Source: Corylus avellana | Lineage: Eukaryota; Streptophyta; Magnoliopsida; Fagales; Betulaceae | Direction of reading: 5' to 3' | NCBI RefSeq assembly: GCF_901000735.1 | Contig: NC_081545.1 | Span: 14,248,919-14,312,918 of the forward strand | Length of the DNA: 64,000 bases | In this document: positions 1-64,000 of the stretch, in pieces | Layout: each line of letters starts with the position of its first letter | How positions within the stretch are numbered: position 1 is the stretch's first letter | Translations under genes and position numbers: made by a program | Notes under the pieces: model-generated | Database searches by the model: none | What the model was told of the DNA's origin: nothing | What the model saw: only the letters and a program-made list of their open reading frames with translations

Positions 1-72
1 TTGACCTTGTGCACTTGCAGGTAAAACGTACAATTATTTACCTATTAATTTAGGTAGATATTTTGCACATCA
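1..72 (+). repeat. E1 5' LTR, last 72 bp
   Basis: Nearly identical to 6590-6662 and ends in GCACATCA, the same terminus as the downstream LTR. The rest of this LTR lies left of the window. Confidence 0.9.
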
Positions 73-78
73 AGTTTT

Positions 79-96
79 TGGCGCCATTGTCGGGGA
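79..96 (+). other. E1 primer-binding site, tRNA-Asp type
   Basis: TGGCGCCATTGTCGGGGA starts six bases after the LTR end. It matches the complement of the 3' end of plant tRNA-Asp (expected TGGCGCCGTTGCCGGGGA) with two mismatches. Athila-group elements typically use this primer. Confidence 0.8.
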
Positions 97-361
97 TTGC
101 GGCAAATTTTGTTAAAAATTATTTTCCTTTAGTTGTGTTATTTCAATTTTCAGTTTTTAATTTAGTTGTTTTTAAAAATCAAAAATATTTTTCGTTTTCC
201 CTAAGTTTTCTATTTTCTGTTTAAGGTTGCGGATTGGCATTCTATGATTGCGATCAATCGTCAGCCAAGTGCGATCGAACGCACCAACCTGCGATCGGGT
301 ACAGTTCCAGGGAGCATCCGGACCAGTAGTACTAAAGCTGCCTAACTGAAGAATAATTCAG

Positions 362-1735
362 TTGATGCAAGGTCGTCAATCTCAAGCCTCAACCGTTATT
401 CCACTCGATCCTGAAATTGAGCAGACAATTCGACAACGACCTAGAAACAAAGAAGAAGAAGAAGAAGAAAATGATATGGAAGACTTGCAAGAGAATCCAA
501 TGGGACCAAGACCATTACAAGCAAATCCACCACGGGTGAGGAGACCAATGAAGCAGCCATACGTTCCAGCAAACCTCCATCAACCCTCATGTATAGCATA
601 TCAACCAGAGGTGGATGGCAGCTATTATATCTTCCCTTAAATCCTTAATGCATTGACTCACTTTAGAGGCATAGCTACAGAGGATCCCAACTTTCATCTC
701 AAGGAATTCTTTGATTTATGCAAGTTGCAGTATGTCCAAGGCCTTACTCCAGAGAGACTCAGGTTAGTCCTCTTTCCTTTTTCCTTGAAAGATAATGCTA
801 AACTGTGGTAGAATTCCTTGCCTATTGATTCCATCCATACTTGGGAAGAATTAACCACCAAGTTTCTGAATAGGTTTTTCCCAGCCCAGAAGACAAAACA
901 ACTTAAAAGGGAACTTCAAATGTTCCAACAACGAGACGAAGATTTGTTCTTTGAGGCCTGAGATCACTTCAATTCCTTGCTCCTAAAGTGCCCACATCAC
1001 AACATCCCTCAAGATGAGCAGGTACAAATTTTCTATGAAGGATTAGATGATACTAACAAGGGATGGTTGATTTAGCTTGTGGAGGAACACTTATGGAGAA
1101 GAGTAGTGAGGAAGCTGTGGAACTTTTCGAGACATTAAGTGAGCGTTCACAGCAATTATGTTCAAGAGGAAGGAGAGGAATCAAAAGCAAGGGCATGTAT
1201 GAAGTAAACCTCAATGGGGGATCAACCAATCAGTTGGCTATGGTAGAAAAGAAATTGGATATGATTGTCAAGGCCATGACTGTTTAGAAAATCTCACCTC
1301 TACAACAGGACACACCAACCCAGGTATGTGCTATCTGTTCCCATTTAGATCACACCACTGAGACGTATCCTTTTGCAGCGCAAGAAGAGGTGAATTTTGT
1401 GGGACAAAACAATTATCCCCACTAGAACAACCCATACTCCAATACTTACAATCCAGGATGGCGTAACCATCCAAATTTGTGTTGGCGCAATAATCAAGGA
1501 CAGCAGAAAGGGTCCCAACAAGCAAGCCAACCAACTCAAGAGTCAAAGATGAACCAACTGGAGAATATGATACACAATCGGGTGACTTCACAACAACAAT
1601 TCATGACTGATCAAAAACAAGTGAATACAAAGACTGATCAAGCCATTCAAAAACTGGAAGTGCAAATGGGTTAGATGGTAAAGGAGTTGAGTGAGAGGAA
1701 GCAGTGAGAATTTTCAGCTCAAACAATACCTAACC
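362..1735 (+). pseudogene. E1 gag (Athila-like), several in-frame stops
   Basis: The conceptual protein follows the Retrotrans_gag pattern of Athila elements: FHLKEFFDLC, then LRLVLFPFSLKDNAKLW, then TWEELTTKFLNRFFP, then a KCPHHNIPQDEQVQIFYEGL-type segment. A zinc-knuckle remnant (CAICSHLDHTTETY, last Cys replaced by Tyr) lies near 1329-1370, followed by a Gln-rich region. In-frame stops include TAA after the first ~92 codons, TAG near 809 and TGA near 960, so no full Gag can be made. The product would be the structural protein of the virus-like particle. Confidence 0.8.
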
Positions 1736-2084
1736 CTGGGAGTCACCAGCAGCTGAAGGCAGCCACAATTCTAAGAGGTCTTGCTCCTACAAGGGCACTT
1801 GAGCCAAATTCTGAAGAGCTCAAGTGCAGCTCTTCACACTAGGAGCATTACAGTCACAAGTAGACGCGTTTGAGTAGTCAAGAACCGCAAGCGCATCTAC
1901 TCAAAATAGTGGTACTGAAGCCACTGAAGGCGGTAACATCTTCCCTCTTGTTTTCTTCATATTACTTTCTTTACCTCCCATATGTCTCAATTATCCTTTA
2001 TGTTTTGTTTTCATTATTGACCTTTATTTTACTTTTCATTTGTGTAGTCTTTTTTTAAAAAAAAAAAAAAAAAAATTGACATTC

Positions 2085-2265
2085 TGTTACTACGATCGAT
2101 CGCAACATGTATGCGATCGAGCGCAATAATCGAAGGGTGCCTAAGATACTTTCTGTCAGTGCGATCGAACACACCTTAGGTGCGATCGAGTGCACATGAC
2201 CCACACACGCACACCTCTGGCCGAATGCGATCGAGCGCACCAAGTGTGTGATCGAGCGCACTCGG
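2085..2265. promoter_or_regulatory. E1 internal cluster of GCGATCGAGCGCA motifs
   Basis: At least six close copies of the near-palindromic, CpG-containing motif TGCGATCGAGCGCA fall within 180 bases. They lie about 290 bases upstream of the second ORF of E1. The same motif fills the U3 part of the E1 LTR (5503-5655). It resembles an internal copy of the LTR regulatory region that could drive the downstream ORF; that role is inferred. Confidence 0.45.
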
Positions 2266-2552
2266 ACAACAGGGCAAGTGACCTATTTTAGGTCACTTTT
2301 TCCCCTGACCCCATAACTATTTCTCCTGGCATCGTACAGGATCTCCCCACACCCACCTGCGGCACTCGTACTCCTCCCATTTTTCTCCTATTTTTCACCA
2401 AATCCACCACACCACCACCACATAGGTCACCTCTCTGGCCACCATACTCCTATTTTTCCACTGCATTACCCACAACCCCTTCACCATTCCCATTAACACC
2501 CATCTTCAAACAACTCACCCAACCTCCAAATTTCTTTTATTTTCTTGCAATT

Positions 2553-3818
2553 GTGGGTGATCACCCACCCACATTGCCTCTGTGTTGGGTTTTTTCTTAT
2601 CCTTGCAGGGATTTTTGGGCATCATTTGCTGCATTTTGTTTTTGTGGTCATCAGAAGTGCACACCACCTGTTCGACAAAAGTCCCCAATGAAGCTCAAAA
2701 TGCCTAAAACCCGTGCTTCATCATCCCGGGGGTCCGAGACCCATGTTATTTCTCCCCCGCCCACTTTTGCGGAGCGGGAGCTGCTGTTTGAGACTACGTT
2801 CGCCATTCGCGAAGACTTTCAAAACCATGAGGTGACTCAATGGGCGGTCGCCGAGTTTAAGCGAAGGGGACTCAAGAAGCTCTTCAAACCGGTCACCTCC
2901 ACCGCCTACCAGAAGTTGGTCATTGAATTTTATGCCAATATTTCCCATGACTATGACAACCCGGCTGCTCTCTCCTCAAAGGTGCAAGGCTAAGTTGTTG
3001 ATGTGACTAGAGCCGACATTGCCGCCGCCCTTCATTGCAATGATGAGCATCCTCCAGAAGCTGCACATCTTGCCGATCAACCGCCCCGATACTATGTGGC
3101 GAAAATCATTGAAGATATGTGCCAAGGGCACTATACGGATGCCCACCATAATGCCGGTAGCCGGTCTACGCTACCTTGAAGGCTGTGGTTTGTGGACTCC
3201 GTTTTGCACCGCAATGCCTTCCCTTTGGGACACAAAACTCAAAGGCGTGATCAATTTTTACAGACCCTCTACACCTTCCACAAGGATGCCTGGTACTTCA
3301 TTCCCGACATCATTTGGAACCAAATCCATAAATTTTGGAATGGAGTGCACATTGGGGGAGCAGAGTCCACACACTCATGGGGGTTGCCTTTCCCATACTT
3401 GATCACATACATTCTTCTGAAAAAGGGCATTAAGGGCACCGCAGCTGATGAGCCAGTCACCACCGCTCCCATATACGGCATTCACCAATGGAACAAGAGC
3501 TGCTCCCATATGCCCCGCGCACCTCTAGAAGCTGGTGAAGAGGCGGACGAGGCCGAGCCAATGGTAGAAGATGAACTGGCAGCTGAGCCGGTAGCAGCAA
3601 ATGAGGTGGAGGCCTCGTTTGACTTTCAAGCTGCCCAATACCACTCCCTTTGGGAAGAAATGGTGGGTCTTTGGAGAGAGCTGGCTGATCAAAGAAGGGA
3701 GGCTCGGGAAGATAAGGCACTAATGGATCAACGCTTAGCTGCCTTGGAAGAATTGATGCAAACCATCCTAAGCCATTTGCCACTACCATCTGGGGCATCT
3801 ACTTCTGGACAACATTGA
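2553..3818 (+). pseudogene. E1 second ORF, 'putative plant transposon protein' type
   Basis: Starts with ATG at 2553 and codes for a protein with the segments PPTFAERELLFETTFAIRED, a KLFKPVTSTAY region, HKDAWYFIPDIIWNQIHKFW and SWGLPFPYLITYIL. It ends in an acidic and coiled-coil-like tail (EDKALMDQRLAALEELMQTI). This matches the domain found downstream of gag/pol in Athila-group elements and annotated in databases as a putative plant transposon protein; its role is unknown. A TAA near 2991 replaces a CAA present in the second copy at 39111, and a TGA lies near 3177. The second copy in this window is at 38690-39946. Confidence 0.7.
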
Positions 3819-5296
3819 GATGGGACCATTGTCTAGCTGAAGACGTAAAACTTAGCGCTCATGGGAGGCACCCTATAATTTATCTTTTTCTTTTGTTTAA
3901 TGAGTTTTCAGTTCAATTTTTTTTATTTAGTTTTAGTTTTGTTTCCTTTTACTTGTTTATGTATTTTATTATTTTGCAGGGACAAGTGTGCTTCACTTCA
4001 AGTTTGGGGGTGTGCTATGAGCCATGCTTTCCAAGACTATGTCCACCATCTCCTGGGTACATTCTTTCCTTTACTTAAACATATTGGGGACAATGTGTCA
4101 TTTAAGTTTGGGGGTATGGGCACACACATGTTCACACACACTTTGTCCAATTTCATGTTATTTGTTTTGTGTTGTTGTTAATTAAAAAAAAAATAAAAAA
4201 AAAAAGTTTATGCACGTTCTTGTTGCTTAAAAATTTTAAGTTGATCTAAAAAGAATTGTGATTTGAATTCATCAATGGGCTTAAAATTTTGAACACATAA
4301 TCTGATGAGTGAATCTGTTAGTTGGTTACTTGTTGAGGATAGTTGAAAAATCACATGTTTGATCTAAGCACTCAAGCACATTAGCACATAATTTGTGAGG
4401 AATGACATGAGGTCTAATATGTGTGTTTCTGCATCTTGGATGAAATTGGATGACTTATTAGATGACACTATGGCATATATTGTGATGAAAAAAAAAACGA
4501 AGAAGAAGAAGAAGAAGAAGAATGAATAAATGATCATTGATGGCTTTTCACTGAGTAACTGGACCTCTTGCCTCAAAGCATTGAGTGTTCACATCAAAAG
4601 GTGAAAAATTGTTGATTTGATCAATGTCATGGTTAGTTGGTTTTGTAGCCTTTTTGACTCGAGTTAGTAGGTCCTTAGGGGTGTCTTTACACCAAATGAC
4701 CTAAAACCATCTGGTTTGGGAGCCATTGACTTAACACTCGCTACAAAGGTCAAATAGAAAGCTTAAGGGAACCAACATTGCACAACCAGACCAAAAAGAA
4801 AAAAAGAAAAAAAAAAAATGCTAGTGTGTCATTCTAATAGGAATTTCAGTGAATTCTGAGATAAGGAGACATTGCATATTAGAAAGATTTGGAAGTCTCA
4901 TAATTTTGTACTAGTTCAGTGTACACAAATTTCAAACTTGTGATGATTTAGCATGTCTTTTGTAAGTAATTGCACTTTGAGATTCCAATTCATTGTGAAG
5001 ATGGAGTTCATCTTTTTAAGTTGCTTATGAATGAAAACCATGATCTTGAAGTGATGCTTTAATTTTTGGAATAACATGAACTCTTGCATGATATTTGTGG
5101 GTAACATTTCTGAACAACCCTCATGAGACTTCACTCGTCCTCTAGGGAATTCCTAAAGGTTTAAAATGCTTATTACATATGCTAAATGCAATCGTACATT
5201 CCACGAAAGATGGATTTATCTTTTGTTTTCTGTTTTTCCATTCTTGTTTTTAGTTTTGTATTGCTAAGGGACTAGCAATATGTAAGTTTGGGGGTG
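3819..5296 (+). other. E1 long 3' noncoding region with repeated polypurine-like tracts
   Basis: About 1.5 kb without a convincing ORF. The string AAGTTTGGGGGT occurs near 3999, 4107 and 5285; the last copy directly precedes the 3' LTR and is the presumed polypurine tract. The first two sit in a conserved stretch with ACATTGGGGACAATGTGTCA near 4080. The same arrangement occurs in E5 (40131, 40228, 41407) and, more diverged, in E3 (near 22200-22290, minus strand). A (GAA)n tract lies near 4498-4522. Confidence 0.6.
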
Positions 5297-6662
5297 TGAT
5301 AAGTGCTAAAATATTCATATTTTCAGCCCTTAACTTGTATGTTTTAATCCTTTAGTTTTAGTTAATTAGGCCGTTTTAATTTTTTTTTTTTTTTTTTTTG
5401 TGTGTTTTTTATACTTTTGCAGGCTTTTGGAAGAAAATGAAGTAAATCTAGATGATTTGGGCTCAAAGAGAGAAGATGGAAAAAATTGGAGCTCCCTGAC
5501 ACTGCAATCGATCAGAAGGTACCTGCGATTGAGTGCAATATCCGAGAGGATTAAACACAAACAAGGCCAAGAGCGATCGAGCGCAGGACAGAAGAAGGAT
5601 CGATCGTAGATCCGCGATCGAGCGCACACGGGTTGCGATCGATCGCACCCGTGCGTAGGAGACACATTAGGTGGCGGCCAGATTGTCCCTCATTCCATAT
5701 TAGGGTTTTCCAACTCCCAATCGTAATAGGTATGAAAACCCTACGAAATCCCTAGGTTTACTGCTTTGTCAACGGCTTCTAAAACCTATAAATAGATCCT
5801 TCAGCCTCTAGAATAGATATGCTTTGTAAGGAGAAGAAGAGGAGCTCTTGAAGTTCAAGTCACGAGTTTATTATTTTCTTATCTTTTCTTTTATTTCATG
5901 AAGATGTTTAACATCAATTTTATGAGTAGCTAATTTAATTAGTAGGGCTAGATTGAAGCCCTAGTTATGTTTAGTTAATATTTTAATATTGGCGCCCTTG
6001 TGGTAATCTTGTTGTGCTATTTAACTTGATTAATGCCTACTTGCATGAATTCCTCATATGTGTGTGCCTGATCAACATATGCATGTGGTATGGACTAGTT
6101 AGTTAAATCAATTTGGATGGCTGAGTCCTGGGTTTAACATAAGTAACAAAAGAATCCACACCGCGATTCTTGGGTTAATCAACATGGGGAATCGGGAGTA
6201 TATGCCATGCCCTAGGCCTCATGTGTTTGTCGATTTCGATAGAACATATGCTTTCCTAAGGAACAACTTAGTATATACCAAGCTAAATCCTTTAGAAAAG
6301 AGAAGAGTTAGAGTATACGCCATGCCTAACTCGTTGCTTAGGAAAATCTATAGCCTTAGGAGTATACGCCATGCCCTTAGGCTGACAAACATTAGATATG
6401 CATAACATGATCAAAGCATTGGCATATTGTTATATTAGCTAAATATAATTAGTGGTGGATATCAAAGCCCTACCCTTTATTATCATCACTTAACCAATCA
6501 ATCTTTGTTTGACTTAAGGAATTTATTTTTAAACATAAATTCAGCAATTCTCGTGGGAATGATCATGTACTTGCACCATATACTACTATGTTGACCTTGT
6601 GCACTTGCAGATAAAACATACAATTATTTACCTATTAATTTAGGTAGATATTTTGCACATCA
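5297..6662 (+). repeat. E1 3' LTR (1366 bp)
   Basis: Bounded by TGATAAGTGC and GCACATCA, which form a short inverted repeat, and preceded by a polypurine-like tract. A TATAAATA box lies at 5787-5794. Upstream of it, 5503-5655 holds repeated GCGATCGAGCGCA-like motifs. Near 6195-6380 a motif containing GTATACGCCATGCC occurs three times. The last 72 bp match the window start. Confidence 0.85.
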
Positions 6663-7336
6663 CACTCATCCTTTGCCTGATAGTAAGCACCTTATCATGA
6701 GTATCTTAAAACATTTCAGGCCACAATGTTTGTCTCTCACCAATGTTATCCCAATACAAGGGTGATTGACACTTACGTCTACAAAGTGCTTCGAGAGTCT
6801 CCGTTCGAAACGATTGCTGGTGATACTCTATATAGTCAGACTATATTCTGAACATATAGTCTTGCCAACTTATCCATCAGATCCTTGACCTTCATGGGGA
6901 TGAAATGAATGTTCTTCGTGAGACAATCGACCACCACCCAATTGGAGTCTTCTCCTGTAGCTACCTGGGGTAGTCCAAAATAAAATCCATGGCTATCTCA
7001 TCCCACTTCTACTTAGATACAAGCAACGGCTTGAGTGTCCCCGCTGGTCATTGATGGTCTGCCTTCACTTGTTGACAGGTTGGGCATTAATCCATATACT
7101 TCGCAATGTCCTACTTCATATTGTTCCACCAATATGTTTCCTTCACATCCTTGTACATCTTGGTACTTCCGAGATGTACAATATACAAGGAACGATGAGC
7201 CTCGCTCATAACCTTCTTCCTTAATCCATTGCCATCTGGCACACATACTTGCTTGAAATGGGAGAGCAATCCATAATTCTTGAGGCAAAATTCTTGCGCC
7301 TTCCCTTCTCCTAGCAATTACTTGATCTTTGAGCAC
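6663..7336 (-). pseudogene. E2 integrase, truncated
   Basis: The conceptual protein shows the HHCC-region segment HRSLYIVHLGSTKMYKDVKE, followed by CPTCQQ-like residues. It then shows a core start resembling WDEIAMDF and a stretch equivalent to SIVSDRD. Near 6665-6740 a block like SPLYWDNIGERQTLWPE matches the region after the catalytic core in gypsy elements, so part of the core is deleted. The reading stops at the E1 LTR. No functional enzyme is possible. Confidence 0.75.
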
Positions 7337-7438
7337 TCTGAGTCCTCCAACTAAGTGGCCTTAATTCTCTCAAGCAATTCTGACTGAATCACTAAATTAG
7401 ATAAGAGTGTCGGTGCACCTTCATTCACTACCTCTAGC

Positions 7439-8880
7439 CTAATCCTTGCAAACTCCAAGAGCATGCTCAATTGTTGACTTCCTACTCAGTGTGTCAGCGA
7501 CTACGTTGGCTTTTCCAGGATAATAATTGATTTCGCAATCATAATCCTTTATCAGCTCCAGCCACCTTCTCTGCCTCATTTTGAGCTCCTTCTGAGTGAT
7601 GAAATACTTCAAGCTCTTATGGTCCATGCAGATTTCGCATCTCTTGCCATACAAATAATTCCTCCAGATCTTTAAAGCGAACACGACCCTAGCCAACTCC
7701 AAGTCGTGTGTGTGGTAGTTATGCTTATAAACCTCCTTCTGGCGTGAGGCGTAGGCAATAACATTGCCGTTCTACATGAGTACGTACCCCAATCCTTTCT
7801 TGGAGGCATCGCTATATACTATGAAATTCTCAGATCTCGTAGGTAGAGCTAACATAGGAGCAATTATCAATTGTGTCTTCACCTCTCGAAAACTCTTCTC
7901 GCATTCATCCGTCCAAACGTAGTGGGCATTCTTCTTGGTGAGTGCACTTAGTGGTCTTGATAACTTTGATAAATCTTTGATAAAGCGTTGGTAATAACCA
8001 ATGAGTCCTAAGAAAGTCCGGACTTCGAATACGCTGGTTAGACTACTCCATTCAACTACTGCCTTAACCTTCTCCAGGTCGACTGCCACACCTTTGTCAG
8101 AAATCACATGTCCTAGGAAAGATACACTATCTAGCCAAAACTCGCACTTCTTTAGTTTGGCATAGAGTTGCTCTCTTCGAAGCCTCTCTAGTGCCTTCCG
8201 TAAATGATCCTAGTGCTCCTCGTGCGTCTTTGAGTAAATCAAAATGCCGTCGATGAATACCACCATGAACTGATCTAAGCAGGCATGAATGACTATGTTC
8301 ATTGTGTCCATAAAGACAACTGGCACGTTAGTTAGCCCAAAAGACACGACCAAAAGCTCATAGTGTTCATAACGAGTTGTGAAGGCCATCTTAGGAATGT
8401 CCTCTAGCCTGAGCATATATCAATCTTACAAAATATGTACGCTCCTTGCAGCTGATCCAATAGATCGTCAGTCCTTGGCAAAGGATACTTGTTCTTAATC
8501 GTAACCTTATTTTGCTCACGATAGTCGATGCACATCATCATCGACCCGTCCTTCTTCTTTATGAACAAAACTGACGCTCGTCATGGCTATGAGATAGGGT
8601 GAATAAACCCCTAGTCCAATAGGTTCTGTAGCTAGTCCTTCAGCTCTTTCAACTTTGAAAGCGCCATCCAATATGGTGCCTTTGATATAGGATTGGTACT
8701 TGGTACAAATTTGATTCCAAACTCGACTTCTCGTTGGGGTGGTAGTCCAACATAGTCTGTTGAGAAGACGTTTGGAAAGTTCCCCACCACGGGGATATCT
8801 TGTAAGTTATTCTCTTACTCCTTTGACGGGGTAATGAAAAATGCCAAGAATGCCTGACCTCCTCCTAGAATAAGCTTTCT
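7439..8880 (-). pseudogene. E2 reverse transcriptase and RNase H, degenerate
   Basis: Segments in order on the minus strand: a [24 protein letters not shown] start (~8560-8480), then [20 protein letters not shown], then [20 protein letters not shown] (8290-8210). Next come VRTFLGLIGYYQRFIKDLSK (~8040-7960), the RNase H start IVYSDASKKGLGYVLM, and [20 protein letters not shown] with the [20 protein letters not shown] end. The catalytic FIDD box reads FIDG, so one of the two essential aspartates is lost. Several stops and shifts separate the pieces. Confidence 0.85.
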
Positions 8881-8883
8881 GGC

Positions 8884-9096
8884 CTAAACGGCCGAAATGG
8901 TGGGAGGTAAGGACCTTACTTGCGATCTGATGAACGTGACTTCCCCTTCTCCCCATGGTCTGAGCATAGCTTGCTTACAAGCGCAATTGATGACCACAGA
9001 ATGCTTAGCCAGCCAATCCATCCTAAGAAAAATGTTGTAACTATTCATTGGGAAAACAACTAAGTATATAGGAAGAACCCTTCCACAGATGCTCAC
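8884..9096 (-). pseudogene. E2 retropepsin C-terminal part
   Basis: The segment YNIFLRMDWLAKHSVVINCA corresponds to the conserved DVILGMDWL-type end of the gypsy aspartic protease. The active-site region upstream (~9100-9290) is scrambled. A decayed zinc knuckle (CYQCSQFGQFNKDY, with His replaced by Gln) lies at about 9380-9440, just before the inserted solo LTR. Confidence 0.65.
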
Positions 9097-9451
9097 AGGG
9101 CATCCACAAACTACACGCTTACAAACTACAGTTTTTCCTACCGAGGTAGCTACAGCGAGACCGGTTTCTAAAGTTCATACTACAAGTCTAGACAGTCTCA
9201 CAAACATGATAGATACTAAGAGTAGGTAGCCCTTGAATCAAATAAAACTTATGCTTCAAATCCAAGTATAGGGATGGTACCAGTCACCACTTCAGATCCC
9301 CCTTCTGCTTCTCTAGGAATAAGTGAGTAGACTCATGCTAGCGCTAAAGGTCTTTGGGTGTTCCTTAGCAGAGGGACCGCCTTGCTTGTGTAGTCCTTGT
9401 TGAACTGGCCAAACTGACTGCACTGGTAACACGTCCCAACACCCATCCTAC

Positions 9452-11332
9452 TGTTGGGATCGATGCGTATGTTTATGAAAGTAAACTTCAAAAAATTTTC
9501 TTCTTACACAGCAAAATAAACATGACCCCCAAAATCTTTTACCATCAAGACAAACATGCTTAGATCTTAGGAAAACATATAAGTTATAATTACTTACATG
9601 TAGATTCAGCCTCTCCTAGGCATAAGGGCGTAGAAGTATCCATTGATTTTTCCGTAGGTGTTGGAATAAGTAGTTGAAGTTCCACCATGCTTGCAAACTT
9701 CATGTATTCGTCCACACTCATCTCACCTTCTTTGTGTTCTTCGTGTTTTTTGTGTTCTTCATGAACTTTAAGAACATCTTTATCTTCTTCATCATATTCA
9801 TGAAGGATTTCTTGAACAATTGAGTGTAGATCAAGGTCAAGAACTTCAAGATATTCTATCAATTGGGGTGAAGATTTCTCCATATGATCTTCTCTTTGAT
9901 GACTGAATATGATTGTAAGTGTGGGCTCACAAAGTTTTCTCAAGAACAAGAGAAAAACTAGAAGCAAAACTTTGGAGAGAGAAAATCCCTTCTTGGCCGT
10001 GTATACACTCTAGAGAGAGAGTGAAGTTATGTTTTTGTCTTTCACAAAATTCACAACCCCTTTGGAATTAATTCCATATAGCCCAAAGTTATTTAACAAG
10101 CCCAATGAATTAAAATTATAAGCCCAAGGCTTTATTTTAATTCCTTAGCCTATTGGAATTAAATTATGAGCCAAGTGCTCTATTTAATTCATTTTCTCCA
10201 ACTAACTAACAAGTTTAAATAAATCTTTTGTCCCATGTTTTATTAAAATAAAACATCACAATTAATAAATAAATACTCGAGGAACAATATAATTTCTAGT
10301 CAATTTATATGAGTTCAAAGAGGGACCTAAGGCAAAATATCATTAGCTTAATAGGCTTGTGAACATATCTTTCAAGATCATATCACACGACACTATTTAA
10401 TCACAATTAATTCCACTAAATAATTGTGACTGGACTTCAATGATTATTTTTGATTTAATCAATCAATCCATATGATGTTCTTATTGCATGTTATCCCCCC
10501 ATTGAATCATTCCGAAGTCGAACCAAAGTCTTTTCTAACTATCATTTTGTTCACTATCTCTTTTCCTTGAGTTACTGATTTAAATTCATGATTATCCCAA
10601 TGTACCTTTGTGAGATAACATCTCACCTTGTACATATATAAGTTTTCAGTATACCTATTGAAAACATTCGAGACTGAGCTTTTAGGATAATCTTTCCCAT
10701 TGTATCTAAAACAAGGGGAATATTCCTTATCTCTTTGTTCTATGACAAAAGATTTGGATTCCTTCTTGAAATTGGTATTCCCACAATGTTAGGTGTGATT
10801 ACCCAACGTATTGAGTACTATTGACCGATAATAGGTCTCACTCTTAGATACATCTAAGTAATCAACATTTCACATCGGAGTTCACATACTTCTCAGAATT
10901 TAGAGTAAATGTTAAGACATCATGCACGTACTTCAATTGTTATAACAATATATACAATCGATGACTCACATAGTCTTGTTCGGTGTATCGCATAACCTTG
11001 CCAATACCCTAACATATTAACCAGAAGCCTCCCTACTTCTCATGACCAAGATAAGTCACTTGAGGTTTAACATATTATAGTCTAGATGCAATTCCCAATT
11101 CCATTTCTGACTACGAAGAACAAGTTTTATAAGTTGCAAGGACTTTTGAATATGATATTCTGTGATACACACACCATTATTCAAATACAATGCATCTTAG
11201 GGATGTCACATGCATATAATTGGGCAATACCCAATCACATATATATGCCATGTAAGAATAAGTATATATGTCTTTTTGTTCTTTTCAAAAACTCTGTCCA
11301 ATCAATTGGATTTTTAAACACAATTCCCAACA
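9452..11332 (-). mobile_element. Copia-type solo LTR inserted in E2 gag (1881 bp)
   Basis: Ends are TGTTGGGAT and ATTCCCAACA, an inverted terminal repeat. The 5-bp target duplication CCTAC is perfect at 9447-9451 and 11333-11337. Removing the LTR rejoins E2 gag. The reverse complement matches the split LTR at 34351-35483 plus 59477-60214, which is almost the same length (1871 bp); strand is set from that copy. A Lys/Glu-rich reading frame on the minus strand at 9590-9967 is probably accidental. Confidence 0.9.
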
Positions 11333-11337
11333 CCTAC

Positions 11338-12200
11338 AGAGTCCCCAGTGAACCCTGTTGCACTTCTTGCACAACTCTAGCACCTGTCCTTTCTGGTGCT
11401 GCTGAAGTAGAGCCTGAGGGGCAATTGGAGCACGCCCTTGTGGTCGTTGGGGTGGATAACTCCCCACAACCTTTTTCTTAACTCGTCCAGCTTCTTCGGA
11501 CGATGAACCAGATCCATGAGCCCTTCGCTTTTGGTCTGCAAACTCCACCGCATTCTCTTTCAAACTCTCATCATAGATCGAAGCTCGATCCACCAAGTGG
11601 GAGAAGTTGTGGATATCAATGGATGTCATCATAGTCTGGATACAGGTATTCAGACCCCTCTCAAGCTTCTTCGTCTTCTTTTCCTCATCTGGAATAAGGT
11701 GCATAGCAAACCTCAATAACTTAAGAAAACTTGCGGCATACTTGATCACGGACATCCTCCCCTAGACCATGTCCATGAGTTCCCTTACCTTTGCTTCTGG
11801 CACCACCCTAGGAAAGAAGTGCCGATTAAACTAATTCTTGAAGATAGTCAGGTAATGGCTATCTCTGATCCTAGCTCCACAATGAGTATTGCCTTCTTAG
11901 CCTACCACCTTTTGCTCCTTAGTACATCCGATGGTACTTAATAGCTCATCCATATCATTCAGCCAATTCTCTACGCTGATATGATCACTAGTCCCATCAA
12001 AGCTGTCAGAGTAGTGACTTCAGAAATTCTTCAGAGAATAGCCGGGTTCCGATGTTGGCTACCTCGCCACTCGATCATGATCTAAAGCTGAGACTAATTG
12101 GCTAATTGCATCCATCACCCAATCTGTTCCTGTGTTGTTGCCTTGTGGATTGGAATATCCATGGGGTCTGGATGGACGTTGTCCTCAACATTTCCTAATA
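11338..12200 (-). pseudogene. E2 gag, upstream part
   Basis: The clearest frame (11755 downwards) reads FLKLLRFAMHLIPDEEKKTK then KLERGLNTCIQ, matching the Retrotrans_gag region of gypsy elements. Upstream (about 11760-12120) the frame continues with stops through segments like SVENWLNDMDELLSTIGCT and TIFKNXFNRHFFPRVV. The 3' part, including the zinc knuckle, lies beyond the inserted solo LTR at 9360-9446. Confidence 0.75.
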
Positions 12201-12393
12201 CCAAAGCATTAGGTCCAGTGGCTGGATTCCTTCAGGGCGACAATCTCTGCAATGAGAAGTAGAGTTACAACCGACTCGGTCAGAACCAAGCAACCAAACC
12301 TATGGACTTAGTCCTAGTAGCTAACTAGCCTATCCTCTAGTATGATCATTGCCATGGCTATCTCACCTACATCCGGAAGTCTTCAGAGCAAAA

Positions 12394-12407
12394 GGCTCTG
12401 ATACCAA
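12394..12407 (-). other. E2 primer-binding site, tRNA-iMet type
   Basis: On the minus strand this reads TTGGTATCAGAGCC, the standard complement of the initiator tRNA-Met 3' end. It lies three bases from the LTR end at 12411. Confidence 0.85.
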
Positions 12408-12410
12408 CTA

Positions 12411-13535
12411 TGATAAATTTCTAGGATCGTGTTTAACCTCTAATCGCCAAATAATCAAAGTATGGAACTAAGCCATAGAACAAAATAAAACATGCACAAC
12501 AGAATTAAAACAACATCAAAAACACAATACAAAATTTTTTTATGAAGTGGAAAACCCTTTGAACACATCAAAGGTAAAAACCACTCGGGGGTAGCCAAAC
12601 CCACCAAATCACTAAATGAAGATTCAGAGTTACAGACTAGACGATACTCACAACCTTGAAGACCTCTAGATTTAGTAAGAATAACAAACTTCCCATCTTG
12701 TCTCCATCCTGACCATTTTCACGGAATGCATTTTCTCACCGACCCTTCAGTAGACTTCTTTCTTCAAGTAACGAAGGCAGCAATCTTTGTGTAAGTGAAA
12801 TGAATAGGCAACACACCAAACAAGAGCAAAGGACAACCATAAGCTTTATCACATCCTCACTTGAACGAACACTCCTGAGACATAGTGCTTGAAGAGAACT
12901 ATTGAGACTGAACAGAGAAAAATCCTTCAAAAAAGTCTACTATGAACAGTGACAGTAAAATCGTTTTATAGGAGAGACATTTTACACTTCACGTCCCAAC
13001 GGGACACATTTTCTCGTTAAGACAGGATGAACAAAATAATAGATCTAAAAAATTCATGTCTTAACCGGAAAGCAGTTTCATCATGACGGGAAGAACAAAT
13101 GACACCTCCTCATCACATGTCCCATCCTAACGCACCATTTGAAGAGAAAACAAGGAGTCCAACCTTGGTCCCATTACATGTCCCATCCTGACGAGGTTTC
13201 TAACGAGGAAATAGTAGCTTCAGCTTCAATCCAGTTACATCCCTGTCCTAGTTAGCAACTCCTAATGAGAAAACAGTAGCTTCAGCTTCAATCCCATTAC
13301 ATCCCTGTCCTGATGCAATTCCTGACGAGGAACAAGTAACTTCCTGTTACATGCCTTGTCCTAACTGAACTCCTGACGAGGAAACAGTAGGTTCTCAGCT
13401 TAGTCCCCTTACAAGTCCCGTTCTGACAGGGCTTTTGATAGGAAAACAGGGAATATTCCCAAAACCCTGAAAACTTAAGTGCTATTCTCCAAAGTTTTTT
13501 TTTTTTTTTAAAAAAAAGAATTACAAGAAATATCA
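12411..13535 (-). repeat. E2 5' LTR (about 1125 bp) with U3 minisatellite
   Basis: Both ends carry TGATA on their own strand. A minus-strand TATAAAA lies at 12964-12970. Immediately upstream of it (12990-13440) there is an irregular tandem repeat of about 60 bp with CCTGACGAGG-like motifs and repeated GTAGCTTCAGCTTCAATCC, roughly six units. The outer boundary is inferred from the terminal repeat, not from a second LTR. Confidence 0.6.
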
Positions 13536-13557
13536 TTGAATTAGGCCAAACTAAAAC

Positions 13558-16500
13558 TGTAATGCCCTGTGGAAATCAATTAACTAGTAATTGACTCCAT
13601 GGTTTGCCTCCCTCTTATTTCTCTTAGAGTAAGACTCAAGGATCATACCTCACTGAAGATAGACTACAGCAGAAGACTTTTAACTACAAGATAAAGATAG
13701 TAATAACTAAATTCATAACAACACTAACAAGAGTAAATAGAAAGCATCATAACATAGATAGATCCCCAAATGTATTGGTCGAAGACCGGTTATCAAAATA
13801 ATAGTACAAACCAGAATAAATGTTCTGAATATTAAACCCTAAGTTTGACTAAATAAAGCATGAAAACTATCTCTAGCATTTCCTCACGAACGTCTCTGTT
13901 CACATCCCACATATTCTTGAGCCACACCAAGTCCAAGTCCTAAAAAAATTATCTAGACTAGGTCCTTCAAAATTACCAAATGGCTCCCCGATTCCATCTT
14001 TTCAGCTATGACAGCTAAACCACTCAATTTATACATAATGGAGGGGAATGGAATACAAGGGTAAGTCTAAAGACTTAGTGAATAAAAATGCACATGGTAC
14101 TTATGCCATTTAATGATGAACTTAGTTTGCTAATTATGCAGCATTGTGGCATGATGATTATTTATGAATGTAGTATAGATATAGTACATGCTATAATCAT
14201 GTAAATCAATGATAGTTCAACTATAAGGTCTACTTGAGATATTAATCTTTGTCAGCAGGGTTGGAGTTGTCCTGAGGGACTTATAATACAATGCCGGTGC
14301 CTAACCATTGTACACTACCGTCCATAATACTAGTAGCCCGACCGAGTCCAACCTTAAGTGGCCCACACTACTAATGATGTACGTCTTGTAGTGACCCGCC
14401 ACTTAAGGTTGAGCCGGTCACGAAATAACCATTGGATCTAAAGCCCATGTATCACATCAACATACACATTTGACCATAGATTTAACATGTATAGTAAGCC
14501 TATGGCAGCTATCCTGCATGTACTGGTGTACCATGTCATATGATAGAATTAGTCTTATCCATCTTTTACATGCATGCTCTTACAATCGCACCATGTTTGT
14601 TATTTTCTTTAAGAAGTACATTTTCACAAAATGTAGAGTTCATACATAGCAAAAATTGTGTTTGATGAGAGTTGTAAAAATGCATGTTTGGTACACAAAA
14701 TAATCGAACAATGTGGGAAAAATAACAGTTAGCATCATGTGAGTTTGTACTCACCTGGGTTGTAAAGTTCCTTCGGTAGTCCCAAATTCTCCGAATCTAT
14801 TAAAAGTATAATATTAGTTCTAAGTCCGAGTTAAAACAAACCCTAATCCTAAGACTTTGAAAACAGGGGTTGCTGTCCAAACATTCAACAAATCCCACTT
14901 AAGCAAACTTTTGGACTCGAGGCTGAATGTTTGTCTAGAATGATTCACGCAAAACTCCCATTTGGTCCAACGAGCTTCTAAGCAGTTCTAAAATGATTCT
15001 ACATTATGAAAAGGATATCTAACGTACCCTAGCCAAAAACAACCTTACCATGCAACAAGAAATATACTAAATGATAATGAAACGCTAAATCATGCTAAAA
15101 CCAAGTTAAAACCTAAAAGGACATCATAACCTCAAAAAATCCAACCAAACCATGGAATAAAATCTAAAGAAGGTAACAACTAAGTAAAAAACAAAGTTGA
15201 TCAAGAATATTACCTTTCTTTGATCAAGACCTCCAAGAAAAGCTCTCTTCCTCTCTCAAACCTCACTAAACACTGAAGTAGGGTTTCTCTAGGGCTTCGA
15301 AGGCAAAAGAGGGTTATGAAGGGCATGAGAGAGTGTTTAAATAGGTAGAGAAAAGCTGGGGGCATGCTGTGATAGTCTACGGTGCAACAAACATTTGGTG
15401 GTCCCTAGCCAAACGTTCGGTGTACTATGTGTACAGTGGTTCAGAGTTGGAGGCGTACGTTCAGTTATCACCCACTGGGTCAAACATAGTGGTTTCTTGG
15501 TTTTGCTCCTAAACATTTGGCGATCCTTTAGGTGAATGTTCGGGCAATACTGAAAACTCCCAAAAAGTACTCGAAATGGGTCCTAATGGGATCTGGATCC
15601 CCTGGAATTCCAAGGGAATTCTAGAATCTGGAATAATATGATCTTGGCCTTCCATTTTATTTGAAGGTCCAAAATAAGCCACGTGTCTAAAACCCACTTC
15701 CCTCCCAAAACCCGGATACCAAGAAATTCCCACCCAAAACCCACTTCTTCCTCACGTATAAAAAAAATCCCTACTTTACCCTTCTTCTTCCTCACACCTA
15801 GCTTCTTCATCTGCATAAGGCTCCTTTTCTGCATATAAAACCCACATGTTTTTAGGTTACCAAGAAATTCCCTCCCAAAACCCACTTCTTCCTCACGTCT
15901 GAAAAAAAAAACCCCCAGCTTACCCTTCTTCGTCTTCTGCAGAAAACCTAAAGAAAAAATTGAGGCTAAGCCGTTGCTTGAATTGCGTGGCCTTTCTGCC
16001 GCTTTTAGTGGACTCTTGCTTGTTTGTTCTTCATCGCTGGTTCATCTTTGTTCACGTCTGGGCCAAAAAAATAAAATTTGAGGCGGAGTCAAATCCACAC
16101 TCAAAACCCAACGCCAAACGCCAATACCAAATATCCAGTCAGGTTGGGTTCTCTAATTTGGGTTATTGTGTGCCTTTTTGGATTATAAGTTTTGTGAGTA
16201 CTTTTGTACTAAGGTAATTTTTTTTGCTGAGAGAATTGAGAAAAAAAAAATAATCGTGAGTAATAGTAAATGGTACATTCCATTTTCCAGACGTGTTTTT
16301 ACATATCACAATTGCAGAGTAATAGTAAATGGTACATTCCTGAACAAATACACTCATGGAAAGACCATAGACCAAGTACCTTTTTTTTTTAGAAACCTTA
16401 ACGCCCTCAAAGAAGCTAGATTTTTCTTAGAAATTCTTCTGCAGATACTTTGGCGTTCTCCAAAAGAGGAAGAAGTTGATTTTCTCCAGATGTTCTACTT

Positions 16501-16912
16501 TTTTCCAGAACAAGTACATAATCAATGTCAATCCTCCCCGAATGAAAAGAAGCCTTAGATGCAGACGAAGAAATGTCTAGATGTGAGGAAGAAGAAGCAT
16601 TAGATGTAGAGGAAGAAGCCTGGAAGAAGAAGGGTAAAGCTAGGATTTTCTTTCATGTGAGGAAGAAGAGGGTTTTGGGAGGGAATGTCTTTTGGTATCC
16701 TAAAAACAAGTGGGTTTTGGAAGGGAAGTGGGTTTTAGGCATGTGGCTTATTTTGGACCTGCAAATAAAATGGAAGGCCAAGATCATTTAATTCTAGATT
16801 CTGGAATTCCCCTGGAATTCTAGAGGATCCAGATCCGTCCTAATGACCCAAAAGCCCTAGTCAACTTTTTGACTAAGCTAATCATAGCCTAACAAGTACT
16901 AAGGGCACTACA
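13558..16912 (-). mobile_element. LTR-A: gypsy-type LTR, interrupted by a MULE-like element
   Basis: Ends are TGTAATGCCC and GGGCACTACA. On the minus strand it aligns with LTR-B (33444-34350 and 60220-61290), for example near 14640-14760 and 14250-14560. Without the insertion it is about 2.1 kb, close to LTR-B. The flanking five bases (AAAAC, GGGGG) do not match, so it is not a clean solo LTR; it may be one end of a truncated element. Confidence 0.65.
15589..16836. mobile_element. MULE-like element with ~0.2-kb terminal inverted repeats, 9-bp duplication
   Basis: Begins GGATCTGGATCC and ends GGATCCAGATCC. The inverted repeat continues about 180 bases inward, including ATGATCTTGGCCTTCCATTT. 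The flanks are GTCCTAATG at 15580-15588 and 16837-16845, a perfect 9-bp duplication as made by Mutator-like transposases. The interior has no transposase and no convincing gene; it holds several TTCTTCCTCAC-type repeats. Confidence 0.8.
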
Positions 16913-17200
16913 GGGGGCTTGGCCACCCCCATACGGCCAGATTGGGGGTGCCGAGGCACCCCTGTGGCCCATGAGGGGTGGCCGACCACCCCCAAGGGGC
17001 CAAATGGGGGTGGCCGAAACCACCCCCAAACCCTTTGGGGGTGGCCAAAGGTGGCTCGGTCACCCCCAAACGGCTGGATTAGGGGTGGCGAGCCACCCTC
17101 GTGGCCCATGGGGGGTGGCCGACCACCCCCAAATGGTTAGATTGGGGGCGGCCTAGCCACCCGTATGCCCAAAGAGGGTGGCCACAACCCACCCCCAGTT
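16913..17200. repeat. GC-rich palindromic repeat (GGGGGTGGCCGACCACCCCC type)
   Basis: About 290 bases in which GGGGGTGGCC and its complement alternate every 20-40 bases, giving many potential hairpins. Similar motifs occur in the SPH units near 44650-44750, 52860-52920 and 55620-55720. Open frames on both strands follow from the composition and are not credible genes. Confidence 0.7.
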
Positions 17201-19645
17201 TTTATTTTTATTTATTTATTTATTCTGATTTTGGTTTATTGAATTGGGGGTATTTTTGGAATTTCTTAAAATATATGTGGTTAATTTTGGAAATTTTATA
17301 CAAAAAAATGCACGTGCCTCGCATGTGATCAATTTTTGGTCAAATTGGATGGAAATAGTTAACGGAATGACTACATTGCAAATTTTTGATACTTTGTTGG
17401 GGTACATTGCAAATTTTTAAACATTGGAGGTCAAATTACAAATCGTGTAAAACTTTAAGAGGTAAAGTGTAATTTTCTCTAGTTAATATCGTAAGAAGTT
17501 AGGGAGTTATAATCATTGCTTGATGATAGTGTTTATAAGGAATGACAACTCCCGTGGTCTTGTTCAATGCATTGAATCCTCATGCTTCTGCACCAACACT
17601 TCAACCTAAAGTGTCCATATTAGGTTAATGCGTTACATTTTTATCTAATGGAATGCCCAAGTCCATTGATCATGAACAGTAAATTATGAACTTGTAAGGT
17701 TTATGGTTTAAGATCTTCATGTTTGATAACTCTTTACTGATCACACCATAAACCATATTCAATATAAGTCATGGACTATTTACATACAGATGGCGTATAA
17801 TCAATTAAGATAAGCATGTAAATGAACTATATGCTATATACTCAATAAAATAAACAAGTGAATAACAACTTTATTCAATATCAACGAAAATGTCTTACAA
17901 TTAAACCTTTTTTTTTTTTTTTTTTTCTATTCAAATAGTCTTACAATTAAACTTGAATTTTAGGGCACTATCCCCAACAATGAGGAATAGCTATTCCTTT
18001 TAAAAATGTAAGGTATAGCTATTCCCCCAAGAATGGAATAACCCTAAAAATGATTTTCTCAAAATACCATTCTTTCTTTTTCTTTTTCTTTTTTTTTTCA
18101 CCTATAAAAATATTGTTTATTTTAAATGGCCACTAAAGGTACCCAACCATCCCCTTGGTGTTGGTTGGGCACCACAATAGATGCTCCAGTGACCACGCCG
18201 GAGGCCCTCAGGGTTTGCTCTGCACCAACCCCCAATGTAATTGGAGTAGGAATAGTCATTTTTGTGTTGTTACTAAACCAAAGAATAAAGATAGTCATTA
18301 CATTTCAACTTCTTATATGTCTTACTTTATAGGAGCCTTAAGCGTCCACCTAATTGACCTAATGTAAGAGCGGCTCTCGTCATTGCATTTCTACTCTGAT
18401 AGTAGGTATCATGAAAGTATTCTCATGCTTCATTCTTTTGTTTCTCTTTTTTCTTTTTCTTGTAGTGAACAGGAGAGAGATGGAGAGAGATGATTAGATT
18501 TACTGTAGGGTGGTCCAGGCTAGCATGGGCGGTTTAGTATTATCTTTTGATAAGATAAGATCAAGGCTTTATCACTTTATAATTTGTTCACCTACATTAG
18601 ATTCCCCACCTCGAGCAAGATACAGACCAAAACGGTTAATTGGATAACCAAACCCAATATGATATACTTTTTTGTCAGGACCATGTGGGTTGATACGTAT
18701 CAACCCACATGACTGATTAAAAGTTGGAAATGATTGATTTGAACAAAAAGTGATGCAATTTCCACGCCTAAGAGTGTTGCTTCTGCACTACCCTTTTCTC
18801 CAGCTATGCAACCTAATTTTTAAGATCAGATACATGGTGCAATAGCACATTTCCCAGCTATGCAACCTAATATTATCACTTGATTGAGCCCTTTTTCTTT
18901 TTTTTTTAATAAGTAAACTTTATTAAAGAGAAACAACAGAATACACTAGGAAAAAAAAAAATCTTAGTCCCCTAGCTAGCTAAGGCCCCTCAAATTAAAG
19001 GAACAACAGAACGCACGCAAGACTAATTAAAGAAACCACAAAGAATGAAGACAATATAAAAAATATATGGGAAACTGAGCATAGTGTTTGACTTTTTTAT
19101 TTTTTATTTTTTTATTTTTATTACAGGAAGATCGAGGATAACCGTACGTGTTTTTCACTTGTTTATTAAGACCTGAGCATGGTGTTTTGGAAAGACTCTT
19201 ACATGAAAGTAGGGGAATTTTTTATATTTTTTATATTTTTTTTGTTGTTCTTTAATTAATCCTTGTTAAATTTAAAATTTAAAATTTAATTTTATTTTCG
19301 TATTTAAACAAGGAAAAATTTGTTTGAACAGCAAACCGAATAAGGTGTCAATCTCCTCATTGCACAAGGAGCAGGCGAAGATTGGAAAATACAAAGGAAA
19401 CCTCGATGTATACCTCAAACACCCAACCAAAGAATATGGCAAGACAAGGAACAAACCCAGAAATGTGTTTAGTCATGGGAGTCTAACTCCAAGCTAACTT
19501 CTTTTTATCCCAAGACCTCCCTCTTTCATAGGAGGACAACTAGTTTTTCGGAGAAATCATCACCATTCAAGAGATTTCTTTTATGGAGGAGGAAGAGAAA
19601 AGACCTGAATAGCAAATACGATGGATTGACCAACTGAGCCCTATG
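17201..19645. other. Unassigned intergenic DNA with repeat remnants
   Basis: No convincing gene. Near 17370-17420 the phrase ACATTGCAAATTTTT occurs twice in a MITE-like AT-rich stretch. A T-run at 17908-17928 and a T-run next to AATAAGTAAACTTTATTAAA at 18895-18930 look like retroposon tails in reverse orientation. On the minus strand at 19454-19272 a short frame contains FACSLCNEEIDTLFGLLFK, faintly like the zinc-binding end of LINE reverse transcriptases. All of this is weak. Confidence 0.35.
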
Positions 19646-19650
19646 GATAT

Positions 19651-20463
19651 TGTTGTGAGTTATAATATTACTCGCAAGTGTACGAGTCGTTTGTAATATA
19701 ACTTTTACAAGTAAGAGGTTGAATTCACAGGGAATTGTGTCGTGAAAATAAATTTCTATCTAAACTAATTATATTTGAACTTTGTTCCAAAATTTGTGTG
19801 ATTTTGAAATTGAAAACACAAACTGAAACAAAATAAAATAAACAAAAGATAAAATACTAAAGTTTTTGGAATCAGCCACCACAACTCATAACAACAATCT
19901 TCAAGTTCATCAATATTTTTCAAAGTTTCCAATGACACATTTTATGTATGTTTTATTTTTGCAAAACAAATTAATCAAATCATCCAAAGTATCCGTTCTT
20001 TGTACAAATCACAAAGGATATTCGATTTAGTTTAAATCATCCAATGTATCCGCGCTTTGCACAAATCACAAGGGATATCCAAATTAAACCAAAAGATTTG
20101 ATATATCTGTTGAACAAAAGACGATGGATATCCAATATTTAAGCAAAAAAACCAAGCAATCAATTAAAAGTGATCAACAATTAATTGAATATAAACAAAA
20201 CAATGAGAAATATAATTCATATCATTAGAAAAATATCAATTTACATGAAAATTATCTGTTGCTAATCATTTGTGAGGCTTCATCTTCAACCTTAGTTGGG
20301 AATTTAGCCTCTCATGGAATTGAAAGAAAATACAACCAAAATTGAATCCATGGAGTAATGAGAAGCTCAAAAAATAAAAACCTAAAATTGAGAGCTCCTA
20401 AAGTAAGGAAAAACCCTCGAATTTTCTTCTATCTTCTCTGAATTTTTGGCCTTAGCACCCCCC

Positions 20464-20494
<31 letters not shown>

Positions 20495-21080
20495 ATAACT
20501 TATTTTCTACGGTTTTCGGGTCCAAAACAGCGCAAGTCTGCTGTCTGATAAGTGGCCATCAAGACGGGCCTTTTAGTCGTCTGGACGGGCCTCCCGAGTG
20601 CGCTCAATAGCACAACATGTGCGCTTGAGCGCACTACCATTCGGACGAAACTTACCACCGTTCGGACGGGGAAATCACTGTTCGACCAGCTTGCGAATGG
20701 AGGCTCTTTTAACCTAGTAAACGTCGAAATTAGCCAAATCTTGTGAAATATGACTTTGTAGATCCTTGAGTTAGCTTTCCAATTCTACCAAGATCGCTTT
20801 AATATGAGCTCTACAACTCTAGATATGGCATTTTTAGTGGAACTCATCAAGTGGGAATCATCGCTCAATCCAAATTTGCTGTTAATGCTCCCTGAAGTGT
20901 CTTAAGCCCCAGAATTAATGGAATGAATTGCATTGTTTTCCTTTAAAGGCACAGTTTTCCCTTAGCAATCTACAAAATACTAAAAACAAAGAACTAACAC
21001 AAAACATTAGATTATAATACTACTAAGGATTAACAAATGTAAATTAAGGGGCCCAAATATGTAATATTTGGTACTCATCA
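19651..21080 (-). repeat. E3 3' LTR
   Basis: TGTTGTGAG to ACTCATCA on the plus strand, and matches 24484-25901. It contains a C-run then T-run at 20458-20493. A minus-strand TATA-like TTATAAAA lies near 20490-20497. Between 20536 and 20680, upstream of that box on the minus strand, there are repeated CGTTCGGACGG and GCGCTTGAGCGCA motifs. Confidence 0.9.
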
Positions 21081-22547
21081 AACACCCCTAAACTTACATT
21101 TTGCTAGTCCCTTAGCCAAAAAAATAAAAAATAAAAGAAAATAAATAAAAAAACGAAAAATAAAAGAAAAGCATGAAATATAAGTCCGCTGTCGTGGGAG
21201 ACACGATTGCATTTAGCATATGCAACAAGCCTTTTAAACCCCTAGGCATCCCTAGAGGACAAGTGAAGTCTTGTGAGGGTTTAATAACAATGATATCTAC
21301 AAACATTTTTAAACACTATGTTATTGACAAACGTGAATTTCCACGCAAACACATGGTCCTTACTCATGAGCATGCTTAACAAGATAAACGCCACAATCAC
21401 ATCATCAGGATATCTAAAATCAATTCACTCATAAATGGGCAACTGAGACAACACATGCTTCAATAAGTACAAAATGAGATTAACACAAATCATGAGGCTT
21501 CACTTTACTCAAAATTTTGTGTACCTCAAAATTCATAGGAATTCTATCAGATGAAAACAACTAGGCTTAAGTCAAGATATGCAATTTTTTTTTTTTGTAG
21601 GCTATGCAATGCTCGGCTCCCTTAAGCTTTCTAATTGATCTTTGTAACGAGTGTTAAGCCAGTGACTCCCAAGTCAGATGGTTTTAAGGCACTAGATGTA
21701 GAAACATTCCTAAGGGCCTAATGACTCAAGTCAAAAAGGCTATGAAGCCAAACTAGCCGTACAATCAACCAATTTGAATTTCAAACATTTTTACGCGAAC
21801 ACTTAATGCTTAATGACGCAAGAGGTTCGTTACTCAATAAGAAACTCAAAATGAAGTTGAATTTTTTTTTTCTCAGGTTAGAGTTATTTCATCAACAAAT
21901 CATCCAACAAATCTTAAGATAACACGCAATTCAATTCAAATTTCATACCTCTCTAGCCAAAAATGAGGTATGAAATTTCATACCTCTCTAGCCAAAAATG
22001 AGTTAAAGCACTCAGATTCCTAATGATGATGATGTGTTTAGGGTGTTAAACAAACCAATGAAATGCAAACCACAGTTACAATGTAATTCATACTATATCA
22101 ACAACACAGCTCAGATTTTTCTTCTTTTTTTTTCGAAATAAAATAAACACAAACAACAAAAGACAAAAATAGTAGTAATGTCTTTCTCATACCCAAACTT
22201 AAATGATACATTGTCCCCAATGTGGCAAGAGATACAATACCGTGAGGTGAGGAAACCTAAGTGTGCAAAGGCTAGGGCATCCTCCAAACTTGAACAACAA
22301 AACACCTGTTAACAAAATTAACAGCAATATTTTTTCACAGAAACACACATCAAAATGACAACAAGTAAAATGACAAAAGAAAAAGAACTTAGAAATGATG
22401 TGTGGAAAACAAAAAAAAACCAAAAAAAAAAAAAAAAATTACAGCACTTTCCGGATCATTTGGGTGTCCAACCAATCCCTTCCACCCTTTCTTCATTAGA
22501 ATTTGATAACCCTCTGGAAGGATGTTTCGACATCTCAGATAGCCTAG
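21081..22547 (-). other. E3 noncoding 3' interior
   Basis: No credible ORF. Next to the LTR the minus strand reads AAGTTTAGGGGTG, the presumed polypurine tract. A second related tract lies near 22195-22290, inside a block that shares GGGGACAATGT and ATTTAAGTTTGGG with E1 and E5. A direct duplication of TGAAATTTCATACCTCTC lies near 21940-22000. Confidence 0.6.
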
Positions 22548-23836
22548 TTACTTTCTTCGAAGGATCTTCTTAGGAACATGGTTTGTAGATTTATGACCTT
22601 GTGTGCATAGATCCTTGAGAAGTTTAGCATGAGGTGGCTCTTTGAGACATTGAGGAAATGAACCTTGGGACTCATGAAGTGTCTCAAGAGGGGAAATGAT
22701 GAAGGAAGGAGCTTCAGTACTCACTTCCTTGTCATTGGACACATTTGGATTATCCAGGGGCTCTATGTGCTCAACCTGCTCCTCTTTTCCTCCCTCCTCA
22801 TAGCTATCAACAATGAGAGGCTTAGCTGCTGATGAAGATGATTTAGGGGATGATATCTCAGTGGTTTTCCCATTTTCAGTTTGCATCTTAGGAGTGTAGT
22901 CCAATAAGAGGCCTCAGCTTGCTCACGTATCATGTCAATATCCAAATCAAATTCAAACTGAGCAAAATACTCTTCCAAAGGATCCTCCAGACTTGGCTCA
23001 TTAGAAGTCTTAGCTTGCTCAAGTAGCTTGTCCAAGTCTAGGTCACATCCAACTTGATCAAAGTACTCTCCCAAAGGTTCCTCAAGACTTGGCTCATCTA
23101 CAGTCTCATCAACAATTTCCTCACTTCCACGTGTGGTAATGGCTTGGACATGCTCATGATAGGGATTGCTGGTGTCGTCTTCATCAATCATTTATTGCCC
23201 TCTCACCATCTCCTGACTTTGAAGCTCCTCTTCCTTGATTCTGTTGAATTTATCAAATAGATGACCGAGTTGTCCTTCTAACCTTGCAATTGCTTCAGTG
23301 TTTACCATGGTGACATCTTTGAATTCTTGAATGGGTTGGTTGGCTGTTTGCCTGAACTCATTGAGTGCGTCTTCCAACGATAATTCTGGCTGTGGCATTT
23401 GAATGGTGAATTGGCCAATTAGTTGCTTGAAGGAGTTGAGAGAGTCTTCCATCGAGGCTTGATAGTCATAAGATGAAGGATGGGAAGATTGGTTGTCGAA
23501 CTGCAGATATTCAAGATGGTGCAGTTCATCGACTTGGAGAGCATAATTTCTCATAGCATGAGCTTGCCATGAGAAATCATAATGGTTACTCCAGTTTGAG
23601 GTGTAAAAATTTGAATTTGATTCAAACCCCGGGCTGGAAAAATTGATGTTCATCTGCTCATATGAAAAATTGGACAATTATCCCTACAATGAACAACTAG
23701 AACTATGATACGGATTGGAGCAGTATGAACATGATCCATGTGGGTAAAAATTCTGAGGGTAGTTGGTAGAAGCTGGCCTCTTACCACTATGAGAAGCATG
23801 TTGAACAGAAAAATTATCACCAAACGGAAAATTCAT
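22548..23836 (-). pseudogene. E3 gag-like gene, broken by in-frame stops
   Basis: Best start is ATG at 23836. The N-terminal part has a knuckle-like CSYCSNPYHSSSC. The frame is interrupted by TAA at 23680-23678, continues through a segment with MEDSLNSFKQLIGQF and ARLEGQLGHLFDKF, meets TAA at 23194-23192, and continues with QAITTRG, the position where Athila polyproteins pass towards protease. It then holds two copies of a ~36-residue acidic repeat starting EPSLEEPLGEYF and EPSLEDPLEEYF. A further frame runs 22904-22548. The resemblance is to Athila-group Gag; pol is absent. Confidence 0.6.
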
Positions 23837-24059
23837 ACTTTACAGTCACTCTTTAGTATGCAAACATCCCACATAAAATAGTAACCATTTTTTTGTTTTT
23901 TAAAGAAATAAAATAAATAGAAATGAAAACTAACACAAAAACACAAAACTAAACAACAATACCAAATTTATTTTTTTTTTTTAAAAAAAAAACACTCAAA
24001 AACTCACAAGACGAACCAAACATAAGTTTGGCAAAATTTCAGGTACTGGTCTGTTTTGG

Positions 24060-24270
24060 TGCAGTCTGCTGAAGTACGCTCGAGCGCAGATGACGAGTGA
24101 TCGAGTGCAGGCACGTGCTGGTGCGCTCGAGCATAAGTGACTTGTGCTAGAGCATATGTCTGCTAGCGCTTGAGCGCAGCTGGGGAGGATCGCGCGTAGG
24201 CGCACTTTGTCTTGCTGCCATGTGCTCGAGTTCGCTCGAGCGAACTAATGTGCACTCCAGCTCACTGCGC
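24060..24270. promoter_or_regulatory. E3 leader cluster of GCGCTCGAGCGCA motifs
   Basis: About seven variants of GCGCTCGAGCGCA (also GATCGAGTGCAG, GCTTGAGCGCAG) within 200 bases, between the primer site and gag on the minus strand. The position corresponds to the shorter cluster at 247-300 in E1. A regulatory or packaging role is inferred only. Confidence 0.4.
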
Positions 24271-24459
24271 CTGCTGCGTCTGGCAAGAACTACAAAACCA
24301 AAACTAAACAACAACAAAAAAGCTTCTATTTTTTAAAAAAATAAAAAATAAAAAATCAATAACTGTACGTAAACAATTAAAATTAAATTAAATTACAAAA
24401 ATATGAAAAATGCTAACTAAACTAGTAGAAAAATAAAATCAATTTAGACAAAAAACAAT

Positions 24460-24477
24460 TTCCCGGCAATGACGCCA
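24460..24477 (-). other. E3 primer-binding site, tRNA-Asp type
   Basis: The minus strand reads TGGCGTCATTGCCGGGAA, six bases from the LTR end. It differs from the canonical tRNA-Asp complement at three positions. Confidence 0.75.
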
Positions 24478-24483
24478 AAAACT

Positions 24484-25901
24484 TGTTGTGAGTTTTAATG
24501 TTACTCATAAGTGCATGAGTCGTTTGCAATATAGCTTTTGCAACAGTGAGGTTGAATCCACAGGGAATTGTGTCGTGAAAATAAATTTCTATCTAAACTA
24601 ATTATATTTTAACCTAGTTCCGAAATTTGTGTGATTTTGAAATTGAAAACATAAACTGAAACAAAATAAAATAAACAAAAGATAAAATACTAACGTTTTT
24701 GGAATCAGCCACCACAACTCATAGCAACAATCTTCATGTTCATCAATATTTTCCAAAGTTTCCAACGACACATTTATGTTTGTTCTATTTTTGCAAAACA
24801 AATTAATCAAATCATCCAAAGTATTCGTTATTTGTACAAATCACAAAGGATATCCGATTTAGTTTAAATCATCCAATTTATCCGCGCTTTGCACAAATCA
24901 CAAGGGATATCCAAATTAAACCAAAAGATCTGATGTATCCGTTGAACAAAAGACAATGGAAATCCAATATTTAAGCAAATAAACCAAGCAATCAATTAAA
25001 AGTGATCAACAATTAATTGAATATAAATAGAACAATGAGAAATATAATTCATATCATTGGAAAAATATCAATTTACATGAAAATTATCTGGTTCTAATCC
25101 TTTGTGAGGCTTCATCTTCAACCTTAGTTGGAGATTTAGCCTCTCATAGAATTGAAAGAAAATACAACCAAAATTGAATCCATGGAGTAATGAGAAGCTT
25201 ACAAAGTTAAAACACAAAATTAAGAGCTCCTAAATTAAGGAAAACTCTCCAATTTTCTTTTGTCTTCTCTGAATTTTTGGCCCTAACAACACCCCAACCC
25301 AAATTTTTTTTTTTTTTGAAATTTCGTTTTCTTTTTATAACTTATTTTCTAGGGTTTTAGGGTCCAAAACAACGCAGGTCTGCTGTCTGATAAGTGGCCA
25401 TTCGGATGGGCCTCCCGATTGCACTCGATTGCACAATAGGTGTGCTTGAGCGCACTACCGTTTGGACGGAACTTATCACCGTTCGGATGGGAAAATTACC
25501 GTTCAGATGGCTTGCAAATGGAGGCTCTTTTGACCTAGTAAACGTCGAAATTAGCTAACTCTTGTTAAATATGACTTTGTAGATATTTGAGTTAGCTTTT
25601 CAATTCCACCAAGATCGATTCAATCCGAGCTATACTACTCTAGATATGGCCTTTTTAGTTGAACTCGTCAGGTGGGAATCATCGCTCGATCCAAATTTAC
25701 TACCAATACTCCCTGAAGTGTCTTAAGCTCCAGAATTAATGGAATGAGTTGCATGTTTTCCTTTAAAGAAGCAGGTTTCCCTTGGTAACCTACAAAATAC
25801 TAAAAACAAAGAATTAACACAAAACATTAGATTATAATACCACTAAAGTATTAACAAATGTAAATTAAGGGGCTCAAATATGCAATATTTGGCACTCATC
25901 A
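24484..25901 (-). repeat. E3 5' LTR
   Basis: Direct copy of 19651-21080 with scattered substitutions, roughly 90% or more alike by eye. A TATA-like stretch lies at 25332-25340 (minus strand). The CG motif cluster lies at 25374-25510, with several CpGs already changed to TpG or CpA compared with the other LTR. Confidence 0.9.
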
Positions 25902-26034
25902 GATATAGGGGAGAAATCTGCATGCTCAACTTTAAACTTACTCAAAAAGGGTAACACAATCAACCTTATTCTGGAGGAAATATAAATGCGAAGAGTAATG
26001 ATAATACTAGTGGACTTTTGTACAACTCTCATAT

Positions 26035-26573
26035 TGTATGTAACACCCCGATTCCATATTAAGAAGATGGGAAGTAGCTCACATAAAGTGAGTGATTTAG
26101 AAAAATAGTCACGGGTGTTAAGCCCCACATTGCCTATTTATTGGGTGAAACTGAGTTTTATAATGAATTCTACAGAAGCTCTAAATTGACTAGTCATTTT
26201 GGAATGATAGCGTAGATTTGGCTATCACTTTTTCTTGTGCCGTTACAAATAGTATCAGAACCACCTAATTAATAACACCAGGTCATGTGGTATTGGAGCA
26301 CTACATAACGTGGCCTTAACGAGGACATAAAAAATTTAAGAGGGGGAGTTTGTATACCCCGGTCCCATATTGGGAAGATGAGAAATAACCCACTTGAAGT
26401 GAGTGGTTAATAAAGATAGCTAGTTATGAGTGCTTAAGTCTCATATTGTCTTGTTACTAGGTGAAACTGAGCTTTAATTAATTATAATGAGTTATATAGG
26501 AAAGTTCTAAATTGACTAATCATTTTGGAGTGATAGCGTAAATGTGATTAGCGTTTTTCCCTGAGTCGTTACA
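26035..26573 (+). mobile_element. TRIM (terminal-repeat retrotransposon in miniature), 539 bp
   Basis: Two direct repeats of 213 bp (26035-26247) and 223 bp (26351-26573), both running from TGTAT...ACCCCG to GTTACA. After the first comes a tRNA-iMet-type primer site (TAGTATCAGAACC, 26250-26262). Before the second comes a polypurine tract (AGAGGGGGAG). The target duplication is CATAT at 26030-26034 and 26574-26578. The interior is about 100 bp and noncoding, as TRIMs are. It lies about 0.6 kb upstream of the CLE gene. Confidence 0.85.
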
Positions 26574-27086
26574 CATATAACTGGATAATAAGACAATAAA
26601 ACATAGCTCCTAGATCAGCACTAAAAAAATAAAAAGGAAGACTAGTGTTGATTTTTATTGACACATTATTTAGTTATATGACAATTGTACATAAGACTTT
26701 TAAATAGAGTGACTCATAAACACGGAGTATTTAAGCTACACAAGAGATATTTAGAGCTATAGCTTTGGTCCACACAACACACAAACACATTACCTCATAC
26801 TCATAGTAGGGTTACTTAGGAGAGAGGGGAGACATGCATACAATAGAAATTAGAAGATGATCCACAAAATAAAGGTAAGAGACAACCTGATCTCCTTTCT
26901 ACACCTTCAATGAAATTTAAATTTATATCACAAGAAGAATATATATATATATATATAGGAGCAATTGTTCATCAAAGAAAAAGAAAATGATTGTATATGT
27001 GAAAGGTGGCCTAATAGAAATCCGCCGTCCAGGATTCCACATATTATTTCCACTAACAATAACCTATTTTCCATGCTCTCTCCTAT

Positions 27087-27094
27087 TATAAATA
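27087..27094 (+). promoter_or_regulatory. TATA box of the CLE gene
   Basis: TATAAATA lies 96 bases before the chosen ATG at 27190. Transcription would then begin near 27115-27125, leaving a short leader. This argues against using the in-frame ATGs at 26965, 27070 or 27115, which lie upstream of or at the expected start of the RNA. An (AT)n tract lies at 26939-26958. Confidence 0.55.
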
Positions 27095-27189
27095 CGACGA
27101 CTTCTGAACCAAACATGCCAACCAAACCTGCGAACGACCGCCTCATTTCTACCTTAATATCCCAATCTAACAGTTTTACCCTTAATTTC

Positions 27190-27444
27190 ATGGCTAATAT
27201 CAGTATTGCCCGGGTGTGTATACTTCTGATCACAATCATCTCCACACTCTTCATGAGTTCACAGGCACGTATACTTCACCTGGAGAGGGTCATGCAGAAG
27301 AATATAGACAGTCAGCAACTTTTACAGGAGTTGGGTTTTGATCTCTCAAAACTTGGGAATTTGCAGAGGAGGTCACTCGGAGATGCATCTGGCGACCAAG
27401 TTGTACCCGGAGGACCAGATCATCAGCATCACGTTAAGCCTTGA
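27190..27444 (+). CDS. CLE-family signalling peptide precursor (84 aa), intronless
   Basis: CLE precursors are secreted and trimmed to a 12-13-residue arabinosylated peptide sensed by CLAVATA1-type receptor kinases in meristem and vascular control. Seen here: a signal peptide (residues 1-26, hydrophobic ARVCILLITIISTLF, cleavage after SSQA), then RILHLER, a variable region with QLLQELGFDLSKLG, the dibasic RRSLGD, and a near-C-terminal CLE box QVVPGGPDHQHH followed by VKP. The SSQARIL start, the LLxELGxDLSK block and the PGGPD core resemble the Arabidopsis CLE1-7 group, especially CLE5/CLE6 as I recall them. Odd points: position 1 is Gln instead of Arg and position 9 is His instead of Pro; Pro4, Gly6, Pro7, Asp8 and His11-12 are kept. 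The start was chosen from the TATA box and the signal peptide. An AATAAA lies at 27465-27470. Confidence 0.85.
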   Translation: MANISIARVCILLITIISTLFMSSQARILHLERVMQKNIDSQQLLQELGFDLSKLGNLQRRSLGDASGDQVVPGGPDHQHHVKP

Positions 27445-27505
27445 AGGGGCCGGATTGCTTTTGGAATAAAGCTAGTTTATGGGCATGTTGTGAGTGTTAT
27501 TTTGC

Positions 27506-27624
27506 GTTTTTTTTTTTTTTTTTTTTAATAAGTTCACACAAGATGAGAGAAAGGAGAATTCGAACTAGTAATCTCGGTTTTATAAGACGTGGTCATCAGC
27601 CGATTAAACTACTCTTCAAGAACA
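27506..27624 (-). mobile_element. tRNA-derived SINE, 60 bp after the CLE stop
   Basis: On the minus strand it carries an internal pol III B-box-like TAGTTCGAATTCTCC and an A-box-like TAATCGGCTGATGACC, and ends in an A-tail (T-run at 27507-27526). The target duplication TTATTTTGC is perfect at 27497-27505 and 27625-27633. It is related to the SINE repeated in the SPH units. Confidence 0.75.
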
Positions 27625-27851
27625 TTATTTTGCATGCGTTAACAATCGACTTTAATGGCACAAAAGAGCATTGTAACATCTACTGATGAGAAAGCTACTA
27701 TAATGATATCTGTGTTGTCTTCTTTCCTGGGGTTGCTGTAGATCCTGATTGTTTTCTTTTGCATACAATGTTTTACCTACTAACTTCTTGAGAACCTGGC
27801 GATAAAACTATGAAAATTAACTACAAAAAAAAGAAAAAAAGAAAAAAAAAA

Positions 27852-28226
27852 ATTCACTAATTACCACCCTTAATCTTTTCACTTTTGAGACTATACCATT
27901 AAACTTTAAAAAGTGTTAATTTAGAGTTACAATCTTTTAAAAATTTGAAATGTCAATTCTGTCCAAATTTAACGTTAAATTCTAACGGAAAAAGTAAAAT
28001 TCCTAAAATACCATTGTCCAAATTCAAGGTATTTTAATATTTTTATAAACATCTTAGGGGTATTTTGGGAATTTCACTCATGAAACCGTTTGATTTAATG
28101 CTGAATTTTGACGGGAGTATTGACATTGTAAATTTCTGAAAGATGGTAACTTCTAATTGACACTTTTTAAAGTTTAAAAATATAATTACAAAAATAATAA
28201 AATATCAAGGGTGATAAGTAAAGTTT
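27852..28226. mobile_element. MITE, about 375 bp
   Basis: The ends are inverted: ACCACCCTTAATCTTTT on the left and, in reverse complement, ATCACCCTTGATATTTT on the right. Both are followed about 35 bases inward by AAACTTTAAAAAGTGT. AT-rich and noncoding. The exact ends and target duplication are unclear. Confidence 0.6.
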
Positions 28227-28554
28227 TTTTATTAGAACACTAAAAATTCTAATCGACCTGTTAGTGCAAAAATGCCTAATTAATCATTGGATATATAATT
28301 ATTAGATAATCTAGAGAAACCAGAATTATCTCCTTCGATTGAAATCTTCTAAATTTTTTGTGCCAACTTCAAGACATACTAACAATGAAATTATTTGACC
28401 TTATATTTACCATCTCTAGATAGTCCTCACTCCTCATCAATTTGTTCTTAATTCCATTGTATCTCACATTCTCACTAACTTTTATGTTTGAGGAAATATA
28501 AATCATTTTTTTATAAACAGGTTGTAATTCAGAATTTAGTTGCATGCTAAAGGA

Positions 28555-28975
28555 CACTACAGGAAATTCGGTAAAAACTGTTGTTGCCAATAACAACCTT
28601 TAGGGACAATTTTTGTCGTCTCTATCAATACTAATACTGCTGTCGTTGTTGAGAATAGGCATGTGAACTGAACATGTCATCCCTGATATCGTATTATCAG
28701 CAACGACAAGGGTTCGTCACTGATATTTGTAATTTTGTTTCTTTGATAGACAACCCTTGTTCACTGTTATTTATAATTTTGTTTCTTTGATAATATTACT
28801 GTTTGCCAATTGCTGTTTCAGTTTGTACTCATTATGAGAAATAGACAGATATAGCTAGTAGGGAATTTTGTGCTCTTTACTACATCATTACAACAAACCA
28901 TGATGTTCCAACCAAATAGTATTAATGCATAGAAAATTTATTACAACAAAAGTTGTCGTCACAACCGTGCTTGTA
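28555..28975. mobile_element. CACTA-element end fragment
   Basis: CACTACAGGAAATTCGGT at 28555 matches the terminal CACTACAAGAAA-type repeat of En/Spm (CACTA) transposons. It is followed by subterminal repeats of the CAACGACA / TGTCGTTG type, typical of transposase-binding regions. No matching inverted end was found, so this is a fragment abutting the hAT-like element at 28981. Confidence 0.55.
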
Positions 28976-28980
28976 AATAA

Positions 28981-30406
28981 TAGGGATGTCAATGCGGTTA
29001 CGGTTAGCACAAAAATCGCTAACCGTAACTGCCTTAGCGGTTATTAAATTTTACTAACCGTAACAGTAACCGCCTAGTGGTTAACTAATAACCCTCAGTT
29101 AGCAGTTAGATAGTAAAACATGTAACCGCCCGCTATATTTGTTTTTTTTAAATTGGGCATTTTGGGCTCTTTTGAGGCTTTTTTGGGGCTTTCTCAAGAT
29201 AAACATATAACCAATTTTTAATTTTGGGCTTTTTTTTGGATCACTGTAGCATTTTTACCTCATTTGTTTTTTGCAATTTTAGTGTTTTCTTTGGCCAAAT
29301 TGCTAACAAAAGAGCCCATATTGAAAAATAAAAAATATTTGACCCTAAATTTACATTTACTTGTACTTTTAAAAAAAAAAATTCCTTAAATATAAATCAT
29401 AACCAATTAAAATTTAGTTTTAACATGTAAAAAGTCTTTAAAAGAACATTTAGTTTTAACAAGGAGTTGTACATTAATAATATGATTAACTTGAATAAAG
29501 TATTTGAATTATCATTAAATCATATGATTAAGTATTGATCTTATACATTTATATCATTCATATGCATATATGTATAATTATAATTTATAAGTTATAATAT
29601 ATATAGACTTATAAGTTTATAACATACATTGGAACTAAGTCTCTAGGTACTTAATTGTTATATTAGTATAAATTGGTATACTTATGACTTATGTCATATT
29701 ATATATGTATAATTTGTTATTATATAATCATATAAATTAGAATGATAATACATTAATACTTCAATTTTGGTTATAAGTAACACATTGTTTAATCCAATGT
29801 CAATTACTTAATTTGATATTATACGAATCACATTATCATTGTATATTAATAATATGATTCACTTTAATAAGTATTTGAATTGTTATTGAATCTTATGATT
29901 AAGTATTGATCTTATACATTTATATTATTCAATATGCATAATTGCATATATGTATAATATATAATTATAATTTATAACATATATGGACTTATAAGTTTAT
30001 AGCATACATTGAAACTAAGTCTCTAGATACTAGATTATTGTATTAGTATGAACTTATATACTTATGACTTATAAGTTATGTCATATTATATATGTATAAT
30101 TATTTGTTATTATATAATCAAATGATTTAATGATCAACTGATCATGTGATATAATCATATAAATTATAGTGATAATATATTAATACTCAAATTGTGATTT
30201 AATTATCTAAAAAAAATTTGTGATTTAATGATTAATTGATTATATTATAGTATAAATATTATTATAATTATAATGATAAAAATATATTATATAAAAAAGC
30301 AGTTAGCAGTGAAGACAATTAAGCGGTGAAGACAATTAAGCGGTTAGCGATTACAGCGGTTAGTGGTTAGCGAGCGGTTAGAAAACCATCCACATTGACA
30401 CCCCTA
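28981..30406. mobile_element. Non-autonomous hAT-like element (1426 bp)
   Basis: Ends TAGGGATGTCAATG and, inverted, TAGGGGTGTCAATGTGG. The flanks GTAAATAA and CTAAACAA agree at 6 of 8 positions, consistent with an old 8-bp duplication. Both subterminal regions are packed with GCGGTTA / TAACCG motifs. The AT-rich middle holds a tandem duplication of about 370 bp (29475-29846 and 29847-30200). No transposase ORF. Confidence 0.7.
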
Positions 30407-30537
30407 CTAAACAAAACATGTGAATGCCTTACAAAAGTACCCTCGCTGTCATTACAGAATCCTCATGCCAAAACCACAAACAACACTGCATCAATTAATG
30501 CGGAAGGAAGAGGGAGGGCTCACGGTAGAACGAAACT

Positions 30538-30686
30538 GGATCATCTCTAGTTCATTTGAATTGGAGAATATCCAGTTAGTTATATTTTATGGGTATTTTT
30601 GTCCTTTCATTTTTTGAGGGGACAAAAATATCCTTCAAATATCTCTAACTGGATATTCTCTAGTCCAAATGAACTTGAGAGGATCC
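30538..30686. mobile_element. Hairpin MITE (149 bp)
   Basis: GGATCATCTCTAGTTCATTT is mirrored at the right end by AAATGAACTTGAGAGGATCC. The pairing continues inward through GGAGAATATCCAGTTAG and GGGTATTTTTGTCC, so almost the whole element folds into one hairpin with a loop near 30605-30617. It could make a foldback RNA if transcribed. Confidence 0.7.
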
Positions 30687-30769
30687 TAATTCTAGTAGAA
30701 CAACAAAATCGAAAGAGATAAATTAATGGAATCGAATCATAAAGTTCATTGGCACTTGGTTTGTGAATT

Positions 30770-31524
30770 TAGGCCTGGGTATCGGTCAAAACGGTTCGGT
30801 TTTGGCTCTTATCGGTTATTAACCGATAATTTTCGGTTAAACGGTTTATTAACCGATACCGAACCAATAAGAATTTTAACCGAAATTATCGGTTATAACG
30901 GTACACGGTTAAACGGTTCGGTTAAACCAGTTAACTGATTTAACCGTGGGCTTTATATTGATTTATTTTGTTGGGCGAAAAATGAGTTTTTTTTACTTTT
31001 GAGAGCCCAAATACTTTTTGTTGGGTTAAAATAACTTATTAAAAATGAGTTGTTTTATGGCTCAAATACTTTTTGTTGGGACCCAAATATTTGTTTTTTG
31101 GGCTAAAAATTGAAGCTTTTTTATATTGATCCACCACAACTTTCTTTTATATTATAAAATACATTTTTCCAAAGCAAATGAACTAATTAACATAATGAAT
31201 GCTAATTAGACTAACAAAACTAGTTAATGAAAAATGCTTTCACCAAAGGTAAAGAAATCTCATCCAATGCCATCACTAAAAAAAAAAATTCAAACCTACC
31301 CAAACCCACATTAAGATAAGGTTACATAGGTATATATATAATTCCAAAACTACGTCGTTTTGGCATCCCTACTTAACGGTTTATATCGGTTAAACGGTTA
31401 ACCGATATGAAATTTCTAACCGGACTGAACCGAACCGATAAGGATATTGGTATATCGGTATATCGGTTCGGTCAAAACCGGTACACGGCCGGTAATCGGT
31501 AACCGGTTAATCTGCCCACCCCTA
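30770..31524. mobile_element. Non-autonomous hAT-like element (755 bp)
   Basis: Begins TAGGCCTGGGTATCGGT and ends CTGCCCACCCCTA (inverted TAGGGGTGGGC). The flanks are TTGTGAAT and TTGTGATT within one base of the ends. It has dense CGGTTAAACGG and TTAACCG subterminal repeats on both sides and no ORF of note. Confidence 0.7.
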
Positions 31525-31652
31525 TTTGTGATTACTAATTATCTATTGGCTTAATGTAAATAGTTAATACATGCTAAAACATCACTTGTCATGACCCAAA
31601 GAAAAAAAAAAAGGGACCAAAATCACATAAAATACAACATGTTTAAGGAAAA

Positions 31653-32347
31653 TGATGTAGACCGGAAAGCTAAGGATTCCATAAAGAAGAGCGATGATTC
31701 GCACTTGACGAGTCCTATTAAAAAGACCATATCTGGAGTTTCAGACCTTAAATTGGAGCAACATTTACGGCGTTGGAAAGCTAAGTCAATGATCTACAAA
31801 GTCAATTTTCACAAGAGTTTGCTAATTTCGATGTTTACTATGCCTAAAGAGCCTCCGTTCGCAGGTCGTTCACACGTCGTCCAAACGGGCCTCTTCTGGA
31901 AGTCACCATAGTAAAACCTGAAATGTCCGTTTGCATCCCATTGGCAAGCCCGTCCGGACGGCCCTATGTTATGTTTCAGTTTTTACTTGTTTTACATACT
32001 TTAATTTCAGCTATTTCAGTGACCATCTGAACGGGGGTACATTTTGTTCGAACGGGCATCGTAGAAGTTCAATTATGACTCTATTTTGTATTAATTTTAG
32101 GTTTAGAGTTTGGGGGCCTATAAATATAGATTTTATAACCCTAGAATGTAGTTGTTGTCTATGATTGAGTTTTGTTCAATAAGAAACATCAGAGTTGAGC
32201 GTTCTTCTATTTTTCCTTCAAAACCTTGAGAGTATCTAGCGTTTTATAGAAGATTTCATAGATCCTTTGATAGAATCAAGATCTAGAAATACCTATCCGT
32301 TCTTTATTGTTGTTATTCGCTGCAGCCCACTAAGTCACGCTGCATCA
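31653..32347 (+). repeat. E4 5' LTR
   Basis: Matches 61377-62070 throughout. TATAAATA lies at 32119-32126. Upstream of it, 31855-32065 holds CGTTCGCAGG, CGTCCAAACGGG, CGTCCGGACGG and TCTGAACGGG motifs. The sequence ends GCTGCATCA; no standard primer site was recognised directly after it. Confidence 0.85.
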
Positions 32348-32379
32348 ATTGGAATGAAAGCCCAAGTTACTTTCCAAGA

Positions 32380-33221
32380 ATGGGGAGGGGCAACCGTTGT
32401 GCAGACATGAACGAAGTACACGCACCAATGAAGATGACACGTAAGGAGCAACTAGCAATTCGTTTGCAACACATGGAGGAACAACTCGAGGCTATGAGGG
32501 ATCAAGTCGAAGCCCTCACTACCTGGTTATCCAACATGGGTGGTCACAACGGACGTCATTGTCAACCAAGACCGCAGTATGCGGAGGCAGAAGACAAATT
32601 TATCGTTGATAGTGAACCTTTTAATCCTTTTGTGGGGAGCAAAGTCTGGAGGAGATTTCCTATGACACAAGCTCATGCTATTCCATGGGAAGCAGGTGTC
32701 AAGCTCGACACCCCGGAATTCCAAGGTTACTTCAACCCGAAGAGTTCCTTGTGACAAAAAAACTAGAAAAAATCGAAAAAAGAAAAAAAAAAAAAAAAAA
32801 AAAAAAAAGGTGCCTAAAGAGGTGGTGGAGATAAGGAGTCAATTGGTTGTGGAGGAGAAAGGTGAATTTATTGAAGAAGATTTTTCGGTAGATTGGACAT
32901 CTCCACCAATCTATGACACCTACCCCGACGAAGAGGAGTCGTTAGAAAAAGGTAAATCTCTCGAATACTATTAACAATTTTGCTAATGAGAGTTTTACAC
33001 ACCATGTGCTTGATAAGAGCCCCGAGGATAAAGCCTTTGATTTGAGTGTAGCGCCAATTAACTATGTTGATTTCATCGGGGTAGATGCTATTTTGTCAAA
33101 TTTTTGTAACCAAAGTTGTGATAAGATCTATATGGCGAAGAAGAATTTTCTATCAAAGAGTGAAAGGGCCATTGCTAGTTCTTTGAAGATTCTCATACCA
33201 TGTGGGAAGGACAAGGTATGA
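32380..33221 (+). pseudogene. E4 gag remnant
   Basis: The first frame (32380-32754) has a coiled-coil-like segment (RLQHMEEQLEAMRDQVEAL) and ends with the gag-typical WEAGVKLDTPEFQGYFNP, then a stop. An A-run at 32785-32808 shifts the frame. Further acidic frames follow (32810-32974, and 33006-33221 with FLSKSERAI). These resemble the start and the post-gag linker of gypsy polyproteins. The gag core and everything after it are missing. Confidence 0.55.
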
Positions 33222-35089
33222 GAAAAGCATGGCAAGCCTACATGCCAAGGTGATGTTGGGCCTTCAAAATAATCGTCACGGTCTTCTAATGATTAGGGCT
33301 ATCACATTTATTATGGGGTGTGGCCTTGTTGTTTTTGAGAAAAGGAGAATGGAATGAGTTGACAAGGTATCCGAAGGATCGTGGAAAGTACCATCCGAAT
33401 TCGAGGACAAATTCTCTCCAATAGGGGGAGAATGATGTAGGGGTGTAGTGACCCAAATAATTAACTAAGCTTAGGTAGCTTAGTTAGAGGGTTAAATTGG
33501 GCTTTGGATCACTTGGAACAGCTGAGAGGGTATTTTGAAAATTTTATACTTTCTGACCCGGTGTATGCATGGGGGACCACGCAGATGTATGCCCCTATAG
33601 TACCGTACATACTCTACTTTACAGGACACCTCCTGCAGTGCGCACAGCTTTTTCTACCCTATAAATGCCCTTCCCCACTCGATCCTTAAGCCTCATTCAG
33701 CCCCGATTACCCTCTAGAACCCCTGCTTGAGTGATTTTGTGAGTTGTGAGAGTTCTTGGAGGAGAATGAGAGATTTCTTACAGGTTTTGCTTCGAGGAGG
33801 TAATCTTCTAAGCTTAACTTGTTCCTTACTTAGTTGTTATGTTGTTTAAGTGTTTTTCATAGCTAGCTTAGTTGGTAGTTTTGAGCTTATAGTTATGATG
33901 TTGCCCTTAATCTTGGTTTAAGTTTGGTTTAGCGTTTCATTTTGATCGACGTATTTTCTTATGCATGGAGGCTTTGTTTTGAGATAAGAAGTCCTAGAAA
34001 TCCTTTAGGTAGCTTTAGAACCAATTTGGGAGGATAGGAGGATGTTTGGAACAAATGAGATTCTACCTGAACCTTCTGGCCGGACGTAGGGCCATGAGCC
34101 CGGACATACGACCCGAAGAGTTCCAGAGAACACCACTTTGGCCAGTCGTCCGATAGCCTTTGCTTTCATGTTTTAGGTTCATTTCAGCTCTGGTTTAGAA
34201 CTAATGATAGGTCTTTTCTCAGTTTTCGAGGTTATGGAGCCTCAAGGGGATTTTATAGAGAAGCCTTACGACCCGGGTGAGTACAAACTCACATGGATAC
34301 TTGTTGTTACTTTTCTCACATTGCACGACTATTATATATATATATCAAACTGTTGGGATTATGCCTAGAATCCCAGTGATTTTATATCCATGTTGACTCA
34401 CAGATGTTTGTAATGAATAAAGGTTTTATTCACTAATAAAATTGTTTTTGGGCATATGACATATAAAATATCTTCACATGCTTATTACCAGAAATGTTCA
34501 TCATATTATATTGTGCATATGAAAGGTCCCTAGATGACATTGAATATGGATATGAGTGTGAGTAACTTTGTTATCACACAAGGTCATAGTCCATAATCCT
34601 TGTATCTTTAAAGTAGAATGTTCACAGTCGATAACTGGAACTAGGGCAATTCCAATTTGAGTAAGACTATTACACATCGAATCTTGCTGATCTACCTTAA
34701 TCAAGAGGAGCAGTGTCTCCAGGATTGATGTGTTAGGTGCTGAGATCCTAAGACACTGAACGGGCGAAGGAGTTGTCTTTCAGTAAAATACTGTCCACAA
34801 GGAAGGACAATAACTCCTTAAAGACTACTTACAACTTTTATTCTAAATCCTGAGGGAATTGTAGACTCAAATGTTGTGTGTAGGTTGCTTTGATGTGTAC
34901 ATGAATGAGACCTATCATTGGTCAACAATGTCTCGATACATTGGGCAACCACATGCAATATGGTGAGAAAGCCTTTTCCAAGAAGGAATTCAAATCCTTT
35001 GTCAGTGAACAAAGAGATAAGAAACGTCCCCTTGTTTTAGGTTTTATGGATTTATTCTCAGAGACTCTGGCTAGAGCTTTTTGATTGGC

Positions 35090-35127
<38 letters not shown>

Positions 35128-35483
35128 TAAGCATATATGAGAATGTTATGAAAACCGGTTACTCAAGGAATAAGGGGTAGAGAACTAACTGGCAATATAC
35201 TTAGCCTTAATTCTGCTACAGAGTGTTTCATGGAGGAATTATAAGTTACTATTAAGTGAGTCAAATGGATTAATTATTCAATAAAAATATTTATTAGAGT
35301 GCAATCACAATTTTTTAGTGGAATTAATTGTGATTAAATATTGTTGCGTAACGAATGTTTGGGACATATATTACAAACATATTTAAGCTAATAATTATTT
35401 TTCCCTTTAGGTCCCTCACCAAGCTAATGTTAGTTAACCATGGTTTGGCCTTCTAAATCTATAGGGCTGAATGTTTTTATTTA

Positions 35484-36308
35484 GGGAATTTATATATAAA
35501 CTCCTTAGGTCAACGCGCCTTCATTAAAAACTCCCTAGGTATTTTTTTTTCGAAAATTTAGTCCCTGGGTCAATCGAAACTACAAGAAACTCCCTACCGT
35601 CAATTTTTGTTAACTGCCATTATTTTGAGTTAAACAAACCGTTTCACTTAAGTCCACCTCAGTCGAATTTTTGTATCCTACGTGTTCACATTGGACACGT
35701 AGGATATAAAACTCACCATTTTGGACCATCCAAAACGGTGAGTTTGGCTTAAACTTGACGGCTTCTTTTTTGAAACCCATCACTTGCATATGGTAAAATC
35801 CAGAGAAGCCGATACACGTCAAGCGCCGAACCCACCGACGCAGAACCCACCGGCGACAAAACCACTGGCTACAGAACCCACCGGCGACAGAGCCCACCGG
35901 CGACAGTACCCACCAACGAAAGTTCCCCGTTAAATCACTCAGTCTGGCGTGACTTTTCCGGCAAGGGTTCTGTCGAATCACAAGATTTTGAATCAAAAAA
36001 TCATGTTTCGACGAAGGTATTTTCCGGAATTTGTTTGTGGGTTTTGTTGATTGAAATAAATGGAAGCCTTTTATAGTAGTTTTTTGAATAGTTTTGTTGT
36101 ATTGGAAGCTTTTGGTCGAAACCTCATCCCCAAGTTTTTTTGTCGAACATGTGTAGGATTACTATATACACATTTGAGAGCTTGTATTGGAATATTGTGT
36201 ATAATTTATTGCACTTTTGAGCCAACAATATTGTTGATTGGCAATGGGTGTGGTCCACCTTGGTTGTGGTCCTGGAATGAGACAGTGATTTTTCATGTGC
36301 ACTGGCAA
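35484..36308 (+). repeat. Left terminal inverted repeat of the 24-kb MULE
   Basis: Matches 58667-59467 in reverse complement along its whole length, roughly 90-95% by eye in the outer 130 bases. It includes a short irregular tandem repeat (ACAGAACCCACCGGCG type, about 35825-35920). A 108-codon frame at 36060 is mirrored in the other repeat, but the two differ mostly by amino-acid-changing substitutions, which argues against a maintained protein. Confidence 0.85.
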
Positions 36309-36612
36309 ACAGTACCTTTATTGTTTTGTCATGTTAGGCAGAAGGCTTTCTATCAATTTTTTCTGTGGGGCTTAATTTTCATTTAATGTACAACTCACTG
36401 TGCTCAATATACAACTCACCGTGCTCATTCTAGAAGTGTATGGATGTTCTGAATTTTGAGAAGTCAAATTTGGTGTTTAATTTATCTGTTATTTTAATTT
36501 GAGTGGGGCTTTCCCTGGAGCATACCGGTGTAACTGTCTCTTTCCTTTATGTTTTCATCTTGGGTATGTTATAATTTATCATAAAAGAAACATATGTTGA
36601 CCAGTGAACACC
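36309..36612. other. MULE interior next to left repeat, unassigned
   Basis: About 300 bases without a gene. TACAACTCACTGTGCTCA is directly repeated near 36390-36425. Its origin is not recognised. Confidence 0.4.
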
Positions 36613-37150
36613 TGATTACATATTTAATAGAGAATATGATACACAACCTGGTGACCTCACAACAGCAATTCACGGCTAATCAAAAACAATTCAATACAAA
36701 GACTAATCAAACCATTCAAAGACTAGAAGTGCAAATGGGGCAGATAGCAAAGGAGCAGAGTGAAAGGAAGTAGGGAGAATTCCCAGCCCAAACAATACCT
36801 AACCCAGGGAGTCACCAGCAGCTGAAAGCAGTTACAGTGCTCAGGAATGGCAAAGTCAATGGAACTGAAGAGCCACCTTAAGCAACTCCAGATGAACCAT
36901 CAACCTCTAAGGTAAACAAAATGGAGAAGGTAAATGCACCCCCTTTTCCTCAAAGGTTAGTCAAACCAAAGAAAGAAAAGCAACTCATGGATACCTTTAA
37001 GACTCTAAGGAAAGTAGAAATCAATATTCCCTTGTTAGATGCAATTAAATAGATTCCTTCTTATGCGAAATTTTTAAAATATTGTTCCACTAACAAAAGG
37101 AGATTTCAAGAGCATGAGACTGTGGACCTAACAGAAGAGGTAAGTGCAGT

Positions 37151-37546
37151 TTGTTGAGAAAATTACCACCCAAGCTAACAGATCTGGGTAGTTTTACCAT
37201 TCCTTGCAGGATAGGAGACCACCTTTTTGAGCATGCATTGCTGGACCTGGGAGCAGGGGTCAATTTGCTGCCTTACATGGTATATGAAAAGTTGGGTTTG
37301 GGGGAGCTTCAACCAACCTCAGTCACCTTGCAATTGGCAGACAGAAGCATCAAAAGACCAAGAGGTATACTTGAGGATGTGTTGGTAAAGGTAGGTACAT
37401 TTATTTTACCTGCTGACTTCATTATGTTAGATGTGGAAGAATCTCCTATGCCATCACCCTTGCCTATCATCTTAGGAAGACCCTTTATGAGAACTGTTGA
37501 TACTACAATAGGTGTGAAAAAGGGTACTAATGAAGGTGAATGGTGA
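37151..37546 (+). pseudogene. E5 retropepsin-like protease domain
   Basis: The frame reads LGSFTIPCRIGDHLFEHALL then DLGAGVNLLPYMVYEKLGLG, then a LADRSIKRPRGILEDVLVKV segment, and ends PIILGRPFMRTVDTTIG. This is the full aspartic-protease fold of Athila-group elements. The active-site triplet is DLG where most retropepsins have DSG or DTG; I recall this as usual in Athila-type proteases. It is open over 131 codons, but the surrounding gag frame has stops (near 36771, 36879, 37050) and nothing like reverse transcriptase follows. Confidence 0.75.
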
Positions 37547-38689
37547 GACAATAGAATTTAAAATATTTGATGCAATGAAGTTAAGTCATGATGATTTAGA
37601 ATGTTTTGATGCTTGTATGATCCAAAGTGTTAGTGAGCCAGTTTTGCAGAGTTCACAAGAAGTTCCAATAAGGACCCCCTCACTCATAAGTCCACAAGTT
37701 AGGACACTGGGCCAATCTATGCATATGTTGCTGAAGATATCAATGGAGCAAAGCAACCTCTTCAAGCCAGTCCACCATACCCAAGTACCAAAAGAAAGCT
37801 GCAACTATATGAATGGGACGACAATAAGCTCCACAAGAAAAGACCCAAGGACCATTATCACAGAAAGCATATCAAGAAGGTGTCCTATATGGAATTGATA
37901 TTATCAACCAATAAAGAGAGTCCTGTTCTTGCACCACCAAGGGCACCTAAGCCACATTCTATGGAGCTCGAGTGTAGTTCTCTACACTAGAGACAGTTCA
38001 GGTACAAGTAGAAGCGTTTGAGCAGTCCAGGAACTCAAGCGCATCTACTCAAAACAGTGGTACTGAGGCCACTGAAGGCGGTACACTTTTTTTCCCTCTT
38101 GTTTCTTTCATCATATCAATTTCTTTACTTTACAGGTATCTCACTTATCCTTTGTGTTTCTTTTTCATTGTTGTCTATTATGCAGAATTTTTTTATTTTT
38201 TTATTTTTTTTCTGTTACTACGATCGATTGCAACAAGTATGCGATCTAGCGTAGTAACTGAATGTTAGTCTTAAACATTTTGTTAGTGTGATCAAACGCA
38301 CCTTGGGTGCGATCGAGCACACATCACCCACACATGCACTCCCCTGGCCAAATGTGATTAAGCGCACCATGTGTGCGATCGAGCGCACTCAGACAACTGG
38401 GCACGTGACCTATTTTAGGTCACTTTCCCCCTATTCTCCCTCACACTTTCCTGCATCGTACTAGTCCCCATCACCTGAACTCAAACGTCACCGAAGCACC
38501 ACCACTTTCCCTCACCTCCACCGGCCTTGAACCACCACCACCACACCACATCTACACTTGTACGACCCCATTCTACCCTCCGGCCACCACCATAACCACA
38601 CAACCCATTCCCCATTCCCATCAACACCACATCTCCGATCACTCTTCCAACCTCCAATTTTTCTCATTCTTTTTACAATTATGGGTGTT

Positions 38690-39946
38690 CATCCACCCAC
38701 ATTGCCTCTGTGTTGGGAATTTCTTTTCTTTGCAGGGGGTTTTGAGCGGTGTTGGCTTATGTTGCAAGTTTGGCCATCTCTAGCGCACACCAGGTGTTTG
38801 ACAAAAGTCCCCAATCAAGCACAAAATGCCAAGACCCGTGCTTCATCCTCCCGGGTGTCCGAGGCCCAAGCTATTTCTCCCCCGCCTACTTTTGAAGAGC
38901 GAGAGCTGCTGTTTAAGACCACCTTCGCCATTCGCGAAGACTTTCAAAACCATGAGGCGACTCTATGAGCAGTCGCCGAGTTCACGCGAAGGGGGCTCAA
39001 GAAACTTTTCAAGCCGGTCACCTCCACTGCCTACCGGGAGCTAGTGATCGAGTTCTATGCCCGCCTATCCCATGATTGCGACAGGCTGGCAGTCCTCTCT
39101 TCCAAGGTGCAAGGCCAAGTTGTTGACATGACACGGGCCGACATTACCGCTACCCTTCAATCCAATGATTAGCATCCTCCAGAAACCGCACATCTTGCCG
39201 AGCAACCGCCCCAATACTATGTGGCGGAAATCATTGAGGACATGTGCCAAGGGCAATATGCCGATGCCCATCATAATGCCGGCAGCCGATCCAAGCTACA
39301 TCAATGACTTTGGTTTGTGGACTCCATATTGCACCGTAATGCCTTCCCCTTGGGACACAGAACTCAGAGGCGTGATCAATTTCTCCAGACCCTCTACGCC
39401 TTCCACAAAGATGCCTGGTACTCCATTCCCGACATTATTTGGAACCAAATTCACAAATTTTGGAATGGTGTGCACATTGGAGGAGCGGAGTCCATTCACT
39501 CATGGGGATTGCCTTTCCCATACCTAATCACGTACATTCTTCGGAAAAAAGGCATCAAGGGCACCGCAGCTGATGAGCCAGTCACTACTACTCCAATATT
39601 TGGCATTCACTAACGGAACAAGAGCTGCTCCCACATGCCCCGAGTACCCCAAGCACCAGCAGCTGGTGAAGAAGAGAGTGATGCCAAGCCAATAGTTGAA
39701 GATGAACCAGCAGTTAAGCTGGCAGCAGCAGAGGAGGAGGAGGCCCCATCATTTTTTGAGCCGCACAATACCGCTCCCTTAGTGAAGAGATGGCGGGCCT
39801 TCAGAGAGAGCTTGCTGATCAAAGAAGGGAGGCTCGGGAGGATAATGTCCTGATCGATAAAAGACTAGTTGCCTTAGAAGAATTAATGCAGTCCATTCTC
39901 AACCGATTGCCACCACCATCTGAAGCATCATCCTCTGGACAACATT
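38690..39946 (+). pseudogene. E5 second ORF, 'putative plant transposon protein' type
   Basis: Copy of 2553-3818. The start MGVHPPTLPLCWEF is near 38681-38720. The core FAIREDFQNHEATL is followed by TGA at 38966 where the other copy has TGG. Later segments include DAWYSIPDIIWNQIHKFWNG and SWGLPFPYLITYIL (39411-39541). The reading frame shifts near 39170-39310 and ends with the same acidic and coiled-coil-like tail at about 39946. Confidence 0.65.
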
Positions 39947-41418
39947 GAGCAGGGACCACCGTCTGGCTGAAGATGTAAAACTTAGCGCTCGTGGGAGGCA
40001 TCTTATAGTTTATCATTTTATTTTGTTTTGTTTAAGTGTGTTTTAAGTTAATCTTTTTATTTATCTTTAGTTTTGTTCCTTTTTACTTGTTTTTGTGTTT
40101 CTTATTTTGCAGGGACAAGTGTGCTTCACTTCAAGTTTGGGGGTGTGCTATGAGCCATGCTTTCCAAGATGATATCGACCATCTCCCGGGTACCCACTTT
40201 CCTTTACTTAGACACATTGGAGACAATGTGTCATTTAAGTTTGGGGGTATGGGCACGCAAAATTGTTCACACACTTTGTCCCAATTTCAAGTTTTTTTTG
40301 TTTGAGTGTTTGTTTGTTTATTTTTAAAAAAAAAAATTAAAAAAAAATTAAAAAAAAAAAATTATGCATGTTCATGTTTGCCCTAAAATTTTAAGTTAGT
40401 CTAAAAGAATTGTGGCTTGAATTCATCAGTAAGCTTAAAATTCTTATCACATGATCTGATGAGTGAATCTGTTAGTTTGATTACTTGTTTAGGACAGTTG
40501 AAAAATCACATATTTGATCTGATCACACAAGCACATTAGCACATAATTTGTGAGGTATGACATGAGGTCTGATATGTGTGTTGCTGCAGCATCTTATTGG
40601 ATGACTTATTAGATGACACTGTGGAATATATATTGCGCAAAGAAAAAAAAAAAAAGTGAAATATATGATCATTGATGGGCTTTTCACTGAGTAATTGGAC
40701 TTCTTGCCTCAAAGCATTGAGTGTTCACATCAAAAGGTGAAAATTTTTTATTCAATCAATGTCATGGTTAGTTTGGTTTTGTAGCCTTTTTTACTCGAGT
40801 TAGTAGGTCCCTAGGGGTGTCTCTACACCTAACACAGTCATTGACTTAACACTCACTACATGGGTCAATTAGAAAGCTTAAAGGAACCAAACATTGCACA
40901 ATCTAATGGAAAAAAAAAAAATGAAGAAAAAGAAATATGCCATGGTTGTTCATTCTAATAGGGATTCAAGTGAATTTTGAGAGATGGAGACACTACATGT
41001 TGGAAAGATTTGGAAGCCTCATAATTATGTCCTAATTCACTGTGCACAAATTTCAAACTTGTGATGATTTAGCATATCTTTTGTAAGTAATTGAACTTTG
41101 AGATTCCAATTCATTGTGAAGATGTTGTTTATCATTTTAAGCTTGCTAATGAATGAAAATCATGATCTTGAAGTGATACTTAATTTTTGGGGATAACATG
41201 AACTGTGCATGATATTTGTGGGTAACATTTATGGAAAACCCTCACGAGACTTCACTCATCCTCTAGGGAATTCCTAGAGGTTGAAGAGGCTTGTTGCATA
41301 TGCTAAATGCAATTGTACATCCCACGAATGATGGATTTATCTTTTTGTTCTCTGCTTTTCACTTTTGGTTTTTAGTTGTCTATTGCTATGGGACTAGCAA
41401 TATGTAAGTTTGGGGGTG

Positions 41419-42060
41419 TGTTAAGTGCTAAAATATTCATATTTTCAACCCTTAACTTACATGTTTTAATCCTTTAGTTTTAGTTAATTAGGCCATTTTA
41501 ATTCCTTTTTGTGTTTTTCATACTTTTTGTAGGCTTTTGGAAGAAAATGAAGTAAAACTGGAAGATTTGGTCTCAAAGAGAGAAATTGGGAAAAGTTGGA
41601 GCCCCTGACACTGCGATCAGTCGCAGGTTCCCTGTGATCGAACGCAGTACCAGAGAAGACAATGCATGAAGCGGCCATCTGTAATCGAGCGCCACACACA
41701 CAGGATCGATCGCAGACCTGCGATCGAGCGCACACGGGTTGCAATCAAGCGCACCCATGCGCAAGAGACACATCAAAAGCTGCAGCCAAAATGCTAGTAT
41801 TTCTATATTAGGGTTTTCCAACTCCCAATTGTAATAGGTTTAAAACCCTACGAAAATTTCTAGGTTTACTAGTTTGTCAAGGACTTCTAAAGCCTATAAA
41901 TAGATCCTTAGGCCTTTAGAATAAGGAGGCTTGGGAAGGAGAAGAATTGGAGCTCTCAAGTTCAAGTTTCGGGTTTATTCTTTTGCTTTCTTTTCTTTTA
42001 TTTTATGAAGATGTTTAACATCAACTTCATGTGTAACTCATTTAATTACACATGAAGTAA
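41419..42060 (+). repeat. E5 partial 3' LTR
   Basis: Starts TGTTAAGTGC after a polypurine-like tract and follows the E1 LTR for about 640 bases. It includes the GCGATCGAGCGCA cluster (41608-41762) and TATAAATA near 41897, and stops at about 42060 where the first SPH unit begins. Confidence 0.8.
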
Positions 42061-42156
42061 TAATGGCGTTTATGTGGCTCATTAGGATTTTTTGTGTTAT
42101 TCGTTTGAAAGTTATTCAATGTTCAAACTAGATAATTTTATTTATCCATTGAATCA

Positions 42157-42266
42157 TTTTTTTTTTTTTTTTGGCATGTCCGCATAAAAGTGGGGAGGGG
42201 GATTCGAACTAGTGACCTCAACTTCATTATGCGTGGTCTCAACCGATTGAGTTAGCTCTTGGGGAC
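42157..42266 (-). mobile_element. tRNA-derived SINE in SPH unit 1
   Basis: On the minus strand: an A-box-like TAACTCAATCGGTTGAGACC, a B-box-like TAGTTCGAATCCC, then an A-tail (T-run 42157-42172). ATTTATCCA flanks it at 42140-42148 and 42267-42275. Copies at equivalent places: about 44933-45051, 53082-53198 and 55904-56018. Related to the SINE after the CLE gene. Confidence 0.7.
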
Positions 42267-42444
42267 ATTTATCCACTAACTTAAGCAAATGTGAAACGGA
42301 TCAATTTAATTATATCTAGATAGGATATGAGTATAATTCAAACCAAATCATTCATTTAAATACCATATATATGACGTATAATTAGCTCAACTTAATCACT
42401 ATGATACAATTAAATCTAAAGCCACATTTGTGATTCAAAATTAA

Positions 42445-42810
42445 GGAAAAGATACAAAATTAGTTCTTGTGGTTTACCTAATTTACAATTAGTTCTATGT
42501 AATATAAAAATGAACTAAAATGTCCTTGAGTTATTCGAAAATAAAAAAAATTAGTCCTTATAGTCAAATTTTGTCTACTAATTTAACAGATTCCGTTAGT
42601 GTGACAATAACTTAAATCGAACAAGTATCACAATTTTTTTAGCTCTGACGTTTCATACTATCAAAATCTGTTAAGTTAGTGAACAAAATTTGACTGTAAG
42701 GACTAAATTGTTTTTTTGATCTACCTGAAGGAACTTTGAGTTCAATTTAATACCACTGGGAGTTAAAAGCAAATCAGGTAAACCACAAAGATTAATTTTT
42801 CATTTTTCTC
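42445..42810. mobile_element. MULE-type MITE in SPH unit 1 (366 bp)
   Basis: The inverted ends share TTTGTGGTTTACCTGATTT-like sequence about 20 bases in. The 9-bp duplication CAAAATTAA lies at 42436-42444 and 42811-42819. Equivalent copies: 45228-45596, 50834-51204, 53372-53743 and 56195-56519 (internally deleted). Confidence 0.75.
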
Positions 42811-43103
42811 CAAAATTAATTGGAATAAACTACAAACAAAAAAGAAGAGTAAGATACAAATATAATTATTAAAAGACTATTTTGGATTTTATTTTTGTTT
42901 AAAAGCGGTCAAACCATAGGAAAAGAGCAGCGATGAGAAAGCATAGCAGAGTGGGGAGGGCGAGGGAATTACGACTCCCTCCTCCGCGCCCCCTTTCTCC
43001 TTCCCCCTCATTTTTCCTGCCTCTACCATAGATCGATCAAGGTGCATGTGTCAATGGTCCTAGGGGTGCTTTCTAGCCTCGCGTAGCTAGCTGGCGGAGG
43101 TGC

Positions 43104-43367
43104 GTGGAACGCGTGAGGGTGTGTTGGGTTTTTATTATTCTATTTTTGTTGTTTTCAACTAAGAATGTATTCTCTCTAGATCTGCTTTTAGTAGTGATCT
43201 ATGGGGTGAGGTTTTATTTGTTTTCTCAGGTTTTGTTTTCACGAATCCTTAAGAATAACGAAATTGGTTTCCAGTCGGTCTTTTGTTTTCTTATGGTTCT
43301 TTTTCTAAGACCAAGACATAGACTAATGACGGAGGAGTTATCTGGCATAAACAAGAATTGTCACTAA
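43104..43367 (+). other. Short plus-strand ORF repeated in each SPH unit (doubtful gene)
   Basis: Equivalent frames lie at 43104-43367, 45890-46177, 51507-51713 (start lost, end altered), 54037-54324 and 56813-57100. They begin MERVRVCWVF in most copies, with a hydrophobic N-terminus and up to 95 codons. They follow a GC-rich stretch with CTCCCTCCTCCGCGCCCCC that looks like the first exon of some gene. The frame may persist only because the units are recent duplicates. I recognise no family, and tails differ between copies. It lies downstream of SPH on the opposite strand. Confidence 0.3.
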
Positions 43368-43562
43368 AGTGGAGGGAGCGAAGGGAATTGAGATTGATAA
43401 AGCAGTAATAGCGGAGATATAAACGTGACTCCATCAAAATTTTGAAACAATTGGATGAAATAATAATAATTTTCTATAAGAGAAATATGAATGACTTTCA
43501 ATTGCTCTTTATTTCACAATTCACTTGATAAACTCTTCATTTTGAATGTCGTTGGCTTGTAA

Positions 43563-43999
43563 TCATGCACGTTCAGGTGAGTTTTGATCAGTCCACAAAT
43601 AGCATAAATTATACTCGTTTCTCTTGGGGTCTAGAAAACATGCACCAATAGTTCTAATCTTCCAAGTGCAATTCACGCATTCATCACATCTAGCGTAGTC
43701 ATAGATATTATACCAATGGCTTTGATTTTTGCACGTAAATCTACAAAAGAATAGTGTAGTCCCCCAGAAGTTTGGTGTAAAGTTGAACTCGAAGAAGCCA
43801 TTTGGTTTCAGTGTGTCGACACCAAGATCATCGTTCTTTGATTTACAGGCAAGGGTAAGAAGCAATCCATGGCCTAAATCATTAATGATTTTTATAGTTT
43901 TTGGTGATGTTTCCCAATTCCTTCAACATTATTAAACTCAATCACAGACAATGTAAGCCACATTAGTAGAAACACAGCAAGTTTACTGATTAAGATCAG
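43563..43999 (-). pseudogene. SPH-1: S-protein homologue, start codon lost and frameshifted
   Basis: Aligned with the intact copies, the initiator ATG is CTG (43999-43997). One C is missing near 43903 (CACC for CACCC), which shifts the frame inside the mature N-terminus. From codon ~46 onward the frame is good (LTLACKSKNDDLG to YLWTDQNSPERA). It also has two Cys-creating changes absent from the other copies (FTCKNQ for FTWKNQ; ARCDEC for ARGDEC), consistent with lack of constraint. The promoter TATATATA is retained at 44082-44089. Confidence 0.85.
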
Positions 44000-46348
44000 G
44001 GTGTTTTTGTTTTTGGTAAACTATGCTGGCTTTATAAAAAAAAAAAAATCAGGGCGACTTTCGAATGGTGTCTAGGAATTGTATATATAGAGGTGAAAAC
44101 TATTGGTGAAAGACCATAAAAACAAAAAATAAAAACAAAAAACAAAAAAAACAAAAACAAAAACAAAAAAAACAAAAAAAAAACACTTTAAGATATACTA
44201 TTAGAACGAAATATGAACAAATCACGTAGTGAATTCCTAATTTATTTACTAAAAAACAGGGGTGTTAATTAAGTTAGGTTCTATTTACATTTGCTAATAG
44301 AACCTAACAAATATGCTCTTTTAAGCATTTTTTTTTTTAAATTGTTTTTCCAGACAGCTTTAATTAACCGTTTCATTTGGCATTATGTAAAAGTAACACT
44401 AGTTTAGGTAGATAATGCCATTCAAGTTTACTTTGGTCAAATTGTTTCATTTATAGCTCTAGTATATTATATGATCCGAGAATGTGAGTGTTATGGTTAT
44501 TGGTTCCACAAAGAAAATATGTCTTATTTAAAAGACGAAGGGATATATATACACCCCCATTTGGCCAAAACGAACCACTCGACCTCCTCAATTTTTTTCT
44601 TCTAAATTTAAAAATTTTATTTTTTGTGCCATTTGAGTTGGTTGAACCACTTTCAATGGCCATAGGGGTGGTTCGGCCACCCCCAAATATGCTCTGACGG
44701 CCAGGGTTGGTTTCGACCAACTCCATTTGGGCAATTGGTGGAGGTTTGGCCAATCCCCATTTTATATTTTTATTTCTAGTTTTTTGATATATTTTTAATT
44801 TTCTATTGTAAGTCAAACGTGTCACAATATGAATCATGATTGGTGTTTATGTGGCTTATTAGGATTTTTTGTGTTATTCGTTTGAAAGGTATTCAATGCT
44901 CAAACTAGATAATTTTATTTATACACTGAATCTTTTTTTTCTTTTTCTTTTTTTTGACATGTCCGCATAAGAGTCGGGATGGGGATTCGAACTAGTGACC
45001 TCTAATTCATTATGTCTGGTCTCAACCGATTGAGTTACCTCTTGTGGACATTTATCCACTAACTTAAGCAAATGTGAAACGGATCTATTTAATTATATCT
45101 AGATAGGATATGAGTATAATTAAAACCAAATCATTCATTTAAATACCATATATATGACGTATAATTAGCTTAACTAAATCACTATGATACAATTAAATCT
45201 ACAGCCACATTTGTGATTCAAAATTAAGGAAAAGATGCAAAATTAGTTCTTATGCTTTACCTGATTTACAATTAGTTCTATGTAATATAAAAATGAACTC
45301 AAATGTCCTTGAGTTATTCCAAAAAAAAAAAAAAAATTAGTCCTTATAGTCAAATTTTGTCTACTAATTTAACAGATTCCGTTAGTGTGACACTAACTTA
45401 AATCGAACAAGTATCACAATTTTATTAGGTCTGACGTTTCACGCTATCAAAATTTATTAAGTCAGTAAACGGAATTTGACTGTAAGGACTAAATTGTTTT
45501 TTTAATATACCTGATGGAACTTTGAGTTCATTTTAATACCACAGGGAATTAATAGCAAATCAGGTAAACCACAAAGATTAATTTTTCATTTTTACCCAAA
45601 ATTAATTCGAATAAACTACAAACAAAAAAGAAGACTAAGATACAAATATAATTATTAAAACAATATTTTGGATTTTATTTTTGTTTAAAAGCGGTCAAAC
45701 CCTACGAAAAGAGCAGCGATGAGAAAGCATAGTAGAGTGGGGAGGGCGAGGGAATTACGACTCCCTCCTTCGCGCCTCCTTTCTCCTTCCCCCTCATTTT
45801 TCTTGCCTCTACCATACATCGATCAAGGTGCGTGTGTCAATGGTCCTAGGGGTCCCTTCTAGCCTCACGTAGCTGGCCAGCGGTGGTGCATGGAACGCGT
45901 GAGGGTGTGTTGGGTTTTTCTTATTGTATTTTTGTTGTTTTTAAATAAGAATGTATTCTCTCTAGATCTGCTTTTAGTAGTGATCTATGGGGTGAAGTTT
46001 TATTCGTTTTCTCAGGTTTTGTTTTCACGAATCCTTAAGAATAACGGAATTGGTTTCCAGTCGGTCTTTCATTTTCTAACGATTCTTTTCCATAGAGCAA
46101 GACATAGACTAATGACGGAGGAGTTATCTGGCATAAACAAGAATTGTCACTATAGTGGAGGGAGCGAAGGGGATTGAGATTGATAAAGCACTAGTAGCGG
46201 AGATATAAACGTGATTCCATCGAAATTTTGAAACAATTGGATCAAATAATAATAATTTTCTATAAGAGAAATATGAATGACTTTCAATTGCTCTTTATTT
46301 CACAATTCACTTGATAAACTCTTCACTTTGAATGTCGTTGGCTTGTAA

Positions 46349-46786
46349 TCATGCACGATCAGGTGAGTTTTGATCAGTCCACAAATAGCATAAATCATAC
46401 TCGTTGCTCTTGGGGTCTAGAAAACATGCACCAGTAGTTCTAATCTTCCAAGTGCAATTCCCGCATTCATCACCTCTAGCGTAGTCATAGATATTAAACC
46501 AATGACTTTGATTTTTCCACGTAAATCTACAAAAGAATAGTGTAGTACCCCAGAAGTTTGGTGTAAAGTTGAACTCGAAGAAGCCATTTGGTTTCAGAGT
46601 GTGGACACCAAGATCATCATTCTTTGATTTACAGGCAAGGGTAAGAGGCAATCCATGGCCTAAATCATTAATGATTTTTACAGTTTTTGGGTGGTGTTTC
46701 CCAATTCCTACAGCATTATTAAACTCAATCACAGACAACGTAAGCCACATTAGTAGAAACACTGCAAATTTACTGAATGAGATCAT
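46349..46786 (-). CDS. SPH-2: plant self-incompatibility protein S1 family (S-protein homologue), 145 aa
   Basis: Small secreted protein. The founding member is the stigmatic S protein of poppy; most SPH proteins have no known role. Signal peptide at about residues 1-27 (hydrophobic FAVFLLMWLTLSVIEF). The mature domain has the family landmarks KTVKIINDL, LACKSKNDDLG, TTLFFCRFTWK, NIYDYARGDEC, NCTWKI and LCYLW. Cysteines are at 52, 86, 108, 111, 121 and 133; N-glycosylation sequons at 92 (NQS) and 110 (NCT). Single exon, as usual for the family. Differs from SPH-3 at a few residues (V19, V26, G109, S127). A copia LTR begins 45 bp upstream of the ATG, so the TATATATA promoter of the sister copies is gone. 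Confidence 0.88.
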   Translation of the reverse strand: MISFSKFAVFLLMWLTLSVIEFNNAVGIGKHHPKTVKIINDLGHGLPLTLACKSKNDDLGVHTLKPNGFFEFNFTPNFWGTTLFFCRFTWKNQSHWFNIYDYARGDECGNCTWKIRTTGACFLDPKSNEYDLCYLWTDQNSPDRA

Positions 46787-46830
46787 GGTGTTTTTCTTTT
46801 TGGAAAACTATGCTGCCTTTATATAAAAAA

Positions 46831-47723
46831 TGTTGGGTTATGTTTTGGCTCATTCGGTTTGCGTGTAAAGTTGGTGAAAATGAAGCATCTTAACATGTCC
46901 AGAAAACAAATTCTAGAAGGTAGGTCCGGACCCTCAGAAGCCAGGTCCGGACCCAATTTCCAGAGAATATCTATTGAAGGGCATGTCCGGACCACCAGAA
47001 GCCGGGTCCAGACCCAAAAACCAGCAAGCCTATTTTGAAGGGAAGGTCCGGACCGCCAGAAGCTGGGTCCGGACCCCATTTCCAGAAAGCCTCGATCTTT
47101 ATGAGAAGTCCGGACACAAGTGTTGGAGGTCCGGACATCGCTAGGTTACGCATATGTAACCCTAGCCATGTCCGGACCCCAGATTAGCCCTGTCCGGACA
47201 TGGCTGCTTTATTTTGTTTTATTTTCTATTTAAACACGATTTTGCTACATTTATATGTACGTATTTTTTGGAGAGCAAAATCAGAGAGCTTAGAGAGAGA
47301 TATTGTTCTAGCTTATTTGAGAAGGGATTAAATACGTGAAGCCAATCGGAGTTCCGGTGAAAGGAAATCTTATAGAAGAATTGTGCCAGATGTTCTGGAA
47401 AGGGCTACTGCGGTAGAAGTCAAGTGGGTCGCTTGTCGTGTACAAGGAAGAGTAAATTGCAAAGGTTTTGTAATTCTTCTTGTATTCCTTATTCTTCTTA
47501 TAGTGGATTGATTTCCTGGGTTTGGCTGCCCCGGAGAGGTTTTACATTTAGAGAGTTCTCTAAATGGTTTCCTCTTCGTAACCAATATCTGTGTCCTTGT
47601 TTTTCATTACATATCTGAATTTGGTTGATTATTAATTGTTAGGTCAGATCTTATTCCGCTTAATATTTGTGAATCACCTAGACATTTGAATAGGTGTCGT
47701 TTGGAGTTGTTTTAGATTTTTCA
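46831..47723 (+). repeat. Copia 5' LTR (893 bp) with twelve or so TCCGGAC motifs
   Basis: From TGTTGGGTTATG to GATTTTTCA. Between 46918 and 47205 the palindrome GGTCCGGACC and its variants repeat at 20-50-bp spacing, ending about 20 bases before a TATA-like TATTTAAA at 47227-47234. The LTR is divergent to SPH-2: its start lies 45 bp from the SPH-2 ATG. Confidence 0.85.
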
Positions 47724-47725
47724 AT

Positions 47726-47737
47726 TGGTATCAAAGC
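47726..47737 (+). other. Copia primer-binding site, tRNA-iMet type
   Basis: TGGTATCAAAGC starts two bases after the LTR; one mismatch to the usual TGGTATCAGAGC. Confidence 0.85.
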
Positions 47738-47792
47738 GGGTTCACTCTGTGAAGGATTTATTTCCTGAGTGTGATCCGAGACTCCATATCAA

Positions 47793-49631
47793 ATGTCTCA
47801 TACTGTTGCTCCTAATTCTCTTCCCGTCTTTGACGGAACAAATTATACGCTTTGGAAAATTCGTATGAGAGCATATTTTAAATCCATTAATGTTTGGCAT
47901 ATTGTCGAATCTGGATGGACACGTCCAGAAAAAGCAATAGCTGAATGGACAACAGAGGAAAAGAATAATGCTACTGCGAATGACAAAGCTATAAATGCTA
48001 TTTACATCTCTGTTTCAAATGAGGAATTTTCTAGAATTTCTAGATGTGAAATAGCTAAGGAAGCCTGGGAAACTTTAGAAATCACACATGAAGGAACTAA
48101 GGTTGTTAAAACTTCAAAAATTCAAATGTTGGTTTCTCAGTTTGAGGAGATTAGAAGGCAGGAAGATGAAACTTTTGATGAATTTTATTCAAAGCTTAGT
48201 GTCATTAGAAACTCTACCATTAATTTGGGAAAGAAAATGGATGATGCTAAAGTGGTGAAAAAAATCTTAAGATCTTTGCTTAAGAGGTTTATTCCCCAAA
48301 TTGCTGCTATACAACAGAGCAAGGACTTAGATACTATGAGAGTAGAAGAACTTGTAGGTTCCCTTCAGACCTTTGAGCTAATTCTTCCTAAACACAAGAA
48401 CACCAAGAATATTGCTCTAAAGGCAAAAAATGTTAAGGTTGACTCTTGTGGTTCATCTGATGAGGATTCTGGAAATGAGGAAGAAATTGCTATGTTTGCT
48501 AAGAAGTTTAGGAAATTCTTTAGGGCCAAGAAAGGAAATTTTAGAAATAGCAATTCACAATTTTCTGAGAAATCTAGAAATGAGAATGTCGAGAAAGGAA
48601 AGTCACTTAGAGGTATCAAGTGTCACGAATGTGGAGGACATGGGCACATTCGTGTTGACTGTGCTAACTTGAGAAAGTCAAATGGCAAGGCATTTAATGT
48701 GACTCAAAGTGATGAGTCAGACAAGGACGATGCTGAACAGGAAGTTAATTACTTAGCATTTGGAGTTAGTTATGAGAGTGAGCATGAGAATAGTGAGTGT
48801 AATTCTCAAGACAAACAAGGTGTGTCCGATAATGATTCGGAAGAAGAAGATGATTTGCAAAATGCTTATAATAATCTCTTTGTGGAATACACTAAACTGA
48901 AAAAGCTGAATAAGCAGCAATTGAAGAAACTCAATGAGGTTAATCTTGAAAATGATCAACTTTCTGTCACCTTAACTGATTCTCTTGCTACTCATAATAC
49001 TTTGATGTCTGAAAATCAAATGCTAATTGCCAAAGTGAAATCCTTAGAGAATGAACTGAATGAATCAAAGAATCATTTAACAAAATTCTCTAGTGAAAAG
49101 CTAAATCAAATGCTACATAATCAGAAACATTCGTTTGATAGAACTGGATTGGGTTTTGATAAATCTGCTATTTTATCTACTAATGTTGCTTCTTCTTCAA
49201 AGATGATTTTTGTGAAACGAGTGAACAAAGAAGATAGCTTGGCTGAAAAGAAGGTAATTTCTCCTCAAATTTCCAAAGGTGGAAAAGGTAAGGGAACTCT
49301 AACTGATTCCTATATGTCTAGTTCTAAGTCGAGAAGTATGCACATGTTAAGGAACCAACCTTCTCAAAGGTTTATTCCTACGTGTCATAACTGTGGTAAG
49401 TTTGGACATATTCGTCCTAAGTGTTTTCAGCTTAATAGTCATGGGCCTAAAAGAGAATATTTCCGTTCTAGAAATAGTTATGAGAAATTATTCAACATAA
49501 TCAGAGACGTAGTAACACGGTTAGATGTCTTGGATAAGAGTCACACAGTTGTCCCTGATGTGAAGAAAGTTTGGGTCAAGAAGATTAATACCATTCACCC
49601 ATTGAGGGGGAGTGGTAATGGACTCACCTAG
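47793..49631 (+). CDS. Copia (Sirevirus-like) Gag polyprotein, 612 aa, intact
   Basis: Structural protein of the retrotransposon particle. Residues 1-200 follow the UBN2/copia gag pattern: PVFDGTNYTLWKIRMRAYF, AKEAWETLEITHEGT, QMLVSQFEEIRRQEDETFDE and KILRSLLKRFIPQIAAI. A zinc knuckle CHECGGHGHIRVDC sits near residue 275 and a second, CHNCGKFGHIRPKC, near 530. Between them is an acidic stretch and a long coiled-coil-like segment (NNLFVEYTKLKKLNKQQLKK). Two knuckles and a long Gag are typical of Sireviruses. The frame is unbroken but stops after HPLRGSGNGLT, where the family would continue towards protease. An intact gag with no pol suggests a gag-only, helper-dependent lineage or a recent loss. 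Confidence 0.9.
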   Translation: MSHTVAPNSLPVFDGTNYTLWKIRMRAYFKSINVWHIVESGWTRPEKAIAEWTTEEKNNATANDKAINAIYISVSNEEFSRISRCEIAKEAWETLEITHEGTKVVKTSKIQMLVSQFEEIRRQEDETFDEFYSKLSVIRNSTINLGKKMDDAKVVKKILRSLLKRFIPQIAAIQQSKDLDTMRVEELVGSLQTFELILPKHKNTKNIALKAKNVKVDSCGSSDEDSGNEEEIAMFAKKFRKFFRAKKGNFRNSNSQFSEKSRNENVEKGKSLRGIKCHECGGHGHIRVDCANLRKSNGKAFNVTQSDESDKDDAEQEVNYLAFGVSYESEHENSECNSQDKQGVSDNDSEEEDDLQNAYNNLFVEYTKLKKLNKQQLKKLNEVNLENDQLSVTLTDSLATHNTLMSENQMLIAKVKSLENELNESKNHLTKFSSEKLNQMLHNQKHSFDRTGLGFDKSAILSTNVASSSKMIFVKRVNKEDSLAEKKVISPQISKGGKGKGTLTDSYMSSSKSRSMHMLRNQPSQRFIPTCHNCGKFGHIRPKCFQLNSHGPKREYFRSRNSYEKLFNIIRDVVTRLDVLDKSHTVVPDVKKVWVKKINTIHPLRGSGNGLT

Positions 49632-50571
49632 ATTAGGTGGGCACATAGATCATGCCTAGAAATTGAGCATATTGATATTTGTCTATAGCTGTTCTAGGGC
49701 ATTTTTGTTTCTTTTTGAATTTTTGTTTGCTTTGTTTTTATTTTCTTTGATTATTTTTTTATTCTTTTAGATTGTTTTAATTGTTGGATACTCAGTTTCT
49801 CATGTCTTGTGCTCAAATGAATATTTTACATATGAGTGGGGTCAATATTTCTGCAATTTACATCTATTGCTCCATATGTTTCTGATAAACCTTGTTTTTC
49901 TGAAAACTGTTAAAGGAGTAAGAGTCAGTTTTTCTCATGTTCGAAATTGTGCACTTTTTGCCCCCATTAGGTTTAGATTTTTGTTATGTGTTTGGGAATT
50001 TGGAGCAAACATTTTGCTTGGAAGATAGGTAGTGTCAGTTCTATCCACTTGACCAACTCGTTAGTTGAACCTAGCTCCTAAAAATTCCAACATTTTCCAA
50101 AAAAAAAAAAAAAAAAGGGATAAAGTAAGCTCAAATGACTTAGTTTTGCTTCTGTCTGTCCCTAAAGAAAGAATCAGTGATCAAATCATTGCGGAAATAG
50201 ATGATTACTAAAGGACATGGTAAAAGCGAATGATTAGTCTCAGGGGGAGTGTATCGGATGAGGGAATCTTGGTCCTAACATTTTAAGGTTTTACTGTGGT
50301 TTGAATCAGACTGTTTGTCTTTCATTTACAAAATGTCTGCCTAGATTTCCTTTCCACTGATGCAATCTTATTTAATGGGAGTTTTCACACACTACACATT
50401 CACATGAGATTTCTGATTATTGCCTACTTGACTGCATTCACAGAACAAGGTTGTGTCATGCATATGGTACATTTAAGGTGTAAGTGTAGTTTGTTAATCA
50501 CTCTGGATTGTTAAGATATTCATAAGGGCATGCATGATTTATTGGATATCTATAAAAGTTGTGTTTTCCTT

Positions 50572-50602
<31 letters not shown>

Positions 50603-50809
50603 GGTTTATTGTTTATTTTGTTTTTATATTAAGGGGGAGGATCAATTTTTTTTTGTGTGTTATTTTTTTTCTTTTTCTTTCTCTGTGATTCCATCTTTTC
50701 AACTTAAAGGATCAAGACTCACTCACCCAAGGTATGTTTTCTTCCCTTCTTCGTTTCAGTTTTGGTTTCGAATCCAATTCTAGGATGTGAATGTTTTGGG
50801 TTTCAAAGT
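49632..50809 (+). other. Copia 3' noncoding region with multiple polypurine tracts
   Basis: No ORF of note. AGGGGGAG occurs at 49604-49611 (just before the gag stop), 50242-50249 and 50632-50639; multiple polypurine tracts are a known Sirevirus mark. A-runs lie at 50099-50117 and 50579-50602. The expected 3' LTR is absent. Confidence 0.65.
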
Positions 50810-51747
50810 GCCACATTTGTGATTCAAAATTAAGGAAAAGATGCAAAATTAGTTTTTGTGATTTACCTGATTTACAATTAGTTCTATGTAATATAAAAAT
50901 GAACTCAAATGTCCTTGAGTTATTCCAAAAAAAAAAAAATAGTCCTTATAGTCAAATTTTGTCTACTAATTTACCAGATTCTGTAAGTATGACAATAACT
51001 TAAGTCCTTTCGAACAAGTATCACAATTTTATTAGGTCTGACATTTCACGCTATCAAAATCTATTAAGTCAGTAAACAGAATTTGACTGTAAGGACTAAA
51101 TTGTTTTTTTAATATACCTGAAGGAACTTTGAGTTCATTTTAATACCACGGAGAGTTAATAGCAAAATCAGGTAAACCACAAAGATTAATTTTTCATTTT
51201 TACCCAAAATTAATTCGAATAAACTACAAACAAAAAAGAAGACTAAGATACAAATATAATTATTAAAACAATATTTTGGATTTTATTTTTGTTTAAAAGC
51301 GATCAAACCCTAGGAAAAGAGCAGCGATGAGAAAGCATAGCAGAGTGGGGAGGGCGAGGGAATTACGACTCCCTCCTCCGCGCCCCCTTTCTCCTTCCCC
51401 CTCATTTTTCCTGCCTCTACCATACATCGATCAAGGTGCGTGTGTCACTGGTCCTAGGGATCCCTTCTAGCCTCGCGTAGCTCGCCGGCGGTGGTGCATT
51501 GAACGCGTGAGGGTGTGTTGGGTTTTTATTATTGTATTTTTGTTGTTTTTAAAAAAGAATGTATTCTCTCTAGATCTGCTTTTAGTAATGATCTATGGGA
51601 TGAAGTTTTATTCGTTTTCTCAAGTTTTGTTTTCACGAATCCTTAAGAATAACGGAATTGGTTTCCAGTTGGTCTTTCATTTTCAATTGCTCTTTATTTC
51701 ACAATTCACTTGATAAACTCTTCATTTTCAATGTCGTTGGCTTGTAA

Positions 51748-52185
51748 TCATGCACGATCAGGTGAGTTTTGATCAGTCCACAAATAGCATAAATCATACT
51801 CGTTTCTCTTGGGGTCTAGAAAACATGCACCAGTAGTTCTAATCTTCCAAGTGCAATTCACGCATTCATCACCTCTAGCGTAGTCATAGATATTAAACCA
51901 ATGACTTTGATTTTTCCACGTAAATCTACAAAAGAATAGTGTAGTACCCCAGAAGTTTGGTGTAAAGTTGAACTCGAAGAAGCCATTTGGTTTCAGTGTG
52001 TGGACACCAAGATCATCATTCTTCGATTTACAGGCAAGGGTAAGAGGCAATCCATGGCCTAAATCATTAATAATTTTTACAGTTTTTGGGTGATGTTTCC
52101 CAATTCCTGCAGCATTATTAAACTCAATCGCAGACAACGTAAGCCACATTAGTAGAAACACTGCAAATTTACTGAATGAGATCAT
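51748..52185 (-). CDS. SPH-3: S-protein homologue, 145 aa, intact
   Basis: Same architecture as SPH-2: signal peptide to about A26, then the S1-family domain with all six cysteines (52, 86, 108, 111, 121, 133) and both glycosylation sequons. It differs from SPH-4 only at residues 126-127 (KR for NK), so the copies are very recent. TATATATA lies 80 bp upstream of the ATG (52265-52272), with a (CAAAA)n tract about 40 bases beyond. Downstream, about 200 bp present in the other units is deleted between two TTTC repeats (junction near 51688). Likely secreted to the apoplast; partner unknown. Confidence 0.9.
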   Translation of the reverse strand: MISFSKFAVFLLMWLTLSAIEFNNAAGIGKHHPKTVKIINDLGHGLPLTLACKSKNDDLGVHTLKPNGFFEFNFTPNFWGTTLFFCRFTWKNQSHWFNIYDYARGDECVNCTWKIRTTGACFLDPKRNEYDLCYLWTDQNSPDRA

Positions 52186-52264
52186 GGTGTTTTTCTTTTT
52201 GGTAAACTATGATGGCTTTATATAAAAAAAATCTGAGTGACTTTTGAATGGTGCCTAGGAACAG

Positions 52265-52272
52265 TATATATA
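52265..52272 (-). promoter_or_regulatory. SPH-3 TATA box
   Basis: TATATATA 80 bp upstream of the start codon. The same box stands at 44082-44089 (SPH-1), 55014-55021 (SPH-4) and 57746-57753 (SPH-5) and is absent from SPH-2. Confidence 0.6.
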
Positions 52273-52321
52273 GTGGTGAAAACTATTGGCGAAAGACCAT
52301 AAAAAATAAAAAAATAAAAAC

Positions 52322-52352
<31 letters not shown>

Positions 52353-54495
52353 ACAAAAACAAAAAAAACTAAAAACTAAAAAAAAAAAAAAAAAACACTT
52401 TAGCATAGACTATTTGAAGGAAATATGAACAAATCATGTAGTGAATTCCTAATTTATTTACTAAAAAACGGGGGTGTTAATTAAGTTAGGTTCTATTTAC
52501 ATTTGCTAATAGAACCTAACAAATATGCTCTTTTAAGCATTTTTTGTTTTAATTTATTTTTTCAGACAGCTTTAATTAACCATTTCATTTGGCATTATGT
52601 AAAAGCAACACTAGTTTAGGTACGTAATGCCGTTCAAGTTTACTTTGGTCAAATTGTTTCAGTTATAGCTCTAGTATATTATATGATCCGAGAAGGTGAG
52701 TGTTATGGTTATTGGTTCCACATAGAAAATATGTCTTATTTAAAAGCCGAAGGGATATATATACACCCCCATTTGGCCAAAACGGACCACTCGACCTCCT
52801 GAATTTTTTTCTTCTAAATTTAAAAATTTTATTTTTTTTGCCACTTGAGTTGGCCGAACCACCCTCGATGGCCATAGGGGTGGTTTCGACCACCTCCATT
52901 TGGGCATTTGGTGGAGGTTTGGCCAATCCCCATTTTATATTTTTAATTTTCTATTGTAAGTCAAACGTGTCACAATATGAATCATGATTGGTGTTTATAT
53001 GGCTCATTAGGACTTTTTGTGTTATTCATTTGAAATTTATTCAATGTACAAACTAGATAATTATATTTATCCATTGAATCTTTTTTTCATTTTTTTTTTA
53101 ACATGTCCGCATAAGAGTGGGGATGGGGATTCGAATAAGTGACCTCCACTTCATTATGCGTGGTCTCAACCGATTGAGTTACCTCTTGGAGACATTTATC
53201 CACGAACTGAAGCAAATGTGAAACGGATCTATTTAATTATATCTAGATAGGATATGAGTATAATTAAAACCAAATCATTCATTTAAATACCATATATATG
53301 ACGTATAATTAGCACAACTTAATCACTATGATACAATTAAATCTACAGCCACATTTGTGATTCAAAATTAAGGAAAAGATGCAAAATTAGTTCTTGTGAT
53401 TTACCTGATTTACAATTAGTTCTATGTAATATAAAAATGAACTTAAATGTCCTTGAGTTATTCCAAAAAAAAAAAAAAAAAAAATAGTCCTTATAGTCAA
53501 ATTTTGTCTACTAATTTACCAGATTCCGTTAGTATGACAATAACTTAATTCGAATAAGTATCACAATTTTATTAGGTCTGACATTTCACGCTATCAAAAT
53601 CTATTAAGTCAGTAAACGGAATTTGACTGTAAGGACTAAATTGTTTTTTTAATATACCTGAAGGAACTTTGAGTTCATTTTAATACCACGGGGAGTTAAT
53701 AGCAAATCATGTAAACCACAAAGATTAATTTTTTACTTTTACCCAAAATTAATTCGAATAAACTACAAACAAAAAAGAAGAGTAAGATACAAATATAATT
53801 ATTAAAACAATATTTTGGATTTTATTTTTGTTTAAAAGCGGTCAAACCCTAGGAAAAAAGCAGCGATGAGAAAGCATAGCAGAGTGGGGAGGGCGAGGGA
53901 ATTACGACTCCCTCCTCCGCGCCCCCTTTCTCCTTCCCCCTCATTTTTCCTTCCTCTACCATAGATCGATCAAGGTGCGTGTGTCAATGGTCCTAGGGGT
54001 CCCTTCTAGCCTCGCGTAGCTCGCCGGCGGTGGTGCATGGAACGCGTGAGGGTGTGTTGGGTTTTTATTATTGTATTTTTGTTGTTTTTAAAACCGAATG
54101 TATTCTCTCTAGATCTGCTTTTAGTAGTGATCTATGGGATGAAGTTTTATTCGTTTTCTCAGGTTTTGTTTTCACGAATCCTTAAGAATAACAGAATTGG
54201 TTTCGAGTCGGTCTTTCGTTTTCTAACGATTCTTTTCCATAGAGCAAGACAGAGACTAATGACGGAGGAGTTATCTAGCATAAAGAAGAATTGTCACTAT
54301 AGTGGAGGGAGCGAAGGGGATTGAGATTGATAAAGCACTAGTAGCGGAGATATAAACGTGATTCCATCGAAATTTTGAAACAATTGGATCAAATAATAAT
54401 AATTTTCTATAAGAGAAATATGAATGACTTTCAATTGCTCTTTATTTCACAATTCACTTGATCAACTCTTCATTTTGAATGTCGTTGGCTTGTAA

Positions 54496-54933
54496 TCATG
54501 CACGATCAGGTGAGTTTTGATCTGTCCACAAATAGCATAAATCATACTCGTTTTTATTGGGGTCTAGAAAACATGCACCAGTAGTTCTAATCTTCCACGT
54601 GCAATTCACGCATTCATCACCTCTAGCGTAGTCATAGATATTAAACCAATGACTTTGATTTTTCCACGTAAATCTACAAAAGAATAGTGTAGTCCCCCAG
54701 AAGTTTGGTGTAAAGTTGAACTCGAAGAAGCCATTTGGTTTCAGTGTGTGGACACCAAGATCATCATTCTTCGATTTACAGGCAAGGGTAAGAGGCAATC
54801 CATGGCCTAAATCATTAATGATTTTTACAGTTTTTGGGTGATGTTTCCCAATTCCTGCAGCATTATTAAACTCAATCGCAGACAACGTAAGCCACATTAG
54901 TAGAAACACTGCAAATTTACTGAATGAGATCAT
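54496..54933 (-). CDS. SPH-4: S-protein homologue, 145 aa, intact
   Basis: Near-identical to SPH-3 (NK for KR at residues 126-127). Signal peptide, six cysteines and the CKSKNDDLG, TLFFCRFTW, CTWKI and LCYLW landmarks are all present. TATATATA at 55014-55021 is 81 bp from the ATG. The unit is complete (52990-55808), so this is the best-preserved gene of the array with its native flanks. Confidence 0.9.
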   Translation of the reverse strand: MISFSKFAVFLLMWLTLSAIEFNNAAGIGKHHPKTVKIINDLGHGLPLTLACKSKNDDLGVHTLKPNGFFEFNFTPNFWGTTLFFCRFTWKNQSHWFNIYDYARGDECVNCTWKIRTTGACFLDPNKNEYDLCYLWTDQNSPDRA

Positions 54934-55073
54934 GGTGTTTTTCTTTTTGGTAAACTATGCTGGCTTTATATAAAAAAAAATCTAAGTGACTTTTGAATGG
55001 TGCCTAGGAACAGTATATATAGTGGTGAAAACTATTGGCGAAAGACCATAAAAAATAAAAATAAAAATAAAAA

Positions 55074-55121
<48 letters not shown>

Positions 55122-57271
55122 ACAAAAACAAAAACAAAACAACAAAAAAAAAAACACTTTAACATATACTATTTTCAAGAAATATGAACAAATCACGTAG
55201 TGAATTCCTAATTTATTTACTAAAAAACAAGGGTGTTAATTAAGTTAGGTTCTATTTACATTTGCTAATAGAACCTAACAAATATGCTCTTTTAAGCATT
55301 TTTTGTTTTAATTTGTTTTTTCAGACAGCTTTAATTAACCGTTTGATTTGGCATTATGTAAAAACAACACTACTTTAGGTACGTAATGCCATTCAAGTTT
55401 ACTTTGGTCAAATTGTTTCAGTTATAGCTCTAGTATATTATATGGTCCGAGGTGGTGAGTGTTATGGTTATTGGTTCAACAAAGAAAATATGTCTTATTT
55501 AAAAGCCGTAGGGATATATACACCCCCATTTGGCCAAAACAGACCACTCGACGTCCTGAATTTTTTTCTTCTAAATTTAAAAATTTTATTTTTTTTGCCA
55601 CTTGAGTTGGCCGAACCACCCTCAATGGCCATAGGGGTGGTTCGGCCGCCCCCAAATATGCTCAGATGGCCAAGGGTGGTTTCGACAACCTCCATTTGGG
55701 CATTTGGTGGAGGTTTGGCCAATCCCCATTTTATATTTTTATTTCTAGTTTTTTGATATATTTTTACTTTTCTATTGTAAGTCAAACGTGTCACAATATG
55801 AATCATGATTGGTGTTTATGTGGCTCATTAGGATTTTTTGTTTTATTCGTTTGAAAGTTATTCAATGTTCAAACTAGGTAATTTTATTTATCCTTTGAAT
55901 CTTTTTTTCTTTTTCTTTTTTTGACATGTCCGCTTAAGAGTGGGGAGGGGGATTCAAACTAGTGACTTCCACTTCATTGTGGCTGGTCTCAACCGATTGA
56001 GTTACCTCTTGGGGACATTTATCCACTAACTTAAGCAAATGTGAAACAGATCTATTTAATTATATCTAGATAGGATATGAGTATAATTAAAACCAAATCA
56101 TTCATTTCAATATCATATATATGACGTATAATTAGCTCAACTTAATCACTATGATGCCATTAAATCTACAGCCACATTTGTGATTCAAAATTAAGGAAAA
56201 GATACAAAATTTGTTCTTGTGGTTTACCTGATTTACAATAGGTCTATGTAAAATAAAAATTAGTCCATATAGTCAAATTTTGTCTATGAAGTTAACAGAT
56301 TCCGTTAGTGTGACACTAACTTAAATCGAACAAGTATCACAATTTTATTAGCTCTGATGTTTCACGCTATCAAAATCTGTTAAATCAGTGAACATAATTT
56401 GACTGTAAGGACTAAATTTTTTTTTTGATATACCTGAAGAAACTTTGAGTTCATTTTAATACCATGGGGAGTTAATAGCAAATTAGGTAAACCACAAAGA
56501 TTAATTTTTCATTTTTACCCAAAATTAATTAGAATAAACTACAAACAAAAAAGAAGAGTAAGATACAAATATAATTATTAAAACAATTTTTTGGATTTTA
56601 TTTTTGTTTAAAAGCGGTCAAACCCTAGGAAAAGAGCAGCGATGAGAAAGCATAGCAGAATGGGGAGTACGAGGGAATTACGACTCCCTCCTCTGCGCCC
56701 CCTTTCTCCTTCCCCCTCATTTTTCCTGCCTCTATCATAGATCGATCCAGGTGCATGTGTCAGTGGTCCTAGGGGTGCTTTCTAGCCTCGTGTAGCTAGC
56801 CGGCGGTGGTGTGTGGAACGCGTGAGAGTGTGTTGGGTTTTTATTATTGTATTTTTGTTGTTTTTAAATAAGAATATATTCTCTTTAGATCTACTTTTAG
56901 TAGTGATCTATGGGGTGAAGTTTTATTCGTTTTCTCAGGTTTTGTTTTCACGAATCCTTAAGAATAAAGAAATTGGTTTCCAGTCGGTCTTTTTTTTTCT
57001 TATGGTTCTTTTTCTAAGAGCAAGACGTAGACTAATGACGGAGGAGTTATCTGGCATAAAGAAGAATTGTCACTATAGTGAAGGCAGCGAAGGGGATTGA
57101 GATTGATAAAGCACTAGTAGCAGAGATATAAATGTGATTCCATCGAAATTTTGAAACAATTGGATCAAATAATAATAATTTTCTATAAGAGAAATATGAA
57201 TGACTTTCAATTGCTCTTTATTTCACAATTCACTTGATAAACTCTTCGTTTTGAATGTCGTTGGCTTGTAA

Positions 57272-57652
57272 TCATGCACGATCAGGTGAGCTTTCACCAG
57301 TAGTTCTAATCTTCCAAGTGCAATTCACGCATTCATCACCTCTAGCGTTGTCATAGATATTAAACCAATGGCTTTGATTTTTCCACGTAAATCTACAAAA
57401 GAATAGTGTAGTCCCCCAGAAGTTTGGTGTAAAGTTGAACTTGAAGAAGCCATTTGGTTTTAGAGTGTGGACACCAAGATCATAGTTCTTTGATTTACAG
57501 GCAAGGGTAAGAGGCAATCCATGGCCTAAATCATTAATGATTTTTACAGTTTTTGGGTGATGTTTCCCAATTCCTGCACCAATATTAAACTCAATCACAG
57601 ACAACGTAAGCCACATTAGTAGAAACATTGCAAGTTTACTGAATGAGATCAT
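57272..57652 (-). CDS. SPH-5: S-protein homologue with in-frame C-terminal deletion, 126 aa
   Basis: A 57-bp in-frame deletion removes the equivalent of residues 120-138, including Cys121, Cys133 and the LCYLW strand; the frame jumps from KIRTTG to ESSPDRA. Other unique changes: D57Y in the CKSKNDDLG motif, E71K and Y102N. The signal peptide and TATA box (57746-57753) remain. It is the most divergent copy. The loss of family-conserved C-terminal residues makes a functional fold doubtful, so it could equally be called a pseudogene. Confidence 0.75.
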   Translation of the reverse strand: MISFSKLAMFLLMWLTLSVIEFNIGAGIGKHHPKTVKIINDLGHGLPLTLACKSKNYDLGVHTLKPNGFFKFNFTPNFWGTTLFFCRFTWKNQSHWFNIYDNARGDECVNCTWKIRTTGESSPDRA

Positions 57653-57679
57653 GGTGTTTTTGTTTTTGGTAAACTGTGC

Positions 57680-57710
<31 letters not shown>

Positions 57711-57763
57711 AAATTGAGTGACTGTCAAATGGTGTCTAGGAATTGTATATATAGTGGTGAATG

Positions 57764-58666
57764 ATTACAAACCATTATTTAGCCAATTTTCTGTAATTAC
57801 ACCAAAAAAAAATTATAATTACGAACAAGCACGAAGTAATAACTATTTCTTAACCCCAGATTAGCCAAATTCAAATACCTTTTTACAGTCATACATAGCA
57901 CACCCATAGGATGTTATAATTGGGCTTGTAAGGCCACACCTACACTGCACAGGTTTCATATCCTCTTTGGCGGATGATATTATAGATGCCGACGACATTG
58001 ACTGTTCATTCTATAGTGAAACCCAGAATTATTAGAAGTAATCACAGTTCCCTGATGGGTTTAACTAAGTAAAATTCACAAACCTTTTTTCATCTTCCCA
58101 TTGTAGAATTCGCTTTCATTGTCTCCTTCCCTGAAATCTTTCTTCCTCCTATTCATCTTATAATATGAACCTAACAATATATAACTGACATGTGAGAGAA
58201 TAATCAAGCTTACAAAAGAAAAATAAAATCAAGCTTGCCAAAAAATTATTCTCACTTCAATTTGTAATCTAAACAATACTGGAAAAAAAAATGTACATGG
58301 ATTACAAAAGATAATCACATTGTTTAAAATGTGATTCCCCTACAGAAATAGTACTACTCAATTTGTAATCTAAACAATACTAAGTTATTAGTGTAGTAGC
58401 TAGAGATGGTATATGAGCATTGGCGGCTCCCTACCAACACGCAAATATGCAGTGTAATCAAACATGCAATAAGAAGAAATTAGCCTTAACATCCAACCAC
58501 GTATATAATACTGCTCAATTGTAGAATGATGAAACTGGCATAAACTATGCACAAACAATTCCTATTTTCATGTCCTCGGCAATCCACCATTTGAGTAGAG
58601 AAGCAAAAAAAATAAAATAAATAGTTATACAGATGAAAAAATCCCCCTTCATCAGCTTGTCAATGC
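57764..58666. other. MULE interior next to right repeat, mostly unassigned
   Basis: AT-rich, about 900 bases. The only recognisable part is the GRF-like fragment at 57861-57998. CAATTTGTAATCTAAACAATACT occurs twice (58259 and 58360 areas), flanking a ~100-bp stretch. Confidence 0.4.
57861..57998 (-). pseudogene. GRF-zinc-finger-like gene fragment (45 codons)
   Basis: The minus-strand frame starts MSSASIISSAKEDMKPVQ and continues CRCGLTSPIITSYGCAMYDC, then KKVFEFG and a stop. The CxCG...TS start and the YGC motif match plant GRF-type zinc-finger proteins, which bind DNA or RNA. The usual stretch between TS and YGC (NPGRRF type) is missing, so this looks like a captured, internally deleted exon. 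Short length limits certainty. Confidence 0.4.
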
Positions 58667-59467
58667 ACATGAAAAACCACTATATCGTTCCAGGACCACA
58701 ACCAAGGTGGACCACACCCACTGCCAATCAACAATAATGTTGGCTCAAAAGTGCAATAAATTATACACAATATTCCAATACAAGCTCTCAAAGGTGTATA
58801 TGGTAATCCGACACTTGTTCGACAAAAAAGCTTGGGGATGGGGTTTCGACTAAAAGCTTCCAATACAACAAAAATATTCAAAAAACTACTATAAAAGGCT
58901 TCCATTTCTTTCAATCAACAAAACCCACAAACAAATTCCGGAAAATACCTTCGTCGAAACAAGATTTTTTTTATTCAAAATCTTGTGATTTGATGGAACC
59001 CTTGCCGGAAAAGTGACGCCGGACTGAGTGATTTAACCCGTGGGTATTGTCGCCGGTGGGCTCTGTCGTTGGTGGGTTCTGTAGCCGGTGGTTCTGTCGT
59101 CGGTGGGTTCTGCGTCAGTGGGTTTGGCGCTTGACATGTATCGGCTTCTCTAGATTTTACCATATGCAAGTGATGGGTTTCAAAAAATAATCCCTCAAGT
59201 TTAAGCCAAACTCACCATTTTGTATGGTCCAAAACGGTGAGTTTTATATCCTACGTGTCCAATGTGAACACGTAAGATACAAAAATTCGACTGAGGTGGA
59301 CTTAAGTGAAACGGTTTGTTTAACTCAAAATAACGGCAATTAACAAAAATTGACGGTAGGGAGTTTCTTGTAGTTTCGATTGACCCAAGGACTAAATTTC
59401 TGAAAGAAAATACCTAGGGAGTTTTTATGAAGGCGCGTTGACCTAAGAAGTTTATATATAAATTCCC
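58667..59467 (-). repeat. Right terminal inverted repeat of the 24-kb MULE
   Basis: Reverse complement of 35484-36308, ending in GTTTATATATAAATTCCC directly before the 9-bp duplication. Carries the same CCGGTGGGTTCTG irregular tandem repeat (59050-59125). Confidence 0.85.
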
Positions 59468-61290
59468 TTTTATTTAATTAAAACATGGGTTAGAGAATTA
59501 ATTAATAATGCAATTTTGGCTTGGTTAAAACCAAGAGGCCCAAGAGGCATGTGTTAATTAAACAAAGTTGGGCTTGGATAAAACCAAGAAGCCCAAAAAG
59601 ATAAGCATTGGACATAAAGAAGAAGTGCCTGGGATTTAATCCTAGACCCAGTCCCTAGGCAGGGGAACGCATAGCCCAAGGAGAATCTCTCCCAAGCCCA
59701 TATGTTAACTTAAGTAGAGGGGAGCTAGGGTTTTATCTCCCTAGTCGTCCCTCTCTCCTAGTATGACTAGGATTCTACCTATCTGCTCCTTGTCCCACAT
59801 TGCTAAGATCTAAAACTCTACCCCCTACTAAGCCTATAAAAGGAGAAAAGCCTAGAGCTTTCAAATCTTTCCATCCTATTCTATCATAGCAAGTTCTGCT
59901 TGATATATAATTTTTAGTACTTTGAATATTATAAGTTCTTGTGTTAACTCACGAAGAACAAAAGTTTAAGATTTGAAGACCTAAGCGAGAGTCCACACTC
60001 TCTTGATTACATCAGTCATTGGTGAGAAGACCTAGAGGTCTCAATATTGATTGAGAGGAACTTGTTGGCCGTTGATCTTCAAGTAAGTAATTGTTTCTTG
60101 CTATTTATTGAAATAGCATCTACTCTTCATCTGTTGTTCATAATGTTTTCCTAGCTTAGGAATATGTTTATTTTTCCCTGCACAAATTTTTGATTTGCAT
60201 ACATATTGCCAACACAAACATGCATATTTTGCAACTCTCATGAAATACATTTTGAAACTACTATGAACTCTCTTTTGTGAAAATGTATGTTGGTTAATAA
60301 GATAATGATGAGACTTGTAAAAGCATGCATGTAAAATACAGACAAGACTAATTGTATCATATGACATGGTACACCGGTACGTGCGGGATAATGGCCATGG
60401 GCTTACTATATAGGTCAACTTTTATGGTCAAATGTGTGCGTGTGTGGGCCTTGGATCCAAGTGGTTTTCGTGACCGGCGCAGCCATTGCCAAATGGTTGG
60501 TCATTACAAGATGTACATCACTAATAGTGTGGACCACCCGAGGTTGGACTGGTCGGGCTGCTAGTGGTGGACGATAGCATACAATGAACGGGGCACCAGC
60601 ATTGTATTACAAGTCCCTCAGGATAGAGCCCAACCCTACTGAGAATGGATAATATCTCGAGTCGACCATACTGTTGAACTGTGACATGATTCTCATATTA
60701 AAGCATATATTATATTTATATTGCATACATGATAAACTGTCACCTCATAATGCTGCATGTGCTTTATAAACAACTGAGTTCACCATTTAATGACGAGTAC
60801 GCCATGTGCATTTATACTCACTAAGTTGTCAGACTTACCCTTGTATTCTTTCTCTTTTTTCTCTATCTGTACAACTATGTTGTTATATGTAGTTTAGCAG
60901 AAGATGGATAGCATGAAGCATTCGGTTATTGTGGTGGATTCGATTCAAGAAATGCTTCAGGACTTATTGCGAGATTAGGCGGGTGCTTATGCTAACTAGT
61001 ACTTTTGGGTTATGTTGTAGACTTAAGAGCTTTTATGCATGCTTGCATAATAAGGTATAGCATGGATCCCTTCCAAAAATGACTTGTATAGTGTGATTTC
61101 AGCTATTTTGATGATCCTTGGTAGATGCTCTGATTGTAATGATTAATGTTTATAGAATCTTGATGTTTCCTCTACTTAGTATCCTTTCTTTTCGAGGAAT
61201 AGAGATTACCAAGTCTTGTTCCTCGCGGAATAAGGCTTGGAGATGAACAGTGGAGTTAATTACTAGTTAACTAATTTTCGGGGTGTTACA

Positions 61291-61376
61291 AGAGGGAATG
61301 CTTGGAACTTAAACCCTACGAACTGCAATAGTGAGGGTGTAAATTCGAGGATGAATTCTCTCCAACCTAGGGAGGA
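61291..61376 (+). other. E4 interior 3' end with polypurine tract
   Basis: AATTCGAGGATGAATTCTCT followed by CCTAGGGAGGA and the 3' LTR, the usual end of gypsy interiors. A similar AATTCGAGGA...AGGGGGAGA stretch occurs at 33399-33432 before LTR-B, so the interior has two such tracts. Confidence 0.6.
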
Positions 61377-62070
61377 TGATGTAGACCGAAAAGCTAAAGA
61401 CTCCATAAAGAAGAGCGATGATTCATACCTGATGAGTCCTACTAGAAAGGCCATGTCCAGAGTTTCAAACCTCGGATTGGAGCAAACATTATGACGTTGG
61501 AAATCTAATTCAAAGTTCTACAAAGTCATGTTTCACGAGAGTTTGCTAATTTTGATGTTTACTAGGTCAAAAGAGCCTCCATTCACAGGTCGTTCGCAAG
61601 CCATCCGAACGTGCCTCTTTCGGAAGCCACTATAGTAAAACCTGAGACGTCCATTCGCATCCCATTTGCAAGCCGTCCGGGCTGCCCTATGTAATGTTTC
61701 AATTTTTACTTGTTTTACGTACTTTAATTTCAGTTATTTGGGTGACCGTCCGAACGGGGGTATGTTCCATCCGGACGGGCATCGTAGAAGTTCTATTCCG
61801 ACTCTATTTCGTATTAATTTTAGGTTTAGGGTTTGGGGGCCTATAAATACATGTTTTATAGACCCTAGAACGCAGTTGTTGTTTATGATTGAGTTTTGTT
61901 CAATAAGAAGCCTCAGAGTTGAGCGTTCTTTTGTTTTTTCGTCAAAACCTTAAGAGTATCTAGCGTTTTAGAGAAGATTTCTTAGATCCTTTGATAGAAT
62001 CAAGATCTAGAAATACTTATCCGTTCTTTATTGTTGTTATTCACTGCAGCCCACTAAGTCATGCTGCATC
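61377..62070 (+). repeat. E4 3' LTR
   Basis: Matches 31653-32347. TATAAATA lies at 61842-61849, with the CG motif cluster upstream at 61585-61790 (CCGTCCGGGCTG, GTCCGAACGGGG, CATCCGGACGGG). It ends GCTGCATC directly before the target duplication GAAAA. Confidence 0.85.
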
Positions 62071-64000
62071 GAAAAATCTAAAAGATAGGTATGACAGACA
62101 AACACCAAAACCACTCAAGCAAAACTCAAACTATAACATCAAGAAAGCATCCAAAATATGCAGCAAGCAACTTAGAGACAGATTAAAAAAGTATCAATTT
62201 CTGCCACAAAACCATGCATAAAAGGTTTAGACAGCAAGCTATTGTCTATGAAAACTTAATTAACTAACCAAATAAAACTCCATTGTATATATTGTAAAGA
62301 AAATGATAACCTATCATATAGAAGTCAATCATAAAGTTGATGAAGCAAATCATTAATCATAAGACAATGACTAAAGAAGTAGCTAAAGATTACCTACACA
62401 CAACCAAACAGAAATACTCTAAAGGAATCCAAGATCAAAGACTGCAAAAATAGAGAGATAGTTAGAGGGTCCTTTGATCCTCTAGTTAGCACGGTGTTTT
62501 TGGAAAATATTTAATTGAATGTGTGTTTTTCCGCGTGTATTTTGTCCATTTATATAGACAGTGCTTTGAATCAAGACAAATCCTTTTGTCCCACAGATTC
62601 TGGGCATCATGTGGATGTCTCTAAAATGTGACTGAAAACCACGTATCAATGGGAGGTGCCCTCCGTACTCTTTGGGTGTAGCCTTAGAGGGGCTCGGGAT
62701 AGGGTTGGAATGATACAACGTACGCTTTTTCTGACACTCAGTAGGTATAGTGATAGTGATCGGAAGGCAATAGGCCCCCACTTGCTGGCATTCTGACTAA
62801 TAAGATCAGAAGTAGTGTGATCAAACTACCATGCTTTAGGGATTATTCACAGATACACATTAATTGCAAGTCCAATCACGAACAATGCATGAAAGACTCA
62901 ACGAAGATATCTCACGAACAACTCAACGAAAAATTGTATTCCATCTTTAATCATTTGAAGTTTCAAATATCCTGTCCTTGAGTAATTGATGATCGGAGAT
63001 ATCTCATGATTATCAATCGTAGTTGGTCTTGCCTAACCGGCCCTAGATATACTAAGAAATGGGTTGGGCCCATATTGTTAGCCTGATTCCCAATAGTTAC
63101 CCCCTAAATCCCCTGGCTGACGTATTGAAGGAAGCCAGTTGGGATTTAATTATTTTAAGGGCAGCGTTCATACCTTCCTATTCTGCTTTTGATATTCGGT
63201 GAACTATTTTCAATTGCGAGCAGATCTCGCCATGCGTTCAGAGATGTCTCTCCAACTTCAGAGGGTTTTTCACAATTACGGAGTTCTCCTTTAAGTGTTG
63301 ATTCGGCTAGCTTTCTTCTGGCAACATTTCATGCTTTAGTTTTTCTTTTCGTCGTGTCTTCTCTCTCATTCTTCTTCCTAATTTCTCATTCATAGCTTTC
63401 CCAAGGGTTGCCTTTGGAACATTGGACTTTTAACCCTTCGATGACCTCAACATTCTTGAGAGAGAGCATTCAAACTTTTCTATATCATGAATTGAACCAT
63501 TTGTTTCTCCATTTCGGTCGTGTTTTGTTCTCGTATATCCCGATCACTTTCTCACCAAGTAGCTAAACCTTTTGTGTTAGATGCCACCTACTCCATGGTT
63601 GTCTTGGATGCTCTTCCCAAGCCCTCACTTTGCTATCTCATAAATCGAACCTGTAATACCTTGAAAATAAATTAGGGTTAAGTACACTCTGATTATGATA
63701 CTCGGGTTGGTTCTCATTTGGTAAAGTGTAAGACCTTGGACTTTTAAGAATTTACTGTTGCACCAAACGTTCAACGGAGGTACCGATCCTTGTAGTACTG
63801 AAGATTTAGCTTATACATGGTAACAACCAATGATTATGGGATCAATTACAGTGTGAAGGTTAAGGAATAATTCCTAAAAGACTAGAAAGCATTAGAAACA
63901 CTTCATAAGATGGAAATATTATATTTTATAATCCCAAGAAGACACTTAAGAATATTAGAATAGATACCATGACGTTCGTCTTGGAAAGAACTTTCCGTAA
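62071..64000. other. Unassigned flank
   Basis: No gene or element recognised. Open frames at 62482-62781 (minus) and 63189-63395 (plus) show no family signature. From 63100 the text (CCCCCTAAATCCCCTGG, later TGTAAGACCTTGG) could belong to another LTR element leaving the window. Confidence 0.3.

Follow-up and report, generated by a model that had tools for sequence, protein, structure and literature searches.

A Mutator-type element without its own transposase encloses an apparently maintained row of S-protein homologue genes in hazelnut

The locus analysed here raises the question of how a row of S-protein homologue (SPH) genes came to lie between the two ends of a transposable element, and whether the element moved with these genes or grew around them. 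SPH proteins form a large family of secreted plant peptides, many of unknown role, and are named after the S protein of poppy. The window, a 64-kb stretch of Corylus avellana DNA located at 14.25 Mb on contig C5, harbours the element at 35484-59467, a span of about 24 kb, and its anatomy of paired terminal inverted repeats (TIRs), 9-bp duplication and surrounding solo LTR was confirmed (Table 1). The window copy keeps only the Mutator ends, of 1.15 and 1.69 kb. The Mutator core has been exchanged for a retrotransposon piece and five tandem SPH units of about 2.8 kb, an array interrupted by a truncated copia element. We consider the hazelnut element to be a single non-autonomous TIR-MULE turned Pack-MULE, with a probability of roughly two in three.

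Table 1. Features of the element and its surroundings, in window coordinates.
Feature	Position	Strand	Basis or remark
CAAAC, left copy of the 5-bp duplication around the solo LTR	34346..34350	.	
Solo LTR, left part	34351..35483	+	TGTTGG start
9-bp target duplication TTTTATTTA, left	35475..35483	.	
Left TIR, 825 bp	35484..36308	+	BLAST/repeat comparison
Subterminal Mutator sequence still present on the transposase 5' side	36309..36629	+	common to other family members
Retrotransposon piece, probably gypsy	36630..42048	+	protease match slightly below the Pfam threshold, weak Transposase_32 match
SPH unit 1	42064..44840	-	gene ~43566-43999 disrupted by a frame shift and without its start codon
SPH unit 2, interrupted by copia	44841..46830	-	intact gene 46349-46786, 145 aa
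Copia element, 3' truncated	46831..50809	+	LTR-like start 46831; gag ORF 47793-49631
SPH unit 3	50810..52988	-	intact gene 51748-52185
SPH unit 4	52989..55809	-	intact gene 54496-54933
SPH unit 5	55810..57761	-	ORF 57272-57652, shortened by an in-frame deletion of 19 aa
17-nt filler between SPH array and Mutator sequence	57762..57778	.	junction found only here; best 40 candidates scored
Subterminal Mutator sequence still present on the transposase 3' side	57779..58656	-	
Right TIR, 811 bp	58657..59467	-	BLAST/repeat comparison
9-bp target duplication TTTTATTTA, right	59468..59476	.	
Solo LTR, right part	59477..60214	+	CCAACA end
CAAAC, right copy of the 5-bp duplication around the solo LTR	60215..60219	.	

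The two TIRs were 92% identical by BLAST (93.8% over aligned bases), and both their lengths and the exact 9-bp duplication agree with the preliminary description, which had reported inverted repeats of about 0.8 kb and a perfect duplication. A 41-base pattern written from both ends had two matches in the window; 100 shuffles gave none. The 9-bp sequence occurs 8 times in the 64 kb, so the chance of meeting it at one named site is about 1 in 8000. Long TIRs and a 9-bp target site duplication are the features of a TIR-MULE. In a tree of 23 TIRs, those of the window were each other's sisters (support 1.000), and arrival of both by one insertion event is supported. The repeats form the opposite ends of a single element and are not two independently mobile elements flanking a cargo, and the earlier label of composite transposon is therefore wrong.

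Removal of the insert leaves a solo LTR of 1871 bp, with TGTTGG at 34351, CCAACA ending at 60214 and CAAAC on both sides. The halves of an older repeat, running outward from 34333 and 60215, match contiguous sequence near 14690-14699. Together, the solo LTR with matching CAAAC and the rejoined older repeat are stronger proof of insertion than the junction alignment. When the joined flanks were compared with a relative at 9.4-11.4 kb, the match stopped 66 bases before the junction under ordinary scoring and extended 54 bases beyond it, at 64%, under lax scoring; a full local alignment continued across the junction. The junction controls were weak, as the right 150 bp alone scored 55, equal to the best of 100 shuffles, and the joined flanks scored 123 against a best of 118 and a mean of 93 for 200 shifted joins. 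The claim that the flanks rejoin into one LTR thus stands, but its identification as copia is unproven; the pieces adjoining the relative are gypsy-type.

The TIR belongs to a Mutator family of this genome. All 40 scored places, the best of 875 candidates, had at least 89% identity and were spread over 11 contigs (the window's own two included); this family size is a lower bound. Several members are near 8 kb. Among eight complete elements, the 9-bp duplication was exact in five (one of them a T run), had one mismatch in two and two mismatches in one; a further exact pair was found at C8. DBD_Tnp_Mut, MULE or SWIM matches were present in all three relatives examined (L014, L016 and L017), where DBD_Tnp_Mut passed its cut-off in L014 and L017, SWIM did so in L016 and L017, and MULE in L016 only. 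Copies of the terminal repeat with 9-bp duplications and different interiors, for which the preliminary description had proposed a search, therefore exist, and the MuDR-type (MURA) transposase pieces in these relatives bear out its assignment of the ends to Mutator. No such piece occurs in the window copy, which resembles its relatives at the ends only, except for a 403-bp copia match in one of them (L028); its own transposase is thus absent, as in a Pack-MULE.

Host gene cargo was equally evident. PF05938 (Self-incomp_S1) was detected in all three SPH frames scanned, with 110.6, 94.8 and 90.8 bits for copies 2, 1 and 5 (cut-off 24), in agreement with the SPH cargo first described; copies 3 and 4 were identified by protein search only. 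The putatively secreted proteins show a hydrophobic N-terminus in their translations. Over the five units, three genes are intact, one has an in-frame deletion and one is broken. Three intact genes had been announced with their promoters, and this holds for the genes starting at 52185 and 54933, which keep their full upstream sequence, but not for the one starting at 46786, where a copia LTR begins at about -44. The copia element stands where roughly 1.2 kb of units 2 and 3 would be expected, and unit 5 stops about 110 bp upstream of its gene. In the annotation, a transcript model connects a Mutator-derived exon with unit 5. The retrotransposon piece has an 80% paralogue at 1561-5941, and no LTR pair was seen around it.

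The SPH genes appear, from substitution patterns, to be under modest purifying selection. Homogenisation between units can distort this test, which gave 6 nonsynonymous to 7 synonymous changes in units 2-4 (p 0.037; only 13 changes), 12 to 12 when the genes on C1 were added (p 0.014), and values not below 0.05 for C1 alone (p 0.056) and for the source genes (p 0.052). Comparison of units 2-4 with one source gene gave dN/dS of 0.08-0.12, and some close pairs gave 0.50-0.88.

SPH genes of the same type are clustered outside the element at C5:17.8 Mb, C2:6.0 Mb and C1:31.0 Mb. The preliminary description had proposed a search for the parental SPH locus, and the first two are clusters of source type. 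In a tree of all 19 A-type units found (window, C5:17.8, C2 and C1), the 10 units from C5:17.8 and C2 formed one clade (support 100), as did window units 2-4 with four C1 units (100). Window unit 3 paired with C1 U3 (100), the placement of units 1 and 5 had a support of 49, and the grouping of C1 U4-U6 with window unit 4 was weak (48-70). The breakpoint between copia and unit 3 is common to the C1 cluster (97.9% over 4075 positions). Around that cluster, over 46 kb, no Mutator ends were found and matches did not exceed 31 bases. Because the C1 cluster shares this breakpoint and nests within the diversity of the array, it was apparently founded by a piece of a window-type array, without Mutator ends.

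The ages and sizes of the units are consistent with a Pack-MULE of ordinary size, about 7.6 kb, that grew in place. In this proposal, a short SPH segment, one unit or more and perhaps a tandem pair of genes, would have been copied in place of the transposase, during mobility of the ends or gap repair after excision, possibly giving an element of about 7.6 kb at that stage. Unequal crossing-over would then have expanded the array to five units, and a copia element would have inserted and decayed. A stretch that extends from the copia piece across units 3 and 4 may later have been copied to chromosome C1, leaving the Mutator ends behind and founding a new SPH cluster, with the cargo kept as genes and not decaying as transposon passengers. 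SPH capture may have preceded insertion into the LTR, the alternative being that the interior was exchanged after landing; all timing here comes from one genome and one assembly.

That alternative, in which an ordinary MULE entered the LTR, captured nothing during transposition and had its interior substituted afterwards at the site through ectopic repair from an SPH cluster, is somewhat unlikely. It overlaps with the preferred reading and differs in timing only, and the two odds are not additive. The 17-nt filler at the right junction, the retrotransposon piece without an LTR pair and the junctions found once would all fit template switching, but the anatomy is the same as that of gene capture in Pack-MULEs, and one genome gives no timing. 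Less probable still is transposition of the whole 24-kb unit, with the array, the retrotransposon piece and perhaps copia aboard when it entered the LTR. The exact 9-bp duplication and the rejoining flanks would suit it, and units 1 and 5 (93.6% identical) have diverged to roughly the same degree as the TIRs, which would allow for two or more units aboard at that time, although this equality is a rough clock only. However, each of the three interior junctions was whole only here (1 of the best 40 candidates scored in each search), so nothing shows that the 24 kb ever jumped, and transposition of the whole is unproven. Moreover, the divergence among units 2-4, which have copia in their midst, is only 2.8-3.4%, and growth to the full size is therefore probably more recent than the divergence of the TIRs. 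The published Pack-MULEs of Jiang et al. 2004 were mostly 1-2 kb, none exceeding 7 kb, and usually carried gene fragments, according to the available text of PMC6431247 and PMC3310237. Of the earlier wording that the unit "moved, or grew", growth in place is thus the better half, because of the unit divergence and the later insertions. Chance flanking of the SPH cluster by two separate MULEs, as a true composite or a coincidence, would draw on a family common in the genome, but is very improbable with sister TIRs that share one exact 9-bp duplication, flanks that together make one LTR with matching CAAAC, and retained ends that complement each other as the left and right termini of a family element.

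As a probable Pack-MULE grown in place, the element shares with known Pack-MULEs the long TIRs, the 9-bp duplication, the absence of its own transposase, the host sequence inside and the transposase-bearing relatives; it differs in its 24-kb length, its whole tandem genes and the derived cluster elsewhere. The unusual size and completeness first claimed for it are supported by the published sizes, and full-length host genes in Pack-MULEs are termed exceptionally rare in the accessible part of PMC6431247. Purifying selection on some rice Pack-MULE cargo was already reported (Hanada 2009, as cited in an excerpt of PMC13317346), and no maximum Pack-MULE size was found in the available portion of PMC8903248. 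The coding MULEs of maize and rice have, like this element, nested TE insertions, in over a third of elements (PMC3903597, partial text), whereas the window element lacks a transposase region and grew mainly by tandem duplication of a host gene. In Arabidopsis, genes were likewise transposed with noncoding flanks to unlinked sites, one as a Pack-MULE, and ectopic exchange between arrays was discussed (PMC2869330, sections available), but the hazelnut case has an entire array enclosed by Mutator ends. The literature search returned no paper joining Pack-MULE with S-protein homolog, S-protein homolog with Corylus, or S-protein homologue with transposable element and gene family.

Tentatively, the Mutator element might have acted as a nursery, which captured a whole promoter-bearing gene, sheltered its growth into a selected tandem cluster and thereby gave rise to a further cluster on a different chromosome. 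If so, transposon capture would be able to generate entire gene clusters anew, and not gene fragments alone. The several whole genes, apparent purifying selection, source-type clusters and likely daughter cluster would allow a direct test of gene-cluster founding by capture.

Three further readings were considered. A viral link of the TIR was dropped, as five viral contigs shared only 17-19 bases with it, about the chance expectation estimated from the collection size. The SPH name had suggested a link to the hazel self-incompatibility locus; in C. heterophylla this locus, with receptor kinases, is at 3.5-3.8 Mb of linkage group 5 (PMC8921776, partial text), as against 14.25 Mb on contig C5 for the window, and the numbering of contigs may differ from that of linkage groups. 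Finally, 36533-36630 was first read as filler DNA; the Mutator copies at C9:15.14 Mb and C1:19.02 Mb carry it, and it is therefore Mutator sequence.

Other copies of the terminal inverted repeat (TIR) with 9-bp duplications were found in the genome (369.9 Mb, 12 contigs), in which the window occupies C5:14248919-14312918, and the interior of the window element differed from that of the relatives compared. A 301-base TIR probe matched at 89% identity or more in all 40 scored places, the two of the window included; as these were the best 40 of 875 candidates, the family copy number is a lower bound. In the eight complete elements, including that of the window, the 9-bp duplication was exact in five (in one a run of T), had one mismatch in two and two mismatches in one. 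The other seven were 4.5-11.4 kb long, four of them 8.0-8.8 kb. Scanning of ten reading frames gave DBD_Tnp_Mut, MULE and/or SWIM matches, all broken pieces, in three of three relatives, with the MULE domain above cut-off in one (L016). The window element aligned with its relatives over 35484-36532 and 57779-59467 (the left part reaching 36629 against the C9 and C1:19.02 members); they matched at the ends alone, except for 403 bp of copia shared with one relative (L028). Its two TIRs were sisters (support 1.000) in a tree of 23 TIRs. The ends-only alignment, the transposase pieces and the sister TIRs indicate a single Mutator-like element whose core was lost and replaced. A 26-kb stretch on another chromosomal contig (C8:15563393-15589359; L022, L023) is bounded by family TIRs, and its 9-bp duplication, TAATTTTTA, is exact. 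As read outside the middle 7 kb, it holds two Mutator copies of like orientation, one partial and the other nearly complete.

The inverted repeats, mirrored termini and 9-bp duplication reported in the preliminary description were all borne out by repeat comparison and a terminal pattern search of the window. With the insert taken out, the flanks made up one solo LTR (34351-60214, 1871 bp) with matched ends, TGTTGG and CCAACA, and with CAAAC on each side. Beyond it an older repeat resumed (34333 and 60215 pair with 14699 and 14690). The rejoined flanks are read as one LTR because of these ends, the CAAAC duplication and the resuming repeat, rather than the junction alignment. The alignment with the proposed unsplit relative, in the 9.4-11.4 kb region, did pass through the junction, but support directly at the junction was weak. 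With ordinary scoring the match ended 66 bases before the junction, and with lax scoring it passed it by 54 bases. The right-flank 150 bp by itself scored 55, equal to the best among 100 shuffles; the joined piece scored 123, against a best of 118 and a mean of 93 for 200 joins with the right flank shifted. This LTR is only tentatively copia: gypsy-type protein pieces (RT_RNaseH, RVP_2) adjoin the relative, although these may come from a different element. Direct repeats (31644-32346 and 61368-62070; 86% identity over 704 positions), in which no clear LTR ends were seen, enclose the whole nest.

Features of the element interior
Feature	Position	Size	Remarks
Retrotransposon piece	leftmost interior	5.4 kb	probably gypsy; without LTR pair
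S-protein homologue (SPH) array	right of retrotransposon piece	five units, each ~2.8 kb	interrupted by copia element
Copia element	46831-50809		LTR-like start TGTTGGG at 46831, cut off at 50809; gag 82 bits
Intact SPH genes	46349-46786, 51748-52185, 54496-54933	145 open codons each	

The retrotransposon piece had a protease match of 22.3 bits, slightly below the cut-off of 24.3, a weak Transposase_32 match, and a paralogue at 1561-5941 (80%). At the copia cut-off, about 1.2 kb of the adjoining SPH units is absent. The three intact SPH genes described previously were confirmed, but their promoters only in part: units 3 and 4 have the full upstream region, whereas in unit 2 the copia LTR substitutes for it from about -44. 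The unit 1 gene is broken; that of unit 5 has an in-frame loss of 19 residues, and its upstream region ends at the Mutator junction, about 110 bp before the gene. This fifth copy is identical to the final 100 residues of a protein recorded at NCBI as 'S-protein homolog 3-like [Corylus avellana]' (P0002), of which the coding sequence for the first 25 residues lies at 58156-58082. The NCBI gene model at 57272-58156 is a predicted fusion of a first exon from Mutator-derived sequence with the SPH exon of copy 5. A self-complementary, MITE-like stretch of about 380 bp (~70%) was present within the SPH units, at 42439-42817 and the equivalent place in the others.

The unit was previously proposed to have moved, or grown, with its SPH genes. 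Movement as 24 kb is disfavoured, as the SPH/Mutator, retrotransposon/array and Mutator/retrotransposon junctions were each whole only in the window, at 1 of the 40 places scored (the best 40 of 95, 1442 and 421 candidates, respectively). Divergence was 6.4% between units 1 and 5, 6.2% between the TIRs and 2.8-3.4% among units 2-4. Both ends plus units 1 and 5 sum to 7.6 kb, near the family size of about 8 kb. The unique junctions, the less diverged units 2-4 and this sum favour growth in place: a short SPH segment would have been taken into the Mutator-like element in place of its core, before or after insertion, and the array would afterwards have been enlarged.

The element can be classed as a probable Pack-MULE. 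According to a passage of a review (PMC6431247), no Pack-MULE of the founding study exceeded 7 kb and, for Pack-MULEs as well, host genes are captured at full length only in exceptionally rare cases; the window element, in contrast, is 24 kb long and has three intact SPH genes. The copia interruption of its array is concordant with the nested insertions described as common in MULEs in part of PMC3903597. Captured pieces are mainly fragments, some expressed and under selection, in an excerpt of a 2026 review (PMC13317346). No publication on SPH within Pack-MULEs was found in the literature search.

The genome SPH search gave at least 149 matches (best 150 of 178 candidates scored). Nineteen of those scored were of window type (at least 91% protein identity): 5 in the window, 4 at C1:31.00-31.01 Mb, and 7 and 3 in source-type clusters at C5:17.83-17.90 Mb and C2:6.04-6.08 Mb, which would answer to the parental locus sought. 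In a tree of all 19 units (1751 of 3051 columns retained), the ten C5:17.8 and C2 units formed one clade (support 100) and units 2-4 with the four C1 units a second (support 100), in which unit 3 and C1 U3, an SPH unit at C1, were sisters (support 100); units 1 and 5 lay near the root of the split (support 49). The copia/unit-3 breakpoint was shared with C1, at 97.9% over 4075 positions across it. At 47619 the copia LTR of C1 breaks off, whereas that of the window is intact as far as unit 2. Breakpoint and tree agree in suggesting that the C1 cluster descended from an array of window type, and this ancestral array was likely already inside the Mutator element. Mutator ends were absent from five C1 tiles (46 kb; part of the cluster) and from nine source-type loci (L033, L034, L038-L044; parts of clusters), apart from one 31-base match in L042; the positive control, family relative L014, gave 1730 bases. 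SPH genes of two subtypes, one about 92-97% and the other about 80% identical to the window protein, were intermixed at C5:17.83-17.91 Mb and C2:6.04-6.08 Mb; the arrays of the window and of C1 showed only the former. One C1 unit is interrupted by 4.4 kb (C1:31.006-31.011 Mb; L035) containing direct repeats of 248 bp, and the same 248-bp sequence lies at the C1 copia LTR cut site.

For units 2-4, 6 nonsynonymous and 7 synonymous changes were counted (p 0.037; 73% nonsynonymous expected). The counts were 12 and 12 with the four C1 genes added (p 0.014), 7 and 7 for the C1 genes only (p 0.056), and 14 and 11 for seven C5:17.8 source genes (p 0.052). Pairwise dN/dS was 0.12-0.25 among units 2-4, 0.08-0.12 between these and one source gene (dN 0.012-0.018, dS 0.150), and 0.50-0.88 in a few very close SPH pairs. 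This is modest evidence that the SPH cargo has been retained as genes; the long-branch signal partly predates capture.

SPH fragments were also observed as an inverted repeat at C10:9.276 Mb (L047:1418-2152), a near-palindrome whose arms measure about 350 bp, and at a related locus at C2:25.207-25.211 Mb (L048:1052-1421, 4807-5463), with more fragment pairs on opposite strands at C2:25.25-25.30 Mb. From their arrangement, these inverted fragments could potentially give hairpin RNAs targeting SPH genes.
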